From Dysidea avara (Eukaryota > Porifera > Demospongiae > Dictyoceratida > Dysideidae), in the NCBI RefSeq assembly GCF_963678975.1, contig NC_089281.1, positions 11,247,277 to 11,311,276 of the forward strand: a stretch of DNA of 64,000 nucleotides. Direction: 5' to 3'. The position numbers and the translations under genes are program-made. The notes under the pieces were generated by a model. That model was not told the origin of the DNA. It made no database searches and saw only the letters and a program-made list of their open reading frames with translations. This document shows positions 1 through 64,000 of the stretch, in pieces; the stretch's first letter is position 1, and each line of letters starts with the position of its first letter.

Positions 1-227
1 GGCTTTTTTTTTGGAAGTATAAAATTGTAATAACAACATAGAAGTAGCTATAGTAAACAAAACATTAAGTAAAATCAGTTCCTTAAACGTGACTCCACCC
101 TAACTAGATCCATTGGAGGTGGAGTTCTGTCAAAGTGACCGGATGATGACCAAGCACCATGGATACATGCAATAGCAGAACGCAACAAAGAAAAGGAAAG
201 ACAGCAATGAAGCCAGCCCAGAGTAAC

Positions 228-550
228 CTAGTAATTACCCCCCCCCCACTTATTGGACAAAAGAGAAGCCAGACATTTGTAAAAGATAGTAGCTTCATGA
301 GCCAGACCTCCAGTAGCGGAAAAAACCAAGGGAGAGAATGAGGCGTGTTCAACTTCCCGGATACGTTGGCCATAAGCACACCGTTTGATGTTCTCATGCT
401 TTTTATAGGCAGCAGACAATGATGAGCATTTATTTGAGGCAGCATAAGGATTGAAAACTCTGACATTGACAAAGCTTTTCTCTGGTTGACCACCCCAAAA
501 ACCATTCATCACAACATCCAGACGAACACCATCTTGAGTATTCGAAGTAG
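228..550 (-). pseudogene. Retroelement-type ORF, C-terminal fragment
   Basis: The minus strand reads as the C-terminal part of a transposable-element protein, with an NGFWGG motif, a DVRVFNP-like motif (here NVRVFNPYAASN) and a VEHASFSPLVFSATGG stretch. I recognise this as a recurrent invertebrate mobile-element ORF, probably the nuclease-like tail of a retroelement, but cannot assign the clade. The 5' continuation of the same reading frame lies at 2133-2300, on the other side of a hAT insertion that has an 8-bp target duplication. It is a dead fragment, not a host gene. Confidence 0.6.
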
Positions 551-558
551 CGAGAGGG

Positions 559-2132
559 CAGTGCCAGCCTTAAGGGTAGACAAGGTAGGCAGCTGCTAGT
601 CTCGCGTGGCCAGACCCTTTTCGCGCAGCCGCTTATCGATTGGAAATTATAAGCGCCGTGTTACAAGGGTCTGGAATAGTTCATGAACGTGAAATTTTTC
701 AACACGTTATTGGTGACAATTGATTGATTGGGTAACACCTAAGATACAAAATGCAACGTGTGTTCCCTTGAATCTTTAGTCTGTTTTGATCAACAAATCC
801 ACTTAAAACCTTTCGCCTACTTTCCTTGTAACTCGAGATGAACTGAGCTTGTTTGTCTTTATTCAGCCGTACTTGTTGAAGATTCAGTAGTAGGTAGAAG
901 GAAAAACCTACACGGGTCGATACTCGTTATCCCCAGAGGTCTTCTTCAGCTCATTCTTCAGTAATCAGAACACTTTGGCGAGTAAGGGATCGCATGAGCC
1001 AATTTACACTCCCCAACCACTGGGGATTGTAGATTTTTTTAAGTCCGTGAACTATTCCAGACCCTTGTAGCGTGGCGCTTATAATTTCCAGTCGATAAGC
1101 GGCTGCGCGGAAAGGGTCTGGCCACGCGAGACTAGGCGGCTGCTTAGGGCCCCGGGGCTAAGGGGGCCCCCAAAGCTCTAAAACTAGTTCTCAAACTACA
1201 AATTTAGTAACTATAACACTAGGTAACTCTTACTTTTAAGAAGATAGAATTATAATATGCAACTTATCGCTCGAGGTATGCATCGCCCATAAGTATGAAT
1301 CACGTGATGTAGACTATACTGGATGCATTGGTGGCTGCACATGACATTCATTGTACTGTGCACTAGGATGCAGCCATGCACATTAGGAATTCATTTAATG
1401 TCATTAGCCGCTACAATGCAAGAAACCACATGATTGTGTTGATTTAAATCGCACAATGGAAGTCAGATCTCGAGTGGCAGTTAGGTTATTTGCTTTCAAT
1501 TGCTGATGGATGTTAGTAGTCACTTTGTGCACGGTTAAGTTGAATGCGTGCACTGATTTTCTGGGGCGCACAGTGGCGCACTGAAATAATCATGGATACT
1601 TTGTTTGTGCTAGAGTGGCCAAAGTCTATGACAATACATGGCTACTTTGTGAACCAAGAACGTAGGGTTGGAGATATGTTGGATGGATTCCATTAATATC
1701 TATAATGTTGTAAGTGGAAGCTGCTGTATGGAGTGATCACAAGATCAGATGGACTACTCTGTGCGCAGGTTGTGGTTTGATAACTGCTTGAAGTAGTGGT
1801 AAGACTCTGCAAAGATTGAAGATGATCATAGTAGTACAATAGCGTATAATCATGAGTTATGAGTTTACACAATCACATTTAGCGTAGTTTGAGATAGAAT
1901 ACACTGCAGAAACAGCAGTATGCATACACGTAGATGGCAGCTATAGCTAGTATCACGACAGTCCATGCTTAGGATAGTCTTTATACAACAAGCATATAAA
2001 TGTACCGTATGTTATGTATATCCCTATGTGGGTTAAATGTTCTTGCATAGGAATGAGATTAAGACCACATCCTCTGGGGGGCCCACCCAGTTTACCTTGC
2101 CTAGGGCCCCAGAATCTCTAAGGTCGGCCCTG
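559..2132. mobile_element. hAT-like DNA transposon with 8-bp TSD, inserted in a retroelement ORF
   Basis: The ends are imperfect terminal inverted repeats (CAGTGCCAGCCTTA at the left, the complement of CAGGGCCGACCTTAG at the right). They are flanked by a perfect 8-bp direct repeat CGAGAGGG at 551-558 and 2133-2140, the hallmark of hAT insertion. No transposase was seen, so it is non-autonomous. A second element (597-1134) is nested inside it. Without the hAT and one TSD copy the flanking minus-strand retroelement frame becomes continuous, which supports the boundaries. Confidence 0.85.
597..1134. mobile_element. Long-TIR MITE, MULE-like, nested in the hAT
   Basis: It has terminal inverted repeats of roughly 85-90 bp starting TAGTCTCGCGTGGCCAGACC on both strands, with a few mismatches. 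It is flanked by a 9-bp near-perfect direct repeat, GGCAGCTGC (588-596) and GGCGGCTGC (1135-1143). Long TIRs with 9-bp duplications are typical of Mutator-like elements; that assignment is inference. No coding sequence was seen inside. Confidence 0.7.
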
Positions 2133-2300
2133 CGAGAGGGTACTCATCTGGATTTGAGACAGGTTGCATTTCAGGTTCAACTATGACCTGAGAACAAACT
2201 TCAGTCAACAGAGAAGCTGTAAGGTCCCTGATATCATTGTGTCTCAAAGTAGGAACTCCACCCTTTGGACATGACAGCACGTGCTCTACGGAGAAGGAGA
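2133..2300 (-). pseudogene. Retroelement-type ORF, upstream fragment
   Basis: The minus-strand reading contains LSCPKGGVPTLRHNDIRDLT and a following LLTEVC motif, the part that lies N-terminal to the NGFWGG segment in this mobile-element ORF family. The frame runs into the hAT insertion at 2132 and resumes in the 551-228 segment. The upstream end is cut at about 2300, where another repeat (2303-2865) begins. Confidence 0.6.
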
Positions 2301-2302
2301 AA

Positions 2303-2865
2303 TGGCTAAGGCTACAGACTTGATTTTTTCTGTTTGACGTCTTTTCGTCCCGAGACGTGCCTTTTGGCATACCGCACTACGTACAATGCACGCATCATAG
2401 ACTTACCTTTGTCCTCCTTCCTTTTTTCTGACAGCCAAAGGTGTCGATTTGCAGTAGCGTGATGCATGGCTTCCCTACAGTACATTTGTACACAGAAATC
2501 GTCCGTATTTTCTGTGGTGACTGGACTGATTGCAGAGATGATTCTAACACTGTTTTTTGTTTGTAACGCCGTGTAATGGACTGACCATAGCTGAAAGCGA
2601 AGCATAATAGCTGCTGCACTTACAAGGCAGTAATTGATAGTTGGGGGTGCATGAATCATCGTATTTTCGTGGTGACTGGATTGTTGCAGTGGCATTTCTT
2701 TTACTGTTTTTCGTCTGTAGTGGCTGAACATAGCTGAAATCAAAGCGTGATGGCCACTGTACTTTCAAAGCAGTTTGTGATGGTTGGGACGCTCGTTCAG
2801 ACGAAAACATTAATACCAGCACCATATCCTTTCTTTTGATGCGGTATGCGTGGGTTGAATAGTGT
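2303..2865. repeat. Dispersed repeat shared with 21561-22130
   Basis: The stretch beginning ATGGCTAAGG and continuing through GTGCCTTTTGGCATACCGCA recurs, diverged but collinear, at 21561-22130. In both places it is followed directly by a foldback element beginning near ACAAACAAGT. Open frames in it differ between copies and show no recognisable domain. Confidence 0.6.
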
Positions 2866-2869
2866 TACA

Positions 2870-3102
2870 AAAAAAGTAAACAAACAAGTTAAAGGAAAAA
2901 TTAGAAATTTTAAATTCAATTAGAGATCATAGAAAAAAAAAGTAGGGAAACAAGGGAGGTTGCCTACACCTCCAGATATACTAGTGAACATTTAATCCCT
3001 AATCTAGTCTGGATATAGACTAGATTAGGGATTAAATGTTCACTAGTATATCTGGAGGTGTACCCTAATCAAACTTAAAATTTTTCCTTTAACTTGTTGT
3101 AT
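2870..3102. repeat. Foldback MITE with a perfect 46-bp-arm palindrome
   Basis: The outer arms (ACAAACAAGTTAAAGGAAAAA against TTTTTCCTTTAACTTGTTG) bracket a perfect inverted repeat: 2965-3010 and 3017-3062 are exact reverse complements with a 6-base loop. It belongs with the ACAAAC(A/T)AGT foldback family seen at 22143, 39771, 44575 and 45293. Confidence 0.7.
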
Positions 3103-3770
3103 TAAACGTCAAATTGATTAACCAAAGAGAATGTATGCATGCACATCTGAGTCACTGACTTTGATCTCACAATCAAATGGTAAAATGTGACCCTATTTTG
3201 AAAAATCATACATTTGGGCACATTGGCCAATTTTCTTTTTATAGCTACAATGAAGTACTGAGTGGTTATCTACCTTGTGTGAAAATTTTGTGATGATACA
3301 ATGAAGCATTCCAAAGATATGGTTAATTTACTATCTAATACATAACAAACTAACTTTCCATTATCAGTTTATAGTACTGCATAGTGATTAGGTGTGACAA
3401 ATCACTTTGTTGACAAAGATCTCCATTTTTACAATCTAATTAAATGGATGAAAAGAGATCCTTGAGAGTTTAATCATTTGTTCTTTGTGCTTTTCCTCAA
3501 TTAAATCACTTGTATTATTGTCTAAAGACAAGAAGTTATTTGGTTTGGGAATGAACAAATCACCCAATTTGTATAGGTAATCACACACATTTGAGCACAA
3601 TTTTGGCTGTTACGAGTACAATTATTCCATAATTGCACGAAAATGCGTGTGATTGCCTACTAATCATATAGTGACCACCCTTCATGGTTTGTAGTACACA
3701 TCTATCCAGTTCTATGTGGCCATTAACTTCTACCAGGTGATTGCATCATCCTTCTTTGTATTACATCATG
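3103..3770. other. No gene seen
   Basis: AT-rich sequence without a convincing exon. The only structure noticed is a small inverted repeat, GTAATCACACACATTT near 3582 against AAATGCGTGTGATTGCC near 3640-3658, probably a decayed foldback element. Confidence 0.5.
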
Positions 3771-4045
3771 TGTTGTTGCACTTAAAAGGCTTCACGTGTC
3801 AGCCATTCTGGTTGGCTACTCAAAACGTCTACATATGTTGCACTTAAAAGGCTTCTATTGTCAGCTTCTTTGTTTGGCTATTCATTATATCACTTTCTTG
3901 TTGCACTTAAAAGGCTTCTGTTATTCCGCTATTTTATTGGCTACTTTACAGTGCAATTACAGAAACAAGGCCATGCGATTTGGGATTAATTGCACTCCTA
4001 CTATTGAGACTAATGTATGGCAAATTAAATCATTATGTGATTAGT
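3771..4045. repeat. Dispersed repeat with internal GCACTTAAAAGGCTTC units
   Basis: The unit TGTTGCACTTAAAAGGCTTC occurs three times at roughly 65-bp spacing, followed by a segment reading CCATGCGATTTGGGATTAAT. The same arrangement recurs at about 12552-12815. The frames are not conserved, so it is treated as non-coding repeat. Confidence 0.65.
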
Positions 4046-4877
4046 AAGTTAATTGCTGTCCGATGCATTGTGAAACTATTACATGGTCTGATATAATCGA
4101 GTATATCTCCTAGAGTAAAGAAGCTATGGGTGTGAAATTTCACAGCAAGAAGGCTTAATAGTTGCTTTATCAGATATGCAAAATACTTTTAAAAATTTGC
4201 TGAAATTGTTAATTGAGTATTCCCACAAATTTTTCATCTGCCCAAATGTATGGTTTTCCAAAATATGGTCACAAATTATGTTAGATGATAAATTATCCTA
4301 TTGCTTATTATGTGACTATACATTCTATACTTATATAATACTGAGAGACACACAAACATGCACACAAAGCAAAACAAACACAAAGCAAAGCCTCCAGTAG
4401 GCATGCAAAATGCAGTTGTTGCTTAGCAAACCACCACTGGGATGCCTATGTTTCACTCAGAGATACTGCAGGCAAATCCTCCTGGGGTAGGACTATAGTA
4501 TAGCTTACAGGAGGACTGTCCAGGTCTCACTGAGAGAGCAGTGCTTGAATTGAGGGTATACGGGAGTATACGAAGTATACCTTGATAACAATTTTTGTAA
4601 ATTAGTATACCTTGATAGTCACGGCTAGCCAAGTATAAGGTAGCTACAGTGTAGGTACCCCTCAGCAAAGAGCATCCATGAAACATTAGTTACTATATAG
4701 TAAGACATATTCTTACTTGATGTAACGTGATTCTCGAGCCAATTGATCCCCCAAGGAAGCTAATCCCACAATCCTCAAAAATTCCCTTTCATGAGAAGTG
4801 ATAGTTAATTTTCCAAGTATAATCTACTTTAGCTAGATTTATATGTAGAACTATATTATCTACCCCCTCTACTGTAG
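4046..4877. other. No gene seen
   Basis: Low-complexity AT-rich sequence. A run of related ATAC-containing words near 4555-4610 may be decayed tandem repeat. No splice-bounded coding segment could be supported. Confidence 0.4.
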
Positions 4878-5031
4878 ACCGCATGTGTCTATCAAGGAAG
4901 CAATTGGTGACGAATCAGCTGATGATGACGAAAGGCAGAAAATTAAAGCAGTGAAGAAGAAGAGTCATATAGCTAATGATGCTAGTGTATATACAGAGCA
5001 AGTACCAACTAACAGTGACACATTTACTTAG
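4878..5031 (+). CDS. Possible orphan terminal exon, unknown protein
   Basis: A pyrimidine-rich tract ending CTACTGTAG is followed by an open frame of 51 codons ending in TAG. The frame is acidic then basic, with GDESADDDERQK followed by KAVKKKSH. The composition looks like coding sequence and unlike the surrounding repeats. No upstream exon could be joined to it, so it may be a relic or chance. No family was recognised. Confidence 0.25.
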
Positions 5032-5179
5032 TCGGAACCGGAAATGTGGCTGGATAAAAAAAAACCTTCCCACCTTGGCTTATTTGTCTAAATCATAAAT
5101 TGGGTTGTAAAGAGTTACCGTCTTTAGGTATAGATGCTGCAAAGAGTATTCATCTTTCTCGTGAATGGCAGTCAAACTT

Positions 5180-5680
5180 ACCACCGATATCATTCTCAAA
5201 AAGTTATAAATTTTTCAAAATTTCCTTATAGACTTTATTATAGTATTCATACTTCTTGCATTGTATTTTCATAAACATTTATTCAAAATCGCAATCTCAA
5301 AAAGTTAATTTTTCAAAATTTTATTGAGCAAATCTTATACTATACTAATTCTAGATCTGTTATGTGGCTAAGTATATAGCTACTATTAGCATTCATACTT
5401 CTTCCAGTGTTGAACTCATCAAATTTCAGTCAAGATTGCCACCAAATAAAATATTATAATCTCAGAATGTTAATTTTCAAAATTTCTATGGGGAGCAGTC
5501 TAGGTCTTTACACTATAGCTATAATTTGGCTTTTTAGCTCAGTAGCTATACTATTAGCATTCATATACTTCCAGTGTTGAACTATCAACAAATTTCAGTC
5601 AATATTGCCACCAAATTCAATCTCAGAATGTTAATCTTCAAAATTTCCTGGGGGAGCATGCCCCCAGACCCCCCTAGAAA
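5180..5680. repeat. Diverged tandem repeat, about 165-bp period
   Basis: Versions of the phrase AATCTCAGAATGTTAATTTT followed by CAAAATTTC recur near 5191, 5290, 5459 and 5621, with CATTCATACTTCTTCCAGTG between them. The last unit runs into the GCATGCCCCCAGACCC phrase that also occurs in hAT-like MITEs of this window. Confidence 0.55.
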
Positions 5681-6049
5681 GCTCATGCTTCGTATTTTGC
5701 AGAGTGTGCTTTGAACACTGTGGAATGATTTCCAGTACCTGTGAGCCTTAGCAAAATCCTGGGTCTGCCCTTGATAGTATACCCTCATATAAATTTACAA
5801 TTCGAGCACTGAAGAGGCCACAGAACCCACAACAAATTAACCCCCAGCACCACCAAGCGAGACTGACAAAGACAGTGGGGAATTTGCTTCACAGTTAATA
5901 ATACTGGGTACCTGCATGCATGTTGATGATACAGATGGGTGAGCTACTTTCCCAGTTGAAACCAGGCCACTAATCCCCATAGAGTCGAAACTGGAGTAAT
6001 GTGATTGAAGTTTGTTGCTTATGCAAGGAAACAACCACAGCAACTTGGC

Positions 6050-6125
6050 ATAACCATAGGCATCAAACCTGGAATATTTTGCCAGGCTGGTGCTCTAGCC
6101 ACTTGACTATGCTACCTGTCTCCCT
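6050..6125 (-). repeat. tRNA-derived SINE-like segment
   Basis: On the minus strand an A-box-like AAGTGGCTAGAGCACCAG is followed at tRNA-like distance by a B-box-like AGGTTTGATGCC. There is no credible cloverleaf acceptor stem. A CT/CA microsatellite adjoins it, so it is best read as a degenerate tRNA-derived SINE rather than a tRNA gene. Confidence 0.4.
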
Positions 6126-6133
6126 GTCTCCCT

Positions 6134-6134
6134 G

Positions 6135-6219
<85 letters not shown>
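6134..6219 (+). repeat. (CT)n(CA)n microsatellite
   Basis: CT dinucleotides run into about 33 CA units with one interruption. Open frames across it are artefacts of the repeat. Confidence 0.95.
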
Positions 6220-6221
<2 letters not shown>

Positions 6222-6484
6222 CAAACTGTCATAGAAACTGCATGTAGTAGCTAGCTGAGTTAGCTACCTATACTGTACTGAAGTACTCCACCTGGGTCAC
6301 TAACTTAGCTTTCTTGACAATAATAGCTAATTACATAATTACACGCACGAACACATATATATGTATTCACTCACGATGCAGGACACATAGGCTATAGTTA
6401 TAAGTAGAGATTATGATTATAATCTCTACTTGAGATTAAGCAGCAATTTTTGTAGCTTAATTGGGGTGAGCCTGAGCGAGCCGC

Positions 6485-6735
6485 ACAAATGGCAGTAATC
6501 ACTCGTACGTACGACCGTACGTCTGACCATTCCCGAGAGTTTACGTAATGAACACGGACAGCCCCACACTGGTAGTGCTCAACTGGTACGTACGACCGTA
6601 CGTCTGACCATTCCCGAGAGTTTACGTAGCGAACACGGACAGCCCCACACTGCTACAGTAGTGCTCAACTGTACGTACAACCGTACGTCTGACCATTCCC
6701 GAGAGTTTACATAACAAACACGAAACAGTGCGCCA
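6485..6735. repeat. Three-copy tandem repeat, 80-90 bp unit
   Basis: Three near-identical units each contain an ACGTACGA/CAACCGTACG palindromic core, then CTGACCATTCCCGAGAG and TTACGTA. The first two continue into ACACGGACAGCCCCACACTG. The unit is rich in CpG compared with its surroundings. No coding sense was found. Confidence 0.85.
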
Positions 6736-7045
6736 CATGGCTTAGAATTTGTCACTTCGCTCACAACTTATTCTTATCTACATTGATATGGACAAAGAAG
6801 ACCGTCTTGGAAGAAGGCCGGAAGAGAACGAGACAAGGCGAGGAGGGAACACTGCCTGGTGAATGCCCGAGTGAATGGTACGTGCGTCACGTTCACCCGC
6901 GAAAACTTCCTGTATGAAAAAGGCCATATTTGCACCATTTGGCTTAGAATTTGTCACGTGGGTTACAATCTATCTATATAGACATGGACAAAGAAGACCA
7001 TCTTAGAAGAAGGCAGGGAGAGAACGAGACAGGGCGAGGACGGTA
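6725..7045. repeat. Direct repeat pair
   Basis: A segment of about 130 bp (TGGCTTAGAATTTGTCAC through GACAAAGAAGACC to GAACGAGACA) occurs at about 6738-6860 and again at 6938-7045 with modest divergence. It directly follows the tandem repeat and may belong to the same duplication history. Confidence 0.6.
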
Positions 7046-7580
7046 GCAGAAATGCCAGATGAAGCAGAGGCATGAAAGGCAAGTAAACACCTGATAGATG
7101 CCATGCACACTCGCAGAAGAGAGCATGCAGTTGGCCAATGAAACTGCAGAAGACAGGGAGATAAGTCCTAGCTGACTATACTTCCACACAGTTATGTAGC
7201 TATACACTGGCAGGCCACTGAGCCCGGCTCCCAACTTAAACTTTTTTCACCTTCCTCCACTGAGCTACCTCTAGAGTAGCCTGAGCACTTCTGTTTGTAT
7301 AGCTACAAACACACACACATTAAACGCTATTCATGGAAATACAGTTGATGCCACATCACTTTTTACACAGCTCAGGCTCGCCCCATCATGCTTTTAGCAT
7401 CTGTCTAGTTATCATCAAGAGTTCATAATATTTGTATGTATAAACTCTTGTTATCATGTAGCTATCTCAGTGTCGGTTATCATAACAAAACTGAATAATC
7501 TAGCTAGTACTAATGCATCCAGTATACGTACAGCGGTAGCTACTGTATAAATGACATAATGATAATTGATATACTGATAC

Positions 7581-8239
7581 CTGACGTTTCCCTTTGAATA
7601 CGTGCACCACTTCAATCATGTAACTGTATCTAGAGAAACTGGATGAAGAATTACTGAAACCACGGCCAACTACCTTTGCTGAGAAAACATCACGGGCAAA
7701 CTGGTAAGGCCACTCCAATTGGTAATTATGTTTCTGGTCCACCGCCCGCATCCTTTTTTGGAGAATGTGAAATTTCAGAAATACATGAGAAAAATGCCCG
7801 CATCAGCTTTTTGAAAAACCTGGATTTCAGAAACAAATATTGGGCTGCAACAAGTATGCTAAATCTAACTATCTTATCAGTGAAAACCTGCAAGAAATGG
7901 GCGGAGTGTATAGCACAGATCGATTTACTCTGATAGAACATTCAGTAAATCACAAAAAATACTCTAATTGAGCAGTCACTTCATTGTTGCTTTGTTGCTG
8001 AATTCCGCCCGCCCGCACCTAAAACTGATTTTCAAAGGACCAGAAACATAATTACCAATTGGAGTGGCCTAATCATGACATGCAGACTGTAAGTTATTCA
8101 AATAAAATGATTCTACAGCGCAAGAACATCCCAACACTGCAACGATATGGCCACAGGACAACAACGACAACCAGAAAAGTAACACCACTCCTGTCATTGC
8201 TTGCAAATCGCGTCTCGCTGTGAACAGACTATAGCTCAT
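7581..8239 (-). pseudogene. TIMP/NTR-module gene, exon 1, interrupted by a MITE
   Basis: Minus strand from ATG at 8239 (or the in-frame MTG at 8197, which matches the MTG start of gene B). It encodes a hydrophobic signal peptide ending in VLG, then CSC at the presumed mature N-terminus, then ACHDYQFARDVFSAKVVG, a serine run and RYSYMIEVVHVFKGKRQ, ending at a GTATCAG donor at 7580. The CxC start, the Cys about 16 residues on, the DVFxAKV strand and the EVxxVFKG strand are the layout of a TIMP/netrin N-domain. The donor is at the same codon and phase (0) as in the NTR exons of genes A and B. A 362-bp MITE (7708-8069) splits the exon and puts a TAG at the junction. Without the MITE and one TSD copy the exon is 98 whole codons. 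No second exon was found downstream, so it is called a pseudogene, though a polymorphic insertion is possible. Confidence 0.75.
7708..8069. mobile_element. PIF/Harbinger-like MITE, TSD TAA, inside a coding exon
   Basis: The terminal inverted repeats are about 33 bp, GGCCACTCCAATTGGTAATT and onward, essentially perfect at the other end. A 3-bp duplication TAA lies at 7705-7707 and 8070-8072. GGC-starting TIRs and TWA duplications are typical of PIF/Harbinger. There is no transposase inside. Nearly identical arms suggest a young insertion. Confidence 0.85.
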
Positions 8240-9587
8240 GTTCAATACTCTTGGTCAATGACGTCAAGTGTTACGTCATAGTTAACACCGTTCTGTGTGA
8301 AATCATTCGACACTTTAGGTAGTTATACTAAGACTATTATTATCATCAAATTGTTCAAAGGGGTACACAAAAGGCATGTGCCTGTACTAGCTACGTATAG
8401 CTATATACACAGTACAAAACTGAAGCACGAAACAACAAAGTTAATCGACGATGTGCGCGAGGCAGCTAAGGGAAAACTTACCGAAAGACAGAATTCAGTT
8501 GTGAAAAATAGATAGCTAGCTGACGAAAACCCGTCCATTTCCACATTGTATAAATTACTAGGCAGCCAGCTCAAGTGGTAAACTCGAGGGTAAACTTTGT
8601 TGTGGATGTTGAAAGAGTTGCTGAATGCGCCCCCAGCGCAAGGTTGCCGGATGACTGCATGTCATTTAAAAAAAAATAATTTTGTTTATTAAGGCTGTAC
8701 AGCACAAATGCTGAAGGTCTGTAGGACACCTCAGTCCTGGTCCTACATCCGGTGTAACTTTTGTAACTTGAGTCTTGAAATCTATCTGTGAGAAGATAGT
8801 GTTGCATGCCCATTCAGTTGCAGCTCAGACGAGAGCATTTAGATACACTGTCCAGGCTGCCAGCTATAATTAGATTTTACCCATCTAGCAGTAATTCTCT
8901 GCACTCTTTCAGTAGTATATGTGTATGTTTTTTGATAGATAAGCTAGGGTCCCAAACTGAGGATGTGTATACTTTAATTTAGACCCAGATAAATAGCAGA
9001 TCAGTTTTACAGATTCATTACATTTGTTTAAATTATACACCTCACAAAGTTTAGTGCCTTTATTGCATTACTTGAAATGTCGTTAATATGTGGAGAGAAT
9101 GATATGGAAGATTCTAGAATGAATGACTCAGTATAGTTCGCAAATAATCTGATAGCTAGCTACATGAAGAGTCATTTATGTGTAACAAAAGGCCTAAAAC
9201 TATTCCTTGACTCAACATGAACATGCATCTTTCTTTGAACATCTCTGCATGTCCAACCAGTGTGTGGTATGTTGGTGACTCTTAAAGATCAATAAATCTG
9301 CAAAATCAGTTATCTAATTGGTCTGCTGAACTGCATAGTGATACAATTAGCTACACACCAACCATAAAGTAAAGCATATATGTATTCAGCAGATTTTCTA
9401 TATTAATGGAAACAATTAGGCAAAAGCTCAAGAAGCACCCCAGTTAAGAAGTTGGGGTGTCCAATTGTTGCAATGTCTGCTACACCAACAGATGAGCAAA
9501 TTCAGTGTTTGAAGCAGCGATACCTCACAAGCCTGGTAGTCAAAATTAACATACTGTTAGTTGTCACTGCATGTGACTAAAATAGTG
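8240..9587. other. No gene seen
   Basis: An intergenic stretch upstream of the TIMP-like relic. A polyA-like run near 8670 and several stop-rich frames are present. No splice-bounded exon, hairpin or TIR pair could be supported here. Confidence 0.4.
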
Positions 9588-9734
9588 AGTATGAATTAAT
9601 GTCATAAATATTATCTGTGGATACAGTAATACTATATATCCGTAGATAATAGCAAGAGTATCCATAGATTATTTACTCTTGATAATAGCTATATGACATG
9701 AATACTATGAATATTTATGACATTAATTCATGCT
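9588..9734. repeat. Foldback repeat
   Basis: The outer arms AGTATGAATTAATGTCATAA (9588) and its near-exact reverse complement ending at 9734 enclose a second inverted pair around TATTATCTGTGGAT/ATCCGTAGATAAT. This is a small foldback MITE. Confidence 0.65.
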
Positions 9735-9802
9735 AAAAATTAGGAAGCTATAAAGTAAAGGACAAGCTTATAAAGTTTCTTTATACTGTACCTTTATAAG
9801 TC

Positions 9803-10702
9803 CAGGGGCGGATCTAGGATTTATAAAAGGGGGGGGGGGGGCTAACTCAAGGTACTAATCTCTTGGATAGAGGTGTGCGAAGCATGCTGGAACCATAGAT
9901 AGTATATACTATCTATGCTGGAACTAGGGGGGTCTGGGGGCATGCCCCCCAGGAAATTTTTGAAAAATAGACACTAAAATACTGCAATTTGGAGACATTT
10001 CCACATAAAATTCATAAAATTTTCTGCCTGTAGATATTTTATATACTGCCTTTAGATTATAGGTATGGCTCTCTGACTCTGAAGTATTTTGCTAATGGAA
10101 AAGTTTGGATAGGTACAGGCAACCAAGTACATGATGCACCCCTCTCACAATTGCACAACACTGAATAGGTGCATGTTAGAATACTAATATTGAAAGTGGA
10201 AAATTTTGAAATTTGAACAATACAAGATTGAATCTGAGAGCATTTTCAATGGAAATTGTGTACCTGAATTAAGTATTGTCATACATATTAACTACACAAG
10301 TAGATGAATGAAGCCCTTTAAACAGACCAATGTACTTCATTGTATGTATAGGTGCAGGCAGATTTGGAAAAATTCCATAACAGAACCAACTACATGTTTC
10401 CAGTGAATGTTCTATTAGAGTAGTTAGCTGACTGCTCTATTAGAGTACCTCGATCTTGTACACCTCCAATGCTGATCCGGGTCCTTGTTGCATAAACTTT
10501 AGCATAAATCCACTGATAATACCTTGGAAAAATGTTTATAAGGTGGTTTTATGAGTATTTGTATTATTAGTGATCATATAATTATGCTAAGACAAAATTT
10601 CATTATAATACTCAGCATATTGATCAAGTAAAGCCTGAATATGAAGGGGGGGGGGGCTTCAGCCCCCAAAGCCTCCCCCCCCCCCCCCTGGATCCGCCCC
10701 TG
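9803..10702. mobile_element. hAT-like MITE with CAGGGGCGGATC ends, 5-bp TSD
   Basis: Inverted ends CAGGGGCGGATCTA and the complement of CAGGGGCGGATCCA are flanked by AAGTC at 9798-9802 and 10703-10707. Long G and C homopolymers lie just inside each end, and the interior carries GGGGTCTGGGGGCATGCC and a CTCTATTAGAG motif. The same end type and 5-bp duplication occur at 13525-13845. Confidence 0.7.
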
Positions 10703-11530
10703 AAGTCCTTTACTATATAGCTATATACTTAATTTTACTGTGCATTGCATAGGTGGTGGAAATGGGGGCCATGTTTCCCCCATTTTTATTGGACAATGCT
10801 TGTAAGATACTCTAATAGAGTCAACTACACTAATGAAACAATTAGCCACTTAAAAATATGAATGGTGACCTTTACTTAAAATTTAAAATAGTCTCTAAAA
10901 TATTTAAATTCTCAGAGGCAAGTCCCCAGACCATTATGAATAACAACCATGCTTCATGGCTCTTCCACTGTGTAAATTTTGTTGTCAAATTGACTCTCTC
11001 ACTCTTTGTCTTGCTCCACTGCCTCTGGTGTATTGACCAAGGAATCTATGTGCATAATCTTGTCACTAACTGATGTGGGCAGGTCTTATGGTTGCAAGAG
11101 ATATAACTGCTATCTCTATTTTAGTACATAGTGATGGGTGGTCACCCGGTATACTATTAATTTGGTTTCACTTGCATGGCAGTGAAATTAAGATCAAAAA
11201 GTAGTGAAGTCATTTGTAAAAGTGTACCATCACTTAACCTGCTGAAAGTGCATGGCAGAAATTATAGTGACCTGATAGCTTTTTCAGTCTCATTTGTCTA
11301 ATAAGTTATTTGCTAGATGATAACTCCCATCATCCAAGTCAACATGGGTTTTTACGGCCACACACCCATGCACAATAGATCACTCATTTACTCACTGTGA
11401 TGGGCCAATGGACCATCAATTATCACACCTCAGAATCTTTTCATGTATATGTGCCAAGGTAATGCATGGAACACCTACTAAATTATAAGCTATTACAATG
11501 AAGTTTCATGCATCTCATAATCCAAAGGTA
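10703..11530. other. No gene seen
   Basis: AT-rich sequence between two mobile elements. It includes an open frame at 10858-11073 that has no recognisable domain, no supported splice sites and no paralog elsewhere in the window. Confidence 0.4.
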
Positions 11531-11921
11531 CAGGGCCGCCCAGAGAAATTAAGGGGCCCAGGGCAAAGAGTTAAAGTGGGGCCCCAGAGGCAAGGGGGTT
11601 TCCATTCTGAATCACAACTTCACCCAAGCTGTAAGTTGAAGACCAAAAAAAAAAAAAAAAAAAGGTCATAACCTGCTAACAATGACAATAACTACCCCTC
11701 ACCAACCATATCTCCTTATCTATAAGCTTGCTACACTGCTCCTCTGAAGAATACTGTGACTGCTCTATTAGAGTATTTAGATCTGACTGCTCTATTAGAG
11801 TATATAGATCTTTTAAACAGGTATTCAAGGGGCCCTTCATGAGGCCTCCTGGGGCCCCTTTCAGGCTGGGGCCCGGGGCAAAATGCCCCAGTTGCCCCCC
11901 CACCCCCTGTGGGCGGCCCTG
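11531..11921. mobile_element. hAT-like MITE, perfect 8-bp TSD CAAAGGTA
   Basis: The ends are CAGGGCCGCCC and its complement. CAAAGGTA is duplicated exactly at 11523-11530 and 11922-11929. The interior has GGGGCCC-type runs near both ends, as in the element at 559-2132, and two CTCTATTAGAG motifs. It is non-coding. Confidence 0.85.
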
Positions 11922-12551
11922 CAAAGGTATAACACTCAGCAACTTCCTGTGGTCTGTACAGTGGCCTTACATGCTGTGTGGGTCTCAGTGCTAAAAGTAC
12001 CTGCCACCGCAGTGCTATTAATGACTATATATTTTCACACAATGAATACCATCAAGAGTTTATAATACATGACATTATAAACTTTTGATACCATATAATA
12101 ATAATTTCAACACATAATATTGTTGTGTTGGTGCAGATTTTTTTATGGTTAATATAAATGTACAACTTGTATAGCAATATATACTTATTTCATTCAATTA
12201 CTTACATTGTGTTCATCATTTCTGGTTTCATTTTAATGGCTGCTAGTAAATTTGAATGATTAATAGCATTATAGCTATTCACAGTTTGTTTTACAACCAC
12301 TTCATTGAATTTCCGAGTCCTTAATTTAATCTGTGGGAATTAAAGCCTCTCAACTTTAAGTGCTTCAGTGATGTATATACAACCACATCATGGAGATGTA
12401 AATTTTGATGCTATAGTGACTGTATGCAGGCTGGCTTGGAAAAGTACAGTAAGAACCATTGATATATAAGAGTATCAGCAATAAATTAATTCTATAGTTC
12501 ACAATTTGCACTTTAGTCAGTCATTTTCGCTTAGGTTTATTCTTCCAGTGC

Positions 12552-12815
12552 TAATTATTATGCCATTTGTTGTTGCACATAAAAGGCTTTACATGTCAGC
12601 AAGTCTGATTGGCTACTCCAAATGTCAACATTTGTTGCACTTAAAAGGCTTCTATTGTCAGCTTATTCTATTATATCACTTTCTTGTTGCACTTAAAAAA
12701 TTAAGGCTTATTATTTATTGGCTACTTTACAGTGCAATTACAGAAACAAACCATGCGATTTGGGATTAATTACACCCCTACTATTGGGACTAATATATGG
12801 CAAACAAAATCACTA
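12552..12815. repeat. Second copy of the GCACTTAAAAGGCTTC repeat
   Basis: Collinear with 3771-4045. It has three diverged TTGCACTTAAAAGGCTT-type units, then CCATGCGATTTGGGATTAAT and an ACTATTGGGACTAATATATGG tail. The flanks are unrelated, so this is an interspersed repeat. Confidence 0.65.
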
Positions 12816-13110
12816 TTTGATTAAATCTCAGGGGAAAAGCTGTACATTCCACTCATTTGCTGCTCTTATACTAAAAGTAGTTCTAATAAAATATATAGTG
12901 AAAAGATTATACAATTTGAAAGCATGGGCTCCTTGTTGTGGTACATGTTGTAGTGTCAAATGAGTTGATTTGAAGTTGTTCACTGATAAAAATCATGTAA
13001 GTCATTTAACGTAAATTGTAGCTAAGCAGACAGAAGCAGCCCCAAGACTAAGAACTTCACCAAGAATCACCATACAGCCTTGCAATGAGTGACCAATTAT
13101 TAAGAGAAAG

Positions 13111-13442
13111 TCACTATAGAGCTTTTCTATCTCCTTGATGACCAGATTGGTTCCGTAATTTTTCGTTTATTACACTGTATTTCGGTAATATTTATGAACA
13201 TCAGTATCGAGCGTTCTATGGGGATATTTCCAACTACTTTACAGGTTAGCGTGCATTTTATACATGTTAATACTTACCCAATACCAAGCCCATCCACTAC
13301 AGCTTGGACTGTTAGTTGTTAGCGGTTTACGCAGATTGGCTAGTTTCAACTTATCCATAGGCCCGCTGCGTACAAAATTGTTCAACAATATGGCCAACAA
13401 AAACGGTTGTCAAGGAGATGAAAAAGCTCTATTGATAACTAC
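13111..13442. repeat. Foldback element
   Basis: The left arm TATAGAGCTTTTCTATCTCC and right arm GGAGATGAAAAAGCTCTAT are inverted copies about 300 bp apart. Apparent open frames across it combine element and flank. Confidence 0.55.
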
Positions 13443-13524
13443 TCTGCTTTCTGAAATTCCTAATGTATTGCAACAAACTCTATATCTCATATGTCTTGAG
13501 GTTGTACTTTTTAAAGATCAAATT

Positions 13525-13845
13525 CAGGGGCGGATCCAGAGTTTCGAAAGAGGGGGGACACCTTTCTGAAAAACAGTTGGAGACCAAAAAAACTTGCTGA
13601 AGACCAAAAAAAAAAAAAAAAAAAAAAAAAAAAGGTCACAACAATAATAGCTAGTTATCCTTACCAACTATATCACGTCTGTTATGTAAAATAAAATCCT
13701 ATTTGTAGCTTCATAGGTAAGCTACACTGCCTCATGAACATTGTGACTGCTTTATTAGAGTAATTGACTGCTCTATTAGAGTATCTCGATCTTGAAGGGG
13801 GGGGGGGGCATTTGCCCCAAATGCCCCATCCTGGATCCGCCACTG
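13525..13845. mobile_element. hAT-like MITE, CAGGGGCGGATCC ends, 5-bp TSD AAATT
   Basis: Same termini as the 9803-10702 element, with AAATT duplicated exactly at 13520-13524 and 13846-13850. It contains a poly-A run of about 27 bases, two CTCTATTAGAG motifs and a G-run next to the right end. Confidence 0.75.
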
Positions 13846-14343
13846 AAATTAAGTAACAGTATATAGCTACTTAAGGATGTATATGTGAACAGTACTATTA
13901 AAAGTATGTTTGATACAATTGTAGCATATATAGCATTTACTTACTGCAATGTGCCATACCAAGGGGAGGAAGATGTTGTAAGCATGTATATAGACTGAAT
14001 TTGCTGTAAGCCAATGAATTCATACATATAGCCAAAAGTGATTTGCTTTGACACCTCATAAGTGCCCTGTGTATTACAGAAGACACTTAGCCCTGCTGGC
14101 AAGGTGTCAAATCACTTTGTACTTAGCAGGTGTCAATTAACAATAGCCATAACAAGTAACTTAATCTGACCAAAGCATAGGTAGAAATCTGTGCAGTAAG
14201 TTAGTAGCTACTGCTGCTCTGTGTGATATGCATGTACATGGTATGCCTAGTGTGTATTGTAAAAATATGCATAGACTTCTTTTGAAAATAATGCAGATTG
14301 CATGTATTCACAATTAAAAGTACAAAAGTTTATACTGACTATA

Positions 14344-14569
14344 AGTTGCTATCTAAAAACCGCAAGCACCCTTTTTTAGCAAAATCACTACAGTAACTCA
14401 TCTAAAATTTTCATGCCTTTTGGGTGAAAAATGACAACTAGTCTGTCATTTTTCACTCAAAAGGCATGAAAATTTTAGATGAGTTTTTCATTTTTCACCC
14501 AAATGGCATGAAAATTTTACTGTAGTAATTTTGCTAAAAAAGGGTGCTTGCGGTTTTTTGATAGCAACT
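14344..14569. repeat. Foldback MITE
   Basis: The ends AGTTGCTATC and GATAGCAACT, with CCGCAAGCACCC and GGGTGCTTGCGG just inside, form long arms. A second nested inverted pair (GGCATGAAAATTTTAGATGA) surrounds an ACTAGT centre. It is highly palindromic throughout. Confidence 0.75.
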
Positions 14570-14584
14570 TTGGGTGACAAATAG

Positions 14585-14675
14585 CTTGGAAGTGAAAAGA
14601 AAGATTGGTGGCAGTGTCAAACCAGAGGTAGATTATCTGCAGCGGATGATTGAGAAGCTAAAAGACAAAAAATAA
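14585..14675 (+). CDS. Possible orphan terminal exon, coiled-coil-like
   Basis: After ACAAATAG the frame reads EVKRKIGG followed by KPEVDYLQRMIEKLKDKK and a TAA. AATAAA at 14671-14676 overlaps the stop. The charged heptad-like composition and the polyadenylation signal resemble the 3' end of a real gene or a retroposed fragment. No upstream exon was found; a foldback MITE ends 15 bases before it. No family was recognised. Confidence 0.3.
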
Positions 14676-14988
14676 AAACGCACAATAGTGTGTACTGTTT
14701 TGTATAGTGTATCATGTAAGTATCAAGGCTCTAGTGTGTAAACTGTAAGACAAGTTCTAGGTTAAGGGAAAAATTATGACTCGCATTTTACAGCAATGTA
14801 GCAGTTGGGTTTGGACTATAGAGTGTGCAGTAGCTTATATCCAGTAAGAAAGTACAATATATTTTCCCAAACCATTTGTGAGTTTAATATGGTAATTCCA
14901 TGGGAGCCGTACATGAACTGTACAGAGCACCCTTAAATGGAGCATACGTAGCTATGTTGGTAATCAGCCAAACCAAACCATTGGTATA

Positions 14989-15511
14989 CAGTGTTGGGAG
15001 TAACGCGCTACATATGTAACGTGTTACATAATATTATTACTTTTGTGGTAACAAAGTAATATAACGAAATACGCTATAAAAACAGGTAATATAATGCAAG
15101 CTACTTTACTTACAAATGTAACGCGTTACCTAAGTAATATAGTTACTGTAATGAGTCTAATATTACGTAATATTATTACTACAAGTAACGAAGTTACTAA
15201 TCTCGTTAGTTATCCTCTGAGTAATGCCTAGCCACAGCGAAGTAACGAGGCCTACTGAATGAAGCTTATCCACCAGCTTCTTACTTATAACCAAAATTTG
15301 CATATTGTCCAACAGCGCAATCATGTCACGTGATAAGGTGGTAGTTTCACACGTGACAGCTTAAGGCTGTGGACACAAAGTAATATAATATGTAATATTA
15401 TTACAGTTACTTTATTTTATGGGTAATATGTAACTGTAACTAAATAGTTCAGTTGCAAGTAATGTGTAATATGAAACTAGTTACTTTTACAAAGTAACTT
15501 GCCCAACACTG
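14989..15511. mobile_element. hAT MITE (CAGTGTTGGG family), TSD TTGGTATA
   Basis: The ends are CAGTGTTGGGAGTAACG and the complement of CAGTGTTGGGCAAGTTACT. TTGGTATA is duplicated exactly at 14981-14988 and 15512-15519. The interior is dominated by GTAAC/GTTAC and AATATTATTAC words. Collinear copies lie at 45141-51981 (interrupted) and 55024-55534. Confidence 0.9.
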
Positions 15512-18148
15512 TTGGTATAGGTTACCAGCATTTTCAAGTGGAAAACTCATAATATATAAACAATTTCACTTGCTCACTGCATGTTTCAGAATAAGAACAG
15601 TAGCCCATATATAATGCAGGACCAGCATTTTTTCATGCTATAGTAGCTAGAAGACATGGTATAAAGCATACATATATATAGGAGCATAGCTGCTATTAGG
15701 TTAAGTATGGTACATGCATTGTATGGCCTTTCCCTAGGGATCCTCATATACTGTATAAGCATTGAGATGAATTCTTGCACTTAGTTAGTTTTGTTAGGTT
15801 TTATGTTTAGGGTCATATAGTTATAACTATAAGTGCAGTGCAACAGTTTGCATATAGAGAAAGACTAGCTTTCAGCCTTCAGCTTGCTTAGCACTGCCAT
15901 GATATATAAATTCTTTCTTTTACTTATCAACACTGTATGGGTTCAATTTCCACATGCGCAGCTCCATATAATGGTTTGTCATTATGCAGAACAAATTTAT
16001 GAGTATCTTTGGCCATGGGATTTGGGTAGCTGCTAAATCAGCTTGCACTAAAATTATAACTACCCATTTTATGGCTGCCAAGGTATCGTGAGGCTGCATG
16101 GTTTCTGTGTTTTCCATAAAACTTTCATGGTCCCTACAATACAATACTGCTATACTGTAAAATACTTAAGCTTTCATCAATTTTTATGTAGTCATATCCA
16201 TAATCAAAATAATAATAAAAACATAATGGTGACAACAATAGAAACACACAACTGAGAGTTAGGCCTCCTACCATCCAAGACTAGACTTTTAATCCTTCTA
16301 CAAAGGTTCATAATGGAAAGATTTTAACAATCAAACAATGACAATTATTCGAACATTGAAAGTGTCTCTATTGCTCAGCTTGATCAGTTGCAGCTGGCAT
16401 TAAATGTGCAGCATTTGCTTTGAACATGAATGATAGGGATAAACTGAAACTATACACCATGCAATATCACTGTCAGCTTTATTTAGTAGTATATGCAGAT
16501 TATATACTATGAAATGCATGTGTATATATACTGTTTACAATGATGCATGTGTGTGTACACAGCTGAGCATATTGTATGGACTTCAAATTGGTTTTCGGAG
16601 AGTGGACATACCTTGCAACAAATATATATCTAAGATGCTATGATTTTCCTTAAAACCACATTGTGTGTGCTTTGCAGCTAGCAAGTATGAGAGAGTATTT
16701 GAAGGCTATGTACCTGTGTATGTAGCACAGTACTAGAGGTAGTATAGAACAGTAGGTATTAACTGGAAAGCATTGTACTCATGATCATGTGCAGGAAAAT
16801 ACCATGTGCATACGTGTATGGGTTGTATCCACATGTCCACATGTGGACAGTGGAATAAGTCAGTCCCCTCCCAAAGCCTGCCCCGGCCTAGAGAAGACTA
16901 CATTTAAAATGAGTATATACAAACCAATAGAAATTACAATTAAATTATACAAAGAAAACTTAAAGGTATTATTCTATCAAGGGAGGAAATGCATGCACAG
17001 ACATTGAAGATGTCTTGTGACAGACTAGCCAGTTTCAAAAATTTTCCAATTTCATGATCACTTTGATTAAAAATTGCCTTAAATTTTCCAATTCCGTGCC
17101 TTACTCTTTGATTAAAAGTTGCCCTACAATCCAACTAGTTTCAATTTTCTTTCTTACAGTCCACTATAAAATAAAATCGCCTAAAATTTCAACAAAACAA
17201 GGCTTGTATGTAGCTCTTCCTTTTAAATTTTGTTCCTTCAGCTTGCTATATTCTTAAATTACCTCCAAGTCTTAATTATTTCTCTAAATTTGCTACCAGA
17301 TTCAATATTGACACATTATTAACACTTATGTTTTAAAACTTTCCCTGGAGGAGTATGCATGTCCCAGACCCTACTAGTTAGTCAGAAATTTCTATACAGT
17401 TTTCCTCTGTACTGGAGCTTTGTCACACAAACCCTCTCTTTACTTTGATTGTTTGGACAATTATGACGTTTGGACAATCATGACAATATATAGCACAAAG
17501 GTAATTACTTCAAAGACTATGTGTACCCTCCCCCCCCCCCCCCCCCCAGTCTCAGGTTAGGTCTAGTTGTAAAAAAATAGTTTTGTTTATCCATGTAAAG
17601 TTACATAGTAGTTAAAACATGTAATATCAAGTACACATTACAATAATCAGTCCTTGTGGCTTTCCTACGAGAAATCTTAATGTATTGCAATAATGCCATT
17701 TATAAACCACTAGCATTGGTACCTGCCCTATGTGCAGGACCATCTTCACATGTTTTAATGTCAGGAACATTTAAACACCAACACTGCTCATGTAGCTATG
17801 GTGATGTTACTTTTATAGAACTTGCAACTATATTAATGATGCAACACACCAAAGTTGTTTATCTGTGGTTTTGACAGGAAATCGAATGTAGCTCAATTAT
17901 TCAGTGAGCCTTCCCTACCAGTACCTTCAGTGTGCTGTAAAGAACAAATAAGTACATGCTTTATATGCAGGACAACTAATGTGACACAATAATAATAATA
18001 CATTGGGAACCAAGCATTAATATCAGTGTCCTATATTGCTGTGTAGCATGCATGTTGATAGTGCTTTAAAGTACACAATCCTTTTAAGAATGTATAATGA
18101 ACATGCAAAGTTAGTTAAACTTCGTATATGCAAGCTAAGGCAATTATA
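15512..18148. other. No gene seen; one dispersed repeat and a poly-C run
   Basis: No exon could be supported on either strand. A segment at about 17700-17870 (ACTAGCATTGGTACCTGCCC and onward) recurs diverged at 34510-34670. A C homopolymer lies near 17530. Short open frames here are AT-rich chance frames. Confidence 0.45.
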
Positions 18149-18423
18149 CAGTGGCAGATCTAGAAATTTTCAGAGGGGGTTTCAGATTCTACTAGTAAAT
18201 AAATAAAAAAAGAAAGGTCACAACCTGCTGTAGAATGCCGTAATTGTGATTTAAAGGCTAAAGTATGAAGTTTTTCGCCAGTAGAGAGTTCTATAACACA
18301 CTATATATATAACTCATGGTGATTTTATTACCCACATGACAACTAGTCAATAAATTTGGGACACACGCTATTTTCAGAGGGGGTTTCAGCTGAAACCATT
18401 GCAACCCCCTGTATCTGCCACTG
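18149..18423. mobile_element. hAT-like MITE, CAGTGGCAGATC ends
   Basis: Inverted ends CAGTGGCAGATCTAG and the complement of CAGTGGCAGATACAG are flanked by TTATA and TGATA (one mismatch, 5 bp). GGGGGTTTCAG phrases lie near both ends. It is the smallest example of the 5-bp-TSD group in this window. Confidence 0.6.
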
Positions 18424-19399
18424 TGATACCTACATGACAGGTGGTATACACATAGCACAGTTTCAGTTTATACATGACGTTTAACAGAGTAATACCTTAC
18501 TATCAACAAAAAGAAATGAACTTCTACATAATTTAAAGCCAACACAATTTGCAACTGTAGTTACTGCATGGCAAGCAAAGATTCAGAATTTGCTCTATGC
18601 TATGCACTTTCAGTTTTAATGTAGTAATGACACATAATATCCTCTTGCCGTACAAAACCCCATGCAGGTGCTTAAACATCATCATTAATTTTAAATGTCC
18701 TAAATGACCTTTAAGCAGATCCAGAGTGAAAGATGTAAGCAGGATCAGTGAAATAGTTGAGCAATTGTACACACAGTTCCTCAGTGTAAACTACAGTATC
18801 TGTATGGTGCCATTAATATCATTTTTCAGATGCACAGTAGTACCTGCCCAATCATGCAAGTTGCCTCACTTCTACAGCAGTATGTTGGCAAATATGTTGG
18901 CAATTCACCTGCCCTACCACAAAAGTGCTATAATGATGTAAGGCAGTCAATGTGCCAGTGCTGAAAAACTGTAAGCATAAGAGTTTGTGGATAAAAATTG
19001 TATGGAACAGATAGAACAAAAAGTGCATCAAAAGGTCCCAAAAGTGAAAAAAAAGCTATAACCTAGGGAGGGATTGAACTCAGGTTGGCTATAATCACTT
19101 GGGGTTAAAGGAGGTGTGCAAATCACCAGTTGTTTTCAGTGTCTGTGATTTTGACAGGAATGTAGCTCAACTTTTCAGTGATCCTTCCCTACACCAGTGC
19201 CTAGCTTCTTTGCCTTATAAAGAACAAACAGAAGCACGTATTGATTTACTACGACACTTGATGATGGGTGCTTAATTTTGCTAAAATTCTGCATTGATAT
19301 GTACTTTGCATATCTTGGCAGATACTATGAGCTAAAGGTTGAGTTTTAAAAATGTGTGCAGAAACGCTTATAGAAAGAAAAAAAAAGTGTCAACATGTG

Positions 19400-19475
19400 G
19401 ATTCGAACCCACAACCTCCAACACACTAGTTAGACGTTCTACCACTTGAACAGTTTGTGCTGCGGTTCTCAAAGG
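19400..19475 (-). repeat. tRNA-derived SINE head
   Basis: Minus strand: A-box-like AAGTGGTAGAACGTCTAACT, then GTTGTGGGTTCGAATCCAC, a perfect B box (GGTTCGAATCC) with pairing T-arm flanks, then a T-run of about ten bases. The acceptor stem does not pair convincingly, so a SINE or tRNA pseudogene is likelier than a working tRNA. Confidence 0.5.
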
Positions 19476-19767
19476 AATTTGCTCAAGTTTTCTCTACACC
19501 TTGGCCTTCTACACACTGCAGAGAATGAACGGAAGCATGCATGAACTCGTGATAATAATCTTAAAGTCGCCAGATAATGAGTGCTTCATTATCAGCACTG
19601 ATTGCGCCAATTTGCACCGAGTTTGGTGAGTAGCTAAGCAGCATGATGGACAGACAGACAGCTTTTTTAAGCTTTGTATAATAATAATAATATATAGATT
19701 AATGTCAAGCGCCATTCTGAGATAGATAAAGAACATTGGATCATATCTTATTTGGCATTGCTAATAT

Positions 19768-20227
19768 CAGAGTTGGGGTAGTTACTTCACAAAAGTAACT
19801 AGTTACTTTTATCCCATGTAACTTAGTTACAGTTACAATTGTTTTTTGAAAGGTAACTAAGTATCTGGTTGCTTTCATAAATAAGTTATGTTTGTTTGTT
19901 AACTTTTGTAAAATCATTGTTTTGCCCAGAGCAAAGGAAGAAGGGAACTAAATAGAATAATTATATGTACACTTTCTGAAAATAACAATTCTGTGGCTAA
20001 TTCACCTCAGTTTCATCATTGAATCATGAAGTACAGTATACACTACTTAATGTGGCTGTATCACAAAAATTGAAGTGCTCTTGCTTTTAAAGCATAATTG
20101 CCTATAGTTACAATGTAACTATTGTACCTAGTTACTAGTTACTTTTCAGGAAGTTGTAACTAGTTACAAAGCAAGTAACTAGTTATATTACTAATTACAT
20201 TTTAAGTAACTAGTTACCCCAACTCTG
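19768..20227. mobile_element. hAT-like MITE (CAGAGTTGGGGTA ends)
   Basis: The termini CAGAGTTGGGGTA and TACCCCAACTCTG are inverted copies. The flanks GCTAATAT and GCTATTAT are an 8-bp duplication with one mismatch. The interior is rich in GTAACTAGTTAC words, related in style to the CAGTGTTGGG family. It lies just downstream of gene A. Confidence 0.75.
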
Positions 20228-20341
20228 GCTATTATATCTGTTCAAACTGCATTCTTATAAATCTGAATTGTACATAATATAATATAACGCAATTAAGTAA
20301 AGCAGTTACAGTATTAAAACATAAACAGACTAGAGTATGTT

Positions 20342-20347
20342 TTTATT
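20342..20347 (-). terminator. Candidate polyadenylation signal of gene A
   Basis: AATAAA on the minus strand overlaps the TAA stop codon of the last exon. It is a cleavage/polyadenylation signal only if the 3' UTR is very short. Confidence 0.4.
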
Positions 20348-20609
20348 AAATAAATTTGTCAAAGATCACCACTGAGGCCAACAAAAATACCAGTAAAATA
20401 TTTGGTAATTGTAGACCAGCTGAAGAACAGTCATTATTCAGTCGTTGAATATCTTCACGAGAAAAGTTATTGTATGGGGTCCATTCACGGTAGAAGGAAC
20501 AAGGTCCTCCAATACCAGCAACATAGGTTGTGCCAACACTCAGAATATTTCTTGGGTATCCACAAGTACTAAGTAAGTCAGGGCCAACCTCTGTAAGGAT
20601 CTGACCCAC
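20346..20609 (-). CDS. Gene A exon 5: second half of the NTR module and hydrophobic tail
   Basis: It opens in phase 0 with VGQILTEVGPDLLSTCG, then GTTYVAGIGGPCSFYREW and a C-terminal hydrophobic stretch with no cytoplasmic tail, as expected for a GPI-anchor signal. It is very close to exon 5 of gene B. Confidence 0.8.
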   Translation of the reverse strand: MGQILTEVGPDLLSTCGYPRNILSVGTTYVAGIGGPCSFYREWTPYNNFSREDIQRLNNDCSSAGLQLPNILLVFLLASVVIFDKFI

Positions 20610-23600
20610 CTAGAGGGACAACAAGCACTTAGTTCAAACATACATAGTGCAAGCATTGGGTAGCAATGTTCTTATCATAAAATCAATCACTTTATCAAGA
20701 CACATGGTAGTTTGTAATGCGGCCAAGAAAGCCATTTTGATGTGAGCATATTGACAGGAAGAAAGAAAATGTGATTTTCATGCATATGTAGCATGATGTG
20801 TTCCCTTCTTCAAATGAAATGATTTTTATGCTACTAATTAGTGCTGCCACGATATAGAAAAACTCTATATCATCTATCACCAAGGTTTATATCACGATAT
20901 GAACATATATCACGATATAGAACTAACTATAACATTTGCAAGACAAACATATTCATTGTAAGTTTAAATGTATACCACAAGCAAAAGTTACTCTTGTTTA
21001 TCAGGTTTTAAATGCATTTTGCTACTGCTTTACAGTTGAGACAAGTGGCTGGCACTACATAGAAACCTTAAAACCTCCCAGTTTACTTTGGGGTTGGCTT
21101 GTTTACCACACTACACCATCAACACATAACTTAATTAAATGCCAAATACTATATGTCTGGCCTCCCCCACATCATTACATTAAGCGGTGCCACTATTGTG
21201 CAACCATCGATATAACTGATTGGTATACCGTACGCAAGGAAATTTTGACGTCAAAAAAATTTGACGAATTTGACGAATCGGTTTAATTCGTCAAATTTAA
21301 ATTCGTCAAATGTTTATAAGCGCCCTTAAAAGTACAGGTTTTGCCTAAAATGTCTTCATTTTCGTCAAAAACCAGCCTCAGTTTTCCCTGATGATGATGA
21401 GGCAGTATTGGTTAGGTAAAACCATGCCCAAGCAAGTCTTCAGATCGACCCGAAACGCTTTCAAAAAGTTGCTACGGAATTTGAAAAACAACAACTATTA
21501 AACGGAGTTTTCTACTGACTGAGTAACTGACTGATGCCTTCAGACAAACGCATAACTTGATAATGGCTAAGGTTACGGGCTTGATTTTATCACTGCTCGA
21601 CATCGCTTTGGCCCGAGAGGTGCCTTTTAGCATACCGCAGTACGTACAATGCTTTCTTCATGGACTTACCAGTGTCCTCCTTTGTGTCCCATTCATCTTT
21701 GCTGACAGTGAAAAGTGTCGATTTGGCAGTAGCACATGATGGCTTCCCTTTGTAACAGAAATCGTTTGTATTTTTCATAGTGGTTACTTTGATTGCAGAG
21801 GTGTTTTTTGAACAGTTCTTGATTCGTACTGCTGTGTAACGGGTTGAACATAGCTGACAATGAAGCGTAATGGATACTTCACTTTACAAATGATAATTGA
21901 TATAACTGCATGGGACGTGCTCATTTATTTATTTTGATACGGTATGCATGGATTGCAGGGGATGCTTTTCAAACTGCTGTGTAACAGGTCTGTGCTGTGT
22001 ACCAGGTCTAACATAGCTGACAACGAAGCATAATGGATACTTGACTTTTCAGACAATAATTGATAGCTGGAGCCCGCAGTGCCATTTCTTTCGCAATATG
22101 TGTGGGTTCACCAGTCATAACAATTATTTACAAAAAAATTAACAAACAAGTACATAAAAAATTTGGAATTTTCAACTAGAGTAGGGACCAAAGCACATTG
22201 ATAAAAAGTACTGAAACAAGCTGGAGTAGTGCATGATATTAAATCACAGTAAAACAATAAGAAGTGTTATATCCCTACTGTGCATTTCCATTATGGTATC
22301 TTGAGCACAGTAACATGGACTGACTAAGTAACTTAACGTAGTACAGTGTATAGATTATTATTAGTTAAGTAGGCTATGTTTAGAATGTATGATGTAATGT
22401 CATGCACGTGCTTATAAGAAATAAGATAGCGTCGTAGTGTTGTTCCTTGCTGGCTTGATTGTACAGTCTGTATCCATCGAAGACGAAGTGATCCTACCAT
22501 GGTTAAGTCTGACAACCGGCTATTACTATCACTGCTACCCTACACACAGTAGGGATATAACACTTCTTATAGTTTTACTGTGATTTAACTTGTTTCAGTA
22601 CTTTTTATCGATGTGCTATGGTCCCTACTCTAGTTGAAAATTCCAAAATTTTTTCTGTACTTGTAAAGTTTGCAATCAGTCTATCTGCATTTTGATAAAA
22701 GAAATTGGATAAAACAAGCCTTATGGCTGGCTATGGGTTTTTAAGTTGTGAAATCAAAGGTGGCAGCCAAGACAGCATTAGCATTACCATTGTTGCAACC
22801 ATTTTTTGGCTCCCACCTTTTTTTCACCTAGGCTTTTGAAATTGGCTGTTTTTGCATTAATAGTAAAATGTACACTTATAATTATTATATAAAAATCCGT
22901 CTTTGATCAAATATCCACAATAATGGCTATAATTTGTTTACACTTTTGGTACCATATAGCAGGTTATTTTCAAAACAGAAAATTTCACAGAAGAGACAAA
23001 AATCTGAATTTCGAAGCTTTTAAATTTTGAAGAACGTATATTTTGAAGTTTGGTGGATTTCAAATAAACAGAAATTCATGTCACAAATCACGAAAGATGC
23101 ATGCATGCATGCTTGCCAACAACTGACTTACTGATAGAATTATCTCCATCCCTATGTACTGGAGAGAAGACTGGGGGGAATCTCTAGTAGAGCAAATTCT
23201 ACTGGCTCAATTATGCCTATGCTAGAATCGCAGCAGATGGCCCAACAATGGCAGATCTGGATCAGCTGTTTACTGGCTATTGACACAGTAATGATACTGT
23301 TTTAACTATTACAATCACTAACACAGAGTTAAAAACAAGAGAGATTATGTGTTCATGCCCAAAATATTTGATCATGTGAAGGTAACTTTGTGAGAATTTA
23401 TGAAGGCAAAAAAAAATTATTTTTGAAGAGAAGAGCCTTTTTGATGAAATATCTGAAATAAATAAAAACCCTTTGAAAATTACCAGCTATACGGTAAGTT
23501 ATTCAAACAATCTCCCTCTTTGGCTTTTTAAATAGGCTATAAGAATATTTTCTGTACAGATTTCTGAGTTTTCTGCTTATAAGAACTACTCTATTAGTAT

Positions 23601-26600
23601 ATTTCATTTTTTCTGGTGATTATTTTGGTCTGGAAGCACCTGCCATCCTTATACTCCAAGGCCACATATAAATTTATACTACTTTGAAAACACCTAAGGA
23701 ATATTTGGAAAACAAATGGATATCAGCTGGTTTTGGCTTATACACATTCAGTAGTACCACTTCACTACCTGATGTGTCCCTTTGAAAACCTGCATAACTT
23801 CCACAGCATATTGGCAAACATTATAATCATCTAGTCCTTCATTATGAGGACACACAAATCGTGGTGTGCAGTACGATTCATCTTGGACTCTTCTGTCCAC
23901 TGTAGTGGGCATTTCTCTACCACACTGGCTGGGATCAACACACTTCCTCTTCTCCACATCAATTACAGTTCCTGATGGACACTCACAACCTTGCCAACAA
24001 TCAGTAGTACATATTATTGTATCATTGAAGTTATCACAAGTCCGAGGACAAGATGATCCACAATTTGTGTATTCTTGACCATCAATAGGACAAGCTGAAC
24101 GAAACACATATGAATTTAAAATACAAGTGAATATAGTTCAGTTGCAGCATTAATTATACTGATCAAAACATACAGTGATGTGTTGTACTGCCAAAAAGTT
24201 GAAAAATGTGATTTTCAATGCATATGTAGCTCTGTGTCCTGCATTCTCATGTGTGCATAGCTCCATGGTCCCTTCTCCAAAGCACACCATGTTTGTATTA
24301 TAGCTGTCCGCTTGGTAGGCAATAGATTTACAGCTACAAGGTTATAAAGTAAAAACCAAACAAGTATAAAATCACGTGATCAAGATACTCTAATAGAGCA
24401 GTCACTGCAGAGTAAGAAAGGTGCATAAAAATCTCTAAGAAAAAACTTCGAACCAGGGACCTCCATACCTAACACCCACATCCTTAACCACTGAATGTTA
24501 CTATCATTACTTTTAAAAGTTCATAATTTCATAGAACTACCAATGGAAAATCTAGAACATTCTATGTGTGTATTATTAGAAATCCTCAAAAAAATGTGTG
24601 CTCTATTAGAGCATTACAAAAGTAATCAAGTAGTACAATATTACAACTTCAATTCTCTAGTCTTACATTAAATCAAGCCGATATTATAGCCATTTTGGTA
24701 CAGATTGGTGGGATAGAAAGACCTACTCACGCCAATCATCATCATCATAATCATCACAATAAGTGCTATGCTAATAAAACTTGTGACTACAGGCTGAAAA
24801 TTGTATATTCTAGCATAAAAGGTGCAGGATATGCTTTGTAAAAATTGAGCAACTGCATTTTATCATGTTTTGTATGAAAAGTGAGATACTCTAATGGAAC
24901 AGTCACTGAAAAATCTTAATAGACAAATAGTATACAAAACAATATTGCAAATAAATACAGGCACTGCATATATATATATATCCATGAACAAGCAAACTCA
25001 AAATTATAACAGTATAAATTGGCTTTGGTATCTGATTGGTAAGTATTTTCTGTATTGGTAGAGACTGTACAGCAGCTACGGAGATTCTACAATCAAAATG
25101 CACAGTAGGAATATTCACTTCTTGTTGTTTTACAATATCTGGACATTACGTGCTACTCTGATCCAGCTTGTTTCAGTACTTTTTATTGCTTTATTGCAGC
25201 GGTACTACATTGTCCCTACTCTAACTCTAGTTTAAAATTCCTAATTTTTTTCTTATACTTGTTTGTGAACTTTCTTTGTCAATGCATGACCACTATTAAA
25301 TAGCCGGCTACCCTCACATATGTAATAAAATTTTAGTTTTAATCATATTCATGAGTGAGGTCATGATCTGCAGCAATAATAATCCAATTATACACAAGGG
25401 CTGTTCATTTACGTACATTCCAGCTACTACTGATATATACACACCAAGCACCAAGATCTGGCGTACCCGCCAGACTAATTCACTTACACCCTTTTTCATA
25501 TGGCCACGGGTTCAACCTGGGTCGAATAACCCACATTCAACCCCCAGTTTCTGTTCACAAGCAATCATCACATGATGTCATATAACGGCAACTCACTTTT
25601 GAAGCCATAAACTGAGTTCAACCCTGAGTTCAACCCTACTGCTTTGTAGGATCAAGGTTCACTGAGTTCAACCCTACTGCTTTGTAGGGTTGAACTCGGT
25701 TATTGGGTTGAGGTTATGACTCAAGCCAGGTTCAACCTGGTTAAGGTGATCATATGAACCCGGGTTGAATGTGCTGGTTTAAAGTGACCATATGAAAGGT
25801 TAAATGTGCTGGTTTAAAGTGACCATATGAAAGAGGTATTAGAACAGTAGTCTACTTTCACACATATGCTTTGTGCATACAGCACTCCATTCCTGGTGGC
25901 AGGCGACATCTTGTCTACAACAGAGAACAGCTCACTTTCTTTGTGCATACCATCCTACAAGCAGTCCATCTCCTGGTAGCAGGTGACTTCTCGTCTACAA
26001 TGGAGAACAGCTTACTGAACTACCCGCTTGAACCGAGACATGTGTAGTTCCAATATGTCGGTGCAATGACATTGTGAAATGTGCATGCGCAGAGATCAAA
26101 GCTATACTGTGCTACGGCCACTATAGCTACATGGAAGGATAAAAGTAAGACAATAGCACACATATTGTTGTACGGCTATCAATATGCCAAAAGTTTCTTC
26201 TTAAGTGAATTTGAAGTGTTTCTGAGAAAGAAGTAGGGCTGTAGATACAACCACTTTTCCGCTATGCTTGACTGAACGCATCAGGAAGTCAGTAGAAAAT
26301 TCTGTTGAATAATGTAAAAAAAAAATTTTTTTTAGTAGTAACTTAACGAATGAGTTGATCTGAAGACATTTTTGGAATAGATTTTACCCAACCAATACTG
26401 TCATGGGAAAATCAAGGCAGGTTTTTGGGTGATATTTTGTCATGGGCCACGCCCACATCTTTGTCGTCCCTACTATACAGTACTATCTTATTGTATGATT
26501 AACATCATTGGCTGTCACCTTTAATTTCACAATTTTTCACCAAGGCTGCATCATTTTTTCACAGCTTGGCTGTTTTTGTGTGGATATCTATATGCCATAA

Positions 26601-29600
26601 CAAAAAAAATTAAACAAACTAGTGCATTAAAATTTAGGTATCCAAGCAACAAAAACTTCAGAAGCAAGATATATGAATGATAGTATTACAACATAGCCCT
26701 GTTTGGCATTGTACAAAAAATGACATGTTAATGTGCAGGGATTCCCTCAGGAATATGTTGATATTTTGTTTCACTAGTTTTTATCGATGCCCAACACACT
26801 ATCAATAATATAGAAGCATGCAATTAACTTTTTTAAAGATGCCACTACTATATGATACAGGAAACAAAACAACCTTCACACATGACATCATGTTTCTGTT
26901 ATTTTAGCATGAATCTATTTCACATTCCACTACCAACACATCAGCATATTCCTTATATGGAGGTTACTCACCAGTACACTGCTCCTGTTGAACACATCTC
27001 CCCACAATGTTATCTACAACCTCATCAACTCCTTCACATTCACATGTATCTACTGCACATACTTCAATTACACAACTAGTGTTAGCAGGTGAGAAGCAGT
27101 CCTGAGGACATATACTGGCACATGATTTCACTATCTGACCAGCAACCGAACAAGCTGGGAATGAACACACAATCAGTGAACAGTTTTAGTTATGCAAGTG
27201 TCTAAAACATTATATGTGACCCAGTCTGAGAAAACCAGTCTTATCGCCCATGTCAGCAGATTCGATTTTTCACCCAGGACACAAAGCTACATGAATAAAC
27301 TATCTAATTCCACAATCAAAATCAGCTAGACTTGAGTGGTCTGGTTTTTCTGGCTGCTTTTCCCAAGCCCAGTGGCGATCCGTATGTGTGGTGTGGGGCC
27401 TTAATGGAGCTCTGGTCAACCTGGGGATGACTGTATGTGTCTGTACAGCTCTGTGGTGTTGAATAAGTACCTCTGCTATAAATTTCCTTTCATTTTAGCC
27501 AGTTTTGAGACCTCAATGGCCCAAAGCTTGGCCTATTTCATCCCTTGGCCTTCCTTTTCAATTTCTGAACACCATCTTGCCCGCCTTCCAGGGCCCTCGC
27601 CTCCCACCCAATTTGCAGCTCGCCTGATACAGTCAACCTTGGTTTAAAAACTATCTAAAATGGTGGGAAACTTAGTTGTTGGCTACTTGCACAGTGGATG
27701 CTCTGGAAGGTAAGGAATTGGTGTAAAACATGTGAAAATTTGGTACACATGGCTTCAACCATTGGCAAGCTACAACACACTAAATACTTAAAACCGGCGT
27801 TTCTCAATACTTTTAAATAGGCGATAAGCCCGGTTTTCCCAGACTGGGTCACACATACAGTACTAGTGTACTAAACCACTATTAGAGATATGATTGCATA
27901 TTTATTTGGAAATTTGCACAATTTGAGAATCGTATGATAACTGCTAAATAACTTACTCACTATTATAGAGCTTTGAGTATGTAATAGATGCCATTCCATA
28001 ATCAATATCCTTCTTATAGTACAGAACCATAGATTTTTCAAGATTGTGAATAAAGCTATGCGTGCATATATGTGACCGGATTTCACATAACAAGGCTTCC
28101 GCACACACAAAATCAAACTTACGTTTTTACCAGAAATGGATTGCTGGCCTAATACACTATCACATTCCACACTGTACTTCCTTCAGGACTGGCAAGTCTG
28201 GTTTCTGTGGCAGCTTTCTTCCGACCCTGTCAAAGCCACGAGTGGGAGATTGGCGCCATTGAATGGCCATGGCTTTGTGATAATGGTGTGTAGTGAGCTG
28301 GGACTTCACAGAGAGCTCACCAATAGTGTTCTCGGTCAATTTGGAGTGATTTGAGGGCCATGGAGAGCCCAAACTTGGCCTCTGGATTCCAATCGTCTTC
28401 TTACTCCATTTTATACCCGTATATTAAGACTACCATCCACCCCCACCCTCCCACCCTATTACTATCACCTGTGATATTATTACTCACTCGAGAAAAGCTG
28501 CCCAAAACAGGGCTAATTTTGGGTATCAGAAATGTATACACCCACTCAGTGATAGATAGTAAATAGATGCATACTTGGTGCAAATTTTGTTTGCACAGCT
28601 GTAGGCACTGGGAAGTTATTACACAATGATTACTTAAAATCGCCATATCTCCTAACGAAGTTTTGTGCGTCGAAGCCGGGTTTTGTCAAATTCAGTCACA
28701 TATACTAGTCACATAAATTAAAACTGCAACAGCCAGGAGAATGAAACCCAGGACTTCCAAATGACAGAATCCTATTGGATGGTTTATTGACACAGCTCTG
28801 AAACATATCAAAACATGCTATTGGGATTTGTAAAGTCAGAATGGCAAAATCAAATTTACAGCCAGTAATCATTTTATCAGCAATATTATACATTACCAGT
28901 GTCCTTTGTTGTTTTCCACCCTTAGGTCATGAAATGGACTGATTAAACTCTGATTCTTTGAAAGGTCTGATCAGGATAGTTTTGATTTCTCCAATACAAA
29001 CTCCATACATTTTATATCATTTTGTACTTTCAATAAAATTGCTCACACTAGATATGATATCATTCAACTACTTATGAATTGCTTCTGTCCGAACAAAATT
29101 CGTAATCGCCATGGTGATGGTGTGATGCCGCTATTTAATTACAATGCAAACTTTGTGATTTGTTCTCCAATGGATTTTGTATTGCATAAGTTGCTACTTA
29201 CTACCATTTATCATAGATTTGCAAGCTGAAGTATTGATTAAATTTTGTTATCACCAGATAGAGGAAGCTTATGCGTGTATAACAGCGGCCGAACAAAATT
29301 GATACTGTCTTCAGAACAAGAGTTATGATAAATAATGAAACTTTAAACTAACTTACCTCCATAGGATGCTGTACATTTATTTTACGCATAATAATATTTT
29401 ACGGAAAATTGAAGTGTATGGGTTAAGACATGAGTTTTGATATGACTTGATGTAATCTGAGTACAAATGCTTTATATAGCCATGTTGTTGACATACTTTT
29501 ATTAGGACATTGTGATGGCATGACACATCTCCTCTGATCTTCATCAATCGCCATATCCTGTAGACAACCACATCCCCTTACACACACCACTGGACATGGA

Positions 29601-30104
29601 GAAGTTTGACCAAAATTGGAACAAGTAGTGTGGCACAATGGAGCACAATCCATGAACACCTGTCCCTCATATGGACACTCTGCAATCGAAACACTGTGAT
29701 AGTATAACTTCAAAGTGTTTATTGCCTCACCATTTGGCTCGAAAAAACTTCTGATGGTGTCACACGATAATACACCATAGACATTATCCACTAGCTATAT
29801 CACATGTTGCTTGAGTCAAAAGTGTATTTGTAAGCTGTCCAGACCCAGTGAGACTTGCGGATACACAGGATATGTTTGCAATATTTTGAAAGTCGTCGAG
29901 TGTGTTGTTCGCAGTTGGAATGCAATTGCACGTAGCGTTGAGTACTCGTGCGACAAACACATCCTCAGAAAACCCGTAGTCGCTACACACAGGCCGTGAA
30001 TACTGACTCCGTGGGCAAGAACATCCCAGTATTATCAAGGGGTAACAGGTGAACCAAAACAATGCTTTGAACGCGAGTTTTAACGATCGATCACGCACAG
30101 CCAT
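20346..30104 (-). CDS. Gene A: secreted TIMP/NTR - TIL x3 - NTR protein, probably GPI-anchored; frameshifted in exon 1
   Basis: Five exons on the minus strand: 30104-29731, 29679-29497, 27154-26972, 24094-23769, 20609-20346. Order: signal peptide ending LIILG; mature start CSCPRSQYSRPVC with DVFVARV (TIMP-like N-terminus); three ten-cysteine TIL domains, one per phase-1 boundary; then an NTR module (YCTPRFVC, YAVEVMQVFKG, STCG, CSFYREW) and a hydrophobic tail LPNILLVFLLASVVIF after an SSAG candidate anchor site. TIL domains usually inhibit serine proteases and TIMP-type NTR domains metalloproteases; activity here is inference. Compared with gene B, exon 1 has a net +4 bases near 29792, giving a stop five codons after the shared CD motif. 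Corrected length would be 441 residues. A weak donor at CTA|GTGGAT would splice round the break in frame, so it may be a pseudogene or a shortened form. Confidence 0.75.
21355..22130. repeat. Dispersed repeat in gene A intron 4
   Basis: It starts near TTTTCGTCAAAAACCAGCC and runs through AGATCGACCCGAAACGC and GTGCCTTTTAGCATACCGCA. The second half matches 2303-2865. A reverse-oriented, diverged copy of the first half lies near 26270-26480. The frames inside are not conserved. Confidence 0.6.
22143..22664. repeat. Foldback MITE, about 520 bp, in gene A intron 4
   Basis: The left arm (CAAACAAGTACATAAAAAA, CTAGAGTAGGGACC) and right arm (GGTCCCTACTCTAG, TTTTTTCTGTACTTG) are long inverted copies. 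A second inner inverted pair, AGAAGTGTTATATCCCTACT, surrounds the centre. It is the same family as 2870 and the lone arm at 25166-25270. Confidence 0.75.
23769..24094 (-). CDS. Gene A exon 4: TIL domain 3 plus first half of the NTR module
   Basis: The TIL part (CPIDGQEYTNCGSSCPRTC, then DCWQGCECPSG and CVDPSQC) is joined without an intron to YCTPRFVCPHNEG and CQYAVEVMQVFKG, the first strands of an NTR module. The exon ends in phase 0 at CATCAG|GTAG. Confidence 0.8.
24420..24510 (-). repeat. tRNA-derived SINE-like segment
   Basis: Minus strand: CAGTGGTTAAGGATGTGGG (A-box-like), then GGTCCCTGGTTCGAAGTTTTTT (B box followed by T-run; shown only in part). A related but decayed copy lies near 62300-62370. 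It sits in gene A intron 3. Confidence 0.45.
25140..26800. repeat. Repeat-filled part of gene A intron 3
   Basis: It contains a lone foldback arm (25166-25270), an inverted pair around GGTTCAACCTGG and CATATG words (about 25495-25800, with a 33-bp direct duplication at its right end), a 70-bp tandem duplication (25865-26010, GTGCATACAGCA and GTGCATACCATC units) and a decayed foldback near 26596-26790. No exon was seen. Confidence 0.5.
26972..27154 (-). CDS. Gene A exon 3: TIL domain 2
   Basis: Phase 1-1 exon reading CSVAGQIVKSCASICPQDC, then VCAVDTCEC and CVQQEQC. All ten TIL cysteines are present. The CVxGC loop is replaced by CAVDTC, so the reactive-site loop differs from domain 1. Confidence 0.8.
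27215..27853. mobile_element. TIR element, TGTGACCCAGTCTG ends
   Basis: TGTGACCCAGTCTGAGAAAA at the left faces TTTTCCCAGACTGGGTCACA at the right. The flanks suggest a TA-type target. It lies in gene A intron 2 and has no coding content of its own that I can recognise. Confidence 0.65.
28071..28700. mobile_element. TIR element, TGTGACCGGATTT ends
   Basis: TGTGACCGGATTT at the left is matched by AAATTCAGTCACA at the right, with TATA on both flanks. It is similar in size to the neighbouring TGTGACC element but its interior differs. Open frames inside overlap on both strands and look non-coding. Confidence 0.55.
29497..29679 (-). CDS. Gene A exon 2: TIL domain 1
   Basis: Phase 1-1 exon of 61 codons starting CPYEGQVFMDC. 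It has ten cysteines with the CxxxC, VCVRGCGC and final C....C spacing of trypsin-inhibitor-like domains. Only 51 bases of intron separate it from exon 1. Confidence 0.8.
29731..30104 (-). CDS. Gene A exon 1: signal peptide and TIMP-like CSC segment
   Basis: The ATG at 30104 opens a hydrophobic leader that should be cut just before CSC. The exon ends at AATG|GTGAGG (phase 1), the same donor as gene B. The net +4 insertion lies around 29792-29795 (TAGC duplicated beside CTAG), after which the ancestral frame VYGVLSCDTIRSFFEPN is readable only in another frame. Confidence 0.7.
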
Positions 30105-30137
30105 TTAGACCGAGATTTCAACCAATTAGCGAGTGTG

Positions 30138-30194
30138 TTAGTCTAATGGCGCCCGTCCTTTCGCCAAAAGGAAGGACGGGCGCCACCAGACTAA
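30138..30194. promoter_or_regulatory. GC-rich hairpin 34 bp upstream of gene A start codon
   Basis: The arms 30138-30160 and 30172-30194 are 23-bp inverted copies with two mismatches, core GGCGCCCGTCCTT, around an 11-base loop. It falls where the promoter or 5' UTR must lie. The ends TTAGTCT/AGACTAA recall the TAGTCT termini of the MULE-like MITE at 597-1134, so it may be a minimal mobile element instead. Confidence 0.6.
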
Positions 30195-30339
30195 ATAATC
30201 GATGTGGCTAATACTGAAGCAGCAAGAACACTTCCTTCCATGCCCAGTCTACATATCGATATGGTTAGGCACTCTCGTAAGGTTGTCAGCTCACGTGACA
30301 TTGTGTATTAAGTCGGCACAAAATCACAAATCACGTTTA

Positions 30340-30657
30340 GGCCACTCCTAGAAAATTCATTATTCAGTCCGGCCCGCATGCAGATTCTTTTCCCGCATGG
30401 TCATTCATTATTGCTGTCAATATTCATTATTTATCCTGTGACTGCATAGGCAGCATAGCGGTAGCATTCAGAAAGCCCTTATATAGCTAGATTTTCACTG
30501 TTAAACTTAAAGCTCTTAGTTTAAATATTTCTATTCTTATACCTGTAAGTTAGTTATGAATTTCGAAAATATCTATAATGGATAATGAACCGCCCGCCCG
30601 CATGTATATATATTTAAAGTCAATGAAATGGGAAACAAGGAATATTTTGGAGTGGCC
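30340..30657. mobile_element. PIF/Harbinger-like MITE, TSD TTA
   Basis: GGCCACTCC and GGAGTGGCC ends, with TTA duplicated at 30337-30339 and 30658-30660. CGCCCGCATG-type words occur inside, as in the copy that interrupts the TIMP exon. A lone right end lies at about 31120-31129. Confidence 0.75.
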
Positions 30658-30722
30658 TTACATTAATCCTGCAACTGAAAATATGAAGGCACAAGCTGAA
30701 ATGCTTTTAGGCTATGGTAACT

Positions 30723-31008
30723 CAGGGGCAGTGAAAGGGGGCTCTTGACCCCCACCCTCCAAAAATTTTTAGTATACCAAGATCGAGATATCATACTCTA
30801 ATAGAGCAGTCACTCTAATAAAGCAGTCACAGTATTAGAACAGTGTGTAGTGGGTTATTTGCTATAAATGCGTAGTTGGTTAGGTAGGCAGCTATACTGT
30901 CAGCTGGCTGTGACCTTTTTTTTTGGTCTCACCTTACCAAACCAGAGACAATGCAGTGCATGAGTTGATTTTGACCCCCCCCTTTCCATAAGTCTGGATC
31001 CGCCCCTG
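30723..31008. mobile_element. hAT-like MITE, CAGGGGC ends
   Basis: It starts CAGGGGCAGTG and ends GGATCCGCCCCTG, with CTCTAATAGAG motifs and a T-run inside. A clean target duplication could not be confirmed, so one boundary may be a few bases off. Confidence 0.55.
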
Positions 31009-31243
31009 CTATGGTTGTATCCAGGTAAATAATGGCTTGAATAGCTGCCAATCTTATAATGGAAATGGACTGCTCACCCGTCGGCTGAGCGGAGGATGGG
31101 ACACAGAGAATTTATTTGGAGTGGCCTTATTGTATCTGCAGAAAGTTTTAGTTTTGATATGCCAGTGAACTTTACCATGCCAATTCTTTTTTTTTAGGAT
31201 GGCACAGCATGCATGTACTTGCAAATGATATGGGCACACACTA

Positions 31244-31345
31244 AACAGACACATTTGGGGGGTCTACTCAGTGCACTGTATTCATACCAACCACCATGGT
31301 TGGTATGAATACAGTGCATTGAGCAGACCCCCAAATGTGTCTGTT
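31244..31345. repeat. Near-perfect palindrome, about 50-bp arms
   Basis: AACAGACACATTTGGGGGG at the left faces CCCCCAAATGTGTCTGTT at the right, and CATACCAACCACCATGGTTGGTATG forms the centre (described here in parts). One base of length difference occurs in the G run and there are few mismatches. It would form a long cruciform or hairpin. Confidence 0.75.
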
Positions 31346-32309
31346 ACATGCAGCTGAGGTCTCCAAATGCATAGGTCGATCTAGGAGACACTGTAGGGAC
31401 TGAGGGGGGCAAGAAGTTATAGGATAAAACAGTGTTTATTCCACTAAGAGGAGAAGAATGGAACTCCAGTAGTATAATCATTTGCTTTAGTATAGCTGTA
31501 TGAATGAAGAGCATACACTTTCTAAGACTATAGTTGGGTATCTTCTGAGAAAATTTTTAAAATTAGACCTCCTATAGGTTTGAGATGTTGAGTAGTCTGA
31601 CCACCCATGGACTGCAATAGAGGTCATAGTAATGAGCACTACTTTTTATTGATCTAATTATGATCTTTAAATCAGAGATTATCTGCTTTCATGTGATACT
31701 CAACTGCATGTGCTAAGCACATGTGGTATCCAAGGTAGGGCATTCTCTTCCAGGGACATTTTTGAAAATAGATGCTCTGAAATGGCATCTAGAGGCTATT
31801 TTACATGCAAAGCATCTTTCACCATTTTGGTAATTTTGTACTACAGTATACCATTTAATCTACGTAGCTAGTAACTAATTTTACTTTCATGATGCAAAAA
31901 TTCAGTGAAAACTTAATTCTTTGAGATACCAAAGCCATTGGGATTGTAATTGCTAATGCATAACATGCTTGATCAATTAGTCCAATGCAGTGCCATGCAG
32001 ATGACTCACTGGAACTTTTGAGTAATTTGAAGACAATTAACAGCAGTGTAACTAGAACATTGGCTATATTCTATACTGAATGCTCTATTAGAGTATCTCG
32101 ATCTTGTTACAAATTCAAGTAGCTGAAAAGCAGTCCGGCCATGCAATGTCCAACCGGCCGGACCGTGGGATCCGGCCTTGCCCTCTATATATAGTATGAA
32201 CTCTTGTTATAACTAGTCACATAAGTACACTTGCTATTTTGATATGTATAATGGATGGCACTTTACAATGTATGCATACATAGTGTTACAGAGTTCCTTT
32301 CTTGTGTGA
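31346..32309. other. No gene seen
   Basis: Spacer between the palindrome and the 3' end of the coiled-coil gene. It holds one CTCTATTAGAG motif near 32085 and a CCGGCCGG palindrome near 32150. No exon was supported. Confidence 0.4.
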
Positions 32310-33991
32310 TCAATTGTTAAGGCTTCTTCTTTTTGTTTTTGATGTAATATCTTTTATGATTTCTTGCTTTTCCATTATGGTATTCTAAAATAATGCTGTA
32401 TCACTAGTTTAAAATTATTTACGTGGCTCACTTTAATAAGCTTCAGTTTAGCTTCAGGAGTGGTTGGCATTTGTCTCTTCTGCTTACAACATATTTGTGC
32501 CATGTTGTCAATGGCTTGGAGTATACCATAAGTCTGACATATCTGCAAAGGAAATAAGCAAAATTAGTGTCCTGCCAACTCTCCAAAATCAACAAGGTGC
32601 AGTTTTTATTTTGATGTGGCATGTGAGCATGTATTAAAAGGAAGTATTGCAAGGCCAATAATTATACAAAAAACATACAATTTTTCATTGCATCATTTTT
32701 GCACAATTTCTGCATAGAAATGACCAGGCAGAATGTGTTTTGTTACCTGGTTATTGTATGCTTGTCTCTTTCTAAACAGGCTCTCTTCCAATTCACTATT
32801 CCTGTTAGTGAGGTGTTCAAGTTTTCTCTCCAATTGTGAAGCTTTTGCAGTCAAGTGCTGTGTAGAATAAACACTCTCAACATGATCTAACTGGCTAACT
32901 ATGTATTTTTATGCTTACTGACAACTTCTCTGTATGGGAATACTGAAGATAGTCATTCTCTCTTTGCTGTTTGTCAAGCTACAAGAAAATTTTGGTTAAT
33001 GTGCAAGCTGCATAGAGGTAATTGAACTTGGTAGAATTACCTCAGTCATAGTGCTTGATATCTTTTTCAAAATGTCTTCACGTATGTTGACTAATGTTTG
33101 ATACCTCTTTAACACAACTTGACATGGTGTTGCACAATCAACCATCATCGAGTCTATACAGGTCATCATGTGCACTTGTATAATGTAATGACCATATTAA
33201 GTCATACATACTTTTAAAGCCCATTTCACCGACTATGGTTAAATAGTCAGCAAATTCCTTGTGGTTGTCAATTCTTGCTTGTAATGCTGTATTCCTGTGT
33301 GGAGATATTGAAATACAGTTTTGTTTGGCTATGTGGTAAGATTTCTCACTTGTCAATGACAGCCTTCAATTCTTCTTGTAAAATTTTCAACATAACTTCT
33401 TTGCCTGTGCACTCATCTTTTTCATTTTTAGTCTTCTGGTCTGTCTTGCAGCGCTTCATGTTTATATCTTCTATATATGGACAAAGACTGTTGATTTTAT
33501 CGTGAACCTTTAACAGATTTGTCATTACACATTATAGTCTTCCTCCATTTAATTTTAACCTTTTTCCATGCATGCTGAAAATCTAATTTCCTCTTCATGA
33601 TCTTAGCCATGTTAGCAGAAAATTCTTCCCTTTTTCTCAGCAGCTCTTTCTCTACTTCAATAAGTTCTTTTCTTTTTATCAGTCCATCATACCAGTTGAA
33701 TGAAGATGAAGTGTTGCTTGAACTGATTGGCAGCCTCGGGAGGTAACTCCGAGTGGCTCCTTTGTCTTCCTGTACATGCAGTGATTGTATTTGTGAGAGT
33801 GAATATGCAACTATAGAGTGTTCTTGTACCTTTGGTGGTAGTTTTATTTTATCTTCAACAAACACTACATGCCTACATATATACAAGAAAATTAATACCA
33901 TATAGCTATAGTACATGAGTATACCATACTTTTTATTGATGTAGTAGTGTCCTTCAGTTGAACTTACAGCTGAACCACTCTCTTTTGACAT
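32310..33991 (-). CDS. CCDC42/CFAP73-family (DUF4200) coiled-coil ciliary protein
   Basis: Ten exons on the minus strand: 33991-33930, 33872-33830, 33769-33560, 33507-33350, 33294-33212, 33153-33041, 32978-32919, 32857-32747, 32542-32432, 32384-32310; phases join to 341 codons plus stop. The DUF4200-like segment starts near residue 60 (LIKRKELIEVEKELLRKREE) and continues as charged coiled coil through KRYQTLVNIREDILKK to an EKLSHLTAKASQLERKLEH stretch. CCDC42 and CFAP73 proteins are about 310 residues and belong to the modified MIA complex of motile cilia; a role in choanocyte or larval cilia is inference. Several introns are only 46-65 bases. The last exon choice (acceptor ATTTTAG at 32385) is less certain, because reading through at 32432 gives a short alternative end. 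Which of the two paralogous families it belongs to is not resolved. Confidence 0.8.
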
Positions 33992-35105
33992 TTATACGAA
34001 AGTACAAAAGACTAATAGTAGTTAAAAGTACCAGTGTGTGTGTGTGTATGTATAACTAGTTGCAACCTAGCAATGTATCTTTCATATATCATGATTCCTT
34101 CTTGTACTTAGAGTCAGTAAAGAGAATGTAGGTTCTCAGTAAGGATGTTGTACTGATTCTTCAAAGAAGCAACCAATGACTTGTACATTGCAAGTTCAAT
34201 GGTAAATTATCAGATGTGGTTTCTTCAATATTGTGAATCAACTTTAAAGACTTTTGATGAAGCTATAGATATTTTTTGCGTAAGAATTTCTATTCATTTG
34301 AAGTCATGGTATTTCTTTTAAGCAAGAGTTTATAAAACCTCTATATATTATGAACTCTCAGGCCCAAATAGCCTTGAACATGTTGGCTGCTATCACTCAG
34401 CATGTTCAGCAAGGTATTTGTATGTGAATATAAGCTGGTGATGTATAAAGCTGTATTATATTTTATTACCTCCTGGATTATAATAATAGAACGTGCATGG
34501 GTTTAGTCCTTACTAGCATTGGTACCTGCCCTACGTGCAGGATCATCTCCACACCAACATACAAAATCTAATGTAATGGCAAGCTATTAACTTCAAACAT
34601 CAGCACCATTCATGTATGCAGCATGTACGGTGATGTCACTTTCAAAGTACATGAGTGTTATACTATATATCATAATTAGTGGGACAATGCGAGTGTGCAG
34701 GAAAGTTAAATAGCCGAACTAAACAAGGGAAATTGTATAGAATATTGTGCCAGTAGTGTGCCCATAGCCATTCGAATTTTGTCACTAAGTTAATGATAGG
34801 ACACATATACTACTACTTAGCATAGTTTACATGTGTGTATTAAACACATTATCAATAGCATCACATTGCATGATTTTGGTTGCCAAGTTAGCAGTGTCAT
34901 GAGGAAAGAATTCAGACAGACAGACAGCTTTTCATATATTTATAGATTTGGCAATACAACTAACTGATAATGTATTATACAATATTACAAATAAAGGGCA
35001 ATTTATGTAGGGTACTCATCAAGAGTAACACACAAACACACACACATACATATATACAAGCTGAGGATAGAAAATGGCAGCTACATTCATCTTGGAATAA
35101 GAGTA
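33992..35105. other. Intergenic between the coiled-coil gene and the end of gene B
   Basis: No exon was seen. The segment 34510-34670 (TAGCATTGGTACCTGCCC and onward) repeats 17700-17870. A short GT run lies near 34035 and a CA run near 35030. Confidence 0.45.
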
Positions 35106-35375
35106 CTATACACAAATGAACTTGTCAAAAATCACCACTGAGGCCAACACAGAAACCAATACAAGACTTGGTAATTGTAGACCAGCTGAAGAACAGTCAT
35201 TATTCAGTCGTTGAATATCTTCACGAGAAAAGCTACTGTATGGGGTCCATTCACGGTAGAAGGAACAAGGTCCTCCAATACCAACTACATATGTTGTGCC
35301 AACACTCAGAATATCTCTTGAGTAGCCACAAGATGATTGTAAATCAGGACCAACTTCCATAACAATCTGACCCAC
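35106..35375 (-). CDS. Gene B exon 5: second half of NTR and hydrophobic tail
   Basis: It starts VGQIVMEVGPDLQSSCG after a TGTAG acceptor, and runs to CSFYREW, an SSAG candidate anchor site and a hydrophobic tail ending FICV. It is two residues longer at the C-terminus than gene A. Confidence 0.85.
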   Translation of the reverse strand: MGQIVMEVGPDLQSSCGYSRDILSVGTTYVVGIGGPCSFYREWTPYSSFSREDIQRLNNDCSSAGLQLPSLVLVSVLASVVIFDKFICV

Positions 35376-38300
35376 CTACAACAATAATAATCATGTGTAT
35401 TATGCCCTTATACTGTGTGCTTTTCATCACCAATTGCTCAGTACCAAATAACGGGTAATTTGGGTATCACACACAATGTTCAAAGCATGGCTCTTTTATA
35501 TGCTAGTTTAACATTACAATTAGCTAGTAGCCTTGCAAGGAAGCTTTTTTCTATGGTCTGCAGTGTACATGGATTCCCTACTAACAAAAATACCATTGAC
35601 AACCCACTTGCAAGACAAAGTATTTTATGCAAGTCATGTGCTCTTTTGTGTTGCTATAGCTACACAATTAGTGCTGTTTTATAACTGATGAAATAGCAAT
35701 ACCCAGGTTACCCTGGCAACAGTGAAAACCTTGGGGCCAAAACTGCTTGAATATCTTCTCCATCTTTAATCTGATTATCCAATTTGGTTCCAAGAAACAC
35801 CATGAAAGTATATAGCAAGTTATGCCACGGTCAGTGTCATGTGATGCATATAAGTAATAGATGGTCGTTCAAAGTTGTTATTGTATGTATCGAATGACGG
35901 TCTGTTATTCATCACTCTGTAACAATTGAGTGGCTATTATTTTTGGTCCTGTAGATGCCCAGCTTACTGTACCACATATATACAGCCTCTTTTTCTCATA
36001 CTTAATTACCTCATGTGTCCCTTTGAAAACCTGCACAACTTCCACAGCATATTGGCAAACATTATAATCATCTAGTCCTTCATTATGAGGACACACAAAT
36101 CGTGGTGTGCAGTACAATTCATTTTGGATTCTTCTTTCTACCAATGTGGGCATTTCTCTACCACACTGGCTGGGCTCCACACACTTCCTCTTCTCCACAT
36201 CAATTACAGTTCCTGATGGACACTCACAACCTTGCCAACAATCAGTAGTACATGATATTGTATCATTGAAATTGTCACAAGTCTGAGGACAAGATGATCC
36301 ACAATCTGTGTATACCTGACCATCAATAGGACATGCTGAATGGGAAAATCAGAATTTTCGACATAAAGGTAATTCAGCAGTACTTCCATTATGTAATAGT
36401 TGTAACATGGGCATGAGGACTTTGCCTGAAACGTTTGCCTGACTGCACAGACCAGAGGGCATACATTTCAGGCAAAAGCCTGAATGCTCCATGTTACAGC
36501 TAATATGAAACTTATCCCATCTGTATTAGGCTGATAGCCTGCACAGGGCAATTAATCACCCAAGCTGATATGAGTGCAAACCACTGGATATATTATATAT
36601 ACATGCCTAAAAATTTTGATTATGGGTCAGCAGTTAGTATGTTCTGGTTACATTCAGTTACGATGAATGGATAAATCCTACAGGTATCACGGAGAATTTC
36701 GGTTATGCGAGTTTAATGTTTTAATCAGTTATATTGAGTCATTTATGGAATAAATATGGAGTTTACTAAAGACCTAGATAGATAAGCTTGCTCGTAGAGT
36801 GGTTGCTTCATGCAGAGTGGTAACTTCGTGATGGGGTGTGGTCCATATTCAGAAACGTGTAGAAACGATTGGTGAATGGACCTTATCTGCAATGACATCA
36901 TAATTGACAAAATGGCCGTGTTTAGTGTGGGCACTTCGTATGTAATTACTAAAATGAGCTTTGTTTGCAGATTTCAAAACATGGAACTATTGGATAGTAA
37001 GGGTAAAAGACTAGTTAGCGTGATGTGGTGATGCGAAACAATCCCACCAGACGAAACCAGATTGTTATTGATGCAAAACTACTCACATTTGTCTTGTAAT
37101 GAAGTATGTATGCCTCACCTTGCCCCTTGCTGCAGTATGTAAATGTTAACATAGTGAACCACCATCTTTCCCAATACCCTCTGTACAAAAGTTCCCACAC
37201 TATCGGCCACCATTTTGTGCTTTGACGTCATTGCGGATAAGATCCATAAGCTATAGCACTAGTTATCAAATGGTACGGTTGTATGGCAAGCGATCAGTAA
37301 CAAAATTATATCCGACGTTCAAACTTCGATGTTATGTCGAGATTGTGTTTCGACGTGACGTCGAAATTGGACGCGACATCCACAAAACATTTTCAGCCCA
37401 ACATCAAAATACTCCTATTAGTGCCCTACACATATAATAGTGTACGCATGCATGAGTGTAAAGACGTTGGCAGAGCACGTTGTTTGCAAAATGTCTGTAG
37501 AAAAGACGGTTTTAGGCATCTTTAGGGAAAGAAGAAGGCCCATTACCTTCAATAGTGGAAGTACTCCTAAGGAAGAGTACGGTAATCTACTAGAGGCAGT
37601 GAAGTCTGGTTTTGACGATGTGAAGACAAATATTCCAACTGGTCTTTACTAATGTCAAACCAAGACCTTCCAGGTTCACAGTTAATAGTGTTAACCCCAA
37701 CTCTGTGTGCTACTGGATAAGTACCACTTACAACAGCTCCACTGTTTAAATAGTCCTCGCATAGTGATCATTGGCGATTTTTTTTTGTGACAAACAGCAA
37801 CAAAAAAAGACAATGTACAAAAATAACCGATAACTAATTAAGTGAGTGAGTGAGTCCTCGGACACACACTACCACAGAGAAGGAAATAGAATGCCCACGA
37901 GTGGGTGTGGCAAGGAAAAAAACTTGTTACAGCAACACACACAAAAATGTAATTACAATAAATAATAGAGTTGACAACATTCAAGCATCTTCAGACCATT
38001 CAGGGCAATCTCTTGCCATGAAAATTCTCGATGAAAAAATAGAAATGGTAGTAGCCAAGTCAAAAATCCTTCTGCAGGTGGACTTAGAAATCTTGATCTC
38101 ATTTTTAATAAAGTTAACACAGTTCATAAATGATGACAAAGATGCCGGCAAGTAGTGGCCTAAAACACTTATTTCAATGGTATCATAAAAACAAGGAATT
38201 CCTTGACGATCAAATTCTGACTGTAACTCTTGGTACTCTCTTCCCTTGTTTTCGATCCCTGGCAGATTTGAGGTGTTCAACTGAATCTAAGAGACATGTC

Positions 38301-41300
38301 AGTTCTAACAAGGCCACCGAGTTGCTGTTTTCATTGTAAAAAACAATATCTGGGCGATGTGAGGTAATCAGGACAGAAGGAGGGATTGTTGCCTGTAGAG
38401 AGTCACTTGCACGCATACTAGGAAGGTCAGCATAAACAGAGATTGTGCCTACTTAAATATATCTGAGGGTACTGTATAATTCATATATTTCAATCCAACA
38501 AAAATTGCTGTAATTCTGGGGAATTAGTCAGGTTGCGCCTTATGTTAGACGCCATGTCCATACGCTGCATTACGTACTCCGTATAATTTTGATTAGCAAT
38601 CCCAAATTTCCTTTCTTCCTCAGTCAAAAAATCTGTTAATTCAGTGAAGAACACACTCCAGCCATTAAGAATTCCATCATCACTACCATGCAGCATCACT
38701 CATTTCTGTCCACTCAACGGAGGACCACTTCCACATGCTATGAAGGCTAGTCACAGCTCAAAGCAGGTCAGTTGACACTAAAAGGAATGATTAAAACAGC
38801 ATGAAATTATAAGAATAAAAAGAGCATTGATTAGAGTAAAATCTCGACGTTACATTGAAAACTTTGACGTTGCGTCCAATTTCGACGTCATGTCGAAACA
38901 CAATCTCGACGTAACATCAAAGTTTGAACGTCGGGTGTATAATTTTGTTACTGATCGCTTGCCATACGGTCGTACCGTTTAAGTAGGGATCGTGGTGAAT
39001 GTTTCGCGCGCCACCCAAAATTCTGCCTTTAAAAATCACCCTACAGACATTGTATGCGGCGAAAACCACCTTTACGGAATAGTACTAGTCCATATAATAC
39101 ATACAACAGCAATAAATACAACAAAACACTTACAGGTGGCCAGATATAAAATTTTAAAAAATCGCCAAAAACTCCAACTTTAGTATCACTGCCTCACTGA
39201 CTGACCACAGTCGCAAGCCTAGAGCCCAAACGAAGCAGCGCACGGTCACCATTTTACGCTACAACAACAAACTCACCGGTGGGATGTGCCTTTTGGATTT
39301 CCGATGAGTGTACGCCCTGTGCGCCTTGTCTTTTCTTTTATCTTTAATCAGGCTGCTTGTCTTCTTCTTCATCCAACGAAACCATATCAAGGCGTTAATT
39401 TCCCATATCAACACTTTCTTTAAGCAGCATAATAGACACCACAAAATTATTTAAGGTGCTTAGAGTACGCTACTGTGCTACTGTATGGAGGAAGATCACG
39501 CCCATTCTTTATCCTATGTATATCGATCTATCGATCGAGACCACGCCTCTTTTACGCTAGCTGTATTTGTGACCACACACCTTCAAGTTGGTAGGCTGAA
39601 TCGAGATACTCTAGCCTAATAATCGATCGAAACCACGATGACCACACCCTTTTTGAGCAAGCACACATCTTTTGCAGGCTGACTCAAGATACTCTAATAC
39701 AGCAGTCACCCTAATAGAACAGTCACACGTTTATAGCTAGCTGTATGCTTTAACAAAAAACTAAACAAACTAGTATATTAAAAATTATGAATTTAAAAAT
39801 GAAGTAGGGATACAAGCGATAAAAAGTAGTGAAACAAGAGATAAACTATGGTAGTTATTACAGCATAGCTCAGTGGGAAATCCCTACTTTGGCATGGTAT
39901 AACAATAATTTTGTGTTCAGTGCCAAAGTAGGGATTTCCCACTGAGCTATGCTGTAATAACTACCATAGTTCATCTCTTGTTTCACTACTTTTTATCGCT
40001 TGGATCCCTACTTCATTTTTAAATTCATAATTTTTAATATACTATTACCTTATTCCAACGCTTTTCAACTTGTAGGATAACAAAACACTCTCCGTCTGAG
40101 TGGTTTTCATGGCGAAATCCAAGTCGTGCATACTAATTACATGAATATTAATTGATTCCCACAATAAATTTTGGCTCCATATAATCACTGCTCAGATGTA
40201 GCCCGGTTTACATTTCATATGTAGCCTGGCTAGCTGGGCTGCATACAAAATGCAGCCCGGGCTGCTCCTTTGTGAAAGTGTTACATGGTGACCATACCGT
40301 TTAAGTAGGGATTGTGGTGAATGTTTCGTGCGCCGCCCAAAATTCCACCTTTAAAAAGCATCCTACAGACATTTTACGCAGCAAAAATCACCTTTACGGA
40401 ATAGTACTAGTCCATATAATATATAAAATACAACAAAACACTTACAGGTGGCTGGATATAAATTTTTTTTAAATTGCCAAAAACTCCAATTTTAGTCTCA
40501 CTGCCTCACTCACTGCCTCACTCACTGCCTCACTCACTGCCTCACTCACTGCCTGACCATAGTCGCAAGCCTAGTGCCCAACGAAGCAGCGCAAAGTCAC
40601 CATTTTATGCCACAACAACAAACTCACTGGTGGGATGTGCCTTTTGGGGTTCTGACGAGTGTACGCCCTGTGCGTCTTGTCTTTCCTTTTATCTTCAATC
40701 AGGTTGGTTGTCTTCTTCTTCAAGCATCAAAACCATACTGAGGCGTTAATTTTCTGTATCAACACTTTTCTGTAGACACCACAAAATTATTTCAGAAAGT
40801 GCTTATGCTGCTGAAAGAGTGGGGCGCTTATAATTTCAAGTGTTGCACGTGAAATCTTTGGTGAAACATTAAGACTGCTGAGTTGTCACTTAGACTTTTG
40901 CCAACGCCTGGACTGCAATCGACAAAGAGATTTGAGATGGACCAATACTTGATGGTTTGTTCCTCTGAACACACTGACTCAGCCACTCAGTGCCGGACGG
41001 CAAGATCAGCGAGTGATTCATGTGATTGGATAGTACTACTCGAGTGGAAATTGTATTACTTCATCCTGTAAGCTCCAGACAACTGAAAGGGCCTGTTCGT
41101 TCAAACAACTTCCGGCCAGGGTGAATAGAACACGGACCATCATACTGAGACAGGTCATAGATCTGAGCGCCACTGCTACTACAATCAAAGGTAAGCTATG
41201 CACGCTACTACGGGCCTATGTTCTTCCAATTTTGGCACAGTACAGAGAGAACCATCAATGATGGAAATAATGCATACATAATCATACAGTAACTGGAAGT

Positions 41301-41374
41301 GTGGTGTGTCCCTCAGGCACACGCGACCACAACATGGAATACCATAAGGTAGGTGTGGCAAGGAGTGAAATTAC

Positions 41375-41432
<58 letters not shown>

Positions 41433-44153
41433 GTTCTGTGTTTCTACCGACCACTCAGCACAGTTCCTTGCTAGAAAAATTCTTCTAGACGCAGTAATAG
41501 ACAATCCAGCAGTTTCATCAAGTAATTATCTACATTGAGACTATTTTAATAAGCTGTAACTAGCTAGCTGTGCTACAACAAAAAACTAAACAAACTAGTA
41601 TTTTATAATGTGCCAAAGTAGGGACTTTCCCATCGAGCTATGCTGTAATACCATCATTCATATCTTGTTTCACTATTTTTTATTGCATAGCTGGATCCCT
41701 ACTTCATTTTTAAATTAACAATTTTAAAATACTAGTTTAATAGTTGGGACCACCAATTTCCATTTTTCTGCCAAGCATTACAAATAATGTATTAAATATG
41801 ACAGTGTTAGTTGATTACACAGACGTTTATATAGTGAAGAAAGAAATGGGACACAAAAGTATGTCCATGATGCATGCATTCATTGCATTGTAGCTGCTGC
41901 AGTCGACAAAAAAGCATGTCTCAGGCCTAAGAGATGATAACTGAACAGGAAAGAAATCAAGTGTAATAGTTAAGTTATGAAAGGTATCAGCAAGTTAGTT
42001 AGTCATTTAGTAGAAAATCTAGTTAAATAAAAAAAAGAAGATTTTGTTGGAAATGTGTGGAGCTGCTGTTTGGGTTTGATATTGCCAAGCTGGTATAAAA
42101 GAGAAGTTAGTTTTGGGGGTGACATTTTTAGGCAGGAAAGCCCAACCTTCATGATCCCTACTATACAGTACTACCATACTGGAGGCTATGCAATAACCAT
42201 TAAGTTGGTATAGTCGTATCAAGAGTTCATAATATATATACTGAGGAGAGTATCCTACTTTCATATACCCCTGTAGAAGGGTATATCGTGAAGTTATGAC
42301 GTAACGACAAGATGTTGCGGTTTGTGACGTATTAGCAGCCATAAAAGTGCAAGAATTGTTAGCCCCATTTCACACCTGCGACGCTCAGGATAGCCGTATT
42401 CACGAATGGTCTAGCAAGAAACACCTACGAAGTAGTATTAACCCATGAATGAATGATTGTAGTTCGGTGAGAAATGCTTAGAGCATAAGTTAATTTGGTT
42501 GCTAGCAATGTTGTTAGGCACGCGTTCAATCGATACCATGTTCAACTAATGACATCATTAATTATACAAAGAAAAACGGGCGAACTCAAAAGTATTACAT
42601 CATAACTTCACTATACGCCCTTCTACAGGGGTATATGAGAGTAGGATACTCTCCTCAGTATATATATAATAATTATTATGAACTCTTGGCCATATATATA
42701 ATATTATACTTCACCCAAAATAATTGGGCGCTGTATTGGAATATTATTTGATGGTATTGTTATACATTGAATTTGATAACAATAGACACAATATGTTTTA
42801 AGATCTGTTTTGAGTGTAACTATTAATTAGTATCAACAGGAGCTTATGAGCCGCCAAAGGCGGCGAAGGAGCATGAAACTCGGTTCCATCACAATCCAAA
42901 TTATGTCATGTTTTTTGAATAAATTGCTACAAGTGTCGCGCACAAATTAGTACACAGCATCGATTAATGAGATTTTACTTTCCTTATATGGAAACTAATC
43001 GCTAATGAATTTGGATTTTGATGGCACCCAGCAGGCTACATAAGTTTCATGCTCCTTCGCCGCCTTCGGCGGCTCACAAGCTCCTGGTATCAAGTACTGC
43101 CTATGGCACAGAATACTTCTAACTTACATTTGTGCAGGCAGCTAAACCCCAAGTCAACTTTTATATTGTTCATGCAAGTGTAGCTTAGCCATCTTGTTTT
43201 ACCCTCTCCATCCAAGCCAAGGTAGCTAAGTACTGTTCTTCATTTGTAAAATTGCATAATGTGTGGAATGTAGCTGAAAATAAAGTGTAATAGCCACTTC
43301 ATTCTCAGTAATCGGTAGTCAGGACGTCACAGGGGGTGAATCCAGCGGGTTTATAGAGCAGTCACTTTTGTATTTTAAACCTGTACCAACAGGGCATTTT
43401 AAAGACCTGGGGAATATCCCAGACCCCCCAGAATAGCATCTATGTTTGTCATAGGTGGTGGAAAAGGGGGGGGGGGGGGGGCTAGGGACTAAAGCCCCCT
43501 CGGTCTGCTGAGGGGGACTTAGCCCCCCCTCAGAATGATATCACGCGAAATTATCCTTCTTGGGGTGGGCTGAAAACTGTGATCAAGATCGAGATACTCT
43601 AATAGAGCAGTCACTCTAATAAAGCAATCACAGTATTAGAGCAGTGTGTAGCGGGTATGCAGGATGTCTGTTGTGTACTTCAAACTTCACAGCTCCACCA
43701 CTTATCTTTTTAGCCTGCTCCTGATACAGCAGAAACAAATATAAGCAGCTATTTAAAATGTAAGCTTTTTGATCAAAATTGTTACCAGATTCAATCAGAT
43801 TTCCTGTGCCAAGCAAGCCCCCAGACCCTCCTAGATTCAAGTGTACATGCAACAGAAATTTTAAAAACTTGTCAACAAAATTTCTGGAGCTGTCCTTGTG
43901 TTAGGCACCATTCCTTCCTATGGTGCAGTATGCACTGGTTCAACAATTATAATCATGTTACAGTAACAAACAAGTGTAAGGAAAAATTAGTATAGGGATC
44001 ATAGAAATTATAGCAATGAAACAAGGAATATCTGTAGTATATTTATGGAAGAGTTGTAGTGTTACTAAAGCCAGATACAGCACTAAAAACAATAAAATCC
44101 ATACAGAAAGATACTAACTGAATATTAATAACCACCCAAATCTGATTTTAAGT

Positions 44154-44208
<55 letters not shown>

Positions 44209-47200
44209 CTTGCCTACCTGACCACAATCACAAACTAAACAACGTACTGTATGACCACCATATTATCAAACTCACTAGTGGAATGTAATTTTTTGGGGTT
44301 CCAATGAGTGTCAGCCTTTGCCTTTCCTTTTATCTTCAGTCTTTATCTCCTTCATGCAACAAACCATATTGAGGTGTTAATTTTCCGTATCAATACCTTC
44401 CATTTAGAAGCACTCATGCTGCTGTAAGAGGTATTGCAAGTTTGTACCTGTAGCTCCACGATAGGATTGACAATGCCCTTAGTAGCACCAATGTGCAGTC
44501 ACCCTAACACAATAGCGATGCTCACTTTTCTAATAGAACAGTCACAAATCTATAAGCTGTAAAAAAAAAAAAAACTAGTGTATTTAAAACAAGATATATG
44601 AATGATGGTATGATTACAACACAGCCCTGTGGGAAAATCCCTACTTTGGTACTGAACAAAATAGACATGCCAATGTAGGGATTTTCCCACATGGCTAAGT
44701 AGTAATACAACCATTCATATATACTGTTTCACTGGTTTTCATTGCTTGGTCCCTCCTTCATTTTTGAATTAATAATTTTTAAATACACTGCAGGCTGTAT
44801 ATATGACTGAAGTAGGAATAACAAAAATATACCTGCACAGGTATAAATGACCTCCCTTGTTTCATTCTTTGTATCTCTATGGTCTCTACTCAAAAGTAAA
44901 ACTGCTAATTTTCTGTATACTTGTATAGCTATTGTATCATATGTAATCTGAAAAACCTTTGAATGAAAGAACTATGATTCAAATTGTTTTGCAACTTTCA
45001 TGAATTTTCATTTGCCAATTATTTCAATGAAAACAAATAAAATTATCTTTGCCATAGGTGTAGCAACAGGGGGGGGGACTAGCGCTCTTATTTTAGATGG
45101 GGCTTAGCCCCTCCACTTTTAAAGATTGATATACTCTAATCAGTGTTGAGAGTAACGCACTACTTATGTAACGTGTTACGTAATATTATTACTTTTGTGG
45201 CAACTAAGTAATATAACGAAATACGCTATAAAAATAGGTAATATAACTCAAGTTACTTTACTTACAAATGTAACGCGTTACCTAAGTAATACTAGTATAT
45301 TAAAAATTTTGAATTTAAAAATGAAGTAGGGATCCAAGCGATAAAAAGTAGTGAAACAAGAGATGAACAATGGTAGTTATTACAGCATAGCTCAGTGGGA
45401 AATCCCTACTTTGGCAATGAACACAAAATAATTGTTATACCATGCCAAAGTAGGGATTTCCCACTGAGCTATGCTGTAATAACTACCATTGTTCATCTCT
45501 TGTTTCACTACTTTTTATCGCTTGGATCCCTACTTCATTTTTTAAATTCAAAATTTTTAATATACTAGTTTGTTTAGTTTTTTGTTAAAGCATACAGCTA
45601 GCTATAAACGTGTGACTGTTCTATTAGGGTGACTGCTGTATTAGAGTATCTCGAGTCAGCTTGCAAAAGATGTGTGCTTGTCCAAAAGGGCTCGAAAAAG
45701 GGTGTGTTCATCGTGGTTTTGACCACACACCTTCAAGTTAGTAGGCTGATTCAAGATACTCTAGTCTAATGATCGATCGAAACCACAATGAACACACCCT
45801 TTTTCCGAGCCCTTTTTGGACAAGCACACAGCTAGCGTAAAAGGGGCATGGTCTCGATCCATAGATCAATATACGTAGAACAAAGAATGGGCGTGATCTT
45901 GTGGCCTATCGTGGAGTACTGGTACCTCCGTAGCTACAGTAGTGTATTCTAAGCATCTTAAATAATTTTGTGGCGTCTATTATGCTGCTTAAAGAAAGTG
46001 TTGATATGGAAAATTAACGCCTCGATATGGTTTCGTTGGATGAAGAAGAAGACAAGCAGCCTGATTGAAGATAAAAGAAAAGACAAGGCGCACAGGGCGT
46101 ACACTCGTCGGAACCCCAAAAGGCACATCCCACCGGTGAGCTTGTTGTTGTAGCGTAAAATGGTGACTGTGCGCTGCTTCGTTTGGGCTCTAGGCTTGCG
46201 AATGTGGTCAGTGAGTGAGGCAGTGAGGCAGTTGTACTAAATTTGGAGATTTTGGAAATTTTTTTAAATTTTATATCCGGCCACCTGTAAGTGTTTCGTT
46301 GTATTTAATGCTGTTTTATGTATTATATGGACTAGTACTATTCCGTAAAGGTGGCTTTCGTCTCGTAAGATATCTCTAGGATGATTTTTAAAGGCGGAAA
46401 ATTTGGCGGCGCGCGAAACATTCACCACGATCCCTACTTAAACGGTACAACCGTACCGTTTGATAGTTACTGTAATGAGTCTAATATTACATAATATTAT
46501 TACTACAAGTAACGAAGTTACTAAACTCGTTAGTAATCCACTAGTAACGCCTAGCCACAACGAAGTAATGAAGCCTACTGAATGAAGCTTATTCACCAGC
46601 TTCTTACTTATAACCAAGATTTGTACATTGTCCAACCACGCAACCATGTCACGTGATAAGGTGGTAGTTTCACAAGTGACAGCTTAAGGCTGTGGACATA
46701 AAGTAATATAATATGTAATATTATTATAGTTACTTTATTTTATGGGTAATATGTAACTGTAACTAAATAGTTCAGTTACAAGTAATATGTAACACCCCAA
46801 AAACACCTTCGCTGTAAAAAGGCGCGCCCAAGAAACTACAAGTACCTGGAACCCAATGTAAAAAAACAAAAAGAAAACAGCTCAGCTGAAGTGAAAAGTA
46901 ACTGGTAACTTAAAGAGCTGATATCTGAAGCGGCCAAGAATACAATTACTAAAGTTTAATCCATGCAAGAACACCTTGGCTATAAAACAGGTGTGTACCT
47001 GAAAGTAACTGGCAACTGAAATGGCTGATATCTGAAGCGGCCAAGAATGAATGGTCAATACAACTAATTCAAAAATTTAACACTGAACCTTTATAATTCG
47101 GCTGTGTTCTATATTCACTCTTGCTGCATCGTAAAGTAATTTCTTTTAACTCTAATTGGCTGGTAATTTGGCCACCTTTTTTAATAGTCAGTATAATAGA

Positions 47201-50200
47201 GCAAAAAAAGGCGGCCAAATTACCAGCCAATTACGATGCAGCAAGAGTGAATATAGAACACAGCCGAATTATAAAGGTTCAGTGTTAAATTTTTGAATTA
47301 GTTGTATATGGACCATTCATTCTGGCCGCTTCAGATATCAAGCCATTTCAGTTGCCAGTTACTTTCAGGTACACACCTGTTTTATAGCCAAGGTGTTCTT
47401 GCATGGATTAAACTTTAGTAATTGTATTCTTGGCCGCTTCAGATATCAGCTCTTTAAGTTACCAGTTACTTTTCACTTCAGCTGAGCTGTTTTCTTTTTG
47501 TTTTTTTACATTGGGTTCCAGGTACTTGTAGTTTCTTGGGCGCACCTTTTTTAACAGCGAAAGGTGTTTTTGGGGTGGATATCACTCATTTTTGTCAGTG
47601 ATAGACTCTACATTTGGTTTAAAGGTAATTTTTTTTGGAAATGAGCAATTAACATTAATACAGAATATTATCTTGGAGAGTCAGTAAAATCCATACATAA
47701 TAATGATTGTTTCATAACACCGTAAATTCGTAAGTATGAATTTACGGTGTAGTATGACTGTTCTATTAGAGTAAATCTATCTTTACTGCCTGCATGTGAC
47801 GAATATATCTCATATCTGTGCATGTTAAATGCTTCAGACACCTAATTAAACTTGCAAGTGACTAATTAGTTTACAGTTGCTACACAGCTATAAATACATG
47901 TGTAATTGTTATCACCATAATCATTTATCATGTTATAACCATTTTTTATTATTTTGGTCACAACTTCAGGATTAGAGCAGCAGAGGAAAGGAATAGAGAA
48001 CTCAACCATCAAGAACTTGTATATGGGAGATGGAACAGTGTTGCGATGGACAATGCTGGTACTAACCCCTCAAGGGTGTTGCAGTACAGTATAGATGCAA
48101 GACCAGAGCCTCGATCGTCACCTTTTGACTGTGGTCACAACTTCAGGATTGGAGCAGCAGAGAAAGGAATGGAGGACTCAATCATCAAGACTCGGGGAGA
48201 TGGAATAGTATTGCCAAGGATAATGCCAGCACTAACCCCCTCAAGGTTGCCACAGTGCAGTATCGATACAACCACTCCAACCAGTGCATAAGACCAGAGC
48301 CTCGATCATCACCTTTTGACTGAAATTTTTATACTTGATGAAGCAATTAAAACAAAAAAGTTGTAGTACTTATACTTTCCTGAGGGAATATGCCCCCAGA
48401 GTCCCAGACTCCCTTGCCTGTTCAGCAGAATAATAGGATTGAGCCTTACTACCACTTTCACCTTTATTCTTGGCCCGGATGTACATATCGGCAACATAAT
48501 ACAGTAGCTGTAGATAATGCCCCTAGGCAGAGCTATAGGGGTGGGAATTTTTCCCTATTATCACACTATCACAGTAGTTCTTCTCGCAGTTCTTTGCCTG
48601 GCCATCATCAACTGCTGTCAAAACATTAGTGTCGTCCCCCAGACCCTTCCTCAAGCATGCTTATCACACAAAAATAACTTAGTTTAGCAGTGCACAAACA
48701 ATTATTGACAGCATATGTACACTTACCGCATTGTTGAACCATGTATACCACCAGAATCCACCGGATTGACAACTAATACGTGATCTATTTAGGGAAATCT
48801 CGTGGAAAGTCCCTAATTACCTTAAGTGGACACTCGTGATACGTGGTTTTAAATTGAATGGTTTAAGAATGTAACTAGATGGTGAGGCGTACTTTAATCG
48901 GCTCGACTTTAATGAGAAACTCGAGCCCCTCGTGAGAAACTACATCGCTTGAGCAACGCTTGAAGAAGTAAGAGTCAAGAATACTGATCGAGGTACTCTA
49001 TGATATATGCCGGTCTTGAATGCTAACGAAACAAGGAGTGAAGTTTGTGTAACGTGTCACATCGCCACACACTGATTCACCGTGTTTGTGCGATAGGGTT
49101 TATGGACCTGTCCACCAGATGCTGAAAGGAAATTCATTCCAACACATGTTGAAAGGAAATTCATTCCAACTTGTGAAGTTATTGATATACTCATTGTTGG
49201 GGTCTACGGGGACATCGATGATCATTTACCAGTCAGCTGTAAGTAATGTCACAACAGAAGGAAATGAACCATTTCCATACCCCGGCTATGGCATACTGAT
49301 TTTCCTGGTCAGTTTATGTACACCCAACCACAGAAATATAGAACTTTGGTTGCAGGTGGAAAATAAATACCTTTTTACTCAGTTACAAGAGATTCACCCA
49401 GCTGGGATAAAATGTTGAAGTGAATGTCATTAGTACTAACTTGTTCATCAGGTATTGGACAATTCCAAGTGTCCAGATTATGCAGTTGTCCTCATGTTCA
49501 AGTTTACACGTTTAGGCAAGTTCCACAACGTCCTATATTCTATTACTATATCAGTGTGGAATAATGTTTATATAATATTTTTCATATTCCAGGCTTTAGG
49601 TGTATTGTATTTAACACCTGCTTGTTGGTTTTTGCAGGCCATCTGGTCATACTGGTTTATCCACTAGCAGTTGAATGTGATCATGGTACATATGTAAGTT
49701 GAGACCATGCAAGAACAAAGATACAGGTGTCATGAATTTCAGGTCAGTTAACGTTCAGAGGAATTGTATTATTGCAATTGTTGTTTTTGTAGTTATCAAT
49801 TATCAGTGACCAGTTTGTGATAGCGTACTTTTGTTTGACCAGTGACCTAATGTTCTGGTTTACATGCTTACCCAACAGTTATGTTACTCACTTAACCTGC
49901 ATATGGGATATATATATTTTTAGTTCATTTTGATTATCCATCCTTTATTGGTACAGCCTGGCATATTGATTTTTTGCACATTCTCTTTTTAATTCAGTGC
50001 CTGCTGGATTGTTTCGTCAGATATCGAAACAGGTGTCTTGGTGTTGCGACCGATGTTCCAGGTCAGTTTGCATGTGTGTTTAATTTAAGGCTGACTTCAG
50101 TGCCTGCTTATTCTTTTACAGGTCTCGGTATCGAGTGTCATGAATTTCAGGTCAGTTGACATACAGAAGAATTGTATTATTGCAATTGTTGTTTTTGTAG

Positions 50201-53200
50201 TTATCAATTATCACTGTATACTAGTGATGTGAATTTGCAGGTCAGTCTACTCAGATGTATCGGGTATAGTGTTGATGGGTTCAAACAAATACCCAGTGTA
50301 GACTGTAGTGGCATCAAGGGTGTTAATTTCTAGGTCAGTTTACATGTTGTGATGTTAGTGATTTTTTCCTAGTACCCAGATGTTAAGTGTATTGTATTTA
50401 ATGCCTACCTGTTATGTTTTTAAATTATGGTATATCAGTGTAGACAGTACAACAGTAAGCCTTCTGTGTTGTAGTAACTATTTGTTTCATAATTATGCTG
50501 TTGTCCTGGAATGGCACAATTTTTGGGCAACCAGTGTGAAGTCCAGTGGTACAAACATTGTATTATGACCAAGTTGTGATAGTGTACTTTTGTTTGACTA
50601 ATGTCCTAATGTTCAGGTTTGACATGCTTACCCAACAGTTATGTTATTCATTCACTTAGCCTGGGATATAATTTTTGTTCATTTTGATTATCCATGCTAT
50701 TATTGATACAGCCCGGCATATTGATTTTTTGTACATTCTCTTTTAATTCAGTACTTGCTGGATTGTGTCATCAGATATCGAAACAAGTGTTGGTGTTGCG
50801 ACCAATGTTCCAGGTCAGTTGCATGAGTGTTTAATTTAAGGTTAACTTCAGTGCCTACTTATTCTTTTACAGGTCTTAGTATCGTCATGCTGACATACAA
50901 GAAATCATCACTATTGTTGGAACTATTTTTAGTCAAGTCTTGATGTGATGTTAATTAACGTTGTTACACATTGTTGTATGTTTACCATATGGCAAGAAAT
51001 TTTCATGGCCATCATGAAATTTGAATATTGTGTAAGTTGTGTGGAACAACCCCAACTCATACATGGTCACTGGCAAACCACAAACCACATTCGAGCCACA
51101 ACACCACCAACCACATTCGAGCAATCCATTACAAAATTTTGTTGCACCATTTGTGTGTGCATAATACTTAATGAAAGCCACAACACAAGCTACATGGTAA
51201 ACACTACATAGAGGTGGTAACCCCTAAAGGCTTGTTACCTAGCTTTTATATTCACCTTATCGGCCTTTGTGGTTAATCTATTAAAAATTACATGTAAATA
51301 GAGAATTGAAGAGTATGCTTAAAGCACCTTCGCTAGTGATTTTGTTCTTCACACCATAAGACAACTGGCGATTTATAAACGCTCGCATTGGGGTGTGGCA
51401 CTAAATGGAATTTAAAAGATTTCTGCTTAAAATGCCATCCCTAGGGAACTTACGGTTCAGCACGTTGTCACAACTTGTTTATCAGGCATTAGAGTTTGTG
51501 TCCACGTTGTGCCTTTAAAAGTTATTGTAGGGATTAGAGGTTTGATTGAAGAAAATACGCGTATAGGCAAACCAGGATTGGATAATGTCAGTGCTAGATG
51601 GACTATACAAACACGACTATGTTGACTGGTATAACGTGACAGTAGTTGTAACATAAGGTAGAGAAATAAAGTGAAATACGCCTATTTTTTATTTTGCGAT
51701 GGTTACTTTTTTATTTTAGCGAGGTCGCAAGAAAACTATGATGATGATGATGACGACTCCTAAAGATTTTTTTATCACGTAACGCAATACAAATCTATTG
51801 AGAGATGTTGCATAATCTAGGACTAATATTGCGAAACCGGCCCTACACGTAAATAACTCACAGTAGTGGCCGCGCGTCTTTTAATTGGGCGTGCGCTTTG
51901 TAGTTTCTTGGCCGCGCGACTCACTACCGTGAGTCTTGATATGTAACTAGTTACTTTAAAAAAGTAACTTGCCCAACACTGACTCTAATTAGAGCAGTCA
52001 GATACTCTAGTAGAGCATGCAGTCATGTACTAAAATTTAGCCAAAATTGTTACAAAATTTAATCTCAAAAGGCAATTTAAAAAAAGTTTCCTATAGGGCA
52101 TGCTCCCAGACTCCCTAACAAGCACATGCTCCACATTCTGAGTGAGCTTTCCACATCGTACAAATTATATCAACCAGTAACCACCCTGCTTAGCCCCCTC
52201 ACTTTAAATTTTGTTGCTATACCCCTGTTCTTTGCACTAGCATTAACTCAAACACACAAACATGAAATATGAATATGGTTTGTGCCTTAAGCGCTCGTGC
52301 AGTAATCCAATCTAAGAGTTTACTTTGATATGATTCTGTAATTTAACACTTCCTGGTATATACATTCCATTACAGTTTGTTAAATCTTCTAACTTACCAG
52401 TACACTGTTCCTGCTGTACACACTTTCCAGCAATACTGTCCACAACTTCATCAACTCCCTCACACTCACATGTGTCTGGCACACAAACTTGGGAACAGCC
52501 AATGTCAGTAGGTGTGAAACAACCTTGAGGACATGAACTGGCACATGATTTCATTATCTGGCCATCAATTGGACAAGCTAGAAATAAACAACAAGTAAAT
52601 AGTCATAATGTACACTTTTACAGTTTAACACACATTTTTCATTTCATAAAATGAACAACTTTCACACTCTGTTTAAGGCAATTAACAAAACGAATGTGTT
52701 CTCACAAATAGATAATAATTACACTAAATATTAAAGGAAACAGAACTCTTTTCTTGAGACCAAAGATTCAGATTTACAATACACCTTTTGCTTTTTGCCA
52801 CTACTCTGAATAATTAGTTATTCAAGGTCTGGTCAAGGTTTAAAAGCTGTTACAAAAACAGTACCAGGGTGACAGTTTCAGGGGATTTGGGAAGTACAAT
52901 ATTATGTGTATTTTTTTCACTAAAGTCATACAACAAGTTTTTCTTCAGTGCTAAACTGATTTTGGTCTCACAAAACTAGCTAGCTATTAGTGAGAGTACT
53001 TTAGCATTCTGTGAATTAATATTGATGATGGGTGTACATAAACAATGTTTTTATACTACATGTGGTGAATTTTGATGGCTAAAAGTCTCAAACAAAAAAT
53101 AATGCAAGAAACCCCTGATGGTATATAAGTCTCATGCACTACCGCTTTGCTACTGTCACTACTCATATACACAATCCACACAAAAACAGCCAAGCTGTGA

Positions 53201-56200
53201 AAAAATGGTGTGGCCTTAAAAAGCCTGGGTGAAAAATTTCGTGAAATCAAAGGTGGTGGCCAAGAAACTAATAAATTTTAACAATGCAAACAGCCATTAT
53301 TAAAATTTTTAGCATTAACATCATTGCAGCCATTTCTTGGCCGCCACCTTTGATTTCACAACTTTTTTCACCCAGGATTTTTAAGGCCGCACCATTTTTT
53401 CACAGCTTGGCTGTTTTTGTGTGGATTTCACTTCTTTTTGTACTTTATAAGGCCCCAAAACCAGCCTATGGCTAACTTTGAGGTTTTTTACTCACATTTC
53501 TTCTTTCCTATGCAGACAGACACAATGATGATTATTGAAGACAGGCTTATAAATGTATTGCATTGTATATATATAAATATTGATTTTTATGTCACAAGAT
53601 GCTAAATTTCGTGCTCCTCACAAAGAACCAGATGAAACTTGCTACTTAGCCAAATCATACCCAGAGTTGTTGTAGTTAAAAGGTATACATAATAAGCAAA
53701 AATAAATTGCTGGGTGCTTGGCACAGGGTTGCTTTCTTCAAAAAAAAAAAAAAAAAAACACAAAGAAATACGAATTTTCGACTTCAAGCTGTCATACTAC
53801 CCAGGGCAAGAAAAGCTAACTCTTCTTCATAGCATTTCAATACGGTTGGATGCATATATAGTCTGTCTATGCTGCTAATCTGGAAAAGATCTGAGACTTC
53901 TCCCCATCTAGGTGACGAGTGTCAAAATTTTCTGCAGCATTAAACAATTATATCACTATTTCTAGCCATTTTTGGTGCTTCTGCAGTCACAACAGTAATC
54001 AATTATTGACTAGAACTATGGCAAAAGATGTCCCTGGACGTTTGGTACCAGCAGTTGTCAATTATTAGTTGATCCACAGCTTCTATACCTCTGTACCATG
54101 GAAGGCAGCTAAATCTTCCTAATTTGACTTCAGCTCTCATGCTCCACAGCAGCTTCAAATCTTTACTGGATCACCCTACATCACCATTATGTTGCAAAAT
54201 GTCCCACAACAAACAGAAAAAGCACAAAATCTTTCATTTTGCATTCAAGCTGTGGTGAGCTGCTGGTATACTGCATCATATGAAATCGCAGAAACACCAA
54301 CTGCTACTACTACCAAACGTTCATTTTAAATCAGATGTACTGGAAAGGACTTTGGCACCATTGGAATCCTGTGGAATGACGCACGAAAATTTTGACGCTC
54401 TTCACCCAGATGGTGACAAGTCTCAGATCCAGCATATAGATAGGCTATGTATCACATCACTATGAAGAGTTGGTTTGTTTGTTTTTTTTGACAGGTAGGG
54501 CAGCTTGAATTCGAAAATTCATTTTTATATTCTGATTTTTTTAAAAGAAAACAACCCTATGACAGGAACCCAGTGAATCATTTGCTTATTACTGTGCGTA
54601 CTTTTTACTACAATAACTCTGGATAATATCTAGCTAAGTAGTAAGTTTTATCTGGTCCTTTGTGTGGAGCACGAAATTTAAAAAATAAATTTTGCATCTT
54701 GCGAGATACTTTCTGTGAAGACAACAGTTGTGCTTACGGTTTCATGGTAGATCTAGCAATGGGATACTACCATGAACATCCCACAATAATAGGGGGATTG
54801 ATTTGTAAAAGTTGATTTTTCGGATTGTGGACCTTACCCATGGCCTCATGGTCAGCAAGGTTAGACCAACGTGATAATTTACGACACTGTAAAGTACTCC
54901 CATTAATGGATAGTAAAATTTAATGTTAAAAACTTTTATCAGATAGCAGTAGCTATGGCTCTATTCCTAATAGGGGACCATCAAGCTTGGGTATACTTCT
55001 GAGACCTTTATATGTCATACTAGCAGTGTTGGGAGTAACGCGTTACAAAAGTAACGCGTTATGTAATATTATTACTTTTGTGGTAACTAAGTAATAATGA
55101 AATACGCTATAAAAACAGGTAATATAACTCAAGTTATTTTACTTACAAATGTAACCGGTTACCTAAGTAATATAGTTACTATAACGAATCTAATATTACT
55201 ATAAGTAACAAAGTTACTAATCTCGTTAGTGAACCACCGAGTAATGCCTAGCCACAATGAAGTAATGAAGCCTACTGAATGAAGCTTATTCACCAGCTTC
55301 TTACTTATAACCAAGATTTGTGCATTGTCCAACAATGCAATCATGTCACGTGATAAGGTAGTAGTTTCACACGTGACAGCTTAAGGCTGTGGTCACAAAG
55401 TAATATAATATGTAATATTATTATAGTTACTTTATTATATGGGTAATATGTAACTGTAACTAAATAGTTCAGTTTCAAGTAATACGTAAATATGTAACTA
55501 GTTACTTTAAAAAAAAGTAACTGGCCCAACACTGCATACTAGTCACAGACATATAAAACCAGTGCAAGGAATCCTGACAAATAAGAAAGCAAATGATCAC
55601 AGTATTGTAATTTGAAACCAGTGCTAGCATGCTAGCTAACATACTTTTGTTAGGACACTGCAGTGGCATGACACATCTCCTTTGATCTTCATCAATCACC
55701 ATACCCTGTGGACAGCCACACCCCCTTACACACACCACTGGACATGGAGAATTGTGGCCAAAATTCGAACAAGTCGTGTGACACAATGGAGCACAATCCA
55801 TGAATACCTGTCCCTCATATGGACACTCTGAAATAAACAAGGTGAATTTAGTAGGCTCACAAAGTAGCTACCACCTCACCATTTGGCTGGAAAATACTTC
55901 TGATGGTGTTACAAGACAACACCCCGTACACATCCTCCAACACATCACAAGTTGATTCTGTTAAAACTTGATTCGTAAACTGTCCAGATCCGTAGAGAGT
56001 AGCGGATACGCAGGATATATTCGAAACGTTCTGAAAGTATTCGACGTCGTATGGGGATGGAACACAGTTGCAAGAAGTATTGAATACTCGGGCCACAAAA
56101 ACTTCATCAGAAAACTCGTAATCGCCACAAGCAGGCCGTGAATACTGGCCAGGTGGGCATGAGCATCCCAGTACTATCACGGGGTAGAAGATTAACAACA

Positions 56201-56273
56201 GACACCAACACAACGTCTCACGCCCAGTCATTTCCGTCCTTGTAACAGGGTGTAATGATCTGAATGCTTGCAA
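35106..56273 (-). CDS. Gene B: secreted TIMP/NTR - TIL x3 - NTR protein, probably GPI-anchored
   Basis: Five exons on the minus strand: 56273-55880, 55827-55645, 52577-52398, 36335-36010, 35375-35106, giving 450 residues from the first ATG or 436 from the in-frame MTG at 56231, which I prefer because the relic at 8197 has the same MTG. The leader ends PVIVLG; the mature start is CSCPPGQYSRPACGDYEF with DEVFVARV. Three ten-cysteine TIL domains (CPYEGQVFMDC, CPIDGQIMKSC, CPIDGQVYTDC starts) are followed by the NTR module (YCTPRFVC, YAVEVVQVFKG, SSCG, CSFYREW) and tail LVLVSVLASVVIFDKFI. All frames and splice phases are intact, and intron positions equal those of gene A. Intron 3 is 16 kb and full of nested transposons, against 2.9 kb in gene A. 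The predicted role is an extracellular or cell-surface protease inhibitor; the free Cys-X-Cys N-terminus is the TIMP metal-chelating motif, but inhibition is untested. Confidence 0.8.
36010..36335 (-). CDS. Gene B exon 4: TIL domain 3 and first half of NTR
   Basis: CPIDGQVYTDCGSSCPQTC, DCWQGCECPSG, CVEPSQC, then YCTPRFVCPHNEG and YAVEVVQVFKG, ending CATGAG|GTAATT in phase 0. It is the same length as gene A exon 4 (326 bases). There is no internal methionine near its start, so only splice logic shows its full extent. Confidence 0.85.
37279..38970. mobile_element. DNA element with TIRs of about 110 bp
   Basis: The left end GTATGGCAAGCGATCAGTAA through TTTCGACGTGACGTCGAAAT (about 37279-37375) is inverted at about 38860-38970. 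Minus-strand remains of a mobile-element ORF lie inside. The plus-strand frame at 37440-37652 (MSVEKTVLGIFRERRRP) has no recognised domain. Confidence 0.7.
37981..38416 (-). pseudogene. Mobile-element ORF remnant with RPDIVFYN and LLELTC motifs
   Basis: Minus strand: HRPDIVFYNENSNSVALLEL, then LDSVEHLKSARDRKQGK, a frameshift near 38238, then EYQELQSEFDRQGIPCFYDT and SRIFMARDCPEWSE. The D...ELT spacing resembles a PD-(D/E)XK-type nuclease tail of retroelements; that is inference. A further fragment of the same tail lies at 41440-41510. Confidence 0.6.
40275..40800. repeat. Partial copy of the GTTTAAGTAGGGAT element with a 12-bp tandem run
   Basis: It begins ACCGTTTAAGTAGGGATTGT and is collinear with 38979-39470. 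Four to five units of CACTCACTGCCT at about 40497-40550 are an expansion private to this copy. Confidence 0.65.
41376..41431 (+). repeat. (CA)n microsatellite
   Basis: About 28 CA units. It is followed at 41440-41510 (minus) by SRRIFLARNCAEWS, a fragment of the mobile-element ORF described at 37981-38416. Confidence 0.9.
41599..41740. repeat. Reduced foldback MITE
   Basis: ACTAGTATTTT and AAAATACTAGT ends; the interior keeps GCCAAAGTAGGGACTTTCCC and GGATCCCTACTTCATTTTTA from the 39771 family, but most of the left arm is missing. Confidence 0.6.
42221..42687. repeat. Foldback MITE, AAGAGTTCATAAT ends
   Basis: The arms contain TATACTGAGGAGAGTATCCT and TATACCCCTGTAGAAGGGTA, inverted on the right side. 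The interior is unique. Mini-palindromes with the same AAGAGTT(C/T)ATAAT end occur at about 7415 and 12050. Confidence 0.75.
42837..43086. mobile_element. TIR MITE, CAGGAGCTT ends, 7-bp flanking repeat
   Basis: CAGGAGCTTATGAGCCGCC and its inverted copy with an inner GGCGGCGAAGGAGCATGAAA form arms of about 48 bp. GTATCAA is duplicated at 42830-42836 and 43087-43093. The arms themselves carry a GCCGCC(N)GGCGGC mini-hairpin. Confidence 0.75.
44153..44208 (+). repeat. (TGCC)n microsatellite
   Basis: About 14 tetranucleotide units, ending in TTGCCTACC variants. Confidence 0.9.
44575..44788. repeat. Foldback MITE
   Basis: CTAGTGTATTTAAAA at the left, TTTTTAAATACACT at the right; inner arms GGGAAAATCCCTACTTTGG and CAATGTAGGGATTTTCCCAC. 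Same family as 39771 and 45293. Confidence 0.65.
45292..46462. mobile_element. Insertion 1 in the hAT MITE: foldback plus GTTTAAGTAGGGAT repeat
   Basis: It starts CTAGTATATTAAAAA (foldback 45293-45567) and ends CCGTACCGTTTG, with ATA duplicated on both sides (45289-45291, 46463-46465). It is the reverse-oriented counterpart of 37266-40044 without that copy's nested TIR element. Confidence 0.75.
46794..47575. repeat. Large foldback, about 370-bp arms
   Basis: It runs from ACCCCAAAAACACCTTCGCT to AGCGAAAGGTGTTTTTGGGG in a nearly perfect inverted arrangement. A duplicated GATATCTGAAGCGGCCAAGA phrase occurs in each arm, and the spacer near 47170 is short. Confidence 0.85.
47957..48322. repeat. 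Tandem duplication, about 180-bp unit
   Basis: Both units start GGTCACAACTTCAGGATT and end TCACCTTTTGACTG (47957-48130, 48132-48322). They diverge by substitutions and small indels that break frame, so coding is not supported. Confidence 0.7.
48323..49728. other. Unassigned interior of the 5.1-kb insertion
   Basis: It contains a 27-bp tandem duplication (CTGAAAGGAAATTCATTCCA, near 49119-49172) inside an open plus-strand frame of 110 codons (49086-49418) with a hydrophobic middle. No family was recognised and no splice-supported model was found. Confidence 0.35.
49729..50890. repeat. Duplicated modules with CAGGTCAGT-type words
   Basis: Module X (GTCATGAATTTCAGGTCAGT and onward, 76 bp) occurs at 49729 and 50138. 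Module Y (GTTTGTGATAGCGTACTTTT and onward, about 330 bp) occurs near 49808 and 50562. Words like AGGTCAGTT recur at least six times. The frames are not conserved between copies. Confidence 0.6.
52398..52577 (-). CDS. Gene B exon 3: TIL domain 2
   Basis: Phase 1-1. CPIDGQIMKSCASSCPQGC, then VCVPDTCECEG and CVQQEQC. It is one codon shorter than its gene A counterpart, and all ten cysteines are kept. Confidence 0.85.
53174..53426. repeat. Foldback MITE in gene B intron 2
   Basis: ATCCACACAAAAACAGCCAA at the left against TTGGCTGTTTTTGTGTGGAT at the right; the inner arms carry GGTGGTGGCCAAGAA and its inverse. A partial relative lies at about 22745-22860. Confidence 0.75.
53592..54715. mobile_element. 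TIR element, about 1.1 kb, diverged long arms
   Basis: The left GTCACAAGATGCTAAATTTC and GTGCTCCTCACAAAGAACCA are inverted at 54640-54710 (CCTTTGTGTGGAGCACGAAA). Similarity continues to AAATTGCTGGGTGC and its partner. There is no recognisable coding region, though a short plus-strand frame at 54280-54465 is open. Confidence 0.55.
55024..55534. mobile_element. hAT MITE (CAGTGTTGGG family), TSD CATACTAG
   Basis: CAGTGTTGGGAGTAACG and its inverted partner end the element. CATACTAG is duplicated exactly at 55016-55023 and 55535-55542. It is collinear with 14989-15511 and lies in gene B intron 2. Confidence 0.9.
55645..55827 (-). CDS. Gene B exon 2: TIL domain 1
   Basis: Phase 1-1. CPYEGQVFMDCAPLC through VCVRGCGCPQG to CVMPLQC; it differs from gene A exon 2 at few residues. 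Intron 1 before it is 52 bases. Confidence 0.85.
55880..56273 (-). CDS. Gene B exon 1: leader and TIMP-like CSC segment
   Basis: Open to the donor AATG|GTGAGG. After CSCPPGQYSRPAC and DEVFVARVFNTSC it carries CNCV, NVSNISC and VYGVLSC, so at least seven cysteines sit in the mature part before the first TIL domain. Confidence 0.8.
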
Positions 56274-56293
56274 CCGAACAATTAACCTATGGT

Positions 56294-56332
56294 GCGGCCG
56301 CCCCTTCCATTTCTAATTGAAGGGGCGGCCGC
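56294..56332. promoter_or_regulatory. GC-rich perfect hairpin 21 bp upstream of gene B first ATG
   Basis: GCGGCCGCCCCTTC (56294-56307) and its exact reverse complement (56319-56332) enclose an 11-base AT-rich loop. It sits in the position occupied by the different GC-rich hairpin of gene A. It would fold strongly in a 5' UTR or block a promoter. Confidence 0.65.
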
Positions 56333-56691
56333 GACAGTGACAAATTATAAGCATTTGTACGTGGAAAATTGTAGCATCTATTTTTCCTAGGGAGGCATGC
56401 CCCCAGACCCCCTAGTTCCACCATAGTCTGGCGCTGCCGACCCTTTTACGCCGCTCGCTTTTTGATTAGTTGGGCTGGTGGGTGTGGTAAGGTATATACT
56501 ATCTATGAGTATAGTCACATATGTAAATATGTCCTGAAATCCAGTAGCAGTTCAAGTCAGTACTTATAGCAATGGATAATAACTAGTAATCAAAACAGCA
56601 ATTGCATGCATACTTTTTAAAAATACAAAGCAGATAACAGTTAGCTAGTTGCACATATATGGCACATAACCATATAAGTCCACAGTCCTCT
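56333..56691. other. Spacer between gene B and saposin gene 1
   Basis: It carries a fragment of the GCATGCCCCCAGACCCCC phrase common to hAT-like MITEs. Otherwise nothing recognisable. Confidence 0.4.
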
Positions 56692-59047
56692 TCAGCCAGT
56701 AATCTCAAACACTAGATGGGCTTCATCATAAATGAAACTATGTGGGTGCTTACTTCCACACTCTCCAGCACAGATAGCTAGTAATAGCATGTATAGATAA
56801 TGTTAGTTGTGTAGCAAGAAACACTCACCAATAGTAACATTATAAAGACCAGGCAGCCAGTTCTCACAAGGACCTTGAGTTGGATCACAGTCAGGATCTG
56901 GTTCAGCCCTGAGGTTCCACTCCACATTGTATGTACCAGGTGATTGTGGCATGTTAAGTTCAACATCTTCAACTGGTACTCCATCAACAGTATCAACGAA
57001 TATACCCACTTCTCCCGTTGATGTTCCATTCTTACTCACATATGTCATTGGAAATATGAAGTGTCCTGTGATGTATGCACGTGTACATAAATATGTGTAG
57101 CATAGGCCAATTCAAACCTCTTGGACCAGACTTTGGGGTTACAGTAGCATTGGTAATGGTGGCATCACCATTATCATTGTAGCCACATTGATCCAATAGT
57201 TCACAGTAGTAGATAGGATCAAGATCAGCTCTGTATATGAACAGTGTATTTAATACAGTTGTTATTAATAGAACTTACTCCTCTATGATTTTGATGAACT
57301 CCCGAATCCCAAAAAGTGCACACAGAACATCACAAATTTCTCCAGTAATTTTGTTTGTCTTTTCAGCAAGTGCCCCACACAAATCTCCACACTCTCCAAC
57401 AACACCCTCTTTTAAACAAAAAATATGAACATAGCGCTATATGACTATGGTATATAGGTGTATAGAACTGAGCAATTGGTGTTGTTTTTTTAGTAAGGAG
57501 TTTTATTTATGGTAAACTTTCTTTCTTTCTTAGTTAGCTATAGATTTAGTTATGGTTACTGTCTGTGATGCTTTAGTTTTAGTTAAGAACATGAAAATCT
57601 TTTAGTTTTACTGAATCTTTTGGTTTTACTTTTAGTTTTGGTAAATTATTTTGTTGTGTTTTATTTATAATATGGATTTGTTTATTTATTTATTTATTAT
57701 TTGCTTTACAGCGTACATACAAGATATGTACAGTATAATCACTAGTAGTTGTTAAGATCTAGTGTATACTGAAGGTACACTGGTGTCCAGTGCTAGTAGC
57801 CAGGAGTAAGTAGTTATATAGTAATTATTAAGATTAGTTATAGTTACTAATATTATATAAAACTCATTAAAGTAATGGTTACACCGTTACAGGTGATCAA
57901 AGTTGAGGACTTATTACAATTACTACAGGGACAAACAAAAGAAAAAGTGCATGCGTTGTCAGGATCAAAACTCTGTTCAAAATGATTCCAAAGAAAGTTT
58001 GTGAAGTTCATCGGTTGTACTTGATATTAGGTATAGGTTAAAAAAATTCCATATACGAGGGAATCTGCTGAAATAGAAGTTGCTGCTGGAAACATGGGTA
58101 CTTCTTACATGTTGTAGTTTACAGATAGAACCTAATCGCATGTTTCCTTAAGTGAATTTAACGTATAGGGGCATTTAGGCTTTTGATAAAAAATTGTGTC
58201 ACAGATATCCAAAACGTAGCTACATTAAAGGCAAAATTTGAGCTTAAGTAATCGAGATTTGGTTGCTGGTATAGTCATTCAATATTTACTTCATTGCGCG
58301 ACACTGAAGCTGTCCTAGTTGTATTTGCTTTTAGTTATAATAGTCTTAGTTAACTAAAATTTGTCTTGTCTTTTCCAATGGCTATTCAAGTGTTGAGTTT
58401 ACAGTGGCACTGGATAGCTAGCTAACATCCTGTTCTGAATTTGATGATGGAAAGTTTCATCCTGCAAGTAGCTATCTGCATTGCATCATCACACCTTTAC
58501 TGTAGGGTGCAAAAAAATGATAGGCTGAATTAAAACGATTGCAACTCGGTGATTCAGATATTGACATATTACGTTACACGATAATATCCTGCAGTGGTTA
58601 AAAATTATATGGGGCTATATAAGCTAATTGAGGATGCTCCTAGATAGTAATTTTAACCCTGGAGAGTACATAAAGACAGTAAATTAGTACCTCAAAGCAT
58701 GGAAGTCCCTTATAGCAAGACTGCTTTCGTTTCCCATGCGTTATCACATGATAAACAGCCACGCCTACTCACCAAGTATTAAATTCAACAGAATATTGAG
58801 CGACTCTACAGCAAACTGGATACAGATTTTGCAGAGCTCATCTGAGCCAACTCCATGCTGCTTGTCTTGAGTTTTCACTACGGTTGACTGAGGATCTTGT
58901 AATTGGTAGCGTGTGACCTTGATGGAATAACCCGCCAGCCCTGGTATCAGGAAACTCGCCAAAAGTGACAGCAATAAAGCAGTCTTTTACAAAAAGAAAT
59001 TAATGTAATGAACACTGCAAGTTATGATATATGTCGCGTACCTTCAT
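56692..59047 (-). CDS. Saposin-B domain secreted protein 1 (countin-like)
   Basis: Six exons on the minus strand: 59047-59042 (ATGAAG only), 58983-58773, 57408-57279, 57230-57118, 57065-56829, 56762-56692; together 255 codons plus stop. The leader is MKTALLLSLLASFLIPGLAG. The saposin-B domain has paired cysteines CKIC, CGDLC, CDVLC and CELLDQC with GIREFIKIIEE and DPIYYCELL. It is followed by a second region (PMTYVSKNGTSTGEVGIF, CDPTQGPCENWLPGLYNVTI, CGSKHPHS, YDEAHLVFEITG) that the tandem copy shares. Saposin-B domains bind or disrupt lipid membranes; this two-part layout resembles the secreted countin proteins of Dictyostelium, a resemblance recalled rather than searched. The donor of exon 4 (GTTTGA) is weak. 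Function in sponges is unknown. Confidence 0.85.
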
Positions 59048-59114
59048 TGAAGATATCGATGCAAGGTTGAATGACCTTATAAGTTTTCCAACAAACAAAA
59101 ACGGAGTGACTAAA

Positions 59115-59124
59115 GATATCCGGA
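59115..59124. promoter_or_regulatory. Shared promoter motif GATATCCGGA upstream of saposin gene 1
   Basis: This decamer lies 68 bases upstream of the gene 1 ATG and recurs 100 bases upstream of the gene 2 ATG (61234-61243), with an AAAAACGG word near both. CCGGA(A/T) is ETS-like. It is probably a duplicated promoter element. Confidence 0.45.
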
Positions 59125-59481
59125 TAAGTGCAAAAAGTGGTTTAATTTTTTTTAAATGTATTTTTATTTTTTAAAGATACTAAGACAATGATAATATAAA
59201 TAAAGTGGGCAGAGAGGCAAACTCTGCCCAGTCCTGGGATGATGGTATTGTTGCGGTTTAATTGCATGCCACAAGATTCTTAAAGCATATAGATATTAAA
59301 GACACACCTTGACTCTAGTAAGGGCCGCACTAGCAGCACTGCATGCCATGCAGTAGTTTATCTAACATCAACACTGTTAACGTTTTGAATTTAATATATA
59401 GCTATAGCTAATAGATCCATATTTCATGACACTTAACAAACATATAAACTTTCAACTTGACACTCATAACACTCAGTCATA
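59125..59481. other. Spacer between the two saposin genes
   Basis: It holds the promoter side of gene 1 and the 3' end region of gene 2. A possible ATTAAA polyadenylation signal for gene 2 lies near 59390 on the minus strand. Nothing else was recognised. Confidence 0.4.
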
Positions 59482-61134
59482 TTATGCCGTGATCTCAAAT
59501 GTGAGGTGGGCTTCATCATAAATGGAACTATGAGGGTGTTTACTTCCACACTCTCCTTCACAGATAACTATAAACCACACATCAATAATGAGACGTTAAT
59601 ACAGCAATGTACACTTACCAATAGTGACATTATAAAGACCTGGAAGCCACTTCTCACAAGGTCCTTGTGATGGATCACAATTGGGATCTGGTTCAGCCTT
59701 GAGATCCCACTGCACACTGTATGTACCAGGATTTTGTGCAACATTTAGTTGGGAATTTTCAGCTGGTATTCCATCAACAGTGCCAATAAATATTCCTACT
59801 TCTCCAGTCCCTGTTCCATTCTTACTCACATACGTCATTGGAAAGTGAAAGAGTCCTACATATGCAACAATGTTAAATAAAGATAATCTGTGTTACAAGT
59901 TTATCATCCGGACCTTGTGGACCAGACTTTGGGATGGCAGTAGCATTGGTAATGGTGGCATCACCATGATCATTGATTGCACATTGATCCAATAGTTCAC
60001 AGTAGTAGATAGGATCAAGATCAGCTCTGTGATCAAGATAACAGTAATATGACTGCACACACACCTACATTTTTATGCCGACTGGACTAGCTATAATGCA
60101 CTATTTTTAAACTTAAGATGACAAATTATAAAAGAACCTTTTCACCAGTTTACTGAATGAAGGAATTTCAGTATCTGCAATTAAAACATGGTTCACAGCA
60201 CGTGGTTGCTCCATCATCTGAGCTTCTATGAAGCCGGATCAACCTTGATATGGGGTTTGTCCATATGCTGATCATTGTGGAAATTATATCTAAGCAAGTT
60301 TTGTGTCATTTGCTAGTCTTTGTAAGACTTGTAGTGTATTCAGAATACTTTGAAACTTTTTTTAAAATGTACAGTCAGACGGAGACGGGTATTTACTAGT
60401 AGGGTTGAACAAACACTGCAAATACTTGTGTACTTGCTAAGGATTTTGGTACTCAAATAGTAAAATTACTACTTGAGTACTTGTTAATATCATGTGACCC
60501 AGCTTACAATGCCTTGCATGACGTATCTGTCATCCATCATGAAGGCTGTAGAGTTTGATTGGTGTATTATTGCTTGTCAGAAACAGCATACGAAAGTCCA
60601 CTTTAATCTTACATTTGGGCTGGAATGCCTGCTGCATGGCACCAGAGACATGCAATGCCTTTTATTGTATCAAAGTGCATTAGCTACTAGTGACTTACTC
60701 TTCTACTATCTTGATAAATTCCTTAATGCCAACCACATCACAAAGGATATCACAAATCTCTCCAGTTATTTTGTTGGTTTTCTCAGCTAGTGCCCCACAC
60801 AGATCTCCACATCCATTAATTACTACACCATCTAAATAAGCAAAATATTTAAATTAGCTATTCGTATAAGCATAAGGCTGCCATAATTGTAGCCACGCCC
60901 ACTTGCCTAGTATTAAATTTAGCAAAGTATTGAGAGCCTTGTCAGCAAATTCAATACAGATCTTGCAGCCCTCAGGTGAAGTCACTCCACGTGATTGGTT
61001 ATCAGGTTCACAGCGTGTGAATTCTATGGCCAGTCCTGGTACTAACAAACCGGCCAATAGCCACAATGCCAAAGCGACCTTTGTTAGCACAAATGGTATT
61101 AAAATAAAAGACTGTACAGATCACTCACTTTCAT
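59482..61134 (-). CDS. Saposin-B domain secreted protein 2 (countin-like), tandem paralog
   Basis: Six exons on the minus strand: 61134-61129 (ATGAAA only), 61078-60907, 60831-60699, 60026-59914, 59855-59619, 59552-59482; 243 codons plus stop. The leader contains LLAGLLVPGLA. The saposin domain has CKIC, CGDLC, CDILC and CELLDQC with GIKEFIKIVEE and DPIYYCELL; the C-terminal region has PMTYVSKNGTGTGEVGIF, CDPSQGPCEKWLPGLYNVTI and YDEAHLTFEITA. Exon lengths 4, 5 and 6 equal those of gene 1 (113, 237, 71). It is shorter before the first CxxC. Exon 2 ends CTAG|GCAAGT, a GC-type donor where gene 1 has GTGAGT. The start lies 132 bases from the divergent DECR2 start, so the two probably share a promoter. 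Confidence 0.85.
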
Positions 61135-61266
61135 CGTTAAGATTTTTTAACCAACAGGACGGGACCTGGTGTAGCAATCAAATAATTTAATATCAATATG
61201 CTACGTAGTCATGTGAGAGAAAAAAACGGGACCGATATCCGGAAATAATTCTATTTAGGGCGCACC
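61135..61266. promoter_or_regulatory. Bidirectional promoter between saposin gene 2 and DECR2
   Basis: Only 132 bp separate the two divergent start codons. It contains GATATCCGGA (61234-61243) and a TACGTA palindrome near 61203. There is no clear TATA box for either direction. The DECR2 start has a good CACCATGG context. Confidence 0.65.
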
Positions 61267-64000
61267 ATGGCTGCAGAGCACGACGATTACTGCTTGAAGG
61301 AATATTCCCACACATTCTTACCGGATGTCCTCAAAGACCAAGTCGCTTTTATTACAGGAGGGGGGTCAGGAATCGGAATGCGTATTGCAGAGATTCTAAT
61401 GAGGTCAAAAACTCCCACTAGCATCACGTGGTGAATATATCGTTCACTGCAGACATGGCTGCGATACTGTGATATGTAGTAGAAAAGGCAAACGCCTGGA
61501 AGAGGTATAATGATGTTACTGTGACATAATGATCCATATGCTTGCTACAGGCTGCTGTACGACTGAGGGAGGCAACAGGTAGGAGATGTGTCCCAGTAGT
61601 GGTGGATGTACGCCAGGTGAGTGATACATGATAAAGTGCTCCTTGTTGTAATCGTGTGTACAGAGTAAGCAAGTGAAAGAAGCTGTGACATCAGCTCTAA
61701 ATCAATTTGGCAAAATTGATATCCTCATTAATGGTAAGCGACAAATTGTAAAGATTGAGATAGACATTTTTAACCCTCATGACGTGCAGTTTAGCTGTGT
61801 TCGTGAATGTTTTACATGCTGGACCCTTTGTTATCAGTTGTAGTATACTTGGAAATGGTCTGGGAAATCTGGAATACTTTTATACCTGTGAACTCTTGGA
61901 GCAGAACAAGACACATGGGCAGTGCACATGTGTCATGTCGCCAGAAAGTCACCATGGGTGTATGAAGGAACAGATGTTTTTCATGCATGCATAGGTCCAC
62001 AGTCCCTTCTTGAAAACATGATTTTTGAATTCTAGCTGTCCTCCATACCAAATTTAACTATGTGCATTTGTGAAATGCAAGCCCTCAAAGTTTTTTCTTG
62101 TTTTTGATTCTTCCAGTCAATTTTTTGCACATTTTACGAAACCCAGTGTAAACACAATGCACGTAGTCTCATTGTCATGAAATTTAGCGTATTTTAAAAG
62201 GAATTATTGAGCACGTACCAAGTCTGGTAAGAATCTGATAAGCATTCACCAAATTATGAACATATTAAGTTAATTTCTCTAATAGAACAGTCACCAAGTA
62301 GCAAAAGGTGCACAAAAATGTTGTCCACATCTCCATACCTAACTACTAAACTGAATTGCTATTGTCATGTCACTTAATTTCTACCTTATAGATCATTGAC
62401 AAGATTGCCATGCGCCATTATAAAGATGCAATAATGAACTACAATGGAACCTCAGTTATCTGAACCCCTTGGGATCACAGGTGATCCATAAGTCTGAAAA
62501 AATTGTATCTTTGAAATATAGATAACCTTGAAACAGCACAAAGAACATTTTTAAAAATTCAGTATAATCAACTACCCTAATAGAGTCACTACTCTAATAG
62601 AGCAGTCATTTCCGTAGTACAGTTAACCAAGAATCCAAATAAGTGGAGTCCGGATAATTGAGGTTCCACTGTAGCTTTTCAAAACATGTCTGTTGAATTT
62701 TTTATGGGCGAGCAGTGATAAACAAGCTGTATTTGTGTGGAAGCTGATTTTTTTATACTCACCTCTGCCTGGTGATGGCAAATTTAAATAAAAACCTTTA
62801 TGTGATAATAGAGCAGTGAAACTGGACAGAATATCATACCCAGCTACTGAGCAGTTCATGCCTGTTTATACGGTTAACTGAATAGAATAACATTTCCTGT
62901 AACTTTTATGCTGCACCTAACATGTAAGCTACGTACCTTTAACAGTTTGTGAGATTGTCCTAATAGTAATAGGAACCAAGTGATTCAGAATCCTACTACA
63001 AATGATTTTAAAGTACTATCAATGTTAGAAAAGTACGCATTTTTGATTGAATATCTTAGGTATTGGTTATATAGTTACGCAAAAAGCTGATAACTGGTTG
63101 GTTATTTGGTTTACCTGGTGAGGTTTCACAGCACTAGTGTGATGTGGGTACTGGGTAGAACTAGTGGGTGAACTAAAGATGTGATAAGAAAATATGGTGC
63201 GTGTATCCATAAATGCCCAAAATTTACGCATTATATTTTGCACCATTCCATTCAAAGTCTTATACTTCAACACTCACATGCGTTATTTCCATGAATCAAC
63301 TGCCATTTTATTCTTTAATGATTGGCGTTTGCTATGGTACCAAAGATTTCTTTCTTGAACAATAGTAAGGTTTTAAAACATTGTTTTGTAACTGATTTCT
63401 TCATAATATACTTAGAAAATTTGCTGTAACTTTGTCCCCATTTACACTACAGTGTTGAGATAAACATCAAAAGACTTGTCACATCACGGCACATCATACA
63501 GTGTGCAGTATCACGTGATTGTAACTTAATAAATTGGCGGAGTGAGACGAAAACGCGATCAATGCAAAATGATCGTGCTTGTGATGGAAGAGGAAAAAAG
63601 ACCTTTCAAACTTTATGAATTACTTCTATACAGCCATTTTGTGTTAGACTGTTTTCTGTGAGATCCAAGAACATTTTACTGATGTTCTTGTCATATATTT
63701 CTGAACATCATTTCTGTACATTTCATGGTGCCAGACTCCCCTAGCATTTGCATGCTTAGGCATGTCACATGCGCTTCACACATAATAAAAAGTGTATATG
63801 GCTGTGACCTCCATTGTAGCCCATGGATGCACTCAAAATTTCTGGGCTCTGGCCCTGAACTTGTTTTACATGATCAATTTATACATTCTAACAACTTTGC
63901 CCAGCCCCCATGTGGGTACTTATACTATGAGCAGTTAAGCTCTAGGGTATACATAGTTGTATCAATGAACTGTACTCTTATCTGATAGTAGAGTTATGAT
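61267..64000 (+). CDS. DECR2: Peroxisomal 2,4-dienoyl-CoA reductase, 5' part (gene runs off the window)
   Basis: Exons 61267-61403, 61453-61504, 61551-61616 and 61664-61733 join in frame, ending AATG|GTAAGC in phase 1; the fifth exon was not found and should lie beyond 64000. The product is a short-chain dehydrogenase/reductase: [20 protein letters not shown] followed by [20 protein letters not shown], then [20 protein letters not shown] and GKIDILIN. The TGGGSGIG loop binds the NADPH cofactor. The HGCDT and ATGRRC words are typical of the peroxisomal enzyme, which removes double bonds at even positions of unsaturated fatty acyl-CoAs for beta-oxidation. Three introns are only 46-49 bases, while the fourth exceeds 2.2 kb and holds repeats. 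The NNAG motif, catalytic residues and any C-terminal targeting signal are outside the window. Confidence 0.9.
61734..64000 (+). other. DECR2 intron 4, partial
   Basis: No fifth exon was recognised. It contains a decayed tRNA-SINE-like stretch near 62300-62370, CTCTAATAGAG-type motifs near 62278 and 62580-62605, and a repeat phrase AATAGAGCAGTCA. Confidence 0.5.

Follow-up and report, generated by a model that had tools for sequence, protein, structure and literature searches.

Two tandem sponge genes appear to encode a single NTR/TIMP-like domain interrupted by three TIL domains

What kind of protein begins with the Cys-Ser-Cys (CSC) of a TIMP, continues through three TIL domains and ends in an NTR-like part with a hydrophobic tail? 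The question is raised by two tandem genes, A and B, on the minus strand of a 64,000-nucleotide stretch of the genome of the sponge Dysidea avara (contig NC_089281.1, positions 11,247,277 to 11,311,276), hereafter the window, whose first letter is position 1 in the coordinates below. An original prediction read both genes as a linear series of a CSC start, three TILs, an NTR module and a GPI-type tail, and proposed that the product is a dual protease inhibitor. Our analysis retains these parts and changes the relation between them: as judged from sequence comparison, the CSC segment and what had been taken for a separate NTR module at the C-terminus appear to be two halves of one domain, with the three TILs nested inside.

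The tandem arrangement and like order of the two genes were found as predicted, with the same five exons, the same phases, and GT donors and AG acceptors at the borders. Gene B encodes a product of 436 amino acids, with cumulative intron phases 1,1,1,0. Its exon 1 (55880..56231, minus strand, as for all exons of both genes) carries the signal peptide in codons 1-22, the mature CSC start and the first NTR strand, to about 56073, after which follows a 64-residue cysteine-containing segment that was assigned to no known kind. Exon 2 (55645..55827) and exon 3 (52398..52577) encode TIL 1 and TIL 2 with ten cysteines each, exon 4 (36010..36335) holds TIL 3, a linker of about 30 residues with two cysteines and the second NTR strand, VEVVQVFKG, and exon 5 (35106..35375) gives the remainder of the NTR domain and the hydrophobic C-terminal tail. 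In gene A the corresponding exons are found at 29731..30104, 29497..29679 (TIL 1), 26972..27154 (TIL 2), 23769..24094 (TIL 3, linker and second NTR strand) and 20346..20609 (remainder of the NTR and hydrophobic tail). Its exon 1 has a break in the reading frame near 29,795, downstream of the CSC part, for which a real lesion and an assembly error are both possible. The third intron of gene B is 16 kb long, and gene A is without such an intron. Comparison of the two regions by blastn (18001-32500 against 34001-58500) gives 19 rows, of which four span the five exons; the other 15 are 26-94 bases long and repeat-like, so that no sixth exon common to A and B is seen. Between the two genes dN/dS is 0.25 over 387 codons. 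Synonymous divergence (dS) is low in exons 4-5, for which gene conversion was considered as a cause; the similarity of most flanks does not exceed that of shuffled sequence.

The two genes belong to a family in this genome (550.8 Mb in 108 contigs searched; 22 stretches examined), the last exon finding 11 places, A and B included, and exon 1 giving six matches at E 0.1 or better. Five genes, spread over three contigs, make up the split class, namely A, B, D, E and G, the last three on contigs C10, C3 and C12. Genes D (L017 with L009) and E (L018 with L010, read from CSC to stop) were both read by eye and agree with A and B in the order and phases of their exons and in the GT/AG borders, and gene G (L031) follows the same order as far as strand B, its last exon not being found in the roughly 21 kb that follow. 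Gene F on contig C8 was rejected as a split gene: some 21 kb separate its strand-B match from its exon-5 match, and no TIL was found over about 27 kb upstream. Other relatives are uninterrupted, with NTR exons that enclose no TIL match: these are L012 (C8), L013 (C1), L014 (C2) and gene C. L023 with L015 on C8, putatively one gene, is a further candidate of this type. Gene C lies in the window itself, on the same strand as gene A and 12 kb beyond it. Its first exon (7581..8197, minus strand) holds a signal, the CSC and strands A and B, which no TIL separates; it is interrupted by a 362-bp inverted-repeat element and ends at the same phase-0 donor as in A and B. Nothing convincing was found for its next exon in window positions 1-7600, because the next exons lie outside the window, past its start (in L009, minus strand, from 9108 downwards), where they run into Calx-beta. 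Outside the sponge, scans of bacterial and archaeal genomes with exon 4 and of viral contigs with exon 5 gave no relative, and PDB sequence searches returned 0 matches, whether made with the C-terminal part of the NTR (hereafter the C part), with the part from exon 1 or with the profile of A and B joined.

With a plain-NTR profile built from three complete uninterrupted paralogues of the same genome, protein D is matched in two abutting pieces, profile positions 1-41 at residues 1-41 (i-E 5.2e-11) and 42-125 at residues 310-393 (1.4e-24). Two collinear pieces, with slight overlap, are likewise obtained in B (14-50 at residues 10-48, 4.8e-6; 45-125 at 306-386, 4e-28; one further chance piece has E 2.7) and in E (13-44 at residues 10-41, 0.0018; 40-114 at 297-371, 2.1e-24). 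In a control with 2000 shuffles of residues 1-92 per gene, the N-terminal match scores 30.9 in D against a best shuffle of 8.6 and 14.9 in B against 10.9, while that of E (6.5) falls within the shuffle range (best 9.2) and is not significant there alone. When the two parts of the split genes are joined, the profile aligns with the plain profile over 120 columns with a score of 210, where the C part by itself scores 160, and the C part lacks the first approximately 40 positions of both the TIMP and the plain NTR profiles. Gene C shows the same at the level of single strands, since YQFARDVFSAKV and YMIEVVHVFKGKRQ, which correspond to the exon 1 and exon 4 strands of A and B, stand only 16 residues apart in it, with no TIL between. 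A 42-residue stretch of gene C spans the join in B with z 12.6, a value reached by 0 of 1000 shuffles, compared with z of 3.6 for exon 1 of B alone and 7.7 for exon 4 alone. Prediction of the structure of exon 1 alone was uninformative (pLDDT 41.7, pTM 0.23).

The collinear two-piece matches place the insert in the loop after the first strand, and it is therefore very probable that, as an architecture, an N-terminal NTR domain has taken up a three-TIL module between its strands A and B. The NTR-like C-terminal end that had been predicted is upheld; the linear order of a CSC start, TILs and a separate NTR gives way to a single NTR interrupted by TILs. The insert measures about 260-270 residues and consists of the 64-residue lead-in, the three TILs and a lead-out of about 30 residues. 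Mature B, D and E are 60-69% identical and have in common all 44 ectodomain cysteines (30 in TILs, six in the NTR pattern, eight in the lead-in and lead-out), the only non-conserved cysteines being one in the tail of B and one in that of D. All 15 comparisons of exons among these three genes give a dN/dS below 1, with the synonymous sites of exon 1 near or beyond saturation. The loop concerned corresponds to TIMP residues 28-41, which passages of PMC3679795 count among the three most variable loop areas of TIMPs.

How far the interrupted domain resembles a TIMP is a separate matter. The C part of B alone matches Pfam TIMP (PF00965) at profile positions 40-122 with E 0.014 and 15.6 bits, below the cut-off of 23.1; the match begins at position 40, so the start of a TIMP is missing from the C part. 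No Pfam TIMP match is obtained for full-length B, D and E or for three plain genes, and no Pfam match at all for exon 1 of B alone; Pfam NTR (PF01759) is not listed up to E 10, where the HMMER filters drop most matches above about 0.1. Other weak Pfam matches below cut-off (a coronavirus model, E 0.0027 with the plain construct; DUF2790; DUF2871; Cmr7A) were rejected as chance. Joining an exon-1 piece to the C part raises the Pfam TIMP score from 15.9 to 17.1 bits, against 16.2 for the reversed piece, and the score falls to 13.6 when the whole of exon 1 is joined. In pairwise alignment the similarity extends almost end to end along TIMP-3, and the CG and CxF..W motifs align with TIMP-2/3. Of 1000 exon-1 shuffles, 7, 35 and 125 score as well against TIMP-3, bovine TIMP-2 and human TIMP-2, respectively, rising to 172, 191 and 329 when the cysteines are fixed. 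By hhalign against three TIMPs the joined A/B profile reaches a probability of 50.6% (columns 1-99) and the C part by itself 19.6%; when other settings were used, joining gave a score of 26.4, higher than all 200 joins with a shuffled exon-1 piece (best 25.4) and all 200 full shuffles (best 21.1). With more members the probability is 28% for all seven sequences and 2.1% for the plain set; the four split genes give 6.3% when joined and 9.1% with their C part, and joining adds nothing to their score (21.4 joined, 21.3 for the C part alone). Six cysteines follow the TIMP order, at mature positions 1, 3, 13, 341, 362 and 386 of B, and are kept in D and E. Only A and B have the third at position 13, D having it at 17, E at 14 and G at 18, and Pro5 is found in B and G only. 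Given the scores below the Pfam cut-off, the shuffle results, the lack of gain with more members and the scatter of Pro5 and Cys13, we label the domain NTR/TIMP-like and do not class it as a TIMP, the label resting on the sub-cut-off match of the C part together with the comparison of paralogues.

By the -3,-1 rule, applied to B alone, signal cleavage is predicted at VIVLG|CSC, in agreement with the earlier proposal of a signal peptide followed by a mature CSC start. CSC is present in all five split genes, always with Ser as the second residue; position 2 is F or R in two of the five plain genes. According to passages of PMC3679795, a C-X-C with Ser or Thr second is tied to inhibition by TIMPs, and such a start is what the predicted cleavage of B would expose. 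At the other end, the best 15-residue mean hydropathy of the tail is 2.62 in A and 2.57 in B. The final residues are DKFI in A, DKFICV in B and CFKSLII in D, and in E the hydrophobic stretch runs to the last residue. From its sequence the tail of E looks like a GPI signal, and those of A, B and D could instead be short transmembrane tails. Of the GPI-type tail originally proposed, the membrane-type hydrophobic stretch is thus present, and GPI attachment is kept as a candidate.

Pfam finds three TIL (PF01826) stretches in full-length B with 76.3 bits against a cut-off of 24.5 (E 2.1e-21), TIL being the sole family above cut-off, and three in each of proteins D and E; in B each has ten cysteines, exactly as had been predicted. 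From cysteine spacing alone, we take the reactive position to be the second residue between the fifth and sixth cysteines, an assignment presumed from the Ascaris inhibitor. In the order B, A, D, E and G, this position is V, V, E, E and E in TIL 1; Q, a four-residue loop, Q, Q and A in TIL 2, where the loop of gene A is one residue longer; and T, T, T, T and A in TIL 3. TIL inhibitors of serine proteases usually have R, K, F, L or M here, none of which occurs in the five split genes; on this reading of the sequences none of the residues is a usual determinant for trypsin or chymotrypsin. V or A would be compatible with elastase-like enzymes.

What could such a protein do? In one reading, signal peptidase would leave Cys1 as the first residue, and Cys1, Cys3 and Cys13 of exon 1 (numbered as in B) would pair with three cysteines of exon 5, closing one NTR barrel around the insert, as TIMPs pair C1-C70, C3-C99 and C13-C124. 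The tail would then anchor the protein at the cell surface, probably through GPI, the free amino group of Cys1 and Ser2 could enter the active site of a metalloprotease, and the TIL array might project from the A-B loop, serving as a further contact or as a spacer. Our best, tentative guess at the function, the split architecture included, is thus a TIMP-like binder of metalloproteases that is tethered to the membrane and bears a TIL arm, and binding to a metalloprotease seems about as likely as adhesion or ligand binding. On the side of this guess, passages of PMC9409782 describe a GPI-tethered TIMP-1 variant that inhibits MT1-MMP better, and an exchange of the AB loop that altered selectivity. 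The stronger form, in which a naturally evolved membrane-tethered inhibitor of TIMP type is steered to particular metalloproteases by the TILs in its A-B loop and founds a nested inhibitor family, we consider rather doubtful.

The alternative that survives best derives the protein from secreted NTR-Calx-beta matrix proteins and makes it a surface protein for adhesion or ligand binding, with the TILs as a rigid spacer and no protease inhibited; we hold it to be a serious possibility, though short of probable. TILs serve as spacers in von Willebrand factor and mucins. Two exons of gene C joined by eye match Calx-beta with E 1.3e-20, and one partial exon each of L012, L013 and L014 gives E 0.015, 0.0065 and 0.11, below the cut-off. 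Since the plain relatives run into Calx-beta, none of the relatives of this NTR examined in the genome is a TIMP standing by itself, and a rival function in the extracellular matrix or in adhesion gains weight from this; the atypical reactive positions of the TILs and the weak TIMP similarity point the same way. Adhesion, however, does not explain the predicted mature Cys1 and the Ser2 of all five split genes, which are what a TIMP requires.

A dual inhibitor, using the NTR against metalloproteases and the TILs against serine proteases, is improbable. The part of this proposal that stands is the three ten-cysteine TILs above the Pfam cut-off, whereas the missing R, K, F, L or M at the reactive position, as read from cysteine spacing, and the TIMP model below its cut-off leave it weakly supported. 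It is highly unlikely that exon 1 forms a CSC domain of its own beside a complete NTR in exons 4-5: beyond the TIL and the six NTR-type cysteines there are five more in exon 1 and three in exon 4, enough for separate folds, but the profile matches are collinear and abut in D, the C part is without its start, and uninterrupted paralogues exist. That the exons are separate transcripts or pseudogene debris, as the broken exon 1 of gene A and the 16-kb intron of B might suggest, is just as hard to maintain against the exon order, phases and borders common to A, B, D and E and the dN/dS values of A against B and among B, D and E.

Large insertions into small domains held by disulphides seem to be rare. 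Here the plain (before) and split (after) NTR adjoin in one gene cluster, which makes the event datable and testable. The literature searched agrees with the original claim that no family with such a domain order has been described: we found no work pairing an NTR domain with a TIL domain, or TIMP and a netrin-like domain with a trypsin inhibitor-like one, and among the matches listed for NTR module, TIMP and domain insertion no such report appears. Passages of PMC11229196, consulted for sponge Calx-beta proteins, hold nothing bearing on a split NTR. If the NTR does inhibit metalloproteases, the split proteins would parallel in nature the membrane-anchored TIMPs made by engineering, and would bear on the view, given in passages of PMC10755359, that TIMPs arose after sponges had split off. 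That view rests on Amphimedon queenslandica, the one sponge named in these passages of the 41-species survey, in which no TIMP was found.

Among the closest known systems are gene C, L012, L013 and L014, the plain NTR-Calx-beta genes that this genome also has. They are homologous over the whole length of the NTR and have the same phase-0 intron before its last part, but are without the insert and have Calx-beta-like sequence where the split genes have the tail. The N-terminal domain of TIMPs (PF00965) likewise passes from the signal straight into C-S-C and has six cysteines in the same order and the CG and CxF..W motifs. The split proteins differ from it in the A-B insert of about 260-270 residues, in a hydrophobic tail that directly follows the NTR part with no second (C-terminal) TIMP domain, in scores below the Pfam cut-off, and in a Cys13 spacing kept in A and B only. 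Among NTR proteins with several inhibitor domains, the nearest is WFIKKN/GASP (PMC3427181), also a secreted multi-inhibitor-domain protein with an NTR, in which WAP, follistatin/Kazal, Ig, two Kunitz domains and the NTR are described in line, with no TIL, nesting or anchor. RECK, in passages of PMC12842694, has Kazal and CC domains and no NTR and is called structurally unrelated to TIMPs, and no RECK-type Kazal motif or CC domain is found in B, where TIL alone is above the Pfam cut-off. RECK is, in the same passages, GPI-anchored, has several serine-protease-inhibitor-like motifs and inhibits MMPs, and by analogy, with the likeness of the split proteins read from their sequence, it would be their nearest functional parallel.

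The synonymous divergence between genes A and B, two split NTR genes carrying three TIL domains inside the NTR domain, is uneven along their length. It is low in exon 4 (0.11) and exon 5 (0.26) while higher in exon 1 (0.90), exon 2 (0.40) and exon 3 (1.18), and exons 1-3 differ from exons 4-5 with p 5e-8 (Fisher test on rounded counts). When contig C10, which bears A, B and the split gene D, is compared with contig C3, which bears the split gene E, synonymous divergence is low in exons 2 and 4 too. The exon-to-exon contrast is sharp among A, B, D and E. Among the 60-base exon flanks, those at each side of the short first intron (0.73 each) and the one 5' of exon 4 (0.68) are above the shuffled best, and none of the remaining flanks is in this shuffled-sequence comparison. 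Either exon-limited conversion or synonymous constraint may be the cause of the uneven divergence.

In exon 1 of gene B, the first NTR strand is followed by a 64-residue segment with five cysteines (55880-56072, minus strand), which gives no match in a Pfam scan as part of exon 1. Counterparts are present in D, E and the further split gene G, and only a partial one in A, owing to the frame break near 29,795. Located 5' of gene B are similar short minus-strand reading frames recurring in pairs (56806-57111, 59599-59892, 58765-58986 and 60857-61120), and three of the four, scanned against Pfam, match no family at E 0.1. At 61249-61431 on the plus strand lies the start of a short-chain dehydrogenase-like gene, with a weak Pfam match (E 0.0077) below the cut-off.

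The C10 cluster of four genes (about 11237000-11303500; D on the plus strand, C, A and B on the minus strand) holds both domain states, split in D, A and B and plain, that is uninterrupted, in C. The first exon of C contains a 362-bp inverted-repeat element (8069-7708, minus strand), which has perfect terminal inverted repeats of 33 bp and TTA on either side, and which introduces a stop codon at once.
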